Made by a program: the position numbers and the translations under genes. Positions 1 through 64,000 of a stretch of 64,000 bases of DNA are shown one piece after another. Below the pieces are notes generated by a model that did no database searches, was not told where the DNA came from, and saw nothing but the letters and a program-made list of their open reading frames with translations. The stretch comes from Blastobasis lacticolella (taxonomy: Eukaryota; Arthropoda; Insecta; Lepidoptera; Blastobasidae), in NCBI GenBank assembly GCA_905147135.1, contig LR990044.1, forward strand, positions 15,876,122-15,940,121, read 5' to 3'. Position 1 is the first letter of the stretch; every line of letters begins with the position of its first letter.

Positions 1-860
1 TTTTGATTTGGCCGTCTTACTTGCATGCGCACGATGTGACTTTGCACTGGCGGTATAATTTCGTGGTTTTAGTTCTGGCCACTTTATTTTTCTATGGTTC
101 TGACCAATAAATATGGGTAGAACGAAAAAAATACTTATTATTGTGATATGTTTAGTACAGCATAACCTGGAACGGACTAATATTTGGAATTAGCGCCATA
201 GTTACTTTTGTTCAGCTCCAAAATAGCTATCCAACGACGTATTACACATAGCTATTGAAATGGTTACACTGTCCATACAAATTCTTGTACGCGTTAACAA
301 TGTTATATCTGGTGGCTTGACAAGATTGTTAACAAACTTATTCGGCCCGGCGGCCAAAACTGGAACTAAGTGTTGCCGTTTTGAAATGTAACGTCAATGC
401 CAGCAACAGCGACGCTGTCACCCGGTCAGACATGTTTGTGGCACTGTAGACGGCGCTGTTTTATTTACTATGGTAATCCTCAGAGTTATTTGTTCGTTCA
501 ACCGCATCTAGATGCATATATCTATGAGAACGGTGGGTATTTTTGTTAAATTAGTTTCAAGTTTTAATTAAACCAACATTTACATTTATTCTTACTTACA
601 TACATCAATCTGCTTGTTTCTTTATATTGTTCAGTTTTTAATATCAGCCAGGGCTTTCGTTTTGTACTGCTTTTTCATATTTCGCTTTTTAGTTTAATTA
701 TCGGTATCATTCGTTCGAACCTAAAGCCGGGTCCACACTTGTATCATTTTAGTGTATCATTTCTCCGTTGCGTGCCATCGACGTGCGACATGGTCACTAA
801 TTAGGACGCAAAATTATACGCGATGATGTTAAACGCCGTACCTACATCCCGACGATACAC
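1..860. other. No gene seen
   Basis: AT-rich sequence with frequent stops in all frames. No repeat family or coding signal could be recognised. Confidence 0.5.
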
Positions 861-865
861 CCCGA

Positions 866-1290
866 TCCGTATTTATTTATTTATTTAAGACAACTTTACA
901 GTATAACAGTATTAACCAATTCACTGAAAGCTAAAGATATATCAGTATTTATTACAAAACATTATTATTCATTAATCCTCTCGCATTACTTCAAGCATTC
1001 CTTGCACACATCCATCCATCGCCAGTCAAATAAGTCACACTCGGGTGCCGATGCCAGGAGCGCGTTGAGCATACCCAAGGCTCGAATACTGGGCTTGCGT
1101 GGTCTGAGTTGAACCCTGGGAACTGGAGGTACAAATAGTCGTACCGCTCTAGACACCAGGTCAAGACAGTCTGACTCACCACGCAAAATACGACAAACCA
1201 TTACCAAAAGGTAGTAATTATATAACGTATGTAACCACGTCACTGATACGTTTCGAATCGGATATCTGGTTGCCAAATCTACTATATAAT
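866..1290 (-). mobile_element. Probable non-LTR retrotransposon 3' end
   Basis: A minus-strand open frame (1276 to 986) reads DCLDLVSRAVRLFVPPVPRV and LLASAPECDLFDW, the style of the C-terminal tail of Jockey/CR1-type ORF2. It is followed on the same strand by an AAAT-type simple repeat (866-884), as in LINE 3' tails. The family cannot be fixed from sequence alone. Confidence 0.5.
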
Positions 1291-1299
1291 ATAGTATCC

Positions 1300-3190
1300 A
1301 ACCATATTTAGGGTCAAGATACTTAGAAAACCTGTCTATATCTTTATTTTATGTTATAGATTGAGGGTGAGGGTGAGTTGTTGGTATCTTTTGTTATAGA
1401 TGATTTTTAACATGGAAATTGTTTTTTTAAATATTCTTCTTGAGTATTTTTAACGACCTTAATCGGATATTGTATTGTGCTCGTTAGTATCATGATACGA
1501 TTATGTGATTTGATACATGGTGTACCGCAAGTCTCGTTGCGGTTTTTCCCCGATCAAAGAGGATACGCAATGCCGAACAGTCTGTGTTGTCGAAAACGTG
1601 TCGATGGAATTTCAGTACGAGGATCGTAGAAAAATATGAACGTCCCTAACACGACACGCGTTGGCGATATGCTGACAAAGATACAATGGTCGTGGTTTTT
1701 GACACAAGGCGCGATTTATTTGGTAATGCAATGTGGCCGAAATTAGCGTCCATACTTAGGATACATATATTCGATACGATAAGAACGACTAATTTTGGAT
1801 TTGGAGATGATACAAGTATGGACCCAGCTTTTTGTGAAACCTATTGAGAGAAACGTTGGGAAACGAAATGCGTGTGTGTCCCAATTAATACTAATAATAC
1901 CCAGATCCATAAAAAGCGTAAAAATAGAATAAATATGCACGTAAATACTTACTTATTATGTATATAAAATGTTCCGCATAAAACATATATCTTTTTCTGC
2001 ATAGACATTTTATTACGATAAATCACTCGCTAAAAAGACATAATACCGTTTTCGAGACCCTTATATAGGCTTTGGCTAGTAACTAGGTAACAGCAACTAT
2101 TCGTGAAACCAGGACATATAGGAAATATATTCTTCTAACATAGTACAAATTTTACACAAGGTCAAATTCAAAAACTATGAAAAACAATAAAGGATAACAA
2201 AAAAAAGTCTTCGTCCCCATTCACCCCTTAATTCCCATTCCAAATAAGAGTACAACCAGGAAAAAATCTACTTTTTTATTTACATCGTAAGCAACAATTC
2301 ATCCTAAAGGAAGAAAATGAGTTCACAAGAGGTTCACAATTTACTTTATACCTACAGATAACTGATCAATGACATTGCTTAGAGGAAGCCATCTGGGAAA
2401 TTTATTTCACCTCTAGAGCGGAACGATTGCACATAAGCTTTATCAGGTCCATAATAAGTTTCCTGCAAAGCCTTCGACAATACAGCGTTCTTTTTAAATT
2501 TATAGTTTAATAAGACTGCTTTTTGTTACCTTTAGAGCGTAGGTGGCTAAGGTTTTGTGGAGAAATACTGAGTTCGATTTCGATCTAAAATTTCGACCTT
2601 TTTCTGAGTTACGTACATTAGAACACTTATGCTCTTTCGGTGAGCGAAAGGGCTTGGCTAAAGTCATAAACAATAAGGTCAGAATCGCCAGCAACGAAAT
2701 GAATAAAAATGGGTTCACTATAGTAAACCTATTATGTTTTTAAAAAATCAGCCTCTTAAACCATTTAATATAGAAGTTATTATACTGTATGAGAATCGCT
2801 ACTTTACCCCAATTTACCCTTTTTTTTCTTTCGTACAAACCAACCCTGTAGTATAACCAACAAACAAAATAAGAATTATTCAAATCGGTCCAGTCGTTTT
2901 TGAGTTATAGCGAGATTAACGAAGAGCAATTGATTTTTTTATGTTGTATCATTTATAAACAAAATATCTAGTATACCACATCGATTTTTAAAGTAAATTG
3001 TTTAAAATTATATATGTTTGATGTACATATTATGAATATAATAACGAAATATATGAAATTTCTGGCGACTCTGGGTTTCTTTTTTAGCCAACACCTTTGA
3101 CCCAAATGGTCTCTTTGATTTTCTCTTAAAAACTGGAATAACATGATGTGAAAAATCCTGGATCAGAGTTAAGGCGGACCGCAGGCAAGT
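1300..3190. other. Non-coding stretch with a repeat-like patch near 2870-2930
   Basis: No gene seen. At 2879-2925 a phrase beginning CAAATCGGTCCAGTCGTTTT is typical of dispersed insect repeats. A short SINE-tail-like phrase lies at 3154-3190. Confidence 0.4.
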
Positions 3191-3204
3191 CATCATCATC
3201 GTCC

Positions 3205-3745
3205 TAGCGCCTCCACACCGAAGACTTTTGCTTTATTTTACTTGCATGTAACAATATATCCATGTATCATCATCTGTCAGAATGTCATACACAGCATTTT
3301 AACGTCTGTTATCGTACTTTAGACAACCTTTTTTTACACCAATCAACTCAAGTCCGTTTTTGTTGTGGGGTGAGTAAAAAATGAGCGGCAACACAGTTTT
3401 CTAATTTCTAAATGTTGACGTAAGAATTTTTTAATTTGGCTTATACCAATCTCCAAATATCCTCTAATCTCCTCATAGGTAATATGGCGGCTTTCTTCAA
3501 TTAATTGCCTGACAGTAGCTACAATTGAGAACCGATCTTCATCATGGAGAGAAACTCGGCCACGATCAATTTCTGCGTTTTAACGCCTTACAGTGCTCAA
3601 AATGCGTCTCAAAAGCATTTCGAAGACGAGGACTGCAGTCTTGCGGAGACAACGAACTTTTAAAATGATGAAAAATAATCGCCCGAGTTTATTCCATCGA
3701 CTCGATAAGAAGAAGATCCCTAAAATATTTTCGCGTTAATTCCAT
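3205..3745 (-). pseudogene. Mariner-type transposase remnant
   Basis: Read on the minus strand it begins MELTRKYFRDLLL. It continues with HDEDRFSIVATVRQLIEESR, HITYEEIRGYLEIGISQIKK and LEIRKLCCR, the helix-turn-helix part of mariner transposases. Stops and frameshifts follow, and only traces of the catalytic region (DDDTWIY-like, at about 3255) remain. It is an inactive fossil. Convincing terminal repeats were not found. Confidence 0.8.
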
Positions 3746-4002
3746 TTTGCTACGGACGACGAACTTCATTCAACTTGTGATAAAAAACATTTGACACGCG
3801 TTTTCCCGCCAACATTTTTTAAATCAATGATTGAGTTTTTTTTTTTGTTTTAAAATATATTTGATTCAATGATTCGAAATTCAAACATTTATGAGCAGCC
3901 AGTAGCGCAGAATTTTCAGTGTGCTCTATGTATACTGATAAAGGCAGGTTAGTCCTATGACTTCTTGCATACATCAATAGCCCCTAACATACAACCGCCG
4001 CC

Positions 4003-4140
4003 ATTGAGCCGCCACCACACTAGTGGAGGACATTGCCATAATCTTCACGTTGGCATACGAGTTGGAGATCGTACCTAGTGTTTATAATATTGAATAGATT
4101 ATTGCCCAATGTCTGGTTTACGGAGGTAATAGATCGTTTT
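4003..4140 (-). repeat. Decayed copy of the GAT-tailed repeat family
   Basis: It shares phrases with the better copy just downstream (GCCATAATCTTCACG, GTTGGAGATCG, TTTACGGAGG), but with many changes. Confidence 0.55.
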
Positions 4141-4226
4141 CCTCAATTACGACAAACGTCAATAGAAAGGTTAGTGCTACGACAGTAGACGTTTAGGAGA
4201 ACCACAAAACGTCGGTCTGCCCGTGC

Positions 4227-4424
4227 ACATCATCATCACAGCCCGTAACAGTCCACTGCAGGACTCAGGGCCTCTCCCACGAAAGGGGAGGTTATTGCCA
4301 TAATCTTCACGCTTGGCAGGCGGGTTGGAGATCGCAGTGTTTAAATATAACAATGGAAAATGCTGCTGCCCATTTTCCAGACTACGGAGACTCTTGATCT
4401 TTTGCCTCGAAAACATTAGCCCGT
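4227..4424 (-). repeat. Copy of the GAT-tailed repeat family
   Basis: It starts with CATCATCATCACAGCCCGTA, the reverse complement of a (GAT)n tail, and runs to CTCGAAAACATTAG. Near-identical copies lie at 11.6, 15.4, 38.9 and 9.4 kb. It is probably the 3' end of a non-LTR element (inference). Open frames here are by-products. Confidence 0.8.
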
Positions 4425-4429
4425 GCACA

Positions 4430-5040
4430 ACCTGGCACAAAAGTGTTTTTTCAAGTTTTCGCCACCTTAAAGTCACTTTTCTTTTCGGTGACTATAATGT
4501 AACTGGAAAGCGAATCTGCTAAGACGATGTGAGGCGGACCAGTTTTTTTACATGAAGATCCCACACAAGAGTCTAAGTTCTAAGTTCTTCGTCTAAGTGG
4601 AAATTTTCTTGCACTCGATGACTTAGAATAACCTACGGCTCCCACACAGTCTACTACAGCTTTCCTGAACAATAAAGAGAAATAATTTAACTTTAACTGA
4701 ACCGCGCACAATATTATAACATGTACTATACGGTATAAGGTATTTGCACAGATTGTCGGTCACACAGCACGTCCGTAAAATCCGTGAGTGTGTCATCGCC
4801 TCTACCTATTGAGCTTTTGTTATGTGAATCACGTAGCTCCCTTTGCAAAGGTTCCATCTAGCATGAAAAGGGTTGAGATTTATAACCTTTGCTAACTTAC
4901 GCCCTATATATTCCGTTATATCGATGACACCTGCTATAATACGTTAGAACGCCTGACGTTTTTATCTTTTCCTCGTGTATGGGTCAATTTATGTGTCCAG
5001 ATTAGAACAAATTTGTTTGTGTAAGTTTTTATTTACGAGG
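4430..5040. other. No gene seen
   Basis: No recognisable coding or repeat signal apart from general AT-richness. Confidence 0.4.
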
Positions 5041-5046
5041 TCGATG

Positions 5047-6771
5047 GTTAGCCTCCGCACATACATCGATTTTGAAGATTTAGGCGGTCAAAAACATTTT
5101 TTGTTTGAAATTAGTTCTACGTGCGATAAGGAATAACAAAACAACAATTTTAAGTAAAATAATAGATTATATTTATTTACACAAGATTATACACATGTTT
5201 AAAACGAAAATACGTAGTAAAATACAACTAAAACTAACAATTATTATCCTAATTCTTCACTACATGAGACAAATAAAATAATCTTCAATCCTCCTCAGGA
5301 GGCCGTCCCTCCTCCTCCTCTTTATTTGGCTCGGCAGACATTAGTAATTCTATTGTTTGCGGAAGGAATGCTTTGCATGATGTTGTTTTTATTTGTTTTC
5401 TCATGCAGCTAATGATTGGGTCAGAACTTAATAAAAGCCTATTGTAAATGTCTAAATTACATTCCTCTCTAGAAAACTTTCTGGCGAAGTTAAGTCGGTA
5501 TGACCGGAAATGTTTGTTTCTGGCTTCTGCTGCCTCTTCCGATAGTTGGCCAATAGGAAGTAATGATGTTTCGATGATTTGTCCACCATGCATCAATAGT
5601 TTATGCATGGCTGGAGTCATAGGGTGCTATCCATATAGCTCCACGTATAATTTTGCGGTATCGTAGGCATATTCGTCATATTTTCTGGTATTAATTTCGT
5701 GTAATTTCTGATGCCAATTCTAGGTTTTCAAAGAATCTTCTGTTAGTGTTGCCGTCATTCGTATTTCCAAAGTTAGCCTTCGGCATATCGATGAGAAGTC
5801 CGGTTTCATTGCGAAATCTCTCTTGGATTTTTGACTTTCGTTTTGTTTCTATTGATTTTTCTTCTTCTGTTCTCCTTTCTCTATATTTTTTTACTGGTAA
5901 TTTGTATGATAGATGGATTATGCTTTCGAAAATCCGAATCCTAGCGTGTAATACCGACAAGCCGAATTCTAGAGCTTGGGGGCTCACATTTTCAGTATGT
6001 GCGATTCTGTTCCTCCATACTGAGCTAAAAGACAATTTTCATAAAAATCCAGTTTTTCAGGCAAAGTTGGTAAATTTCCTCTTTGAATCTGGTCAAACAA
6101 ATATTTTTGAGCCACAAATTTAATGCCCGAAGCACTAGATGGACCTAAAACGAAGGATAATATGTATTTAACTTAAATTGGATAAAGTTATAAAAATTAC
6201 ATTATTCTGACTTATAAGATTTCAATGCCATAAATTTAAAAAACCGCGCGATTCCGCGGTCAATTTTTTTTGCATTATATAGTTAATCATGTTATATATT
6301 AAAAATTAAAGAAAATTCCACAGGGACGAACCCTGAAGTTACTCATAATGCCTTTCTAAAATTGATAAATACAAAAAATCACATTATTAATAGAGCTATC
6401 TTTGTTAACTATAAATTATTGGAATAAAAATGAACAATTAGTTAATAAACATAGAAAAGCATTGGTACATACCTGAATTATCGCAATCTATCACTTTCAC
6501 TTTAATGCAAGTATTAAAAAATAAATAATGCACTTTACAAATGTTGTAAGTTTGGGAGCGCCGAGAACAGACACGTACACGTTAAGCGACTATTGAATTC
6601 CGACTGCCGGCGGGTCGGCTCCAGCGCATCGGGAAGGGGTGGGATGGTCACTACATTGTTCCTGGAGTTGTCTACTACCTCAGGTAGTCGATGATTCCTC
6701 TTAAAACAATAAAAAAAAATGACTTATGGCCGCCTAAATGGCTCAAATCTATGTATGTGCTCCGATAACTA
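5047..6771. mobile_element. Candidate DNA transposon with imperfect terminal inverted repeats
   Basis: About 44 bases at 5047-5090 are an imperfect inverted match to 6728-6771. Both share CACATACAT and TTTAGGCGG in matching order. They enclose the decayed ORF at 5281-6120. No clear target duplication was identified, so the boundaries are provisional. Confidence 0.5.
5281..6120 (-). pseudogene. Decayed arthropod multi-copy transposon-associated protein
   Basis: On the minus strand the parts read KFVAQKYLFDQIQRGNLP, GGTESHILKM, GLLIDMPKANFGNTNDGNTN and LLMHGGQIIETSLLPIGQLS, then EEAAEARNKHFRSYR and NRLLLSSDPIISCMRKQ. This pattern recurs in many arthropod 'uncharacterized' proteins that I associate with mobile elements. 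Frameshifts split it. A segment after SEITR is missing, and a TAG sits where WYMTP-like sequence is expected (near 5632). The C-terminus is Glu-rich (EEEEEGRPPEED). Biochemical role unknown; this copy is not functional. Confidence 0.7.
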
Positions 6772-6779
6772 ATGTGTAT

Positions 6780-7600
6780 ATTTTGACTGTTTACGTATGA
6801 TCAACAGTTAACATTTACACAATACTTATAATTAACGTACGTACATACGTTGCGTTTAATAAAATGGCACTGCAATACGCTGTGCTCTACGTCAAGTTCT
6901 AAAAATATGCGATGTTTAAAAGAAAAATGAGATTCGTTATGACCCCTGCCTGACGTCAAGCCTGACGTTGGTACCATCCTCTTACCCACTTCTTCCGCCC
7001 AACGAAAATTTTTGTATTGTTGTGTTTCAGTTTGAAGGATACAATTTCAATATTTCTTGATAGCCAGGCTTCATCGTAGCCCTCTAAGTGACAACGCACC
7101 GCAACAGCACTGTCAATACATGAGACACAAGACCTTATGGATGACAGTTATCATTTTCCATCAGTGAAGTTGTTTGATCGTTCGTGACAGTGCAGTATAA
7201 AAAATATAGTAAGTTTGCCTCCCTGTATCTTTACAATATCTAATGTTAATATCATAAGCGCCCAAACATTTATAACCCGCTACAAACAGCACAAACGGTG
7301 CAGATGTGCACAACAGTTCTGTTACAATAAAAAAAAACTTGCAAAAATCTGCAGCAAAAGTCTGAAGTCGCAAAGCTTTGTCCCAGCCAAGTTCGTCGTG
7401 CACGCTGATTCAATTTCCATGTTAATCCATGACAAAGGGGTGCCGTTGTAAGTACTTACCTAGGGCGAGAGCTTTCCCATTGAACCTATTTTCAAAAGGT
7501 ATTTCTTAGAAAAAACCGTGACTTGTTTTATCTTTTATCTCATTCAAAGTGGCCACTGTACTGGCCAGTCACAATAAGGTAGATTATCTCAGGGTTTTAT
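6780..7600. other. No gene seen
   Basis: Short open frames on both strands overlap each other without codon bias or recognisable motifs. Confidence 0.4.
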
Positions 7601-7605
7601 TATTA

Positions 7606-7793
7606 TAGGAGGTGGCCGAGCGGTTGAGTATCCGACTCGTAAGCGAGAGGTGCCGAGTTCGAATCACGCTACGGCCATGTACCAATGACTCTTTTCTGAG
7701 TTATGTATGTAAGTTGAATTCTAACCGATGCTCTTACGGTGAGGGAAAATATCGTGATGAAACCTCATCCAATCTGGTCAGGTTCACTGTCCT
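7606..7793 (+). repeat. tRNA-derived SINE, internally deleted
   Basis: It begins with a tRNA-like head (GTGGCCGAGCGGTTGAGTAT, loop CTCGTAA, GTTCGAATC B-box). The family body CCAATGACTC...GATGCTCTTACGGTGAGG then jumps to ATCCAATCTGGTCAGG; the part between is lost. Confidence 0.85.
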
Positions 7794-7799
7794 TTCAAA

Positions 7800-8900
7800 T
7801 AGACAACGTTTAGTTTTATAACTTGCACGCCGAAATTCGCACCTTTTTTTAAGGTGAACAGTATACTGACGAATATGCACTCTGACATTCGTTTCCGCTG
7901 TCAATGTGCATATGCCTCATGCGTTTGTGACGAAATAAATGTAAATACATATGAATTCTCGCAAAAGATGAGGGAAATTAAATATATTACATTATATTGT
8001 TTGCTGTTATGTACAAATATGATTAAAATTAAAAGAAAAAACATGTTGTTCTCAAATTAGCACAAACAAGAAGTGATGAAAAAAGAAATATTAGAAAAAA
8101 GTATACCTAAGTGTGTGCTCAAGAGTAAAAATATAAAATTAAGTTTATTTTCTCGTAAAACTTTATACAAATAAGCTTCATTCATTGATACTAAATAAAA
8201 GTCAATCTTGTGTACGATAAATGGTTAAATAAATAAAAGTCACAAAACATTTATTTCATTATTTGATAAATAAAAAAAGTAAACCACAAGTTTCACTTTA
8301 ATAAAAGTAAACTTATTACATTTATGGCGACTGGTTTCAACCAGGCAATTTAAAACAATGTTCACATTATTTAAATAAAATTAATTAACAAAAAATATTG
8401 GACACTGTAATCTCCCACTCCATCTTTAAACTGAAAATTCAACAACGTACAAATTTAAAAAGACAAGCGAAACAACCGTGTACCGAATAAATCATTCAGC
8501 TTCCCAAATTTATATAGAGCAAGAACTGAAGTACAGTTGGACAAAAGGAAAAGAATCGTCGAAAGATTAGGAAGAATTTACGAGATCTCTCGTTCGGATA
8601 AAACGGGGACGCCCGGGACGGGGCAAAGAAGTTCGGCCCGTTATCTCGGCTCTGACAAGGGTGGAATCAAATTTATTCATGCGAATGTACCAAAGATTTA
8701 ATCGGAGATTTGAAAAGGTTTACAGCGCATTTTAAAAATTTATGTATTGTTTCACCTATAATGCCGAATCCTTTGTGATTACAAGTGACAATCCATGAGC
8801 CAAATATAAGTTTATTTTTTGGGCGAATTTTTTTTTAACTGGTAAGAATTGTCGTATTTATTGAAAAGCAAGTACTTAACACTAATCAATGAGTAGCGTT
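7800..8900. other. AT-rich stretch, no gene
   Basis: Repeated AATAAAAGT phrases lie at 8190-8310, followed by ACATTTATGGCGACTGG at 8319-8335, which recalls the junction between an LTR and a primer-binding site. No second LTR or gag/pol was found. Confidence 0.35.
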
Positions 8901-8902
8901 AA

Positions 8903-9121
8903 GTTACGGTGAGGAAAAACATCGTGATGAAACCTGCACATTCAGGCGACTGAAACTGTAACCATGATCCAATCTGGTCAGTTTCCTTGTAGCAGGATCA
9001 CGGAAGTCAGATGGCAGTCGCTCCACAGTATTGAACTAATCTGCCAAATCCTGGATCATGGTCAAGGCGGACCGCTGGCTCACTTGCGCAAAAGCACAAC
9101 CAGGGCATTGACACCAAGATG
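8903..9121 (+). repeat. SINE, 5' truncated
   Basis: It carries the family body from TTACGGTGAGG through CATGATCCAATCTGGTCAG and ATCCTGGATCATGGTCAAGG to CACCAAGATG. The tRNA-like head is missing. Confidence 0.85.
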
Positions 9122-9441
9122 TTTTTTTATTTATTTAATAAAGAGTTCCCGTATAAGACAAGCAAGTACATAATACTAATCAATATTTTGTTCGAATTTG
9201 GTTCCCTACAGATGTGCCAACAGAGTCACTATTCCGAATAATTTATAGCGCCATTATGCAATTATCACCTTGATATATGACTCAATGATTAAAATTTATA
9301 TTTTCATTTGCGTTTGCAATACGTTAAACTGAAAATTGCTCGGCGGTCTCTGCATTATTTTAACTGCCCTTTTTATTATTTATATTCTGGTGAGTTTTTA
9401 GCTATATGTTTTATATTGTAGTTACTGGTCTTAAGACACTT

Positions 9442-9705
9442 ACCGTGTGATGTCCGGCAGAGTAAAACACCAACCCCTAACACGCGTGGGTATTGTGTCG
9501 TACAAGGCGACTAATGTTTTCGAGACCAAAGACCTGGAATCTCCGTAGGCTCTGGGCCGCATGAAATGGGCAGCAGCGTTTTCGATTTTTTATTTATATG
9601 CGAACTCCAACCTGCCTGCCAAGCGTGGAGATTATGGCAATAACCTTCCTTTTCGTAGGAGAGGTCCTAAGTCCGGCAGTGGACTGTTATGGGCGTGATG
9701 ATGAT
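9442..9705 (+). repeat. GAT-tailed repeat family, diverged copy
   Basis: It runs from GTCCGGCAGAGTA through ACAAGGCGACTAATGTTTTC and GGAGATTATGGCAATAACC to a terminal GATGATGATG. Opposite orientation to the 4.2-kb copy. Confidence 0.8.
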
Positions 9706-10096
9706 GTTGACTGGTCTTACCACGGTCTCTTAGGTGAGCAGTGCCCTCATTATAGCCGACGCAAACCCCCGACAAACCTTTATTATTCTCAAATAATTGC
9801 CAAATAATTGAGCCGATTTAATGATGTGGAAGCTTAGAGCCATCTAGATTAAGTTCGATTTTTAATCCAGAAATCTACATCGAAATTGGTCTATCGGTTC
9901 GGGAACTACATATGCATATACATAGATATATCCGTTTATTTAGGTATGCCTACGCTTTATTACTTTAATAATGTTGTTCCCCAGGCATTGCTTAGCTTTA
10001 GGCGGTAGATATCAATTTCCATAAGGTGGCTCTCTTGTTCGTTTGCTTGGGTCTATTATAAATAAATCTAGGCGTCAATTCGGCAATATCCAGGCA

Positions 10097-10317
10097 GTAC
10101 TCTCGCGCGTGAGTGCACGCAGTCCGCCTTGACTATGATCCAAGATATGGCAGATCAGGTAATTACAGTAGAGTGACTACCATCTGACCTCCGTGACCCT
10201 GGGAATGGGTGAACCCTACCAGATTGGAACACGGTTGATGTGTAGGTTTCCTTACGTTTTCCGTGGCAGAGCATCAGTTAGTGCACTTATGTATTAACTC
10301 AGAAAAAGTCATTGGTA
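10097..10317 (-). repeat. SINE, 5' truncated
   Basis: Reverse complement of the family body, from CTCTCGCGCGTGAG through GTCCGCCTTGAC and GAGTGACTACCATCTGACC to ACTCAGAAAAAGTCATTGG. Confidence 0.8.
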
Positions 10318-10331
10318 GGTACAGTTCAAGA

Positions 10332-10486
10332 GCAGTAAGTGCATTACCATTTAAAAAAAATATCCTACTGCTCGATATATATAGGATGCATCTTCAAACA
10401 TATCAAATTTGCTGCTATACTCTGCTACATGCTATAAAACAAGCGTCACAGGAATGTAAATTTAAAAATGGTAATGCACTTAGTGT
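10332..10486. mobile_element. Short inverted-repeat (MITE-like) element
   Basis: CAGTAAGTGCATTACCATTT at 10332 is mirrored by AAATGGTAATGCACTTAGTG ending near 10485. The arms are about 20 bp and enclose about 115 bp. The terminal motif resembles the CAGTAAGTGCAT within the 12.5-kb element, so the two may be related. Confidence 0.6.
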
Positions 10487-10489
10487 CCA

Positions 10490-11195
10490 TTAACTGTAAA
10501 TAAATAAATAAATATGCTTGGACAAATTCACATAGCGCCATCTTGCTCCAAAGTAAACAAAGCTTGTATTATAGGTGTTAGAAATTTAATAAACTACATA
10601 CATACTTTTTCTTGTACATTGAGGCACTGGGGATCGAATTGGGGTACCTCTTGCTTACGCTGTCGACCCACTAGCCAGTATGCCACCGACGCCCTGTGAT
10701 TCCACTTAAACTTTTCTTTTAACTAATCAATTTAATTAATAACCTAAAAGAAATACTCAAACCGTTACCAACTTTTATATTCATGTTATAGTTCAATCAC
10801 TGAGTGATTGTGCTTTCAGAATATAACTGAAAACTGAAACGAATCAATAAATTATGTATCAGCTGATCTTTCGTTACTCTTTTTCCGGAGCGTTGTGTAT
10901 GAATTTATTAAATGAACAAAATGGCCTGGCCGCTAACGAAATTGACTATCAGAAAAATTGGCTTTACTATGAATGAAGTGTGCTTTTCATACTCCGGAGT
11001 GGTGTCGTGTATGTTGCTAAGCAATTTCCATGTAGGTAAGAAGAAAATATACATTTAAATATTATATATATTTTGTGTCTTCCAAACGGAGAATCTGATA
11101 TACATATTTTGTAGAGAAAAGTCACCTATTTTCGCAAGTTCACAAAGGAACCTGCTATACCTAGATTACATATATTTGTTACCCGCAGTAGATTT
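10490..11195. other. No gene seen
   Basis: A TAAA simple repeat at 10498-10513 is the only notable sequence. Confidence 0.4.
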
Positions 11196-11198
11196 ATA

Positions 11199-11592
11199 CT
11201 AAGCTGCACAGCCTCGAGCATCGAGCCTAGGATTGTGCGTTTGTCGGTCTTCTGTAGGTTTCATTTCGGAGAGTGTGCGAAGCAGTTGCGCCACCTCATT
11301 CCGCTGGCCAATTTCCGTAATCGGGAGACGCGGTCCTGAAAAAGGCTTCATTCTTATGTCGTGGATCTCCCAGCTATCCGCCCGAACCGCTTTTGTTCAA
11401 CCTTTATAATGCGTACGACTAAGGAATGGAACACGTTGCCTGCGAGTGTATTCCCTAATCATTATAATCTGAAACGCTTTAATGCTAAAGTGGATAGGCT
11501 GTTCCTAGATAGGCATGCACCATAATCTTTGGCCGCATCGTCACTAACCACAAAGTGAGATGGCGGTCTAATGCCTGGCTAGTATCCTATAA
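11199..11592 (+). mobile_element. LINE 3' end (same family as 15.8 kb)
   Basis: AAGCTGCACAGCCTCGAGCA to the ATAAAACA tail closely follows the copy at 15.8 kb (for example CATTTCGGAGAGTGTGCGAAG). Translation resembles the C-terminal tail of a Jockey-type ORF2, broken by frameshifts. Confidence 0.75.
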
Positions 11593-11615
11593 AACAAAAT
11601 ATAATAATAGTTAAT

Positions 11616-11878
11616 ATCATCATCATCATCACAGCCCGTAACAGTCCACTGCAGGATTTTGGGCCTCTCCCACGAAAGAGGAGGTAATTGCCATAATCTC
11701 CACGCTTGGCAGGCGGGTTGGAGATCGCAGTGTTTAAATATAACTAGAAAAAATGCTGCTGCCCATTTTCCAGACTACGGAGACTCTTGATCTTTTGCCT
11801 CGAAAACATTAGTCGCCTACGACACCCATGAGTGTAAGGGGTTGGTGCTATTCTACTCTGCCGAACACCACACGGCCA
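11616..11878 (-). repeat. GAT-tailed repeat family, nearly full copy
   Basis: It begins with an ATC repeat and ACAGCCCGTAACAGTCCACT and ends at ACACCACACGGCC. Almost identical to the copy at 38.9 kb. Confidence 0.85.
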
Positions 11879-12404
11879 ATAGTTAATATATAACAAAAAA
11901 AAAATCCACGGATTTAAGTAAAACAGACAGAAGAGAACAGATAACAGGCAACGCCATATCCTAAAGGTTTTTTTATTGCCAGGTAGAAACGGCTGGATGG
12001 TCCACCTGATTGAAAGCTTTCGTCGTTAAGGACATCTGCAACCTAAGGGGACCTGATGCGTTGCCGGCTTTTAAGATACCTGCAGACATGCTTTTTGAAA
12101 AACCCCATAAAAAAATTTAAATCAATAACATAGATTACCCGAATATCGTTTCTCGATCGTATTATTGTGTGTTGATGTGAATTCTCAAAATAACATAGTC
12201 GCCTAGTCAGTCTGCAAACGGTACTTTTCGGCTTGCTTTAACGAAATCCAAGTGAATTCAGTGATCCTGCCTGGACTAAGGTTATGTGGAGTAGACTCTT
12301 TTTGGAACTTTTGTGCTTTACTTAGATTATTTTTTTAACTTCATTGTATGTAGCTAGTTTCCGGACTGAAAGATTAGAACCCATTACCCTGAATCTTTGT
12401 GTTT

Positions 12405-12508
12405 TCTTTATTAACTGAACCTGGCACTGTACGTGGGACAAAGTTACGTTACAGGGTACAACATGGAGTCTTCAAGAAAGGGTGTGCGTGGGCGATGCCC
12501 CTTGTATT
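12405..12508 (+). mobile_element. Left part of a LINE 3' tail split by a later insertion
   Basis: ACAACATGGAGTCTTC...GTGGGCGATGCCCCTTGTATT matches the tail of the LINE at 61.9-62.55 kb. The matching sequence resumes at 14520 after a 2-kb DNA element. Confidence 0.75.
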
Positions 12509-13565
12509 CTGCCGCACAAAATTAAAACGCAGTAAGTGCATTTTCCTAGTTTTGAGAAAAACGCGTTTGCAGTACAGGTTTTTATTTTTGATGTAACAAG
12601 TTATGTTTTGTCAAAAAGAACGGTTGAAATTACTTTTCTGGTAGAAAAAAACGAGCAGATTATGATTTTAACATTAAAATAGAAGATTTTTAATTATTTA
12701 AGGGAGATATTACCGGAAAACAATTAGAGTTGTGGAAACGTCATGTAAAATGTACACGTTCTCAACCCATAAACGCAGTGAGTTCTGTTACTTACTGCGG
12801 TTATGCTAAAGGAACAGCCAATAGCCGCGGCAAAGCGCTGCAGTGGGATCACTTACTGCGTTATTAGTAAGGAACCAAAGTAAATTAAGATATTTCATGA
12901 ATATTGAATGAATGAATATTTCATAATTTATTAAGAAGAATTTATGCATTTTATTACAGTAGCTGTTTTTATTATAAACAAATGATTTTTTGCCAAACTC
13001 TTCCAGGAAATGAATAAATAATATCGTCTGGTTTATTGAGTCAATAAGTTTATGAGATTAAAACAAATTTTAGGCTCTAAAAATAAAGTAATTAGGTTTT
13101 CACTTACTAGAAATAATAATCACATTGAAAAGAACAATTTAAATTCTTTGAGATCAATATAGAAAACCCACGCAGTCTTCCAAATCAAATAGGAATATAT
13201 ATATATAGCTACTTAAAAATGAAGTACCTAACTATTTTTAACAAACAAACGAAAAGTTTCGAGAAATAACAACTACGGTAAGCAATTTTAGTTTCTGTAT
13301 TGGTTTTGAGCATTTCAGTCTTTACTTCTTTCATCTTCTCTTTCATCTTTCATGAGATTACACGAAAGAAATAAAAATTTAAATGCTGGACACAAATACA
13401 ATAATTATAGAGATAATTAACTTTACACTTAACAAAGACCAAACAGTCATATAGTAATGTTTAACAAAGCAACAAGTAAGTTTTAAAATTAAGAAATGTC
13501 GTAATCTATAAAAAAATTCATAGTCTTTAATAGACTTAATTTTACTTCAAATTGGAACGTTTTTT

Positions 13566-13690
13566 ATACCACTACGATGGCAAACAAGCTTGCGGCCTGC
13601 CCGATTGTAAGCAGTTACCGTAACCTATGGACGTCTGCACTCACGTACTTCTTACCCTGTAGAAACCTTACACCTTTAAAAGGGAATGTA
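13566..13690 (-). mobile_element. LINE 3' tail fragment inside the 2-kb DNA element
   Basis: GCAAACAAGCTTGCGGCCTG to CCTTACACCTTT is the reverse complement of the same LINE tail family as at 24.2 and 62.5 kb. Confidence 0.65.
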
Positions 13691-13942
13691 TAGTTACTTA
13701 GGAATTGAGTACCTAACTATTGTTAAGAAACAAACGAGTTGTTTAGAAAAATAGCAACTGCGGTAAGATGTGTTAACTTCTGTATTTGTTTTGAGCATTT
13801 TTATCTTTACTCCTATTTCATGACCCTACATAAAAGGGGTGAAGGCTGAAATGCTCAAACTTCACGTTTAGTAATTCTACGTAAGTAGTAATTATACTTT
13901 GGACGAAGCATTATTGTGAATTACATTGTATTGTTATTTAAT

Positions 13943-13988
13943 AGAGCGTCAGTATCCGAGCGGTTTGGGTATCCGACTCGTAACTTCC
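13943..13988 (+). repeat. SINE head fragment
   Basis: AGCGTCAGTATCCGAGCGGT...CCGACTCGTAA is the tRNA-like 5' head only. Confidence 0.65.
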
Positions 13989-14519
13989 ATTAACATTAGG
14001 ATGATCATATTCTAGCATTGGGCATTGCTTTTACAATATTGGCTTTCTTTTTTAATTTGCTTAACAATTTACGTCTTTGAAGCAGATATGTTTTACTTTC
14101 TTACATCCTTTTGAACTTTTCACACTTGTTGTCATTCAATAATAACTATCAACTAGGTTTAGGTTAGGTTAGTTAATGTCCTTACTGCGTTTATACTAAG
14201 TATTTCGACCAAAGTTATTTTCTCACTTACGTAAAAAATGTCTTTGTTGCACCTACTGCGTATATGCTAAGCGTATCTTAAATTTGGGTTAAGATTTTAT
14301 TTATTTCTTTGCAGCATCATCACTCTCTGCGTTAATGTTATGCACTTGCTACTTATTTATACTCTTATAGCTTATATTTTTTTTGTTTCCAGAGTAGGTA
14401 TCAAAAACGGGTCTTTGATTCGAGTAGATCACGTTTCCCTGATTCCGTATCCCCAATATAAATATAATAAACCCAAAAGTGAAAAAATGCACTTACTGCA
14501 TTTTAAATTTGTGCGGCAG

Positions 14520-14612
14520 TATTGCAAACGTCCACAGGCTGCGGTGACTGCTTACTATCAAGCAAGCCGTAAGCTTGTTTGCCATCATAGCGGTATAAAA
14601 AAATACAACCTG
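14520..14612 (+). mobile_element. Right part of the split LINE 3' tail
   Basis: TATTGCAAACGTCC...GCTGCGGTGACTGCTTAC...GCTTGTTTGCCA...GGTATAAAAAAAT matches the end of the 62-kb LINE. Confidence 0.75.
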
Positions 14613-14667
14613 TAGAATAAATAAAAAAAATATATTCATGGTCATGTAAATATATTCACGTGTTATT

Positions 14668-14778
14668 CACGAGGTGAGCAACGCATTGGCGATACTCTTG
14701 GTGTCGCTAATGTCAATAGGCAGTGGTGACTACTTTCCATCAGGTGGCCCGCTTGCCTATTTGCCTATCGTATGACAT
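14668..14778 (+). mobile_element. LINE tail, GGTGGCCCGC family
   Basis: GCAACGCATTGGCGATACTC...GGCAGTGGTGACTACTTTCC...CAGGTGGCCCGCTTGCC recurs at 22.4 and 30.4 kb and inverted at 24.0 kb. It is a typical LINE 3' end in insect genomes (family inferred). Confidence 0.7.
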
Positions 14779-14779
14779 A

Positions 14780-15405
14780 AAAAAGAAATTAATACATGCA
14801 ATAACACTACTAGTAGTTACGCTGAAACTTACTTGTAGTCCTTGTAGTTAGTAGTTTTTCTTGTAGTTCTTCTTGTCCTAGCTCTTAAAAAAATAAATTT
14901 TGGACATACCTAAACAATGTTATTGTTATAGGTAACGAATTTTATAAAGGTTCTTTGTCGAACTGAATAAAGTTGGCACCTTTCGCCATAGCTTTGCAAA
15001 AGGCTCGCACACCCCAGGGCCATCGCCAAATTACCCCGGATAATTTCAGGGAGTTTCAGTAATCTAAAAACTTATGCCGTATCGGTTTTATGAAGAAACT
15101 TGGTGCGGAATCTGGCTTTTATTTACTTTTAAGTCACTGTTATTTCTTGGGAACATTTAACCGATTAACATAGAAACCCTACCAACGTCTCTATGCCATT
15201 CGCTTGAAGGTTTATATTGGCGCAGAATGTAAAAAAGGGGACGAGGGACTGTTAGATAAGCTGTTAGAAAACATTTTCAGTGTGACAAGTTGTTGTCGAA
15301 ATCAACAAGATGTCAACATTTTTGTTGAATTTTGGAACCCGCAATATGCTCAGCAATGTATTTCTGGTTTATAATAAATTTTGAGTAGGTATACCTCCTT
15401 GCCGG
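14780..15405. other. No gene seen
   Basis: A few GTAGT repeats near 14810-14870 and otherwise unremarkable sequence. Confidence 0.4.
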
Positions 15406-15411
15406 CCTCCA

Positions 15412-15672
15412 GGCCGTGTGGTGTCCGGCAGAGTAGAATAGCAGCAACCCCTTACACTCATGGGTGTCGTACAAGGCGACTAATGTTTTCGAGACAAAAG
15501 ATCAAGAGTCTCCGTAGTGTGGAAAATGGGCAGCAGCATTTTCCATTGTTACATTTAAACACTGCGATCTCCAACCCGCCTGCCAAACGTGGAGATTATG
15601 GCAATAACCTCCCCTTTCGTGGGAGAGGCCGTAAGTCCTGCAGTGGACTGTGACGGGCTGTGTTGATAATGA
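15412..15672 (+). repeat. GAT-tailed repeat family, full copy
   Basis: It runs from GGCCGTGTGGTGTCCGGCAG to GGACTGTGACGGGCTGTGTT. An open frame of 90 codons across it is a by-product of the repeat. Confidence 0.85.
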
Positions 15673-15779
15673 TACCTCCTTGGATCGATCATATTGAAGA
15701 GCGCCCGTTGCGCGCTAATATACTTCGTTACGTAGAAATGTATATAATTTGAAGAGCGCCCTGTGCATTTAATAAAGAA

Positions 15780-16192
15780 GCATGCAAAGAAGATATTTTG
15801 TGACCTGCGGTTGATTAAGGCTAAGCTGCAGAGCCTCGAACATCGGCGTAGGGTTGCGCGTCTGTCGGTCTTCTACAGGTTGCATTTCGGAGAGTGTGCG
15901 AAGCAGCTGCACGACCTCATTCCGCCGGCCCTTTTCCGCCATCGGCAGACGCGATCCGGGCGAGCGCTTCATCCTTATGTCGTTGATCTTCCAGCCATCC
16001 GCACGAGTCGTTTTGGCTAGACCTTTATAATGCGTTGCCTGCGAGTGTGTCCCCTGATCAATATAATCTGGATGCCTTCAAGGCAAGAGAGAATAGGCTG
16101 TTCCAAGACGGGCATGCTTCATCTTCGGCCGCATCGTCACTTACCAACAGGTGAGATGGCGGTCAAATGCCTGTCTTGTCATAATATAAAAA
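15780..16192 (+). mobile_element. LINE ORF2 3' end
   Basis: Translation gives LQSLEHRRRVARLSVFYRLH, FGECAKQLHDLIPPALF and ALHPYVVDLPAIRTSRFG. After a frameshift come LPASVFP-like residues and a TAAAAAAAT tail. This is the terminal segment of a Jockey/CR1-like ORF2, paralogous to the 11.2-kb copy. Confidence 0.8.
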
Positions 16193-16199
16193 AAATAAT

Positions 16200-17060
16200 T
16201 AATCATGATAAAATATAGGAACCTACAAACGTACATTTTATTTAAAAGAAATGTAGAGGTACAATTTGACACTATGTGACCCCTATGTTTTTACGAATAT
16301 AATTAGGCGATTTAAGCTTATACTGCATAAGGAACTACATTTTTTTATACCACTAAGGTCGTTTATAAATGAAACATGATTTGATGATTATGTAGATAAG
16401 TTTCATCTCGCTTCGCTCTCATTGATTTTTTAAAGTTCTTCTCTACTTTTATTACAATCAGACGCAGTCTTTTTAGGCAGCCACAACGTAAAAAATTTCG
16501 AGTTCGTTCGCTCACTCATTAATTTATATACGTACTTATATGACAATCATGCAATCTTTTTAGGTTTAATCTTAACTGCGCTTGTTTTTTAATTGATTTG
16601 TGCATATTTTTTTTAACAATATGTAATTTTGACGAATTTAAAAGGTTTACTCCTCAACTAGGTATCTAAGTTATGAATAAGTGCAGTGCGGCTCGCCTTC
16701 ACTCCGTTTTTCCACTATGTGGCCCTTGCCAATGAAAAGGTTGCCCACGTCTAATATAAAGAGATAACATCCACGCGTTACTGACCCCGTAAAAATCTTT
16801 ACATAATACCCGTGAACATGATAAGATCTCGCGAACCTTTTTTGCAAAAGTGCATTCATGGCGTGTTCGCGAGTTCTGGATACACCTACCTATAAATGAT
16901 TAACCTTATAAAAATTATAAATATATAATATGTGGGTAGCTCCACATCTTACAAACATTGGCGACTACCTTATTACCGCCAAAGTGGTGTCTCCGAGTGG
17001 ATCCTTAGGTCTTCTCTACCTCATGCTGCAAACAGCAGTTACAGCCCCTAGCTAGACCAT
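16200..17060. other. AT-rich, no gene; two GAGCGAAC-like repeat units
   Basis: At 16403-16430 (CATCTCGCTTCGCTCTCATT) and 16499-16522 (AGTTCGTTCGCTCACTCATT) are inverted units of the repeat that forms the 47-48 kb array. No coding signal. Confidence 0.45.
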
Positions 17061-17071
17061 TATAAGAGAAA

Positions 17072-17231
17072 GCGAGTTGAGCTGTTTCGCTGAGCTGCCT
17101 TGAGGGGAAGCCGTGCGGAGCCAAGCCGAGCTACGTTGGGCTGAGCCAAGCTGATCCGAGCTTAGCTGATAGAAATGCTGAGCTGTACTGTTTAAATGCT
17201 GTGCTGAATTAAGTGCTGAGCTGAGCTGTGT
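17072..17231. repeat. Degenerate GAGCT/GCTGA short tandem array
   Basis: Units such as GAGCTG, GCTGAGC, GCCGAGC and GCTGATC recur about every 5-10 bases over about 160 bp. It keeps long open frames on the minus strand with no protein resemblance. Confidence 0.7.
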
Positions 17232-17239
17232 CATAAAAT

Positions 17240-18930
17240 TGATCATTAATTTGTCACATGGGAATTAATTGCGATTAGTTTAATTGAAATATTAGATAAT
17301 AAAGTATTGTGTTGATTTATTTTAGGGGTCATGTGTGTATTCTGTTTGATTATTTTTCGTTAAAAGGGCGGGTATCGTGTTGCGGTGACGTGGTGGAGCT
17401 AGATTGGGTTTGAGCGTACAGAGATCGATCGGTATTTTTGTGCTGATGAAGTTGTCATAAAATAATAAAATTATTCTCCCTTCTGTTTACACCATAGTCG
17501 GCACGGACACTTGCTTCTTGGTCACAATCTCACGACCATTGACACGTACTTCTTGGTTGTTCATCTATGGTCTCTGAATGTGTCCACCCAGTCTCGACGC
17601 TCGGTGTACTCGGGGACAGCATCTCTTCCAGCGGCGACATCTATCGTTCCAATAGGAAAGTTTAACAATACTCATCATTCGAATACACAAGCACATAGTT
17701 AGTAAGCACCGTAGCTAAATGGCGCTGGTCAAGGCAGTCCAAATCTCAACTTTCCGTATAAACCTACCTCGCTCTAGTCTTCTACTTCCGACGATCATCT
17801 GCCGGATCCGTGGTCCCCTGGTCCGGCCAGGTGGTAACTTTCCACTAACCATAATATCTTCGCATGCCAATATTGACGGCTACCATATCCCTTATCTGCC
17901 AAAATACAATCGCTATTATTTTATTTTTTATTATTATCTTTGACATAATAAAAAAGAAGGCTTGCATTGAATGCATTTTTTATGCATTGGCATGCATTAA
18001 TCCGTTAGAAATGTTTTTTTTTTGTAAAATTTTATCGCTTCTTCGAAATTTGCGCGAGCGAAGTCGCGGACGAGATCTAGTTCCACTCCTGTTCCCAGAG
18101 ATTTGCTCTCCTGGTTTTATTTCACAATTTAAACTGTAAACTGTGTATACAAAGCCAAGTCCACAAATAAAAATACTGGCGAGACTCAAAAGTGTTAGGC
18201 GACAATTCACACAGTGATATCGGGGGTCGTATATTGCAATATTGTGGGATTTTTGCTCTCGTACCTCGGATTGAGGTTGATCTAGTCTGAGCTCGGTCAG
18301 TTATGAGTTATTGCCTTTTGCGGAGAGCTTACACACCTACCGATGACTGGACTGGACTCAGGGTCTGTGAAAATATATATTACCTACGTCTCCTTAGTAG
18401 AGGACTAGCTAGATCTTGGATGGTTAGTGATAAACTGACAAAAAGTAGTAGAGAATGGTAAAGAAGGAACATTATGATGACCATTTCGTTATGAGTGGAG
18501 GTTTTAATACCGTAAACCGTTTTAATATGTACATTTTGACACAGTGAACAATGTGAATCTAAAGGGAAAACCGAACTTTCTAAGACAATGCATTCGCGAC
18601 TCCCCGGCTGTTGCGAGGGTCTTTGGGCGACAGGATCACTTTACATCTGGTGACCCTAGGGTGACCCGCTCGTTCGTATACCTCACTCTTTTATAAATAA
18701 CTAAACTGGAGCATCTTTACACTCAATTATTAGATTTTAACCGACTTAAAAAAGGAGCACGTTCTCAATTTGACTGAATGTCCTTTTTTCGAATACCTAC
18801 CTACCTATAATATGCCTAGATGAGTAAAATAAAACATTTTCATTCAATATTAGCCCGTAGTGTATCTGTATTTCAACTTGCGGTATAATCACACGGAACT
18901 CTAGAGAGTACCACGTTATGGCACTTTATT
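17240..18930. other. No gene seen
   Basis: Several overlapping short open frames on both strands without recognisable motifs. GCGCGAGCGAAGTCGCGGACG at 18051-18071 is a phrase seen in dispersed insect repeats. Confidence 0.4.
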
Positions 18931-18937
18931 GCTTTAA

Positions 18938-19028
18938 AGGGCTAATAAAATGCGAGTCCCGTTTGTCTCCGGATTAGTTAAATGGTCCGCAAGTACACTG
19001 CCATGCGGGGACTATTAGGACTTGCAGA
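18938..19028 (+). repeat. Dispersed repeat, copy 1
   Basis: GCTAATAAAATGCGAGTCCC and GTTTGTCTCCGG...GGACTTGCA recur at 25077-25167 with about 85% identity by eye. Confidence 0.65.
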
Positions 19029-19251
19029 TTATTTAAAACTGTAGGTAGGTGGTATAGTTCACTGCAGTATCTATATCTACTATTAAAACTACTATTCAAT
19101 TTATAGTAAAAAACAAAGTCGCTTCCCTTCCCTTCTTTGTACGCTCTTTTAAACTATGCAACGGACTTTAATGCGGTTTTTAACAATAAATAGAGTGATT
19201 TAAGAGGAAGGTTTATAAGCAAGAAAAAAGGGTAGATAGGGTTGCTAATAA

Positions 19252-20066
19252 TAACAGTGACTGTCACCAACGTACTCCAGTTTGAAGATATATTTTAAAG
19301 GTTTGGAATATAGAGGCATAGAAGGAGCCTACTCACAGCGGAAGTCATAATCTATACTTTGTTTCCTTTTTTAATAGTGCATATAACGTGTTTAAAAGGG
19401 AAGGCAATAAGTCATCAAATACCTCTCCATAACCACTGCTATTTTTAAATTTTGTGGCCTTTTTGTATCAGGTCCTTACCCATGAAATTGTTGTTTTGTA
19501 TGGCGAGAATGACAGAAACTGAAATTTTTATACAATCCAATTATTCGATTTCTTGGAAATGGCAAATCCGATTACAATGAAAAATTGTAGTTACAATCAG
19601 AGAACATTAAGCTAAGTAGTGCATATCATTTCATTGTGATAACTACTTTGTTAATAAAATTATACCTGATTTAAGTGGCAAAATTGACGACAACTGGGAA
19701 GTGGTATTTTCAAATCCCAATAAAAACTTTAAAACATATTTTTATATTAATTTGAGAGACTATCTATCTGGCTATCTAAATATACTGTATTTTCGAAATT
19801 AAGTATTAATTTTAATATGTTATGTACAATTAAAATTTACAAATATATACTTGCGAAAAAACGCCAATTTCACAGGTAAGGACCTAATATAACATTGAGT
19901 AAATTGCCTAGAGTTGTGACAGAGTGATAGTGTACTGTACATAGGTCGAGGCTCCATCTAGCTCTATATCCAATATCTTTAGTAGGATTCATCTATGCTC
20001 TATATTCAAAATCTTTGAAATGTGTTCTGAAACTGGAGTACGTTGGTGATTGACATGACATTTTAA
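19252..20066. mobile_element. Inverted-repeat element with a nested inner element
   Basis: Outer arms: CACCAACGTACTCCAGTTT at 19263 is mirrored by AAACTGGAGTACGTTGGTG near 20030-20048, with homology extending inward through the ATATAGA...CATAGA phrase. Inner arms: GGTCCTTACCCATGAAATTG at 19471 is mirrored at 19865-19884. The two arm sets are nearly concentric. There is no ORF, so this is a non-autonomous DNA element or fold-back structure. Confidence 0.65.
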
Positions 20067-20355
20067 AATGACGACCTGTAGCTTTAGCCACCGGGTTGCG
20101 CTATACATGAGGAAGTTTGAATTTCAACGAAATCACTTTGAAAATAACTTCTGATTTGTCAGAGTTGACTATATTCTCGACATAACTATATATCTAGCTA
20201 CATCGACACTAAAACTTATCTCCTATGTTGGTCTAGCCTAGACGATATTAAATTTTTGAAATGCCCCGTCAATAGCACAAATCGAGGAAGCTATAAGGGA
20301 ATCCAATACGCATTCTTCCCGCGACGTCTGTCTCATATTCCTTAAATACTTATGG

Positions 20356-20641
20356 TCATCTTGGCTCTCGTGCGGGAGGGCCCGGTGTCCGTCTTGACCA
20401 TGATCCAGGATTTGGCAGATCCATCAATCAGTGGAGCGACTGTCATTTGACCTGCGTGACCCAGTTAACAGTGGAACCTGACCAGAACGGATCATGGTTA
20501 CACATTCAATCGCCTGAATTTATCATCATATTTCCTTCTAAAAAAACAAACTAAAAAAAGAGTCATTAGTGCATGGCGGACCCGAACCCGGTTCTTCTCG
20601 CTTACTAGTCGGACCCCTTAACCACTCGGCCAATGACGTTC
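20356..20641 (-). repeat. tRNA-derived SINE, near full length
   Basis: Reverse complement of the family: CTCTCGTGCGGGAGG tail side, GTCCGTCTTGACCATGATCC, CATGGTTACACATTC, then the tRNA-like head ending ACCACTCGGCCAATGACGTT. It is diverged from the others. Confidence 0.8.
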
Positions 20642-20671
20642 TTATTCTATCATTACCTCTACCTACACATT

Positions 20672-20725
20672 ATTATAAGCTGTATCCAGCAGTGGACTAG
20701 AGTGGGCTGTTGATGATCTATGCAG
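20672..20725 (+). repeat. LINE-tail fragment
   Basis: GCTGTATCCAGCAGTGGACT...GGCTGTTGATGAT resembles the end of RTE-type elements (compare 24.78 and 41.36 kb). Confidence 0.45.
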
Positions 20726-20729
20726 GTAA

Positions 20730-22300
20730 TTTTGCTATCCATTTCCGCTATCGTGTATCATTTCACGGCTTTACAGCTTTTAGATACGAGTACACTAAAA
20801 AAATAAGTACAGGACTGAAATGCCAATGACAAAACTGCATTTTAAAATTTTGATTTATTTTAGCTAGTAAGCAGCTTAGCAGATACTTACCTATAATCTA
20901 TTAGTAAATATAACACGCGCAGGTTTAGTTCAAAGTAAGGGTGATATTTTTCTGAAGACGACGCTGTTTATATATTTCGTTAACAAGTATTGAGAATAAA
21001 AAATATAAATACAAACCCGAAACCCCATTCGGAGTATTCCAGCGACTTGCCAGTGTTGTAAATATAATTCACGTTCAGCTCGGGCCCCGGTTTATTACCG
21101 GTTTAATAAATGACCAAAATTGCCAAGGGCCACGACCCTTACTCATAATTATTTCCTTATTAGTTCCATGGAGTGGTGCGCCACCTGTGCGCGACGTTTG
21201 GTCCACGGATCATTTTTATATTTTCTTCCTGAGCCACGACTTAGCCGCGTTCCGCTTTTTTTAAAAGGCGATTTAATGAATATTTTTCCTAGCTTTTATT
21301 AAAATTGGTTCTATAGTTTAGATAATATTTGAGTGTTAGTAAAGTTGGTCGGGGGTATTCCGACGTTTTTCAACCCCTGACGTAAAAAAGCGCGTTATAG
21401 GTTTGACGCATGTATCTGTGGATCTGTGTGTCTGTCCGTGGTATCCAAAGAGCAGTCAAATATTGACAGTCTATAGAGAGGCTTTTGACGGCTTTTTCAT
21501 GTTTTACAATTTCATATTTTTCATCTTTCTCCAATTAATTGTCGTATTGTAGCAATAAGATAGAATTGAGCTCGCTCATTTACATTGAAATCTCGAATGA
21601 TACTGCCTATAGGTGTACTGAACCTATCAGTAGGTGCGTGCAAGGTCTACCCACCTCTGTAGGCAACCCAACTTTCGATAACGAACCCTGGGTGTTCCGA
21701 CCCTTAAGTAGGTATATGTAGGATCTGCATATTTTGTTGTATTATCGGGAAAAATTATAGAATCTTCATCCAAAGACGATTACAACAAAAACCGGAATGT
21801 TAAAATTGAAAGAAACCTAATCCTTTGCAAAATATAGCGTCTCATGTTAGAGATTTATAGTTTGCCGTAAAAAATAAAAAGTTACTCCGCTAAGTCGACG
21901 CTTCGGGATGCTTTCGACAAATGGTGGTATCTATCAAAATAACGATAGGCACTTCGAGGTTAAGAATACTTTTGCGATAGGATGGGTAATGGCGATGACC
22001 GCGCCCAGGATTCCCATAACGAGCACACATGCATCATCCTGGTATAAAGGATGAGCTTGAGTCTCCACTCCTCAATACTTGCTATCTTAGTGACTCTTGA
22101 CTTAACCCTGTATTGGTCGTGCGGATGACAATAGTCATGCACACAGCTAAACATGCCGTTTTTGTATCAACAAATTCGGAACACACTTTTAAGTTTTTTT
22201 ATGCTACACATTGCCGGGACATTAACGTCAAGATGATGAATATTACTTAAAGTCACACATTACATCTATACGCTCTGTTCACTTTTCTAACACGTTGAAC
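20730..22300. other. Non-coding stretch; dispersed-repeat patch at 21340-21440
   Basis: At 21340-21440 a sequence with CAACCCCTGACG, a TTATAGGTTTGACGCATG phrase and a TCTGTGTGTCTGTCC run matches the style of a widespread insect dispersed repeat. No gene seen. Confidence 0.4.
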
Positions 22301-22324
22301 TTATTTCAACAGTCATCCGTTGAA

Positions 22325-22590
22325 GGATGTACATTTTAATTTGGTACAATAAAGATTACATCAATCAATCAAGGATTGTGTTAAATTCGGATGTGAAATG
22401 AGCCTCCAGCCTGCCTTTGTTCCAGTGTTTCCTTTGGACTATGACATGGGATCGTTCAAGAGGTATAGTAGAGGTCTCCTTAGAGGCGGACAACGCATTG
22501 GTAGCACCCCTGGTGTTGCTGATGTCCATAGGCGGCGGTGCCACTTTTCATCAGGTGGCCCGCATGCCTGTTTGTCTGCCGGATAATATA
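22325..22590 (+). mobile_element. LINE tails: TCAA-repeat end followed by a GGTGGCCCGC-family end
   Basis: GTACAATAAAGATTACATCA followed by a TCAA repeat (22346-22374) is a LINE 3' terminus. From 22391 a second tail carries CATAGGCGGCGGTGCCACTT and CAGGTGGCCCGCATGCCTG. Confidence 0.65.
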
Positions 22591-22867
22591 AAAAACAATT
22601 ACAAAATAAAAATATGGCAGACTAATTATTGTTCCCAGTAACACTTGCACCACCAAGACAAACCAAACGACGCAAAATTGACTTAATCGGTTCATCTGGT
22701 TAGTTATAAGGGGACAAAGAAACAGACAAATACAAACATACATACATAATGGCCAGACACATAACCCCACCTTTTGGACTACGCCGCAGTCGGGGTAGTA
22801 GTTATCACGCTTTCACCATATTGTGGCACATATTTACCGAAAATATAATGGTATCACTAACTATATA

Positions 22868-23229
22868 CAGTGTGGGCCCTGTAACAAGAGCAAAAAATTA
22901 ATATATGGACCCTTTAACTAATCGATAACTAAGTCCACGTGGTTTTAATTTTATAAAATGAAAATAAATTTATTATTATTTTCAAACAAAATTAATCAAG
23001 CCAGCAATGTCCAGTCGGTATACTTAACATTGATATTACGATCGTTTACGTCGCCCCAGTATGAAGGAATACCCGGTACCAAGACATCTAACGACAATTT
23101 CGCGATGACGAGATTTATTGATTTAAATTAATAATTCTTTGGAGCATTAGGATCAGCGGTCTAGGTTACTTCGGATACTCTAAAGAGTCTGCGTTTAAAT
23201 GTATTGCCCCTGTTACAGGCCCCACTCTG
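22868..23229. mobile_element. TA-flanked MITE, 362 bp
   Basis: Terminal repeats CAGTGTGGGCCCTGTAAC and, reversed, CAGAGTGGGGCCTGTAAC, with TA on both outer sides (22866-22867, 23230-23231). The TA duplication and CAGT ends fit Tc1/mariner-mobilised MITEs. No ORF. Confidence 0.8.
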
Positions 23230-23239
23230 TATGAGCTTT

Positions 23240-23930
23240 GTATACATATTATAAAACCTATAAACTAATTGCCTGAAATAAACTTTATATTATTATTATT
23301 ATATGTAATTTCCCGCGCTACTGTTAGCACTAAAATTTAGATAATTGAGGCAAAGAAAACTAGGTACATGACAGTAAATTCATTTCGCTATCACTCCGTC
23401 CCAGCTTCAAAATGTAATTCATTAATGTGAATTTCGTATCTGTGATATATGCTTTGCCATAGACGCGTTGGTTAACCTCGTAGTTAATTAAACGTTTGTT
23501 GTCAAGTTAACCTTTGAACTCCAGATACAATTATATAAAACAAATTCAGAATGCGTACATTAACCTCTCAAAATCTCAATACAATAGAAATCTAATACAG
23601 TGTCCTATTCTATTGTATCAACAAAGTAAATGCAGGTATTGTATGGTGATCAAGACAATATTGTATTATGGATGGTCGGTGGAGTACAGGACCGCTTGTG
23701 AGAACTACAAAGCTAAGATTTTTTGATCAAGTTGGTATGAAATCTCGTATTAGGGAAATCAATAATTAAGGAATGATGGAAAGTGGTTATGCGCTTATTA
23801 CATTGGGCTAAATTCAGTCGACTAAATTGAGAAGCAAAAAGCGTAAGTACAAATGAAAGTGGATTTTATAGCTCATAATATAAGGGTTCATTTTCACGCT
23901 CTTACGCGTGATACGCACGTGACGCGCGCT
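23240..23930. other. No gene seen
   Basis: AT-rich sequence; one 70-codon open frame has no motif. Confidence 0.4.
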
Positions 23931-23934
23931 TTTC

Positions 23935-24105
23935 TACTGATTTTAGATGACTGTATTTAGCCAAATGTAACATACCACTGCCCATAGACATTAGCAACAC
24001 CATAATAGGGTTTCGGCTAAACATGTTGCTTTGGCAGCAACGGGCCATCGCGTCTACTGCCAAACCCACGGTTCCCCAAATCCCCACCCCTTGAAGCATT
24101 GGAAA
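23935..24105 (-). mobile_element. LINE tail, GGTGGCCCGC family
   Basis: On the minus strand it reads GGGGAACCGTGGGTTTGGCA, then GTTGCTAATGTCTATGGGCA. The same order is found at 30312-30465 (+). Confidence 0.65.
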
Positions 24106-24221
24106 CCTTACTTACTGGCAGAAATATTATTTAAATTAATATTGTTTGGCTGTGGTATTCTGTACTACCCCAGTCGGGCTGCTACAGTTTTAACGGGACA
24201 CCCGTCTATGCCTACCTTTAA

Positions 24222-24500
24222 ACCACAAAGGTTGCAAACAAGCTTACGGCCTACCTGATGGTTAGCAGTCACTGCAGCCTATGGACGTTTGCAATACCAG
24301 GGGTATCACCCACGCGTTGCCAACATCGTAAAAACCTTTAACCCCTTTCTTGAAGAACTCCATGTTGTACTCTCCAGGGAAAATCTCTCCAGGTAGTTCA
24401 TTTCACAACCTGAGTGTGCGTGGGAGAAATACCCTTTGGAACCGTAGAGTTCGCGACCAATTAAGCTCTACGGTGTAAGGATGAACTCCCTGTCTACCTC
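24222..24500 (-). mobile_element. LINE 3' end (same family as 62 kb)
   Basis: The reverse complement contains GGAGAGTACAACATGGAGTT, AACGCGTGGGTGATACCCCT and GACTGCTAACCATCAGGTAG, in the order seen at 62.36-62.55 kb. Confidence 0.8.
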
Positions 24501-24654
24501 TCTAGAAATAATAACAATATAGTATTTTTATAAGAAAAAACAAACAAGTTCAATAGCCTATAGGAACGCATGGTCATTGTCTAGTCAAATATTTCAAACC
24601 TACGACATCAGTGATTTGCATAATTGTAGAGCTATTTACGTATTTAGTAACTTC

Positions 24655-24827
24655 TCTTTCACATTGAACTCAGTGGGTAGGCGTCCCACAAGGTGGATCG
24701 ACGACCTGGTAAAGGTCACAGGTACCAGCTGGGAGCGGAAGGCACAGGACCGGCCTTTGTGGAGATCTCTGGGGGAGACCTATACCCAGCAGTGGGCGTC
24801 TTTCGGCTGATATGATGATGATGATAA
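24655..24827 (+). mobile_element. RTE-type LINE 3' end
   Basis: VGRRPTRWIDDLVKVTGTSW followed by WERKAQDRPLWRSLGETYTQ and QWASFG, then TGATATGATGATGATGAT. This is the classic C-terminus and GAT-rich tail of RTE-clade ORF2. Confidence 0.85.
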
Positions 24828-25076
24828 GTCTCACTTAGCCTATCTATCCTGTGGAATATAGGCGTGACTTTTATGTGTTTTTTCAATATTTTACTAGTCA
24901 GAAATCGACACGGAATCCTGTGCATGCGTTTCGTACCGCTTCATAAATATCACAGGTACTCGTAGGTATTGTGCAACTCGAATTGATACGGACGGATATA
25001 GTTACAAGTAACATTTTTTACCCTACCGGCACAGAATTCCAAAAAATACAACTTAGTTGAACTTTACTGAATAGGG

Positions 25077-25167
25077 AGCTAATAAAATCCGAGTCCCGTT
25101 TGTCTCCGGTTTAGTTAAATGGTCGGAAAGTCCTGTTTATGGCATGGACGGTATTTAGGACTTGCAC
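25077..25167 (+). repeat. Dispersed repeat, copy 2
   Basis: Second copy of the repeat at 18938-19028, including GAGTCCCGTTTGTCTCCGG and TTTAGGACTTGCA. Confidence 0.65.
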
Positions 25168-25169
25168 TG

Positions 25170-26400
25170 TGGTCAATTTATAACCTGCATGACTGGTTTT
25201 GCCCCTAGGGGCAACTATCCGCCAAAAAAGTAAATGGGGTGACTATCCTTTTTGATACAGATAGCTGCCCTTTTTATTTGTGAAATAAATAAAACTTATT
25301 CAACAATAAAACACGTTATACAAAAAGAAGACTGATACCATAATCAGTAATAAAGATATTCAATACTAATTGCTTACTAAAATAATTTTGACGCCCGCCA
25401 AAGTCTCAGCGCGGAAGACTTCTGCTCATAAAGACAAAACGAGTGCAAATACGCTGATGGATTAAATGGCACTAAGGCCTTCGGGAGTGGCATTTTCAAT
25501 TGTGGTAAAGCGCTAACGCCACCAACATCTCTAACATAGTGTATTCAAAACTGGGCAAGTATCCGGCTTTAACCCCACATATTAAGGATACTCAAATTTT
25601 ATTTAGTATGCCTAAAGTTAGACAGACTACAGCGCTCTAGTCTCTATTTATCTAAGACCTGCATTTAATGCATAACCTGTGTGTCACAATTAACATATTT
25701 GATTAATTGATTTACTGATTCTATACGTGTGTTTTTCACCTTACTCCTCTGGCGGTGGCAAAACGGCTGGACCGATATAGATGATATTTGTGTAGTTGGT
25801 TGGATTGTTTTAACCCTAGATTACGAACCTTCGTCGATTCGACGACGCGGACTTTTAAAAATCGCGTAAAATCCTGCGCACGCGAGCGCACTTCTTCCAT
25901 ACTTTGTCTAATCTCCGTGAAACGGTTGCCCTCACGCATCATGAGAGTGTTTTAAGTGTATGGGGCCCGTGAGCGTTATTCCAGCAACCATGGCTCGTCA
26001 AATCGACAATGACGTTATTTTTTTACTATTTCAATTCTGTGTTTTTGCGTTCTTATTTCTGTTGTAGATGTATTTTATTTATTTTCAAAGCTATTTATTA
26101 GTCATTATTTTAAACACAATTTGCCAGTTATTATTACAAATACGAAAATTCGTCAGGAAGCGAGAAAGAAGACCACAATGAAGAGCTGGAAAAAAACCCT
26201 CATAAATACAAAAATGTAAAGAATACTCAGAGACCAATATATGTATAATTAAATGGGAGCCCTTATTGGCATATTTACATTATCTGAAGCAATCAAACTT
26301 AATCATTTACCATCAAATAACTCTATTTGACTTTACATTTTATAGAAATCCCCATATTGCACCAAGTGCAATAAATCGTGCGGGAACCACAAACTTGTCG
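25170..26400. other. No gene seen
   Basis: A 68-codon minus-strand frame at 25736-25942 has no motif and crosses a GC-richer patch (25830-25990) of unknown nature. Confidence 0.4.
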
Positions 26401-26403
26401 TGT

Positions 26404-28190
26404 GTTACAAATGTATTAGCTGTTAGATTTTAACAAAAAAAAAGTTTGTAGATTGGCTTCGCTCCAGTCAAAGACTGCCTTGAGAGCTTCGTTCAAACGC
26501 CTACCAAATGAGGGAAGCTTGCTTAGAAGGGCTGCGTGCCAAACCCTATCAAAGGCCTTAGAGATATCAAGCGACACAGCAAGGGATTCGCCATGCTTTT
26601 TAATGGCCTCACTCCATACATGAGTGGCATACACCAGAAGGTCCCCAGTCGCCCGACCATGGCGGAATCCGTACTGGTAATCGGTGAGGAGATCGTTACC
26701 TTCGAGATGCGCAAGGAGTTTTTAGAGGTGACCGAAATAGGGTGGTAGTTGGAAGGGTCGGCACGGCTGCCTATTTTGGGCACGGGCTGCACTTTGGCAA
26801 GCTTCCACGACTTAGGTAAAATTCCAGTCTCAAGTGAGCGGCGATACAGGCGCGTGAAAACAGGAGACAACTCGGGGGCACATCTACGCAGGACTATTGC
26901 TGGTATACCATCAGGTCCACTAGCCTTGTTCACGTCCAGACTCCGCAGGATATTTAATATCTCTTTCTGATGTATACGCACCTCTGCCATAGCGCAGTCA
27001 GCACGGGGTGAGATAGGTGGTGTTTTTCCTGCAGCATCCAAACGCGACTTCGCCGCACAAAGAGATGCAAGCAAATTCGCTTTCTTTTCAGCAGCATGGG
27101 CCAATGTTCCGTCTGGCTTCAGCAACAGTGGCAACGAAGACTGACTGAAATTTGATTCGACCGCTTTTGCCAAAACCAAAACGCATTACTCCCAGGAGGA
27201 TAAGAGGCCAGTTTGGTGCCAATTCGGCTTATGTGATCGAATCAAGCCCTTCGTGGCGTTCTTTTGCAAGACTTGGCGGCGAGGTTAAAGGCTCTCTTCA
27301 GTTTGCGAGTATCCGGAGACATATGCGCTCGAGCCTCAGCCCAGGCAGAGTACGCCACCTGCTTCAGCACTTCAGCGCGACTGCACTCAGCACTAAACCA
27401 TGGACGAGACCTGCCGTTCATCGCTACGTCAGAATACGGAATAAAGAACTCCATACCCTGCCGTATAACCGTGGTAACGGTTTCAGTACAATTCGACGGA
27501 TCACCCGAAGAGAAACATGCCTCCTGCCAAGAATAGGACGAAAAGAAGTGGCGCATCTCATCCCAATCTGCTGACTTGTATCGCCACACCCGTCGGTGGT
27601 TGCACGGGGTTTGCTCGGGTGGTGAAAAAACGGATACAGATTTCACCAGATAGTGATCGGATGTACCCAGCGGTGCAGCAACCGATACTGAGTGCCTGTC
27701 CGGGTTAGTTGTCAGCAGAAGGTCTAAGCAATTGGCGGTATGGGAAACAACATCTGGTACCCTTGTGGCACAGTTTACCAGCTGGGTGAGATCTACAGAG
27801 CGACAGAGCTAGTTAACGTGCCTCCCTCCCAGCATGATCCGTCACCTGGATTGGGAAAAGCCACTCTTGGTGGTGGGCATTGAAATCCCCCAAAATGACT
27901 AACTGCGCCGCGGGGTAACGTTACCTCGCTTCATCCGCCACTTCTACGAGATGGTCACATTAGCGAGTCGTCTCCTGATCTCCGCTGTGCGATCGGTATA
28001 TGCAGGCATACAGGAGTTGCACTTGACCTGTATCCACAAGCAACCATAAACTAGATAAACTAGACCCCTGAAAGCTCCTTACACGCCGAATACAGATGTC
28101 TTCGCGAGCGTACACACAGACTCCGGCACAAGGTACAAATCTGTGATAAGGCGGTGGTACTCACCCAGGCGGACTCTTCCTACCACCTGA
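26404..28190 (-). mobile_element. Jockey-like LINE fragment: endonuclease and N-terminal reverse transcriptase
   Basis: Reading leftward on the minus strand, ICIRRV and LVILGDFNAHHQEW (27840-27905) are the AP-endonuclease part. A linker follows with WSAECSRAE-like sequence. The reverse transcriptase reads LDVNKASGPDGIPAIVLRRC, GILPKSWKLAKVQPVPK and, after a frameshift, SLAVSLDISKAFDRVWHA. The copy ends before the YADD catalytic motif and has several frameshifts, so it is inactive and truncated at both ends. It lies about 0.7 kb upstream of the FAS-like promoter. Confidence 0.9.
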
Positions 28191-28199
28191 TTAAAACAT

Positions 28200-28880
28200 C
28201 TGATACAATTAGACTACCACGTTTCGGCACTAATACTTACGTTTATAATTTCCTGTACTCACCTTAGTTTAAGGATGTCAGGTGGAACCGAATAAAGTGC
28301 TGCCTATGTCGATGTCACTGTAGGTTATGGCAGGTAAGATGCAGCGTTTGAAAATTTCCGTTATGAATTTATTCCCGTTATTTCCGTTAGATGCTCACTA
28401 TAAATGCCACTGGGAACCCTATAATTGACCCCCGGGAGTTTTATGTACCGTTTTTCTATTGTGTTAAATATAATTATATTGCAAATTATCATGTCGTGGC
28501 GTCCTTTGTAATAAATGGTTACTTTCTTTCTTTCTTATAAAACACTGAGAAGGTAACGTGAAGACTCGACGAAGTTTTCCGAAATATGCTGCCCCAGCTG
28601 CATCTTCCTCTTGGTCACCAGTTCAAAGTTGCAAAATCTGCCACAAGCACGAACTTCTTTAAACAGATAACTTGAATTTATTTATTTCAAAGTGAGTCAA
28701 ACAACACTGGCCTATGCGGAACCGAATATGTTGATATTTATATGAATAATGATAAATCGAAGTCACAGACCAGCCATTGACACTAACAGCAACAAAGAAA
28801 TCAAAATTATAATAATTTATGTAAATATATGTGATGTGACTCTAATTGTACCCCGATAAAAAATAGAATCGCCCTTTGTA
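28200..28880. other. Upstream region of the FAS-like gene
   Basis: No gene. CCTTTGTAATAAATGGTTAC with a TTTC repeat at 28507-28538 resembles a LINE 3' tail. The last 150 bases before the TATA box are AT-rich. Confidence 0.4.
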
Positions 28881-28884
28881 TAAT

Positions 28885-28920
28885 TATATAAAGAACTTTT
28901 TTGTACACTCGTGGTCACTA
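28885..28920 (+). promoter_or_regulatory. Core promoter of the FAS-like gene: TATA box plus initiator
   Basis: TATATAAAG lies at 28885-28893 and an initiator-like TCACTA at 28915-28920. The initiator A (28917) is 32 bases downstream of the first T of the TATA box, the spacing expected for RNA polymerase II. This predicts a 5' UTR of about 61 nt before the ATG at 28978. The sites are seen directly; their use is inferred. Confidence 0.55.
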
Positions 28921-28977
28921 TTAAGTTTTTAGTAGTGATATCTGGTTGAGTTAGTAGTTAGGACGTGGGAAATCAAT

Positions 28978-29133
28978 ATGACGCCGACACCACAATCAGC
29001 ATCGATCCAGGAGCCAGAGGGAGAATCGGTCCTTAGGCCTCTGGTTGGTGAAGAAGTAGTGATCAGTGGTATATCTGGCATATTTCCGAAGTCAAAAAGC
29101 ACTCAGGAGTTCATGGAGCATCTTTACAATAAG
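28978..29133 (+). CDS. FAS-like exon 1: start of KS domain
   Basis: Residues 1-52, ending in phase 0 at AAG|GTAAAT. It starts with a Pro/Glu-rich leader of about 24 residues, then EEVVISGISGIFPKS, the hallmark KS N-terminal strand. A TGA lies upstream in frame with the ATG, so no longer N-terminus is possible on this exon. Confidence 0.9.
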
Positions 29134-32100
29134 GTAAATTTAAATATTCACCTACGTACTCAAATCAAGGTCGGATAGATCATTTTGAATAAGTAAGTAC
29201 ATGTTAGACCCGACTGTAAACCATTAACTTAGAATGAAAAAAAATTAATAGAGAAAACGTATTTTAATTGAAATCCGGTTTATTTTAATATTAGAGCGTA
29301 AAAGCATAAATTATAAAAACCATGGTAAACTCAAACTCAAATACGTTTATTCAGTTCAGGTCTTCACAAACACTTATGAACGTCATAATCATAAATATAA
29401 TATAAAATGAACGCTAGGAACCACGGTACCATCGAGCGGACAACGGTTTCTTGGCTAGTATGTAGGGCCATATAAAAAAGAAAACAGAAAATAGACTCCG
29501 CGGTCAAAGATTTAATTCTTTGTCCGCGACACTGTGACATTGACAGACACGTAATGTCATTTGATATGTCGTAATGTCATTTGGTAGGTGTTGTTTATTT
29601 TTTATTATATTTTATCATTTTTATGTATTTACCGGTACCGATTCTTTATAACTTTAATTGTAAGGCATTTAACTTAGCAAATTAACCGACAGAACGCGCT
29701 CAACGTTTTCATCCAGCGAATACATAAGATATTATCTTTTGATGAAGATGTAAATAAAATAAAGATAATTGCAATCTCTAGTGTTGTTCTGCAGACTTGG
29801 TTTCTGAAATACAACTTGATACAAAGTGGTAATGTATCACTAGTGGGGCCGTAAATCTTTAGGGACCCACATCTTAGTAAATTGTGGGCCCCGACAGTCA
29901 ACTTTAACCCCGGACGTCCCTAGTGTGGAATCTTTCTATTGAGTCACTTTGAAAAGAAGATAATCTTCCTTATGGGAGAGTCAACTGAAGAACTTTGTAC
30001 CACGTATACCTACATAATTTTTTTTTAATTTAATATTGTTGACTATTAGATTTCCGCGACTTCGTTCGCGTGTTTTATCCTATATACCTTTCTCTTGAAT
30101 CACTCTGTCTGTTGGTTAAATTCGCATGAAAATCCGTTAAGGAGTTCTTGAGTATGTCGCAAGACAGACAGACGCGGCCGGGCCTTTGTTTTATAGTATG
30201 TACGTGTGAACGTGAGGTACCAAGTTCGATCCCCAATGCCGCCATGGCTACTTTTTCTGAATTATATGTACATTAGATGAACACTAAGATTCCAGTGCTC
30301 CATGGGGTGAGGATTTGGGGAACCGTGGCTTTGGCAGTGGAGTGGCTTTTGTCTTTTTGCTGCCAGAGCAACGTGTTATTGAGGTAGGCAACGCATTGGC
30401 GATACTCTTGGTATTGCTAATGTCTATAGGCAGTGGTGACCACTTTCCATCTGGTGGACTGCTGGAAAACACTAACCGATGCACTTACGGTCACGGGGTG
30501 CGGTAACGAAAAACATCGTCAAAAACTTGCACATTCAGGCGAGTGAATGTGTAGAACCTGTCTAACAAGTCAAGCGACCTATGAAATTATAAGATTGATC
30601 ACAATCAACAATAAAGCAATACTCATTTTAAAATGAACACGTCTGTCTGTATACAACAAGATAGTAGCTAAAAGATGGATATCTTCATTATTCAAAATCA
30701 GGTTCCTTACTTGTCGATTTCAGTCAATCTTCTGATTTCCCAAGTCGCTTGACTTTTTAGAGTTTAACCATGATCCAATCTTGATAGGTTTCCCTGTTAA
30801 CAGGGTTACGGAGGTCAGTCGGGAGTCGCTCTATGTAATTACCTGTAGGCTAATTAAGTAACTCTGTTGTCAACAATTCTGTGATTTCAATTATTGAAAT
30901 TGTTACTTTTGCGTATGATCGATTTAATAGTTTCAGTTTTTGCTCTAAAACTTTGTGAGCATCTGGGCATAAATAGGAACTGGACAATATTTACGTACGA
31001 CCATAGAAACTAGACAAAGTTTACGTTTCAGGCTTACTTTGAGACTTATTATAATTAGACTAACCATGGATATACCTATTCAATTATTTAACGACTTACA
31101 CTGCTGTTCTTTTTTCATATTGTCACCAGTGCGTTGGTGGTCGGCAATACGACCGACATTTACACACAATAGTAAAATTTGGATACCGAGAGCGTCGGTG
31201 GCCAAGCGGTTAGAGTATCCGACTCGTAAGCCAGAGGTCCCGGGTTCGAATCCCGCTCCGGCCATGTACCAATGACTGTTTTCTGAGTTATGTTCATTAG
31301 TTGAATACTAACCGATGCTCTTACGGTGAAGGGAAACATCGTAATGAAACCTGCACATTCAGACGACTGGATGTGTAACCATGATCCAATCTGGTCAGGT
31401 TCCCCTGGTAGCTGGGTCAAGGAGGTCAGATGGCAGTCGCTCCACTGTAATTACCTGACCTGCCAAATCCTGGATCATGGTCAAGGCGGACCCCGGGCCC
31501 TCGTGCGCGAGAGTACAACCGGGACATTAACGCCAAGATGATTTATACTGTTACGAGCAGCGTTTAGCGAGTTAAATAATGTAGTGAAACACACAATTGT
31601 CAAATTTCCGTGTATCAAAGCCGTAGTAAGCACGCCGTAAGTTGTCAATCCAGATAGAATCACCAACCGAATCACCAATCACAACAAAATCAAGTTTTCT
31701 TTTAAAATACCAAACCAGTCATTGCGTAGAGAGCAAATTTTCAAAGTGAAGGACTTACTTACTTACTTATTGTACCTACCTACTTTTTCAACGCTTCCAT
31801 CATCGTGGATAATCAAAGATCGTGGTTTAAAGTAGTTGTCATAACTTTTACAGTGCGAAAATGTTTGTTACACACAAAAGATCCTTCAGTGGGACTCCAG
31901 TATGCTTGGGGAATAGCAAAAGTCCATTTGTTCAATAGAATTGCATATTTTGCAAAGCAAAATTCGGCACAGCTTTTTTCCCATTTTTAAGGTTTAATCA
32001 TAATTTTACTTGCATTTTTCAAATGCAACAACGCCTTTGCACCTGTTAGAGAAAGATTACGATTATAAAACAGCATTTGATTCAAGAAATAAGTAAAAAA

Positions 32101-35100
32101 CTAACAACAGAAATGGTCAAGGATTGTTTTTCAAAACTCGTATTTATCCAATTTTAGCACAATTATAAATATATTTACTTTTATTCACCTTCGTAGATGG
32201 TCCATAGAAACGCGTTAATTTACAATTTTATCAATATACTAGCTGACCCGGCAAACGTTGTTTTGCCATATAAATAAAAAAAAATTTAGGGGTGGACTAC
32301 CCCTAACATTTAGGGGGATGAAAAATAGATGTTGGCCGATTCTCATGAATACCGGATAAGCACAAAAAATTTCATCAAAATCGGTCAAGCCGTTTCGGAG
32401 GAGTATGGCAACGAAAACTGTGACACGAGAATTTTATATATTAGATTTCAAACTTATCGTCATAAAATTCATAATTTTCCCGCACATTGACATGTAAACA
32501 ATGAGTAAATCGGTTCACAGCGACGTTGCCGTTCCGTGCTACAGCATGGCTTGTAAGATGAAGGAGGCTATGTTGATGCAAATTCCGAATTACTTTTATT
32601 ACTTAGCGCGGACACCGACCTACCAATCAGGGCCAGGCAGAGTCGGACCGGGTGCAATCTGAAGGTCATATTTTCACCAGGGTCCAGCCCAAGGTTTCCC
32701 TGCTACATGGAACCCATTGGTCCTAAAATACTAGTTTCTAAAGAGAATTTATAGTGCTTGTTGATCTACATTTCGAATGACAGCTGTCAAACTTAAAACT
32801 GCAATAACTCCTAAACTATTCGTGCTAGAACACTAGTTCCTAAAGAGAAATGATAGTGCTCGTCGAGATCTACATTTCGGATGGCAGCTGTCAAATGTGG
32901 AACTGTTGTAACTCGGAAACGATTGGTCTTACAACACTAGTTCCTAAAGTAATATAATAGTACTCATTGAGATCTACATTTCGGATGACAGTTTTAAGTT
33001 TGACAGCTGTCACCCGAAATGTAGATATCGACGAGTACTATCACTTCTCTTTAGGAACTAGTGTTGTAGGATAAATCGTTACCGAACTCTTTTATCTGTT
33101 TTGTGGAACAAAAAGTTGTAGGTTGATAATTATGTCGCCTCGACGTTTGTCGGAGAAACGTTCAGTAGATCAAAAGGTATTTTGACAACTCTTTTTCGGA
33201 TTGTACTGATTACCCCATAATAATACAAAATTCACGGTAAATATATTTCTCCAATAATGGCAACACCAAACATGACACTTGTCAATTTAGAATGACGGTG
33301 ATTATGCCAATAACATTATGTTTACACTGTTAGAAAGGTACACAGGACTATCGATGGTGACTCTCGCTCTGCCCGGTTTTAGTCAAAGCAGTGCGCAGTC
33401 CCTTTGGGTAGTAAGTCCATGGTGGAAACAATGTGGGAGTCGATGCATTCCAAAGAGTTTAATATTATGTAAAACTCTTTAGTTGATTTGTTCATTCTAG
33501 AAGTAGAAGAAGTCGGAGAAGTCCCATCTCTAAAACCATTAGACATTATAGATTTCGGAATGTCAATATGCCAATGATTTTTAAAATCTGTGGCAGTAAG
33601 TGATGGTGAAATTTATATTTTCAGTGAAATTACGTATTTAAATGAATAATTTGCTACAGTGTTCGTTGAAATTACATTTTATGTGTTTCTTATATAATTC
33701 AAGACATCTATACATAATGTTCGTAACGTAATTGATACGGCAAGTCACAATTTTGTTACGAATGCTGTTTGTTTACCACATAAGACAAATTAAAATAAAT
33801 TAATGGTAGATACCAAGTTTTAATTCGAGACACACACTATGCAAATGCAGGGACAAAACAAGACAGCCCATCTGCAGATAAGAAATTTTTTACTACGAAC
33901 TCTGGATTGGCAGACTTAACAATTCGAATTAATCCTTGACATGCAAGTTTCTTCACGATATTTTCCTTCACTGAAAAGCCAAATAAATTATTTGCATCCA
34001 TACATGAATAAGGTATATGATTAAAACCCATTTTCGAAGGTAAGGTGTCTGGGTATCAAACCCTCGCCCTGATACATACCACCGTCTTTTCAATCTCTAG
34101 ATCCTACATACCGTGAATACCGTGCCTTCTAGAGAACATAGTCATGAACAAAAAAAATAATGAAAAGTACATAAATACAGGGTGTTTCATAATACATGTA
34201 TAAAGCCGAAAGGGTGTTAAAGTAGAGCTTTCAAAGAGTGCACTGGCGACTTCATTTTATCCGGACATTGAATTTTAATTTTAATAAAAAAAAAATTTTT
34301 TCAAGATAAATAACCATATCGACTACGTTGAAGCGCAGCTCTATTTCAAGTTGATGACCATATAAAAAACAGGTTAATAACCTCGTGCGACCCCTATCGA
34401 AACAAAGCAACCTCCTCAAGCCTACTACCAGGAGCCTAATGCTGTGTACACACCGGGCGATGTGTGACGCGCACCCGTTTCGGCCAACGATTGTCCGTTG
34501 GCGTGTGCCGGCCGGCAATCCGCAGTGCAGCGTGGCGGTAACATCAAACGGATAGAAGTAATCATCCAATCGCAGTTTGGGCGGATACCGAAGGCCAACA
34601 AACAAACGTGCAAATACGAGCCCGAATCGGTTCCCAAAACTCCCAAAGATCGTTTGCCACGAAATGCAAGTATTAGACCTTAGAAGTCCAAATAATTCGG
34701 CCGACAGCCCTTCGTTGGCGTACGTTGAGTGTGTACACACCATAAGGACGAGTAATAACCTCGTGCCATTCATATCAAAACAAACCAACCTCCTTCATCT
34801 TACTACCAGGCGTCGTACTAAATGTTACCTACTTATCTACATGAATAGGCGCTACCACATTAACTAGGAACTTGCCTACACTAATTATTTTTAATAGGTA
34901 GGTATGCTTAAATAGTCGGAGCGTCGGTGGCCTAAGGTTGCGGTATCCGACTCGTACACGAGAGGTACCAGGTTCGAATCCCTCTGCCGCCATGTACCAA
35001 TAACTCTTTTTTAAGTTATGCACATTAGCTGAATACTAACCGATGCTTTCACGGTAAGGGAAATTATCATGATGAAACTTACACATTCAGTTCAGACGAC

Positions 35101-38100
35101 TGAATGTGTAAGTAACCATGATCCAATCTGGTCAGGTTCCCTTGGTAGCAGGGTAAGGAGCCAGGAATGTCAGATGGCAGTCGCTCCACTGCAATTAATT
35201 ACCTAATTTGCCAAATCCTAGATCATGGACCATAGTCAAGGCGGACCACGGGCACGGAAAATAATTTTGTGGAGAGAAAAGAATTTGTTACAGTGGAGCG
35301 ACTACCATCTGACCTCCATGACCCTGCTACCAGGGGAACCTGACTCGATTGGATCATGGTTACAATTTCAGTTGCCAGAATTTGCAGATTTCATCATGAT
35401 GTTTCCCTCACCATAGGAGCATCGGTTAATTTCAACTAATGTACATAACTCAGAAAAGAGTCATTGGTACATTGCCACAGCGGGATTCGAACCCGGCACC
35501 TCTCTCGCTTACGAGTCGGATACTCAACCGCCCAGCCACCAACGTTCTAGAAAAACATACTTAAGATAGCTACATAACTGAAACAGAATTCGTTCAATTG
35601 ATAATCGTTCTACACAAATAAGTAGGTACTATGTCCTACTAAAATGGTTCACTCATCTAGGGACCTACGTAGCGTAGGGAACCACTTATGAGACTAGTTT
35701 TGTTGAAACAGATTACAGACAGGTTTTACTAAATACCTACATGTTTTCATGAACAGATAAAAGCGTTGTCTTTTCTGCCTATTTCCCGTCGGAAAAGAAC
35801 CTCCTAACGTTACGATTAGGTACTAGCTAGGTAGCCTATCTTTAAGTCTAGCTAGAACCTAGACCTTTAAAGCATGTAGGTACGTACCTTTTTAAAGTTA
35901 TTTTATGAAAACAAACAGCGTCAGGTGCCATACTTTCTTGCTTTCTTGTGGCTCGGATGACTGATAGGTATTAACTATCAAGTAAGCTTGCACTCGTATC
36001 GTAGCGTAGCTAGGTAGGTACACTCCATACACACAGATACACAACACTACGCAGGCTCTGGTTGCTATGCAATACGTAAATAGGTAGGTACCATGGTTTT
36101 TGGCCTACAGCTAGCTTGCATTCATACACAGAATAATGATTATCACAATACTTAAACGTTGAACGCTGAACACAGACAAGACTACGTTAATACTGGTACC
36201 TGAAGCTATAAATCATTCGTTCACATCGTTAACACTCTTATCACAGTTATCTTCACAATAGGTACTTAGGTATCCTACAACTACAACGCAACAATCATTT
36301 CGGTCACGCGAAAAGCTAAAAACTGAATGAACGAATACGACGCGAAAGTAGGCAAATTTCGTCAATGGAAGTCGCGCCGTGGGTCAAACCACAAAATAAA
36401 GAACGGCCCGCCAAAGTATTCTATTTTTAGATTTTTTAGTTTTCAGTTTCTATTTTGATGTCAAAGGCGCCGCCACAACTCCGGCGCCGGCCTTGACCTT
36501 GACGGCACGCGCAAAAGGATTCGTACTTAGGGATCCGTGTTTTAGGGGTCTAACTTATTTCGCCTTTTATGTTCTCTCGTTTTATGTTCTCCTGGTAGTT
36601 GCACCATAATGTTGATTTTTTTTTATTTGATAAAGTGAGTCTCAAGCGAATCCAACTGTGGGCTTAATAATAATCCTTATGGCGATGGCCTACATTTGCT
36701 TATCACGATTTTATCGGGTAGTTTGGTACAATGACAGTAACCTAGACAGTAATTTCTAAAATTGTGTTTGGGTCCGTGCTCCACCTAGGTGACCTAGGTT
36801 CTCCAATTGGGTGAAGCATGGGATATTTACAGGTATAGCTCCATCAACAAAGAATAATTTAGTTAATTTTAGTTGATAAGAAATGTTCGTGAAAACGATA
36901 GGTTTCATTACCTACGCGACACTGAAACATGACTGACAGACATGACATGAGAAAGCAAACTCGTAAAAAGACAAAGATGTTACATTAATTAGAGTTTGCT
37001 ACATTAATATGCTACAGTAATTTGAATAAGACTACTTTGCTATTAGTTAGGTGGTGGTGCACTTTCGTAAAAACTATGAATGAACCTTTTGAATTAAAAT
37101 CATAATTGATTACAATATTTTTTTGTACAGAACCCTCGAATCCAAAAAATACAAAACGGATAATTTAGACCTCCTTAATATTGCGCCTAGTACGTGGGGT
37201 GTCCATAAAATAAGCCAGTGCAAATACAGGCATGACGCATTTCATCTTAGTCCTCACAGTGACAACGCATCTGCTGTTCTGCATGTTTGTTGCCTGCAAC
37301 CTAAATGCTTAAATCGTAGATGTAATTGGCGACGGTTACCGCTTGCCTTCAGGTGGACTATCACTGCGTAGCATAAACAAGTAATTGTACTGCCACTAGG
37401 CCACTAGGTACATATTTGTTTCTTAAGCGTTGTTGACACTAAAAACTAAGTATTAACAGACGTTCCCCTTTTTCTGGAGCCAACCAACCATTAGTTGCAG
37501 TTGATACTAATCCTTACGCAAGATAAAATAGTCGCATTTGAGTGTGGAATACGTGGTCGGACGTCCGACCAAGGACGGCATTCCCGCACATCCGTATTAA
37601 CCCAAAAGCTGCTTTATTTTGTACTTCGTAAGGATTAGTATCGACTGCAACTGATGATTGGTCGGCTCAAGGCAAACTGTAGCGTCTGTTACTAGTAAAT
37701 TGAAGATAGGGTAAAACCGGGTCTCCTGGCCGTACCTAGTACGTAAATAGTGTTGCTAGGTATTTTTTCAGCTTTTAAAATTTAATATGCACCTTCTTGA
37801 ATTCATACATGAGTAGAATTTAATAATTACTATTAGATAGGTACTAAAATGACATCTTTCCTTATTTCGGAGCTGGCGGAAAAGTTCAACGAGAAATGCA
37901 TAAACTTGTGCCAAGACTCACCACATGCATTCAACAGGATGTAGACTGAGTGAAAAAATAGACAATAAAGTATAACAACAATATCGTGTAGTTTTGCTGC
38001 ACTTTCCAAAAATATTAAAATCTAGTGAAAGTACTTTATGGACACCCTGTGATATCAGTATCCCGTACATAGTCCACCTGCTTCAGTCATGACTGCCTAG

Positions 38101-41100
38101 TACAATAGAAGATATGGCGCAGACGCGAAATCAAGCTGTAACTTTTTTGCCTATTAATGTTTATTGTGTTTTCGCAATTAGTTTGAAGACTATGTACCTA
38201 GGTGCAACATTGTGTTGAAGGCAACAAAAAACAAATAAATTAAAGTAGAAACAAACATCGAAATGTCTTGTTTTTGTGCCGGACTGCTCACGAGCTGCTT
38301 GTAATAATAATTTTATTAACCAGCCACTTGAGATATTGATCGTAGTGATCTTTAGATTGAATTTTAAAACTCATATGAAACGGTAGGTAGAAAAGACTTA
38401 AAGGCACAAAACCTATATCCTATCTGTAACTGGTAAAATTGTATTATTCAGTTGATTGACCTGATTATGCTTGAGTGATCTATTACAACTGATTTCTAGA
38501 GATGCGGTCTTTCGTTTTCAAAATGTGATTATCGACATTGAAAAAGAAAAAGTTCGATAGTAATTTTCTCGGTAACTATTCCACGCACGAAAAAAATAAT
38601 TGTACCTATCGTTTTAATACGTTTAGCACTCCATCCAGTTCACGGCTTTATACATGTATTATGAAACACCCTGTATATCAAACATTCAGCATATTCTTTA
38701 TTTTTAGTAAAAATTCACATAATGATGGTACTTCACCAGGACAGAAGGGACTTGCATCTTCTTATTATCTTCAAAATGTTTACTGTCACAGCACTTCCAC
38801 TTTGCAACCCAGACATTACAATGTCTGGTCTTCAGGAAACCTAGAAGAACAATTCATCATCACAGCCCGTAACAGTCCACTGCAGGACTCAGGGTCTCTC
38901 TCACGAAAGGGGAGGTTATTGCCATAATCTCCACGCTTGGCAGGCGGGTTGGAGATCGCAGTGTTTAAATATAACAATGGAAAATGCTGCTGCCCATTTT
39001 CCAGACTACGGAGACTCTTGATCTTTTGCCTCGAAAACATTAGTCGCCTTGTACGACACCAACTAGTGTAAGGGGTTGGTGCTATTCTACTCTGCCGGAC
39101 ACCACACGGCCACGGAAGAACAATTAAATGAAAATAATCGTAAATTCGCGATTAAGCCGTTAAAGTTTTATTTTAAATGTCTAAACATTTAAAATGTCAT
39201 TTATGTACATTTTTCGTACGGTACCCTAATATATATAAAATTGTGGACCGCTGTGTAGGTACAATATTTGAGTATTAAAATTCTATACAATAAACACTAA
39301 ATTCGACCCTGCTTACGTCGAAATATTTTCGTATCTATTTAGACACCGAAATATAACTCAATTTGCCAATAACTTTAAAACTGTCTTTAATGTCATGTTG
39401 TTTTAAGATAAAGATTTCAAATTGTTGCAAATTCACACTATTCCATGCATATTTTTGTCACAATTTCTAAAATTGATTCCACGACCACGAATGTTAATCC
39501 AAGCTGTATCCAGGTGCAAATCCAGGTGTATTTCCATACTTCGCGCTTTCACATAAATGTGCACTACATTAGACCGTCTCTTAAATGGTTTAATTTAAAT
39601 TTGATTAGGAAATTATAAGATTTGCACCGATATTTAAAAAAAAAAAAAGGAAACGTCTGGTCTTTAGGAGCGATAGCAACGTGGTAAACGTTCAAAACAT
39701 TGCGCGCTTCACTTTCTGACAGGCTCGTTACTACGGGTGAAAACGGGATAGCAAAATTCATAATCTTTAAAGAGTGAGCGAATAGGGAATACTTGTGATT
39801 TGTGTTTAGTCTGTTATGTCTGTGAAATTAGTATAGGTACAACGTGTAAACAATCTCGTTTGACTACCTACGTCAATAATGATTAAAATAAATAAAAAAT
39901 ATTTGGCCTACAATGGGTTTATTGAAATTGGTATACAATCTCTTAGAACCGATAAATTTTTTTAATGTTTTAATCATCCTTTATTTTGAAAATTCGCTCC
40001 TTACGACAGCCTGGCTTTTCTAAAAGAAAATTTTAAAACACTTTCTGTTGTTATTGGTGATTTTATCTGTAATGGCTATGGCTTTTCTTTTATATATAAC
40101 GAAATATACTTGTACTTTGTGACTTGGTTGGTAATTCTATATGGATCGACAACTTATCATAAGGAAATTTGTCACTTTTTATTCGTCTACATTATTTAAC
40201 TCTCCAAACGCTGCACGTAATAGTATTTCGTTTATTTTTATCTGTCATCTATCTGTCAAACACAAAGCCAGAGTAATTAATATTGCTGTAGTTTCTGTAT
40301 AAAGTATTTATCTATCTAGAACAAAAAACTTTCCTTTGGCTTAATAATTATAATTACTTAATATGTAAATTAAATCATTTTCAGTAGAAATGTAAAAAAA
40401 ATCAGAGTGAAATAAAGCAATTTTACACTTTTAATAATTTTAATAAACGAGTTCTACACGAGCTAAGAAATTCTTAGTAAGAATATTTATATTTTATTTT
40501 GATAGTTAAATCAGTTCACTTTCTTATTTTCCTAATCATTCATTCGATGATGCCTCAATACTGTAAATTATCTCTGGTTGCTAGTACGCCATATTTGTTT
40601 ACCACATAAAACAAATTACCTTAAACTCGGTATACACTTAGTAACGAATAACAAAAAATAACCACGTTCTTACCCATTTAGGAAACGTAATCCTGCAGAT
40701 ATCGTGGAAGATTTCTTACGCAGATGGCTCTTCTTATAGATGTTGATTCTGTATTAGGTTGACCTGTGGAGCTAATGTCAGGATCATGATTTACAGAATC
40801 CCGGTCATTACTAGTCGATTACTCATCCGGCAGATGAAAAGAGAGAATACCGAAGATTGGACAAAGTAGAATTGGAAAGGGTAGGAAAGCGAACCCGGGT
40901 TCTGCTAGGGTCTTGGTCTCGCGGGATTGACCGCTCGGATGATGATGATTCAAGACGAAGGTCTTTGTCTCAAGACGTCTTTGACCAATGTGTGTGGCCA
41001 GTCATAATCTACGGAACTGAAACGTGGCCGCTCACTATGGGCCTTATAAGAACGCTAACTGTTACCCAAAGGGCAATGGAAAAGGCTGTGCTCGGAGTCT

Positions 41101-44100
41101 CGCTGCGCGATCGAATCAGGAATGAGGATATCCGCAAGCGAACCAAGGTCATCGACATAGCCCTAAGGATTGCTAGGCTAAAGTGGCAGTGGGCAGGGCA
41201 CATAGCTCGAAGAACAGATGGCCGATGGGGCAGTAAAGTTCTCGACCACGTACCGGAAAACGCAGCGTCGGTAGGCCTCCCACAAGGTATACCGACGACC
41301 TGGTAAAGGAAGGCACAGGACCGACTTTTGTGGAGATCTCTTGGAGAGGCCTATGCCCAGCAGAGGGCGTGTTTTGGCGTATATGATGATGATGGTGATA
41401 ATGATGATGTATTCGCTGGCAAAATCATTTTATAAATATTTTTCTCACCCATAAATAAAGAAACTGAATGAATAATATTTAATTAAAGAACTGTAAATTC
41501 GATAACTATCCTCGCAACTGTTGTCTCATTTTCCATCACAGAATAGTTTTATACAAATTACCGAATTTCTCAGGAGGATCTAGTAACAGAGCATGAACGT
41601 TGGAATTTTCACCACCCGGAGGTGCCCACTCATCTAGGGATCGTGGATGAAATGGACAAGTTCGATGCTCAGTTCTTCAGGGTGCATTACAAGCAGGCTG
41701 CCACCATGGAACCGATGAGCAGAAAGTTATTGGAGCATGCCTATAGCGCCATTTACGACGCTGGTAAGTACTTATTATAGGTATTACGTCTATATCCTTC
41801 TCTATGACTTTGGTACTAGTACGAGAAAAAACTGAGTACTTAGAATGATTACATTTCTTGATATCCCGGGAGCTTCATGACATTACTTAAGGTTTTATTC
41901 ATTCTTTAAAATATTATAGTGAATATCAAACGAAATTAAAATGTAAATAAAAACGGTCCTTACAGTTATCAACGGTCATCATACTATCTAACTATACATT
42001 CGTTCGAAAGACATTGACAAGTAACAATATGTAGATTTTGAACTTGATTAATTATAAGCTACAATTTACATTACACGATATTCAGTTCAAGTTCGTATCT
42101 GTAGTATGGTTGCGGGAATCCGCGCTTCAATCGCAATGGCAGAATTTTTAAAAATATTATTATTATTATTATTTGTTGATGCACTAGCAGCTTAAAGCTG
42201 ATGCGTGCATTTCAATAGCACTTGTGTCAGTCACTTGTTTAGGCGGTCCAATCTATTCTTGAAGGCATTGACAGAGGGTGCACTACATTTGTGTGTACAT
42301 GTTCTGGTAACTTGTTCCACGCGCATACCACACGATTCGGCAGAAAATGGTGTCTGGGGTTGGAGGCCCTTGGTGATCGCAGCAGTTGCTAAGAGTGTCC
42401 TCTTTTTGAACGGTTAGTATTAGGCTTCATACTATACATGTGGTCAAGCTGAACATCGTAATGGCAATGCAAGATCTTGTAGGTTTCTAAAAGGTCTCCC
42501 CCCTGTCTACGCTCCTCCAGCGTCGTCATTCCCAGCGCCTTCAAGCGTTCTTCGTATGATTTGCCACGCAGAGATGTCACCATACGCGTAGCTCTTTTCT
42601 GCACTTTTTCCAGATTCTGTATGTCCTTTTTGAAATAAGGATTCCATATCTGAAAACCATACTCCAGAAGAGGCCGCACATAGGTTTTGTATAGTCGGAT
42701 GAATAGGTTCATATCAATATTTCTGGAGGCTTTCCTAATCATGTATAGAAGTGAGTTAGCACTTTTAACAATTCCAAGAACGTGGGCGTCCCATTTCAGG
42801 TTATGTGTCACTGTTAGCCTGAGGTCAAGTTGAGATGTAACTGCTTGGAGGTTGACACCATTAATAGTTTATGTCATGTGAGGGTTTTTAATTACCTATA
42901 TGGAGTACAGTGCATTCACTCGCATTCAGCGTTAAAAGCCAATCTTGTGTCCAATCAACAATACGATCCAAGTCGCCTTGAATAATGTTGTGACTCACCA
43001 GGGGGTTACCCAATATCTTGGCATCAGCAAATAGGGATAACAGGGACTTAATTATCTGCTTGAGGTCTGTTAAGTAGAATTCAAATAAAATTGGGCCAAG
43101 CACCGAACCTTGTGGCACACCACTTAGGTCACAATATGGTCCTAAGATAAATTTATCTAAGTCATTGTGAGATAGCTATTGCAACATAGACAGCGAACAG
43201 AAAGCGAATTTACGCGGTGTTCTAGTAATTATACATCTTGTTTCAAATAACATTTTATTTTTCCAGGCTATAATCCCAATCTTTTTCGAGGAAAAAAAGT
43301 GGGAGTGTTCATCGGTTCGATGTTTTCAGAATCCGAAAAGATTGTAATTTACGAAAACATCCAACGAAATGGATTTGGTATTACTGGGTCAGTATATAGT
43401 ATTCTGTACTCCTTCACATTCGTGGACCCAAGAAGCAATTCCAATCTTTCTATTCATTCATTATAATTTCAACGAAAAACATAATTTTAGAACTGATATC
43501 ACAAAACTACGCGAGAGTTTTGAAATGAATACGGTATTTTAAATATACTTCCACTATGGAACATGTTCATTTTAATTTATATTATCTATTAATAATGAAA
43601 TTGCAGGGGACAGATTTGATCGCCTCAGGCACTGCCTGTTATCAAATTTGAAGTGCCCCCTCGATATTAAATGTTAAATTAATTTGAAAATGAAGTCACA
43701 ATCAAATTTAGATGCAAGCGTTTCAATTTAGGCACAGTGTGGATCGCAGGGCAGGCATATCGATGTTATTACCTACCTATTACTGTAGGTTGGGCCGAAT
43801 GACGGGAAATCATGAGAGCTACCTGTGGCTAGTGACCCTAAAACTCTATAAAGCTAACATAATACTCGTATAGCTTTTAAACAAAAAACTAAACTAGTCT
43901 CAATCATTTAGATGCAACAAGGCAATGTACGCCAACCGAATCTCGTACTGGATTGACGGAAAGGGACCGTCAATGACCTTGGATGTCGCATGTGCAAGTT
44001 CCGCTGCCTGTATAGAGCATGCCTACAGGAGTATCATGACTGGCCAATGTGATGCTGCCATCGTGGGCGGCTGTAACTTGTGCATGCACCCTTGTGCTTC

Positions 44101-47100
44101 TTTGAACATGAACAGGTAAACAAAACATCCTATTTTGCTATGCCTCATCATAAGCAACCCATATCAGTTAGCGCGAATAGTCTTGATACTTATCCATATT
44201 TCTTAACGAGATTTTTCATATATCTCCAACCCGCCTGCCAGACGGTACACGCATTGGAGATCGCATAATCGCGGTGACTATGCGAGCTCAGCGAGTACGC
44301 GTTCGTACTGTCCGGTTTGTAAGCGGTGACGTATTAACGGGCATTAAGTCCTGCTCGATTGTGTACTTCCTTAGCTCCTGTAATGAAATAATTATATTAT
44401 TATTATGTTATACTATTTTTATTTTTATTTTGAATTAAACAAAATATTCCATAAGTATGCAATAACATTTACTGTACGATAAACGGAAACGTTCAAATTA
44501 TTAAGACAATCATTAAATTATAAAATGGGCTTAACATACCTTCCACACAGACTCATAATAACTGCAATACGTTTTTTAATTCCACAGGCATGGCTTCCTT
44601 TGTATGGATGGAAAGACAAAAGTGTTCGATAAAAACGGTGATGGTTACGTCAGAGCTGACGCAATCAACGTGTTATTTTTACAGAAGGCCAAAGATGCAA
44701 AACGGTAATGCACTCGTCCTATCTCTAATTACTATAGCGTATAAGTTTATAATTTACTTGTATACTCAATTTTTATTACTACCTAGCATAACCGGTACGT
44801 ATGTAGTAATGTGAGTAAGAAATAATAAAAAAGTAGACCAAGGTAACTAACACAGTACTATTCTACTATAAGTGTAAAGTAACATATGATGTAAACTTGT
44901 GTTCCCGTTGAGGTACATCCCTTTTTGTGAAAAAATATTGTGTCCCATTTGACTGTTTTTAAATGTGGTATTTCTATTACTCTTGTAGCATTTACGCCGA
45001 GGTGTATCATGCAAAAATGCAATATTCTTCTGAGCCAAATAAAAACTGGCTACCAACTCGTGAATCGAAGGATATTGAAAAATTCCTTGAAGAGTTCTAT
45101 AAGGAAATAAATGTATCACCTTCTCAAGTTGAATATGTAGAGGCAAATGGAGCTGGTATGTTTTAAATATGAACATATTCACACACAACACATTCAAGTA
45201 ACATATTTATAGCTTGACCGCGACAGAGGCGACCTGTCAATGGTGGCGCTAGTTCTGCGTTTTATGTAGCAACACCGGGTGTAGTATCGCGGTGACAGAA
45301 TTCGAATTCGCCAACAATGAGGCATGGATAAGAAGAAACGTGACATGGAAAAAGAAACTAACATGTCCCGATCGTAAAATTATGGAATTATGATTCTTAT
45401 CGAATATGTCATCATTTGACGTAGTAGACATTGACACCAAAGTTAAACAGTATAAACGGACTAATTTTAAATGGTGTACAATAACGAAAGCGGCCTGTTA
45501 AGGTTACAGACTACTCGATAGCGTCAAGTTATATTTACTCTATATAGTTTATTATTGCTAGTAAAAGAAATTAGTATGCTCATTTTTCCGCAATCTGTCT
45601 AAGTAAAAGAAGTCGTTGTACCAATATACAAAGCTTTGATTTTTTGACGACGAATGATGACATTGCCTATGGAAAAAATTAAAATTTTTACAAAAAAAAT
45701 TACGTAAGTAAAATTTAAATTGCATTATTTTTAGCAACCGCCGAGGCTGACGGCAAAGAACTCGAAGCAATCGGCAGAGTATTTGGAAAAGCAGCACCAA
45801 TAAAAGTCGGCAGCGTCAAATCAATCATGGGACATAGCGAACCAGCTTCTGGAACAAGTGCTGCAACTAAGGTACGTGGGATACAAGTATTAAATATCTC
45901 ATTAATAAAACAATTTATATGTAATTAATATATTTACTGTCTTATCTCTAAGGTGCATATCTGAGCCAAAGAGTGTTTTGTGCCTTCGTAGATCTGGAGA
46001 AGACTTACGGTTGAGTGGAGAGGGGTATGCTATAGAATGTGCTGTCCAAATTCGGATTGAAGGGCCTCCTTATATTTGCACTACAATCACTATATGAGGG
46101 TTCTAATGCAAGTGTTAGGTTAGCAGATCAATAGCAGTCACCCAGACTGGTTTGGCATCTCTAAAGGTGTCAGACAAGGATGTGTGGCATCACCACGACT
46201 CTTTGATTAGATTATGGATAGTTGTCGTAATAGAAAGCAGGAAAGCGGACCCTAGTAGTAGCCGGGATTGACCGCTCGGATGATGATGTAGATAAGTTGT
46301 CTTAATGAACTGCAAGAGAGTGATTGTGGACTGCGAATGGAAATGTCCAACATAAATGCTTTTTGTAGGTACGCCGATGATCAAGTATTACCTGCATCAT
46401 CGGAAAGCGAACTGCAAATGATGTTGGATATTATGAGTAAATCGTTCGAAAGGAAAGGCATGAAAATAATCGCTCAGAAGACGAAAGAAATGGTGTTTGA
46501 AAGAGAAGAGGGCATGAGAGTCACATAGATTGAAATAAAAGGGAAGAGTATTGAGCAAGTGAAAGAGTTCGTGTATCTAGGAAGTTATTTAAAGTCATTA
46601 TTTATCTCATTGCCCGGTCATTATGAATACTGCTACGTAGCTGTTGGGCAAACTGATAATTAAGATATTTATTAGGCAACAAATTGACTTGTCATCATTG
46701 ACGTATCTAGGGCTATTTTTCTGGGCACGGATCCAGTTTTCAAGTTAAGTGTCTCAGTTGTTACATGACATAGTCGAGCTATGTAATTATTTTTGAATAT
46801 TTGATATGTTGATTCTAATAATCTGAATTGATGAGCAGTGTGGGAGATGTGAATTTTTAAAAAATGAGCGATTGTAGAGAGTTCGAAATTGTTTGAATCT
46901 TGGCTCAAAAATACTGGCGTGAACACATTAAATATAACGCAAACTAATGAATGAAGAAGCTCACAATGTTTGGAGAGGCGTACCTATAAGATTTAAAAAA
47001 TGTAGCGAAATCAATATTATTCGGATTAATTTCTCAAAAGACATGAGCGAGCGCAGCGAGCTCGGAATTTTTGGTACATTGCCTCTTAAAATCCGGGTTG

Positions 47101-50100
47101 ATTATGCGGACAGCATTAATGTATAATGAAATGAGCGAGCGTAGCAAGCTCGAAATTTTTTGAATTCTTGCTCAACCGAGCTGGAATGAGCGAGCTCAGC
47201 GAGCTTGGAATTTAAAACGGCGATTACATAATCAAAACTTCATTGATTAAATTATGAAATGCAACAAATAAAATAACAAAATTGAAAGACAAAATGTTTT
47301 ATTTAGCTAAGTTTATAATCCAAATGTATGTTTTATCAAATGGACGACTGACCAAAAGTTGTTAGATGTTTTAAAGTACCAAGTCATCCCTAATCAAATT
47401 ATATAATCTCAAATTATTTCCTCCACAGTATTTTATTTCCCTTCCCTAGTCTAATGTTTAGAGAGTATGCTTTATGATCCTGAAGTCGCCGGTTATAAAT
47501 TTAGATCAGTAATTGTTAATTTATTTGTAACAAATTGAATCTATCAAAAACGTTATTTGCGTTTTGTTAGTTCCAGCGAGTTCCAGAACCAATTAAAAGG
47601 CGTTATTCGCTAAATAATTGACTATATTTCTCTTGAACTTTATGATATTTAACGATTTGATCAATAGTGTAATACATAAGTAATTTAAACGTTTGTATTC
47701 CAGACTTTGGTCAGTAGAACAAACGACTATTTGAAAGTGATCAAAGTCTTTTAAAATATGCTCAATAAAGTTTTGATTTTGGGTTTTATAACCTAGAAAA
47801 GAACAACGAATGTATGAGCGAGCGAAGTGAGCTTGAAATTTGTGACATTTTGGGTTATAACAGCCTGAGGTGATTATTGAATGAATGAGCAAGGGACACG
47901 TTTGGTCTTAACAGCAATGGGTGATCCTCACAATAGTAATTTAAGGAAATCAATGAATGAATGAGTGACAACAACGAGCTAGGTGAATTACAAGAAAAGT
48001 ATCTGAAATTATAAATAAGTGAGCGAAGCGAGCTCGAAGTTTTTTACATTTGAGTCGTAAAAGTAAGTGCGATCAATGAATGAATGAGCGAGCGGAGCGA
48101 GAAAGAAATTTTTGACATTTTAGCTTAGATGCTGTGATGATGTGAGTTAGAGTTGGGGCTCAATGAGAGGGGCAATTGCACCCATTGCCCCCCTCCCCCC
48201 CTGGGTCCGCGCCTAGCCTGTGCGCCGCTGGTACCGTTCTAGTTACGCTACTGACGGCAAGCCTCAAACAGGGCAAATACTGTTGGAAGCAGCATACGAC
48301 TTTGTGCCTTTGATATATATGATATATGATAGATTCTGTTTTTTGACAATATTTTAAATAAAACAATGTAATCAACTTATTACAATTTAAAATTCCTAGG
48401 AAAAGTGTATTGTACAATTTATTTCACACATTTCCTGTTGATTTTTGGCAACATTTAGATTTCCTAGGAATTCTATATAATGACGGATTATAGTATACAC
48501 TTACGGTAACATAAAAAATCATATGTATAATGAAACACAATATATTATTACTGTGCCCAACAAGTGTCGGACAATATCAATTATGAATGAATTTAATTAT
48601 TTCAAAAGTTTTTTAAAATAATTTGGTAAGCATATTGGGCATTATTCATATTGCCCGGGACTAAATAATGCCTTATTAATCACATTGTCCATAACATTTA
48701 CAAGATTAACGCAGTGAACTGCCCCAGTTAACCGTGTGATGAGAAGTAACATTTTGAAGCAATTGTGATTAAATGCGAGGCAAGGAAGATAATTATCAGG
48801 ACAGAGTGGCGGTATATAGTGTCTGCTTACCCCACTTGTGTGACAGGTGTCAGCTTTATATATGTATATATGTGTATATTTAATACTAGATTAAACCAAA
48901 TTACAACGTTTTCATTGTGTTCAACAGCTGTGTTTAGCGTATCACAAGGGCTCCTTACCAGGAAATATCCATTACAACGAGCCTCAAAATGACATTCCTT
49001 CCGTCAAAGAAGGCAGAGTACAAGTGCTGCTGGATAACGAGCAATTCAACAGAAGCTTTTCTGCCTTAAACTGTTTCTCATATGGTGGCGTAAACATTCA
49101 TGTTCTTCTAAAGGGTCATTATAAACAGAAGGTACGTATTCGGATTTGATTCAGAAATGTGCTGTATCTGAGAAATTAAACTAATGGAGATTCGATAACG
49201 GCAACAAACTATAACGAGATTATATGCAATTTAGTTAGCAACTTTTTGTTATAGGATCCAGAACAATACAAAAGCAGTATTCCACATTTGGTTTTAATCT
49301 CTGGAAGAACAGATCAAAGCGTGGAATATGTTCTTAAGGTATTAACTGAGAACCCTGTCGATCCGGAGCAAATCAGTCTTATGCATAATATACATCAATA
49401 TGACATCCCTGGACACATGTGTCGTGGTTACACCATACTGGGTGAGATATTGAGGATATCATTAAATAGGATTATAGTTAATAAAAGAGTCATCATTGTC
49501 CTAGCGGCCAATCCCGGCTGCTGTCCGGGCGAGCGTAGAAAAAGAAAAAAGCATTCTCTTAGACGAATCGAACAGTAAATAATATAGTCAATCATTAAAC
49601 CGGTCGTGAAACGTAGCATTATACGCTTTGATCGTAGTCTGTTTCACAATTACCAGTTTTGACATGGAACACTGTCCTCAATTTTTTTAATGTTTTAAAA
49701 ATGTATTTTAATAATTGTTTGCTATCTTAGGAACAAATGAAAACAACGAGACCGTTAGTTTGTCAAAGAAAACAAGTTACTTCGACCTCATAAATAGGCC
49801 TATTTGGTTCGTGTACAGTGGAATGGGATCGCAATGGGCTGGCATGGGCGCGGATCTCATGCGCATCCCTATATTTGCATCAGCTATACAAAGGTTTGTG
49901 TTTAAAGATTAGTAATACGGTATTAAAAGTAAATGTACTCTCGATATTCTACCATTCATGCCGCCGATACAGAAGGGATTTTTTCTATCGGGGCTGAATA
50001 TTAGAGGGCATATTAGAGTTGATGCTTTTAATTTCTTTATATTATACGGTTATACTGTTTGGTATTAAATCAATAAATTTTTTAATTTTATGTTTTGTAG

Positions 50101-53100
50101 ATGTCACAAAGTACTTGAACCAAAAGGTTTGGATATTGTCAAAATATTGACGGACCCCGATAAAACAATTTACAACAATATTCTAAACTCATTCGTTGGT
50201 ATTGCTGCAGTGCAGATTGGCTTGACTGATATACTTAATGCGCTGGGAATTGTTCCTGATAACATTATTGGTAAGATGCTTTTCAAACGAGACAACACTA
50301 GGAACTAAGTTGGTAAAATTCTTATTATCGTGATAGCATAATCAAGAAAATAAAAAAACGGCCAAGACGTATTGGACCTAGTCTAAGACCTGTGCAGTGT
50401 AGGATTCCGTAGTTGCCTGTCAATAGATATGCTTAAAAGAGGGCTTTTGGTTACTATAAACTCATTACAAAGTTACATATACACCTTGCTCCTTTACAAC
50501 TTGTATAAAATCCAGTTACACTTTATAAGTTGGTTAACTATATCGCATAAGGGCTCCGTACTTCTCTTTTGAGGTACAGAACTCTAAAAATGAAAATATT
50601 TATAATGGTAAAAGTATTAAAACGTCTACAATCTAGTTATTAAAGGCGTAATCATGAGTTACGATAATACAAAACTGCTAGATTATTATTTGGCAAATCT
50701 GTAATCTGTTATTCCTTAAGGAAACCCCACAATTAATGACTGATTATGCTGTTGGGGTGTCCTTTATCAAAATTGCTTTAGTATCGTCAATGACAGGCAT
50801 TATGACGTTAGTGTGGAGCAAATTGAACAATGTGGTCTCTGTCACAAGAGCAAGCAGTCTATGAAATGAAATATCTCTTCAATAGTCAAGTGTGATTCTT
50901 ACGTTACTAGGACATAGCGTCGGAGAGTTGGGCTGCGCGTACGCTGATGGTTGCTTTACTGCTGAAGAAATGATTTTAGCTGCATACAGTCGAGGTCTGG
51001 TGTCAATACAAACGCCATTTATTCGAGGTTCAATGGCTGCTGTTGGATTAGGATACAACGAGGTAATCTTACTAAAAAATAATCCATAACATTTAAATTA
51101 CACATAACTACAGTAAAAGTTACCTGCACTAAAATATATGTTTGTTGTAGGTCTTAGGTTTATGTCCACCAGAAATCGAAGTTGCGTGTCACAACAGCGC
51201 CACATCTTCTACAATATCTGGGCCTGCAGATATTATGAAGACATTTGTAGCTGAACTAACGAAGAAGGGCATATTTGCTAAAGAAGTCGCGAGTTCCAAC
51301 ATAGCCTATCATTCAAGATATATTGCTGATGCCGGTAAGTATTTGTTAAGATTTAGTTTCATATGGACACAATTCCAATGGGACGCACTTTCAAAGGGGC
51401 ACATTTACAAAAAGACACCCACAAAGCACCGCAGACACACAGTCGCTTTTATTATATACCTAACCAGTGCAATACATAGTGCAAGGTCCAAAAATATTTA
51501 GAGTTATATTTTATAGGTTTTAACTAGTGTTATGTAGATTGAATAGCAGTTGCTTTCAAGTTTTTTTATCCGATCTCTTAACAAATTAAAACTCTCAAGG
51601 CCGGATCGATTACCATACATTTCAAATCGACGAACAAAAATTGTTCTTCTCTAATAGTTTTTTTCAGTGCCATTCAGGATAGAAATCATTTTCATTATTT
51701 ACCTCGGTACATTTTTATCCCTAAAAGCATAGTGAACCTCATAAAAATCATCTACTCCGTCTTCAAGATGCCGTGACGATATCTCATGGTACCAGTCCAA
51801 GTTCTTTAGCTACGAATTAATACCCTAGTAATCGCCTTGTTCATACAAAAAAATTTGACGCGGCTTACTTTGTAACGAAATTGGGAGCGTATAAATCAAT
51901 CCCGCTCCGGCCATGTACCAATGACTGTTTTCTGAGTTATGTACATTAGCTGAATACTAACCTATGATCTTACGGTGAGGGAAAACATCGTGATGAAAGC
52001 AGCACATTCAGGCGACTGGATGTGTACCCATGATCTAATCTGGTCAGGTTCCCCTGCTAGCAGGGTCATGGATGTCAGATAGCAGTCGCTCCACTGTAAT
52101 TACCTGACCTGCCAAATCCTGGATCATGGTCAAGGCGGACCGCGGACCCTCGTGCGCGAGAGCACAACCGGGACATTAACGCCAAGATGAATATGTTTTT
52201 TTTACTTGGTAACGAAATCAGTTATGCAATCCGTAAACATAAGTTTTGCTAATGCACCATGGTGGGGGTCCATTAGGATCAGACAGTCGTTGCTGCTGTC
52301 AAAGACTTGAACATATCATTCGTGGTAAATGAAAATCCAAAAGTAATAGTGTGGGTCATGCCTATAGTCTAAATAGGACCACGTAATACTGCTCAGTCAC
52401 CTACAATTAAGTATTCATCTTCAGAACTTTTCATAATAATACAATTTGAATTATAAAAAAGCAGTGTGAACTGTTCCGAAACGAAAACTTACAATTTTGT
52501 TCGCATGAATAAACCGCACAAACGTGTAAATGAATAGAGTTGTTTTGTTCATGTTTACGATTATCCACCAATTCCGCATTGGCAATATTGCTGAATAACA
52601 AATTACGAACAAATATTGTAATGAAAAAATAATAGCAAACGTAAACAATAGCAATACATAACAAATATGACTGAAGCAAACGGGGTGTGAGCAATAGAAC
52701 ATCATTTTTGCTAGTCAGAGGGGCAGCAAGCGGTGTGTGAGTAGGCAAATACGAGTAGTTAGAGAGAGCTTAGAGTGCGCAAGCGCACCAAAAAGTGAAG
52801 CGGAGACAAAGCGAGCGTGATTAAACCGGATTATAAACATTTACGGAAAATTATTGATTAAAGATTAAAATGAAATTAAAAAATTGCATGTGTAATTTTG
52901 TTTAAATCACCATCCTTAGATATAATAAACACCGGAGACGTTTTGTCCTTCAGAACTTTAGTTTTTGTCAAAAACACTTTGACTCGGGCGTAAGGTGATA
53001 ATTAATGTAAATGCGTTTGTGATCTTGATAACCGATATCCTCTTGTGTGATAAACTTTTTTCTCGTGCAGCAGCGAAGAAATCTTCCTTTACATAACGAA

Positions 53101-56100
53101 TCATAAATTCTCCATAATTACTTATGGGTAACATATTTATGCAAACTAAATGTTTTCTGCGAAACTGAACACTGTCAAAGCGCTGCTGGTTTAGTGGCAG
53201 TGTACTTGCAATTCTTGCAGTGTCCAGGAATTGGATGGGTAAATATGAAAAAAAAAATTAAAGTTAAATCAATCAATATTCATTCTTCATTTCAGGACCC
53301 GGGCTCTTACAATATCTGAATGAGGTGATAACTAATCCCAAACCTCGAAGTGAAAAATGGGTTTCAACGTCAGTTCCTAAAGGCAAATGGAATGAAGAAT
53401 GTGCAAAATATTCCTCTGCAGAATACCATACCAACAATCTGCTTGTAAATACCTATTGACTACTTCACTTGATCAACATGTTTTCTTTTGATCCCATTTC
53501 TTGAACTAAACTTTCTTACTCTTATACTATTTTCAGAATCCTGTGCTTTTCGAAGAAACATCTGCCCTCATACCTGAAAATGCATTGTTGATTGAAATTG
53601 CACCACACGGGCTCCTACAAGCGATACTGAAACGTTCTCATGAGTCTTGCGTCAACATTCCATTAACCAGACGAGCTCACGACAAACCGTCGCAGTTCCT
53701 ACTCGAAGCCATTGGACAGTAAGTTTAAAAAGTGATGAGATGCATATATGTGAGATTAACACATTTTTGATACATATTAATATATTATTGCATTTCAAAA
53801 CTAATATTTTTAAATATTTGAAACCCTTTAACATATTATCTTGGTTAAAGCACTCACTATTTTTTAAGTTGGATTTTACTATCATAATTTGGTGATGAAT
53901 TATTTTGATTTTTAGACTTTATCAAGAAGGATTGAATTTGAAAGTTGATGCTTTGTACCCTCAAATACAATATCCTGTATCTACTGAAACTCCATTTTTA
54001 TCCCATTTAGTACGATGGGAACATAGTGAAGATTGGTAAGTTTACAGGTCAAACATATATTCGTTTTATATATATAATATTCGTTTTCTGATATGGTTTA
54101 ATATGACAATTAAAAAATTCCAAAGTGGCCATGGCTAAGTTGCAGCATATTTTTAAAGTCACTAGGAAATGTATGTATTTCCTAGGTTCTGTACATATAT
54201 CTAAAATGGGAGCCAGAAATGTTATGTTTTGAGGTTATGTCAGATTTTATTTCCTAGAAATAATGACAGATTACATACATTTGCGGTGACATACGCACTA
54301 AACACCGACCCTTCCTTACCTAAACACCTTTTTTATTTTTAGGCCCATAGCCATATACAACACGACCGTTAGAGTAACCTCTCCAATACGTCATTACGTA
54401 TTATCAACGTATGACGACGAGTTCAGATATCTCAAGGAGTATAAACGACAAGGAAAAATTGAATTTCCCGAAGCAGCACACTTAGTTTTGGTCTGGGAGA
54501 CCTTTGCTATGTTTAGAGGCTATGATTACAAAAAAATGTCCATCACATTTGAAAATGTGCAGTTCCATTCTAATGCAAATGTAGATACCGAAGAATCGTT
54601 ATACCTAGACATTATGATCCAAAAAGGAAGTAACTTGTTCGAGGCAAGTGCAATATTACAATTTTAATCGCACGAACGACATTTCTTACGCTGAAACTCA
54701 TAAAATTGTGTTATAATTTTTTTTTTAGGTATGCCATCTGGGCAACAAGATTGTAAGCGGCTCCATCCAGGAAAAGAAAGGAAAGGAACGTATAGTTAAA
54801 TTGACCGAAATTAAAGACACAATGCAAACTATATCCGCTAAAGATGTGTACAAAATTTTGCGATCAAAAGGACATTCATACTCGTAAGCTGCACAATTAA
54901 TCCATACATCTCACTGATAAGTTGTGTTACATTGAAATGTGTTCCTTATTGAAGTACCACTTATCCCTTTATTGGCTATAGTTGTAGCAAAAAAAGCAAA
55001 CGTCATCATCATCCTTCTGTAGCGGTCAATCCCAGCTTCTGCCTGGGTCCGCTTCCCTACTTCCCCAGGTTCTCGGCAACCACGTGTCGTAAGCCGTTGG
55101 CTCTCACCTCCATTTCAGCGAAATCAATCTATCGCTTCTTCAGCCAAAAAGTAAACACTCATATTCAACATTTCTCATCAAGGTTCTTAAAATAAACTTC
55201 AGGTATTGGTATCAACATCCAGGCAAGATTCAAAGAGTGTCCGATCTGCCAGATTTGGATGAAATGTTTCGTATTCGTTAGGTCGAAACCATCTTACCAA
55301 TCCGGTTCTTTTCTACTATCAATAAAATTATCGTTTTTTTTCTAGTGAGGATTTTCAATCCATCATTTCAACAAACAACGAGAGAAACTTCGCTAAAGTT
55401 GTGTGGAATAACGATTGGGTAAAACTTATTGACTCTCTTATTCAATTAAATATATTGGAAAGAGATAGCGATGGATGCTCTTCGCCCATGATTATCAAAA
55501 GAATTACTATAGATGTTGAGCAGAATATTAGAGAAAATATTACTGATCAAAATGACAATCAGCTTGATATTCAGATCGATAAAATGATATGTGCTACGAG
55601 GTGAGTAAAATAAGGAATTCACCACTTAAAACTGATTTAATTTTGTAATAAGCTTTAAAAAATAATTGTGCAATCGCATTCTTTCAGATGTGGGGGAATT
55701 CTAATGTCAAATTTAATCTTCACTGAATCTGCACCTCCAATTCAAGAATCTTTAGTAGAAACGAAAACTTTTATTCCACATTTCTTGACAGGAAATATAA
55801 ACGTAAGTCAGTAAAAAGAAAGTAATTTAGACTTTCGCCAAAGTAATTACTATGCTATTAAGACGCTCACCAAAATATTTATTTTGTTTTACGAAATGGA
55901 TATATGCTCACCAAATGTATTTTATTTATACGGAAATTTAAAGCATAAAACGAGTAACGGTGCAATGAGACCTTGAACTAAGAAGCCCAATTATATCTAC
56001 TTACAAACTTAGTTATTAGTACTTAATTAATCAAACAGAACTTGGTGAGCATTTATCTGAAGTAAAGGAGTTTAGATTTTTAAAATTCGTTTTGTATATT

Positions 56101-59100
56101 TCTGGTACAGTCTGTTAATTTTTTGCAGTTTACATGGATAATTTCGGTCGAAATTAGAAATCGCTATCGGGCAAATCAGTTTCTTTAGCTACTGTACATG
56201 ACCTGTCAAGTGTGACCGATATGTACTAATTTAAACATTCATGATACTTGATTGACCATTGGTTAGCAGTCAACTAAATGTACATAACTTTTATAAAACT
56301 TCTCTATAACAATATATTCGCGTCGATTGCACTGGCTTCAACCAATTAAATAGGACGTAAACGTCCCTGACTTAAAGCTTGGTTCGAAACCGACGTACTA
56401 GACTTTATGAGAGCTGAAGAATATAATATAAATTTAAAGTTGGCCCTAGTCTAGCCCAGATTTAAACCCCTTAGAAAACAAATTATGGTCAGTTTATAGT
56501 ACAAATAGCCTGCTGAAATATCTGTAGCTCAAGCTCTATAATCCATAAATTCATGTCAGGATATTATATCTCTTGTTTGTTGCAAAAACATTTTTATTTT
56601 TACAGGTCGATCAAGCTTTACTTATCAACCTTCAAATTATAGCGGAAAATATTACCAAACCGACAATACCAATCTTCGAAATACTATATGACAATATTTC
56701 CGTAGCAGACATAGTAAATTGTGCTATAGTTAAAGTACCTGAGGGAAATTTTTCCATTCACACAGTACCGGCAGACATTATTCTAAAAGACCGCAAAATG
56801 CTTTGCCAGTCTGACGTATTCATTGTTCATGATTTTCTACAAGATGAGTTGGTAAGTAAATCTCACTAATACTTAATTGAATGTATCTAAATACTTATGG
56901 CAAAAACGAATAATTTAAGTATCTGATATTATGTTCTAATTTCATTTTAGAAAATGAAGGCGATATACGAAACCACGTCAAAGGGCACTTTTGTTTTAAC
57001 ATTTGAAGACGAGAAGAATATAATAAAGACTAAATACAAATTCTTCGATATTATATCCATTGTTAATGCCCCATTTAAAAAAATCATTTTACTCAGAAAG
57101 ATTGAACATATTGATTTCAATCATGTGAAATATATTAATGTAACTCATGACGCAGCTTTCTCATGGGTGACCCGTGTACGCAGTGAAATACAGAAGACTC
57201 AAACCGTGGTCTTAGTTTCAGAAAATCAAAATCTATGTGGTTTATTAGGTATAACACATACTCAAACTCACTTCGCTCTTACATTTTTTCATTTGTCGTG
57301 AAACTCACTAATGTATTTTTATTATTCAGGGTTTGTAAAGAAAATTAACAAAAGTATGAAAAAATCTCTGGTATTGGTCATGGTGGATGATGTTAACGCT
57401 CCACCCTTTAACCCAAGCGATAGATTTTATAAAGAGCAGCTTCAAAAAAATCTGACCATTAATGTTTTTAAACAGGTAGGTTATAGTAATCATCAATGTA
57501 GTTTAGTAATTAATATTTAACACTTTGTGTTGTCACTTCATGATGGAACTCCATTATTATGAATTAAATCACTTTTTGTACACTAGTTCCACTTTATTAT
57601 ATAATTTTTATTAAATTGCAACCAATTAATTGAGTAATTGCCTGAAGATGAGTAATTCGAAACCGGTTGCAATTTAATAAAAATTATATAATAAAGTGGA
57701 ACTAGTGTACAAAAAGTGATTTAATTCATAGTAATTAATAGTTATCTTAATACCTAATACGTAAGTATATCCTACTATGTAAAAGTTTGATACTATGAAC
57801 TGTGTGGGTGGATGTTGGGATGTTTATTACATTTTCTTATAAAATTAGCGGTAATATAAACATACACATGAACCAAGTTTATCCTAAAATTGAATGTGCT
57901 GAAAATTTTAAGGAACTGATTCGGAACCTAATAACCAAATTTAACCGGAACAAATTTGCGAACAAAAGCTAAGCAGTGCTTCACACCGACTTTTGCTATA
58001 AAAAGCACAGGTTCGTCTAATATTATGAAGTACTGCTGCCACCCATGGCGTAGTGCCCCCAATACCAACTTCTTCTAGTGTTGATGTTATCCAAAGCCGG
58101 ACTATTCGAATCCGTTAGACATGTAACATGTAACCTCTCTGTGAGTTCATCGTCTCCAGTACGGGGAATGTTCTGAGTGCCACCATCACTTTTCCGTTAT
58201 CTGACCTCCCAACGATGTGTTAGATTTCAACCCAGTTATCTGTCATACTTCTGCCTGACAACCCAACTAACGTACGTACGTAGGTATCGCTGACCATTTT
58301 ATCGCGCACGTGCAAGTTTCCGGTGTACTTGGGGTTCTTCAAAAGATGTCTACTAGACCTCAAAGACCGACACCATATTCGCTTCCCTTAGGTTTCTCAT
58401 GTCCTGTGGGTTATGGTCTATCTCAATGGGCAGTTGAATTTGACATTTGATGTACATCAAATTGTGTTGTAGATACCTACTATATCTGTATTGGTCACTG
58501 GCTATAGCGATTATCAAATTAGTGTAGTGCCGGTACAACAAACGTCAAATTCACTCCACTGTATAGCCCCCCTATTTGACGTTGACTGCTTTCCATTAGG
58601 TGGACCACCACACCGCGTGTCTCCCAAGACAAACATATTTTTTAAGTTTTATGTGATTACATGGATTATTGATTTCACTTTTTTTAGAACATGTGGGGTG
58701 GATTTTATTATTTACCAAGTTCAACCAAAATTCATTTCACAAATTTCCGCTTGAGTAACACTTTAAGAGGCATTGAAAATTTGTGTTGGAATGAAATACC
58801 TACAGTTCGCAGTACCGACAATACCGTGCAGGTAATATTAGTTGTAACCAATAGACAAAAGTAACTTTTATCTAACATAATAAATCATAATTAATATAAA
58901 CAACACGTCGTATTCTTAGGTGTGTTATGCTGGGCCTACTTTAAACGACGCACTAAAAGCTGTAGGCGACTTTTCAAACGATGAAATGGTATATGGACGA
59001 GACTTCAGCGGATATAACAATAAGTATGTACCTGTAAATCAATATAATGCAATTATTTCATTATAAAGTATTGTTATTTATACCGTTATGGCTGCCAAAT

Positions 59101-62100
59101 CTTTATTTTAGGGATCAGAAAGTAATGGGAATTATTAATGGAGGAGCCATTGCTAGTGTCGTTGAAGCTGATCCTAATTTGATATGGCCGGTCCCTGATC
59201 ATTGGTCATTAGAAGATGCTGCTACAGTGCCCCTGCCCTACGTATATGCATATTACTGCTTGGTATGATACTATTATAGTTACACTTCTTCCATATTCAT
59301 GAACTTATATGTACTTTATAATTTCAGTTTTGTAAGTGTTGTGAATAACCACGAAAGTCATAAAAACTATTTATATTTTGCTTAGTATGTTGATTGAATT
59401 TCTAAATTAATCTATCTTATTCATTACAGGCACAGCGATATACATTGATGAAATGTCATAAGGTATTTGTTAATAGTGGCACAGGAGCAATAGGACAGGC
59501 TGTAATATCTCTTGCCTTAGCAATAGGCTGTACCGTATATACGACAGTCGGTGACATACAGAAGAAACGTCTACTTTTGAAGGCGTTTCCACAGTTAACA
59601 GGTATTTATACAACACCTCGTAAAATATTGTCCGCCAAGAATAACTTGTTGCCTGCCGAAAAAACTAACTTCGTTAGTACTGTATTTAATTTATTAAGAC
59701 GAAGTGTTTTTAAACTAAACAGACTTCAGTAGACTTGATAGTTATTGAGTATTCATTGTAAGTTTGTTCATAATTTATTTAAATTTAAATTTACAATAAC
59801 GGCTTATTAGGTTCACATCTTAAGTTCTAATAATTTTAATGATAGTTACTATAATTTTAAAACTGTTTTTTTACAGAAAATAATATCGGTTATTCTAAAA
59901 GCGACATGTTTTATGCTGGAGCTTTGATTCAGTCCCCGGCAGGTTATGACTTTGTTGTTAGCACTCTAAGCGGTTCATCGCGTCAGGTCAGTACTGAAAA
60001 GTCAAAAGTGAAAATTGACTTCAAATTATGGTACAATAACAATAAAGATCCGAAAATAATACATAATGAAATAAGGATCTTTTTTTGCAATAAAATAAAA
60101 ATATTTTATGTGTGTTTAAGGTCGCAATGAAGTTAGTAGGGTTCGATGGAATATTTATGGATCTCTCCGATACAGACAAGTACAAAAACAACAGCTTCGG
60201 CATGCAGTTCTTGGAACAAGAAAGAAATTACATGGCCTTCGATATTAATCTTTTGTTTAGACCAGATAATATTGAAGAAAAGAGGGTTAGTGGATACGAT
60301 TAAGGACTTTGTACTATAATAATAATTTTCATTCATTAGAGATTCTCACTCGCCGGCTTTATTGTCTGACACTGGAAGTGATTTTGCGGCGTAATACGTT
60401 TTCTACCGATTTCATAAACTAACTAGAGAATCCAACAGGTTTCTGAGATGTTGTGTGGACTACTAAAGTTTAAACCTGCCGTAAATGAATGTTTTATCCT
60501 ACACTTAGAACAAAAGTATTTCAAAATGGAAGCGAGAAGCTCTCCACATTTCTGAAATAAGTCTGCAACCCTTAGATGCTTCGGGAATAAAGTATGTGGG
60601 CGGCGATCACAGTCTAACATAAAATAAAACCAGCGAAGTATGAGTCGATCTCGTATGCAAAGGGTTTTGTAGCATTATCAATAGTAAAATTTCAGTGCCT
60701 TATGTAGTTCGCCAAATTTTATTAACCTTGTCTGATTCACGCTTGACCGGTGTTTAGTATTTGTTGTTATCTATACTAATATTATAAAGAGGAAGAAATT
60801 TTGTCGGTTTATGTGTTTGTGTGTTTGTTTGTAATTGATGAACTCAAAAACTACTTATCGGATTTTACCAACAGAAAGCTACATTATCGGCGAGTAATAG
60901 AGGCTATAATATGTACCTACATAATTTTGTGTTTATTTGAGATCTGTAATGAATGCAGCAATTTAACTAGGGCTTTTGTTGGGTTTTGTAATTTTCAGGA
61001 CAATGTTTGTATGCAAGAAAAAAAGGATAGGTAGGGGTAGTGCAAGTGTAGGCCAGGCGTAAGGAAGGTGTGGGGTAGGTGTAGGGTAGGGTAGGATAGG
61101 GTAGGTGGAGGTGTAGGTTTACCTTTATTTACCCTTCGCGTACGGTACTTTGAAAAGATTGTGCGCAGCTATTTTTATTTTGATATTTCGTATTATTTCA
61201 GAAAATTCAAAGCATGATTTTGAACGGCATTGCTACTGGAATAGTAAGGCCATTAGTTCGTGTGACTTATTCACTCGAAGATACTACCAAAGCTTTCGGC
61301 ATTTTACTCGCATCGAAACAAAGGAGCCGTGTGTTATTAAAACTAAGGGATCCCTTGAAGCTAAACCAGACATTGAAAATTCAACCCAAGTAAGTTAAAT
61401 ACCGTTATAATTTGTGTTGGTAGACTGAAAAACCGTCGCTGCATTTATTCAGGATCCGTCGAAAATAGTTGAAGAAATTCGTTACAAAGCTTGATCAACG
61501 ATCTAACGTCATCTCTCTTGCTTTTTTCTTTTACGTTCTTCAGTATGCCGTATTATTACATAATATTTCTGATTTCAGTCGCCTCTATTTATTTCATTAC
61601 CACCATGACTTGGGCGCATCTGCTCTAAAATGTTTAAACACTTATGTTTCAGAATGACGTACTCTCCTGTAAAAACACAAGTAGTCATATGTGGTGATAG
61701 TATAATCGGGGTCGAACTTGTGGAAAGATTGGTGAAAAAAGGAGCAAAGAAAATAGTAATCAATTTGGAATCGAGCTTAATAGATCACTATTTCCGAATG
61801 AAATTGAGGTGAGTGTCTGCAATTTACACTTCGGAATTTCTATGATAGGTCGCTGTTGTTTGTTGGGAAATCCCTATTCCTGAGATTGTCAAGAATAAGA
61901 CTTACTTGAAAGAAAATGTCAAGCTTGCATCTAAATAGCTGGGAGTGCTTAACAGATCAAAGCAATTCTTCACGCCGGGGCAACGACTTCTCCTTTACAA
62001 GGCTCAAGTCAGACCCCATTTGGATTATTGCTCTCATCTATGGGCGGGAGCGCCGGCATATCAGCTTGGTCCTTGTGACTTGATCCAAAAGCGCGCTGTG

Positions 62101-64000
62101 AGAATTGTCGGTGTTACCATGCTCACAAGTGGTATTGAGCTGCTGAGCCAGCGGAGGGATTTCGCCTCCCTTTATGTGTTCTACCGCTTGTACAACGGTG
62201 TTTGTTCTGAAGAACTGTTTGACATGATGTCTATAGCTACATTCTATCATCGCACCGCTCGCCACCGACGGGAAGTTCATCCTTACACCTTGGAGCCAAA
62301 TTGGTCGCGAACTGTGCGGTTCCAGACGAACTTACTCCCACGCACAGTAAGGTTGTGGAATTAACTACCTGGAGAGGTTTTCCCTGGAGAGTATAACATG
62401 GAGTTCTTCATGAAAGGGGTTAAAAGGTTTTTACAGAGTCGGCAACGCGTGGGTGAAGCCCCTGGTATTGCAAATGTCTATAGTCTACGGTGACTGCTTA
62501 CCATCAGGCAGGCCTTAAGCTTGTTTGCCACCTTGGTGGTATAAAAAAATACTCAAAAGCAGGATTGGAATATCAGGAATATTTTAAATTGTCATCTCTC
62601 TTTATTTATGACATATGCGTACTATCCAACCCTTTGGATGGCGCTTATCAAAACAACCTATCCGTCATTACTAGTAGGTTAACCGACCGCCGCAAGAAAA
62701 ATAAAACATTATCTGACTGTTACAGTTCATGGCGAAAACAAGATGTCGATGTTCAAACATATTCCATGAATCTTCAAAATGAGTTAGAATGCTCTGTTAT
62801 TTTGAATGAAGCTATGAAGCTAGGTGATATCGAAGGCATATTTATTACACAAGATTCTAAAATACAAACTGAGAATTTGGAATCAATTGATTTTCTCGAT
62901 CATTTTGATAAAACTGCGTTTGTTGTTGGCAATTTGGACTATGTTTCGAGAAATATTTGCCCCAAATTAAGGTAAGTAATTTTAACTTAGTAAGTTAATT
63001 ATGTTGTGCATAATTTCAAAGCAGGTGACTCTATGTACCAAGGTTAACATCGCAGTGAATATTTAACATATTGCAATTTTATATTTAGTTTAACCATTGT
63101 TTTATGTTGTAACGGGTTAGTTACTTTTTTTCTTATCGAAGTGCAATATCTAAAACTCAAAGATATAATTATTATTATTATAGACAGAGGATAAAACAAA
63201 CTATTTTTAGTGTCATTTTCTAAGTTCATATAATTAACATCATATTATATTATGCACAAGGCACAATAATAAACATTGTTTTATTAAACTTAGTTTTAAA
63301 ATTAACTGCAGTCCTAAAATTTCCAGATTTTTCGTAGTAGTAAGTCATGGATCCGAGAATGCAATCGCTGCGTACACCACGTCCATATCGCATAGCATTT
63401 GTCAGAAACGAAATGAAGTAGGGTTACCAGCACTCTCATTCCATGTGCCCTTGATAAACTTGGTAATACTTACTTTATTTTAATTGGTTTTCTTACATAT
63501 GTGTCAATAGTAAGACAACTTTTAAATATAAATTCCTTATTTTTTCCAGATTGACAATAATATTGATATGAAATCGTCTCGACTTGAACCCCAAACATTA
63601 AAAAATGTATTTGACTCATTAGAAACTAGTTTAAAGCTCAAACATGAAGATGCTATTACATTTGTAATGAATAAACAAGCAAACAACTTATTGAACAAAA
63701 TATTAAATGTTTTAGGTAAGTAAAGAAATATTCCCTTTTTTTGACATCTTTAGGATGATACTGCAAATTACAGGCATCAGGAATGATAACTAACACAAAT
63801 CCTATGTATATACGACATACAACTCAGTTCCTGCTGTTGGTTTTTATAAAAAACATTTGTCAGAGTGATAGTTTATTGACTATCTCTGTTATTATATGTA
63901 ATTTAAATATTACAACTTCATAATGTAACATTTTTAAACATCAGATTACAAAGTTAAATATTTTGCAGATGTGAAATCAATAGAGGATGTGCCTGAAAAT
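28978..64000 (+). CDS. FASN-like: Fatty acid synthase-like multienzyme, 35 exons, 3' end beyond the window
   Basis: Animal type I fatty acid synthases are cytosolic multienzymes that build fatty acids from acetyl- and malonyl-CoA with NADPH. Thirty-five exons join in frame into 1,963 codons. Approximate domains are KS 26-430, MAT 525-830, DH 868-1143, reduced pseudo-methyltransferase 1144-1373, ER 1374-1718, KR 1719-1930 and the start of the carrier region after about 1940. The carrier serine and thioesterase lie past the edge; insect family members usually run to about 2,300-2,400 residues. The ATG has an in-frame upstream stop and a promoter at good spacing. Intact: KS Cys183, KS Lys347 and His352, MAT Ser608/Arg633/His710, DH Asp1049. 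Apparently lost: KS His (Asn316), DH His (Tyr901), ER Lys (Asp1617) and the KR glycine motif (1731-1737). The open frame argues against a simple pseudogene. I infer a diverged, possibly non-canonical paralogue. Family assignment is very secure; function is not. Confidence 0.95.
30043..30205 (+). repeat. Dispersed insect repeat with GCGACTTCGTTCGCGTG
   Basis: CCGCGACTTCGTTCGCGTG, AAAATCCGTTAAGGAGTTC and ACAGACAGACGCGGCC occur in the usual order of a repeat widespread in insect introns (recognised from memory). Confidence 0.6.
30207..30562 (+). repeat. SINE copy interrupted by a LINE tail
   Basis: A SINE head (GAGGTACCAAGTTCGATCCC) runs to 30313. A LINE tail (CCGTGGCTTTGGCAGTGGAG to CCATCTGGTGG) fills about 30312-30465. 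The SINE body resumes with ACTAACCGATGCACTTACGG. This is a nested insertion. Confidence 0.65.
30767..30852 (+). repeat. SINE body fragment
   Basis: ACCATGATCCAATCTTGATA...GGTTACGGAGGTCAG...GTAATTACCTG matches the middle of the SINE. Confidence 0.65.
31189..31541 (+). repeat. tRNA-derived SINE, best full-length copy
   Basis: The head GTGGCCAAGCGGTTAGAGTA, the CTCGTAA loop (CGT anticodon position, Thr-like) and the B-box GGTTCGAATCC supply internal Pol III promoter elements. The body reads TACGGTGAAGG, ATGATCCAATCTGGTCAGG, GGCAGTCGCTCCACTGTAAT and GGATCATGGTCAAGGCGGAC, ending GCCAAGATGAT. It is the reference for the other copies. Confidence 0.9.
32239..32440 (+). repeat. Dispersed repeat with CTAGCTGACCCGGCAAACGT
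   Basis: It begins with that signature, includes ATCAAAATCGGTCAAGCCGT and ends GAATTTTATATATTAG. This unit recurs in many insect genomes (recognised from memory); its class is uncertain. Confidence 0.65.
32730..33070. repeat. Tandem array of about 104-bp units with a terminal inverted copy
   Basis: Units start at 32730, 32831 and 32936 with ACTAGTT(C)CTAAAG and share CTACATTTCGGATG and GACAGCTGTCAAA. From 33012 the sequence turns round (CCGAAATGTAGAT...TTTAGGAACTAGTG), pairing with the last unit. Confidence 0.8.
34378..34812. repeat. Direct repeats flanking a 300-bp GC-richer block
   Basis: TAACCTCGTGC...CCTCCT...CTACTACCAGG at 34378-34434 recurs at 34756-34810 with about 75% identity. GTGTACACACC occurs just inside both. 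The enclosed minus-strand open frame (34788-34252) has no known motif. Confidence 0.5.
34918..35256 (+). repeat. tRNA-derived SINE, forward member of an inverted pair
   Basis: Head GCGTCGGTGGCCTAAGGTTG...CGACTCGTACACGAGAGG, then the family body with a small internal duplication (TTCAG TTCAGACGACTGAATGTG) and GGCGGACCACGGGCAC at the end. Confidence 0.85.
35289..35548 (-). repeat. tRNA-derived SINE, reverse member of the pair
   Basis: It begins ACAGTGGAGCGACTACCATC and ends with the reversed head (CTTACGAGTCGGATACTCAA, GCCACCAACGTTCT). Only about 30 bases separate it from the forward copy. Confidence 0.85.
37456..37689. mobile_element. Hairpin MITE, 234 bp, TA-flanked
   Basis: The ends ACAGACG...CGTCTGT lie between TA dinucleotides. 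Arms of about 80 bp share GATACTAATCCTTACG and GTTGCAGT in mirror order with about 75-80% identity. No ORF. Confidence 0.7.
38855..39112 (-). repeat. GAT-tailed repeat family, full copy
   Basis: CATCATCACAGCCCGTAACA to CACCACACGGCC, nearly identical to the 11.6-kb copy, suggesting a recently active family. Confidence 0.85.
40857..41412 (+). mobile_element. RTE-type LINE 3' fragment in intron 1
   Basis: From about 40975 the frame reads VFDQCVWPVIIYGTETWPLT, VTQRAMEKAVLGVSLRDRI and LKWQWAGHIARRTDGRWGSK, the C-terminal half of RTE ORF2. A frameshift follows, then the LWRSLGEAYAQQRAC-like end and a GATGATGATG tail. It ends 160 bp before exon 2 and is 5' truncated. Confidence 0.9.
41574..41763 (+). 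CDS. FAS-like exon 2: KS domain
   Basis: Residues 53-116, phase 0 to phase 1. It contains EDLVTEHERWNF and MEPMSRKLLEHAYSAIYDAG, matching the family's DPMxRxLLExxYEAIxDAG element. The donor is G|GTAAGT. Confidence 0.92.
42159..43180 (-). mobile_element. CR1/Jockey-like LINE fragment in intron 2
   Basis: The minus strand reads MPQGSVLGPILFEFYLTDLK (RT block), then SLFADAKILG where FADDTK is expected. The tail region contains YVRPLLEYGFQIWNPYFKKD, NLEKVQKRATRMV and ALGMTTLEERRQGGDL. It ends with a TAA-type repeat (42159-42174). Frameshifts and the altered FADD motif make it inactive. It is antisense to the host gene. Confidence 0.88.
43267..43387 (+). CDS. FAS-like exon 3: KS domain
   Basis: Residues 116-156, phase 1 to phase 2. 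It contains RGKKVGVFIGSMFSESEK and NGFGITG, both standard KS elements just before the nucleophile region. Confidence 0.92.
43912..44115 (+). CDS. FAS-like exon 4: KS nucleophile region
   Basis: Residues 156-224. It contains YANRISYWIDGKGPSM followed by LDVACASSAACIEHAY, the KS active-site segment with nucleophile Cys183 (family form DTACSSS), then AAIVGGCNLCMHP. The catalytic Cys is intact. Confidence 0.95.
44222..44360 (+). repeat. Partial GAT-tailed repeat family copy in intron 4
   Basis: CTCCAACCCGCCTGCCAGAC, then GGAGATCGCATAATCGCGGT and TTAAGTCCTGC follow the family order but are heavily altered. Confidence 0.45.
44588..44704 (+). CDS. FAS-like exon 5: KS domain
   Basis: Residues 224-263. 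RHGFLCMDGKTKVFDKNGDG replaces the family segment LGVLSPDGRCKSFD; VLFLQKAKDAKR ends the exon. It resembles an EF-hand loop by chance. Confidence 0.9.
44989..45155 (+). CDS. FAS-like exon 6: KS, catalytic His replaced by Asn
   Basis: Residues 263-319. It ends in VEYVEANGA, where active KS domains read VEAHGTGT. The catalytic His codon is therefore AAT (Asn316, 45146-45148). The exon is otherwise in frame with normal splice sites. Confidence 0.92.
45735..45871 (+). CDS. FAS-like exon 7: KS, second His retained
   Basis: Residues 319-364. It contains ADGKELEAIGRVFGK and VGSVKSIMGHSEPASG. Lys347 and His352 of the family motif KSNxGHxEPASG are kept. The first residues (AATAEAD) diverge from GTGTKVGDP. 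Confidence 0.92.
45950..46600 (+). mobile_element. LINE reverse-transcriptase remnant in intron 7
   Basis: The pieces read VFCAFVDLEKTYG, KGVRQGCVASPRLF and RYADDQVLPASSESELQMML (catalytic YADD kept), then GKSIEQVKEFVYLGSYLK. Order and motifs are those of a LINE reverse transcriptase, with stops and frameshifts. At 46235-46290 a GGGATTGACCGCTCGGATGA phrase, also near 40925, interrupts it. Confidence 0.85.
47043..48120 (+). repeat. Dispersed GAGCGAGC-type repeat units in intron 7
   Basis: Units like ATGAGCGAGCGNAGCGAGCT followed by CGAAATTTTTGACATTTT occur near 47043, 47132, 47185, 47814, 48023 and 48086, with decayed units between. Spacing is irregular (50-600 bp). Confidence 0.75.
48928..49131 (+). 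CDS. FAS-like exon 8: end of KS
   Basis: Residues 365-432, phase 0 at both ends. It contains GSLPGNIHYNEP and NCFSYGGVNIHVLL, corresponding to the family's NSFGFGGANAHVLL. Confidence 0.92.
49255..49441 (+). CDS. FAS-like exon 9: KS-MAT linker
   Basis: Residues 433-495. It contains PHLVLISGRTDQSVEYVL and IPGHMCRGYTILG, the conserved linker signature SGRTxxxV...IPGHxxRGYTIL. Confidence 0.92.
49731..49893 (+). CDS. FAS-like exon 10: start of MAT
   Basis: Residues 495-549. RPIWFVYSGMGSQWAGMG is the acyltransferase N-terminal signature (VFSGMGSQWxGM). Confidence 0.93.
50101..50270 (+). CDS. FAS-like exon 11: MAT
   Basis: Residues 549-606. It contains VLEPKGLDIVKIL and FVGIAAVQIGLTDILNALGI, the helix before the GHSxGE nucleophile elbow. 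Phase 2 to phase 1. Confidence 0.92.
50911..51062 (+). CDS. FAS-like exon 12: MAT nucleophile elbow
   Basis: Residues 606-656. GHSVGELGCAYADG carries nucleophile Ser608 (50916-50918). YSRGL carries Arg633, 25 residues on as in the mammalian enzyme, followed by RGSMAAVGLGY. The catalytic parts look intact. Confidence 0.95.
51151..51334 (+). CDS. FAS-like exon 13: MAT catalytic His
   Basis: Residues 657-718. It contains EVACHNSATSSTISGP and SSNIAYHSRYIADAG, with His710 (51310-51312) 102 residues after Ser608, the same spacing as mammalian Ser581/His683. Confidence 0.95.
51897..52190 (+). repeat. SINE in intron 13, 5' truncated
   Basis: It begins within the B-box (AATCCCGCTCCGGCCATG) and carries the full body to GCCAAGATGA, highly similar to the 31.2-kb copy. 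Same strand as the host gene. Confidence 0.88.
53296..53444 (+). CDS. FAS-like exon 14: MAT C-terminal part
   Basis: Residues 718-767. It contains RSEKWVSTSVPKGKW and YHTNNLL, a signature that continues directly into exon 15 as NPVLFEE. Confidence 0.92.
53537..53718 (+). CDS. FAS-like exon 15: end of MAT
   Basis: Residues 768-828. It contains NPVLFEETSALIPENALLIE, then APHGLLQAILKR and FLLEAIGQ. The donor is CA|GTAAGT in phase 2. Confidence 0.92.
53916..54035 (+). CDS. FAS-like exon 16: MAT-DH linker
   Basis: Residues 828-868. LYQEGLNLKVDALYP matches the family's LYxAGLNxxVxxLYP. The stretch ending in RWEHSEDW leads into the dehydratase. Confidence 0.9.
54343..54643 (+). CDS. FAS-like exon 17: DH, catalytic His replaced by Tyr; GC donor
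   Basis: Residues 868-968. It contains YLKEYKRQGKIEFPEAAHL followed by VLVWETFAM. The hot-dog dehydratase motif HxxxGxxxxP reads YKRQGKIEFP here, so the catalytic His is Tyr901 (54440-54442) while Gly and Pro remain. The exon ends at GAG|GCAAGT, a GC donor; no GT donor keeps the frame. Confidence 0.9.
54729..54883 (+). CDS. FAS-like exon 18: DH
   Basis: Residues 969-1020. VCHLGNKIVSGSI matches the family's ICEGGxxVxSGxI. KDVYKILRSKGHSYS precedes the second half of the hot-dog fold. Confidence 0.9.
54993..55140 (-). repeat. LINE-tail-like repeat in intron 18
   Basis: GTCATCATCATCCTTCTGTA, then GCGGTCAATCCCAGCTTCTG and GGGTCCGCTTCCCTACTTCC. The reverse complement ends in GATGATGATGAC, as in LINE tails. 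Related phrases occur near 40.9, 46.25 and 49.5 kb. Confidence 0.55.
55346..55600 (+). CDS. FAS-like exon 19: DH second half
   Basis: Residues 1020-1105. VVWNNDWVKLIDSLIQLNIL retains the DH Asp (Asp1049) and the following Gln1053. The Asp partner of the lost His is therefore still there. Confidence 0.9.
55688..55802 (+). CDS. FAS-like exon 20: end of DH
   Basis: Residues 1105-1143. RCGGILMSNLIFTESAPP corresponds to the family's CGGVEIxGL segment. KTFIPHF closes the domain. Confidence 0.88.
56606..56851 (+). CDS. FAS-like exon 21: reduced pseudo-methyltransferase region
   Basis: Residues 1144-1225, phase 0. VDQALLINLQIIAENITKP resembles the family's helix opening the non-catalytic methyltransferase-like region. 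Conservation is weak, but frame and splice sites are clean. No SAM-binding glycine motif is visible. Confidence 0.85.
56951..57248 (+). CDS. FAS-like exon 22: pseudo-methyltransferase / pseudo-KR linker
   Basis: Residues 1226-1325. It contains KKIILLRKIEH and AAFSWVTRVRSEIQ, matching FxWVxxLK in relatives, then LCGLLG, equivalent to GxVGLVNCLR. Confidence 0.87.
57330..57475 (+). CDS. FAS-like exon 23: linker before ER
   Basis: Residues 1325-1373. FYKEQLQKNLTINVFKQ corresponds to the family's LQxxLxxNVYKDGxWG, continued in exon 24. Confidence 0.9.
57558..57730. repeat. Perfect 66-bp inverted repeat (hairpin) in intron 23
   Basis: Arms 57558-57623 and 57665-57730 are exact reverse complements, separated by 41 bases. 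Arm landmarks are CACTTTTTGTACACTAGTTC and AAATTGCAACC. The lack of any mismatch implies very recent origin or gene conversion. A transcript would fold into a long dsRNA stem. Confidence 0.92.
58688..58831 (+). CDS. FAS-like exon 24: linker to ER
   Basis: Residues 1374-1421. It opens with NMWGGFYYLP, equivalent to DGxWGxxRHLLL, and continues with LRGIENLCWNEIP, matching the first ER strands (GDLSSLxW). Confidence 0.88.
58920..59023 (+). CDS. FAS-like exon 25: ER
   Basis: Residues 1422-1456. CYAGPTLNDALKAVGDF and YGRDFSGYNK correspond to the ER segment VxYASLNFRDVMLATG...GxEFSG. The donor is AA|GTATGT in phase 2. Confidence 0.87.
59112..59262 (+). CDS. FAS-like exon 26: ER
   Basis: Residues 1456-1506. 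KVMGIINGGAIASVVEADP, then WPVPDHWSLEDAATVPLPYV, the family's VPxxWTLEEAATVPVVY element. Confidence 0.92.
59430..59601 (+). CDS. FAS-like exon 27: ER nucleotide-binding region
   Basis: Residues 1507-1564. VFVNSGTGAIGQAVISLALA is the dinucleotide-binding element (family HxGSGGVGQAA). TVYTTVGDIQKKRLL and FPQLTG follow. The region looks competent to bind NADPH. Confidence 0.92.
59877..59986 (+). CDS. FAS-like exon 28: ER
   Basis: Residues 1564-1600. It contains NNIGYSKSDMF and GYDFVVSTLSGSSRQ, equivalent to IGNSRDTSFE...GVDLVLNSLAEEKLQ but several residues shorter. Confidence 0.88.
60121..60285 (+). CDS. FAS-like exon 29: ER, catalytic Lys position is Asp
   Basis: Residues 1601-1655. GFDGIFMDLSDTDKYKNNSF aligns with the family's GGRFLEIGKFDLSxNxxL. 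The expected Lys falls on Asp1617 (60169-60171). The later catalytic Asp (family LLDxxF) also seems absent. The alignment is by eye. Confidence 0.9.
60771..60920 (+). repeat. Dispersed repeat with ACTAATATTATAAAGAGGAA in intron 29
   Basis: It shows the typical series ATATTATAAAGAGGAAGAAA, GTTTGT-rich, CTCAAAAACTACTTATCGGA, AGAAAGCTACATTATC and AGTAATAGAGGCTATAATAT. It is a repeat unit abundant in moth and butterfly genomes (recognised from memory). Confidence 0.65.
61025..61118 (+). repeat. G-rich GGTAG/GGGTA short tandem array in intron 29
   Basis: Repeats of GGTAGG, GGTGTAGG and GGATAGG, almost free of C, extend over about 90 bp directly before the exon 30 acceptor region. Confidence 0.7.
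61202..61389 (+). CDS. FAS-like exon 30: end of ER
   Basis: Residues 1656-1718. ILNGIATGIVRPLVRVTYSL matches GIxxGVVRPLxxTVF. TTKAFGILLASKQRSRVLLK matches AFRxMAxGKHIGKVVLK. Confidence 0.92.
61653..61808 (+). CDS. FAS-like exon 31: KR with degenerate nucleotide-binding motif
   Basis: Residues 1718-1770. The Rossmann entry reads VVICGDSIIGVELVERLVKK where functional KR domains read VTGGLGGFGLELAxWL. The glycine pattern is lost (residues 1731-1737) although the flanking helix GVELVERLVKKGAKKIV is recognisable. Confidence 0.9.
61938..62550 (+). mobile_element. Jockey-like LINE 3' end in intron 31
   Basis: An open frame of 139 codons reads LLYKAQVRPHLDYCSHLWAG, IQKRAVRIVG and ASLYVFYRLYNGVCSEELFD, then LLPRTVRLWN, the ORF2 C-terminus. 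A 3' UTR follows with GCAACGCGTGGGTGAAGCCC, ending GGTATAAAAAAAT. It is 5' truncated but otherwise well preserved, so it is young. It serves as the intact reference for the split copy at 12.4/14.5 kb. Confidence 0.9.
62726..62971 (+). CDS. FAS-like exon 32: KR
   Basis: Residues 1770-1852. It contains SSWRKQDVDVQTYSMNLQ, AMKLGDIEGIFITQDSK and YVSRNICPKLR, equivalent to RRWREQGVxVxVST, LGPVGGIFxLAxVL and VSREACPELD. The acceptor CAG|TTCATGG joins in phase 2 to exon 31 and skips the LINE upstream. Confidence 0.9.
63327..63462 (+). CDS. FAS-like exon 33: KR active-site region
   Basis: Residues 1852-1897. RFFVVVSHGSENAIAAYTTS replaces the family's FVVFSSVSCGRGNAGQxNY. Ser1858 and Tyr1868 remain, but the segment is shorter and the YxxxN Asn is Ile. 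KRNEVGLPALSFHV equals RRxxGLPGLAIQW. Confidence 0.9.
63550..63715 (+). CDS. FAS-like exon 34: KR-carrier linker
   Basis: Residues 1898-1953. It contains RLEPQTLKNVFDSLETSL, then FVMNKQANNLLNKILNVL, equivalent to the run-in to the acyl-carrier domain (LVxxVAHILGI). Confidence 0.88.
63969..64000 (+). CDS. FAS-like exon 35 (partial): start of acyl-carrier region
   Basis: Residues 1953-1963. DVKSIEDVPEN continues exon 34 in phase and matches the family's DVKxVNPxxxLADLG. The carrier Ser is beyond the window. Confidence 0.85.

Follow-up and report, generated by a model that had tools for sequence, protein, structure and literature searches.

The window analyzed here is a 64,000-nucleotide stretch of the genome of Blastobasis lacticolella (577 Mb in total), at positions 15,876,122-15,940,121 of contig C5. 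On its + strand, it contains part of a fatty acid synthase (FAS)-like gene, copy A, which occupies 28978-64000 of the window, with its start codon at 28978. This part has 35 exons that join into 5,889 bp, or 1,963 codons, with no stops; the first-pass annotation had reported the same open frame, and an independent rebuild reproduced it. The end of the window cuts exon 35, and the adjoining 2.1 kb completes the gene, which has 39 exons, encodes 2,332 amino acids, and ends at 66112 (window numbering, extended beyond its last base). The gene model is a prediction that we built by hand from the DNA, by splice signals and homology. Within the window, all 34 acceptors are AG and 33 of the 34 donors are GT; the donor of exon 17 is GC. 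This GC-AG intron has its donor at 54644, and the gene's other two tandem copies (described below) have the same GC donor.

The predicted protein has the domain order KS-MAT-DH-pseudoME/KR-ER-KR-ACP-TE, as in animal type I FAS. KS is encoded by exons 1 to 8 (28978-49131; PF00109, PF02801, and PF16197), with exon 1 at 28978-29133 and exons 2 to 8 at 41574-49131. MAT is encoded by exons 10 to 15 (49731-53718) and was identified both by Pfam (PF00698, E = 7.8e-71) and by similarity to a FAS structure (2jfd_A, E = 1e-96). The DH region includes exons 16 to 19 (53916-55600) and ends within exons 20 to 24 (55688-58831), which then encode the pseudo-methyltransferase/pseudo-KR structural region (PF21149, E = 5.7e-17, residues 1295-1382 of copy A). 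ER follows in exons 25 to 30 (58920-61389) and KR in exons 31 to 34 (61653-63715). The ACP region begins with the start of exon 35, of which 63969-64000 lies within the window, and the gene continues as exons 35 to 39 to 66112.

Upstream of copy A, on the - strand, is a reverse transcriptase fragment (26416-26718; PF00078, E = 1.7e-10), which was the only match when nine long frames were compared to Pfam. The - strand frames at 26523-27808 may be part of the same broken element. Intron 1 of copy A contains a tandem array with 2.7 copies of a 104-base unit (32716-32991). By eye, we also saw repeated tRNA-like stretches (with a GGTTCGAATCCC box) that are followed by similar sequence, at about 31190-31264, 34920-34991, and 51898-51912 (tail only); these are perhaps SINEs. 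ARAGORN did not call any tRNA genes in the window.

Tandem copies and other FAS genes

Copy A is the first of three tandem copies. The other two, which are also full length, lie on the same contig at 73770-115868 (copy B) and 125890-180584 (copy C) in continued coordinates, and dS among the three is 0.04-0.06. All 39 exons map in both of the other copies with matching splice sites, and 77 of the 78 exon lengths are equal; the sole difference is in exon 25 of copy C, which is 6 bases shorter and remains in frame. Introns vary widely in length between the copies (intron 1, for example, is about 12, 9, and 15 kb). Each copy has a single stop, at its end, and all 15 of the motifs that we checked are identical in the three copies.

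As computed by the Nei-Gojobori method, dN/dS is 0.184 between A and B, 0.190 between A and C, and 0.253 between B and C. Amino acid changes are fewer than expected under neutrality for every pair (binomial p = 4e-21, 3e-20, and 1e-11, respectively). The first-pass annotation had pointed to a dN/dS near 1 or premature stops as the marks of a pseudogene; with values of 0.18-0.25 and no internal stop in any of the three copies, the gene is not decaying and is under selection.

Elsewhere, the genome encodes an intact FAS on contig C17 (4,591,675-4,641,338): 37 matches cover 2,399 of the 2,417 residues of P0105, a canonical FAS, and the gene agrees with canonical FAS at all 23 checked residues as well as at the 3 residues of the KR triad. 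For a second FAS-type gene (C18:17994490-18009974), 15 matches cover 1,926 residues at about 46% identity to canonical FAS, and the gene agrees with canonical FAS at those checked residues that are covered. We found no match to TE for this gene within the stretch examined. According to excerpts of PMC9409488, a FAS without a predicted TE has been reported from Spodoptera litura, and it is a possible counterpart of the C18 gene. Finally, at least 8 further FAS-like loci lie on both strands of C17 at 9.07-9.90 Mb. The full MAT trio of Ser, Arg, and His occurs at 7 of 8 of these; the eighth is covered at His only, and this His is present.

Active-site residues of copy A

We called residues from a MAFFT local-pair alignment of 123 sequences: the three tandem copies and 120 database proteins, which include 9 canonical lepidopteran FASs. 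MAT is complete in copy A, with Ser608 (GHSVGE) and Arg633 (YSRG) in exon 12 (50911-51062) and His710 (AYHS) in exon 13 (51151-51334). The spacings of 25 and 102 are the same as in P0105 (residues 609, 634, and 711). Copy A has both its domain order and its MAT catalytic spacing in common with canonical animal type I FAS (P0105; PDB 8vf7 and 2vz8). TE, which was outside the view of the first-pass annotation, is also retained, with Ser2125 (GFSYG), the Asp, and His2289 all present. The similarity of this TE to known ones is low: it scores 15.9 bits against Pfam's Thioesterase model, which is under the cutoff of 26.4 bits, and its match to a solved FAS TE is weak (best E = 3.9e-5).

The Cys-His-His set of KS is incomplete. 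The nucleophile Cys183 (DVACASS; exon 4, 43912-44115) and the second His, His352 (SIMGHSEP; exon 7, 45735-45871), are retained, but the first His is replaced by Asn316 (VEANGA instead of the canonical EAHGTG; exon 6, 44989-45155), and it is Asn in all three copies. In DH, Asp1049 (exon 19) is present but its partner His is replaced by Tyr901 (exon 17). No shifted KS or DH His was found near those columns in the alignment, either in copy A or in the listed proteins of its clade (clade A, below). ER has lost both members of its catalytic pair: Lys is replaced by Asp1617 (exon 29), with the nearest Lys 3 residues past the lost column, and Asp is replaced by Asn. The NADPH glycine columns of ER are retained.

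In KR, the glycine motif GGLGGFG has become CGDSIIG (exon 31). At the KR triad, Lys is replaced by Thr and Ser by His, and the Tyr column falls in a 6-column gap (the Ser substitution and the gap are both in exon 33). We placed the Lys column 39 residues ahead of the Tyr, and copy A has a Lys 1 residue ahead of that column. The loss of the KR Tyr is not certain, because a Tyr stands directly after the gap; this may be the old Tyr, displaced by deletions. In the ACP region, the position of the phosphopantetheine serine is Asp1973 in all three copies, with Ser1974 adjoining it, and a Pfam search did not find PF00550 in copy A at E <= 1.

Compared to canonical FAS, then, copy A has lost the ACP serine; the Lys, Ser, and glycine motif of KR; the Lys and Asp of ER; the first His of KS; and the His of DH. 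KS, DH, ER, and KR each lack at least one catalytic residue and ACP is broken, and the MAT and TE sets are complete. The substitutions in KS (His to Asn), DH (His to Tyr), ER (Lys to Asp), and the KR glycine motif had all been read from the sequence in the first-pass annotation, as had the intact MAT trio, and the alignment agrees at every one. It was also considered there that the residues might merely have shifted. The KS and DH His have no shifted counterpart nearby, and the KR Ser and glycine motif are lost. An ER Lys lies just 3 residues past its column and a KR Lys 1 residue ahead of its own; the KR Tyr is the uncertain case.

Relatives of copy A in Lepidoptera

The 120 database proteins are the best of 631 homology matches. 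All of the named species among these 120 are lepidopteran (P0104 bears no species name). A later search with the ACP-TE region matched Papilio and Battus proteins, which are off the tree; the proteins from that search (P0121-P0126) are outside the residue tables as well. The tree of 123 sequences contains 9 canonical FASs, 37 proteins that fall together with the three tandem copies (clade A), and 74 proteins in a second FAS-like clade (clade B). These counts exclude the three copies from this genome, and we drew the limits of the clades by eye. We also built a quick rooted tree (LG+G4) from 30 selected sequences: copy A, 12 of the 37 clade A proteins, 11 of the 74 clade B proteins, 4 of the 9 canonical FASs together with P0127, and, as outgroup, the wasp FAS P0128 (Odynerus). 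In this tree, clades A and B together form one clade apart from canonical FAS, with all 24 of their sequences on one side (SH-aLRT = 100). The listed clade A proteins are about 44-55% identical to copy A in full-length matches. On the tree, clade A includes Cydia, pyralids, crambids, gelechiids, Dendrolimus, Bombyx, Manduca, and noctuoids.

Among the listed proteins, all 74 from clade B have a full MAT set, as do 36 of the 37 from clade A; the exception, P0082, is gapped at the His. In clade A, none of the 37 has the ACP serine (one has a gap there); in clade B, it is found in 11 of the 71 proteins that are covered at this column. None of the 36 clade A proteins covered there, and none of the 73 from clade B, has a complete KR set, and no covered protein of either clade has both the Lys and the Ser. 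The ER set is not complete in any protein of clade A (0/37) or clade B (0/74), and the ER Asp is missing in all 111. Both DH residues survive in 24 of the 36 clade A proteins covered and in 51 of the 74 from clade B. A complete KS triad occurs in 9 of 36 covered clade A proteins and in none of the 74 from clade B, where the second His is Tyr in 73.

Clade B (P0034 and others) shares the gap at the KR Tyr, the loss of the ER Asp, and the intact MAT with its sister clade A. Besides the second KS His, it differs from clade A in TE: the Ser-Asp-His set is intact in 30 of 36 covered clade A proteins but in just 1 of 70 covered clade B proteins. Across the 74 listed clade B proteins, the TE Ser is replaced by Glu in 71, the His mostly by Leu (62), and the Asp by Gly (69).

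Some clade A proteins depart from these patterns. The ER Lys persists in 3 of the 37 listed: P0030 and P0031 from Bombyx mori and P0026 from Manduca sexta. P0030 and P0031 also have a complete KS triad even though the ACP serine is gone. These three proteins may represent intermediate stages of decay, or the use of these domains may have been kept longer. Directly after the shared 6-column KR gap, 26 of the 37 listed clade A proteins and the three copies have Tyr; 8 have Phe. A Ser adjoins the ACP serine column in 4 of the 37 and lies within 3 residues of it in 12 more.

On the tree of 123, the fewest changes that can account for each of the three MAT residues is 0. Every other residue that we checked requires from 1 to 16 changes: 1 each for the ER Asp and the KR Tyr gap; 2 each for the KR Lys, the TE Ser, and the TE Asp; 3 for the ER Lys; 7 each for the KR Ser and the ACP serine; 8 for each KS His; and 16 for the DH His.

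We also compared divergence across domains, using only sequences of at least 2,200 amino acids (9 of 9 canonical, 32 of 37 clade A, and 61 of 74 clade B). Mean identity inside clade A is highest for MAT (70%), followed by KS (62%), TE (57%), the KS-MAT linker (55%), and ER (52%); at the lower end are DH (45%), KR (41%), pseudo-ME/KR (40%), and ACP (33%). The ratio of distances in clade A to those in canonical FAS is 1.15 for TE, 2.5 for MAT, 3.3 for ER, 4.2 for KR, 4.3 for DH, 4.7 for KS, and 17 for ACP. The ratio for MAT is not decisive on its own, because the noncatalytic linker and the pseudo-ME/KR region, which are both far more diverged, also have ratios of 2.5 each. To canonical FAS, the clade A domains are 67% identical in MAT, 18% in ACP, and 28% in TE (for copy A, the mean identity of MAT to the 9 canonical FASs is 73%). 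The MAT of clade A is thus little changed, since its identity to canonical FAS is nearly that within the clade. TE is kept but altered, since it is 57% identical within the clade and 28% identical to canonical FAS.

Of the columns that are invariant in canonical FAS, those that are also invariant across clades A and B number 53 of 220 in MAT, 37 of 326 in KS, 11 of 204 in DH, 11 of 197 in ER, 1 of 176 in KR, 0 of 63 in ACP, and 5 of 90 in TE. Given 53 of 220, the probability that the three catalytic MAT columns would all be invariant by chance is about 0.014, which is suggestive only. Across pairs of tandem copies, dN/dS is 0.06-0.08 in MAT and 0.035, 0.07, and 0.25 in TE (the last is for B and C, with two changes in all), and ranges by domain from 0.13 to 0.52 in KS, the linker, DH, pseudo-ME/KR, ER, and KR. 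A comparison of MAT plus TE to the rest gave Fisher p values of 0.006, 0.017, and 0.094, from rounded counts and for pairs that are not independent. Values of dN/dS are low in the 63-codon remnant of ACP as well (0, 0.08, and 0.26, with at most one amino acid change per pair), which is not predicted by simple relaxation.

Possible roles of the FAS-like proteins

MAT and TE are the two active sites of FAS known to accept CoA thioesters without ACP, and the chains on which KS, DH, ER, and KR act are bound to ACP. If the carrier were lost, these four domains would be freed and MAT and TE would be spared. Clade A shows this pattern, which is why we propose an ACP-independent enzyme that handles acyl-CoA. 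Specifically, we consider it reasonably probable that copy A is a functional but nonelongating FAS paralog, without an ACP and with two CoA-thioester sites kept, from a lineage that is spread through Lepidoptera. Judging from its residues, the protein probably does another job with fatty acid building blocks. This retains much of the first-pass annotation, which described an open frame, losses in four domains, an intact MAT, and a gene that could still be of use. The part that does not hold up well is the loading of acyl groups onto the protein's own carrier, which is unlikely because the ACP serine is lost in the three copies and in 37 of 37 listed clade A proteins (one of them a gap).

From the pattern of changes, we infer that the ancestors of these proteins lost ER and KR chemistry early and lost the ACP serine then or shortly after. 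KS and DH would then have decayed piecemeal, leaving a patchwork between members. In the present protein, MAT Ser608 would be acylated from malonyl- or acetyl-CoA, and MAT would pass the acyl group to an outside acceptor, possibly CoA, water, or the ACP domain of the intact FAS; TE would hydrolyze acyl-CoA. The uneven decay among listed clade A proteins weighs against this proposal (the DH pair survives in 24 of 36, the KS triad in 9 of 36, and the ER Lys in 3 of 37). Also, the conservation of TE is no proof of catalysis, because clade B conserves its TE despite having Glu in place of the Ser in 71 of 74 proteins. Other points against the proposal are the low dN/dS of the ACP remnant, a MAT distance ratio equal to that of noncatalytic regions, a Pfam score under the cutoff for the TE of copy A, the Tyr after the KR gap, and Ser1974 beside Asp1973.

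The main rival is that these proteins are scaffolds or other pseudoenzymes: copy A would dimerize, either with itself or with the intact FAS, and would act as a scaffold, a dominant partner, or an acyl-CoA sensor, with MAT serving for folding or ligand binding only. FAS is a dimer, an intact FAS exists in this genome, and the KS and MAT folds are still recognizable by Pfam. Moreover, the TE of clade B, which is conserved after the loss of its serine, gives a precedent for retained dead domains, and the ACP remnant is constrained although its serine is gone. However, a pure scaffold would not need a nucleophile, yet the 123-sequence tree requires 0 changes for the MAT Ser, Arg, and His and at least 1 for each of the other residues checked. 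We judge this alternative to be unlikely.

It is far less probable that the protein is an active AFPK or FAS that still elongates chains in spite of its substitutions, using an ACP arm that sits on a shifted serine or is provided in trans. Cys183 and His352 are both present, and transacylation may still be possible for a KS that has the Cys and lacks the first His (KS0 type). Ser1974 is next to the site of the lost ACP serine, there is a Tyr right after the KR gap, the ER has kept its NADPH glycine columns, and dN/dS is low in the ACP remnant. Excerpts of PMC10764717 also indicate that arthropod FAS paralogs have been termed AFPKs on the basis of KS scores. However, with the first His replaced by Asn in 3 of 3 copies, KS is incomplete for a KS that acts on ACP, and in clade B it is the second His that is replaced, by Tyr, in 73 of 74 listed proteins. 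The ACP Ser is missing throughout the 37 listed clade A proteins, with no match to PF00550 at E <= 1 in copy A; no covered protein of either clade has the KR Lys and Ser together; and the ER Asp is gone in all 111 listed.

We give almost no weight to a pseudogene or an unconstrained relic. Most of the catalytic sets are broken, and the listed relatives in clade A are only about 44-55% identical to copy A in full-length matches, but the three copies have no internal stop or frameshift, their splice sites are retained, and dN/dS is 0.18-0.25. Least probable of all is that splice choices in our handmade model, built from splice signals and homology, generated apparent substitutions, because copies B and C both contain all 39 exons and the residues in question lie within exons, away from the junctions.

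'Aberrant' FASs are already known at the domain level from several insect orders, Lepidoptera included, according to excerpts of Finck et al. 2016 (PMC5039406). In these excerpts, the FASs of cluster III are altered in one or more domains, with the exception of KS and MAT, and larval RNAi against Tribolium TC000238, whose domain structure is like that of the grasshopper gene in cluster III, was lethal. Like those proteins, copy A is a FAS paralog with missing or unusual domains. As far as the domain-level descriptions in these excerpts allow comparison, it differs in that its KS is degenerate at the level of residues, its TE is kept, and its frame is full length. The first-pass annotation had called a selectively hollowed paralog with an intact MAT unusual; copy A is instead one of three tandem copies, and its lineage is found in many Lepidoptera. 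Excerpts of PMC10764717 count arthropod FAS-like KSs as likely makers of lipids or polyketides. AFPKs as described there are FAS-derived, with FAS-like architecture, and are sorted by KS similarity. The proteins studied here are also FAS-derived, but in contrast to AFPKs, which are proposed to make lipids, clade A lacks the ACP serine and most members of clades A and B lack a complete KS. In the parts of the openly licensed PMC literature that we covered, we found no description of residue-level losses in lepidopteran FASs. What seems new here, without this being proof of novelty, is that the chemistry of the carrier and of elongation is broken while MAT and TE are held, and that two clades have had different fates of TE.

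More tentatively, and with a little less than even confidence, we suggest that these proteins are a large and old lepidopteran family of giant FAS-derived enzymes that dropped the acyl carrier, their FAS chassis now serving as a free-standing malonyl/acetyl-CoA transferase (in one clade, also as an acyl-CoA thioesterase). Such an enzyme would act in trans on the true FAS or on pools of CoA. In that case, many moth entries annotated as "fatty acid synthase," and possibly some AFPKs, would make no fatty acid or polyketide. The structure of the gene, the lost and retained sites, the selection, and the common ancestry are shown by the data; the order of the losses, the activities of MAT and TE, their substrates, and the acceptor are what we infer.

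FAS paralogs of insects are usually read as extra makers of lipids or polyketides, and RNAi studies of cuticular lipids target them. If selection maintains loading and release, then a conspicuous, expanded family in moths and butterflies has an unrecognized role that is independent of ACP, and, if this is true, annotations and knockdown results would need to be read again. The family would also be a natural experiment in which parts of a megasynthase persist once the carrier is gone.
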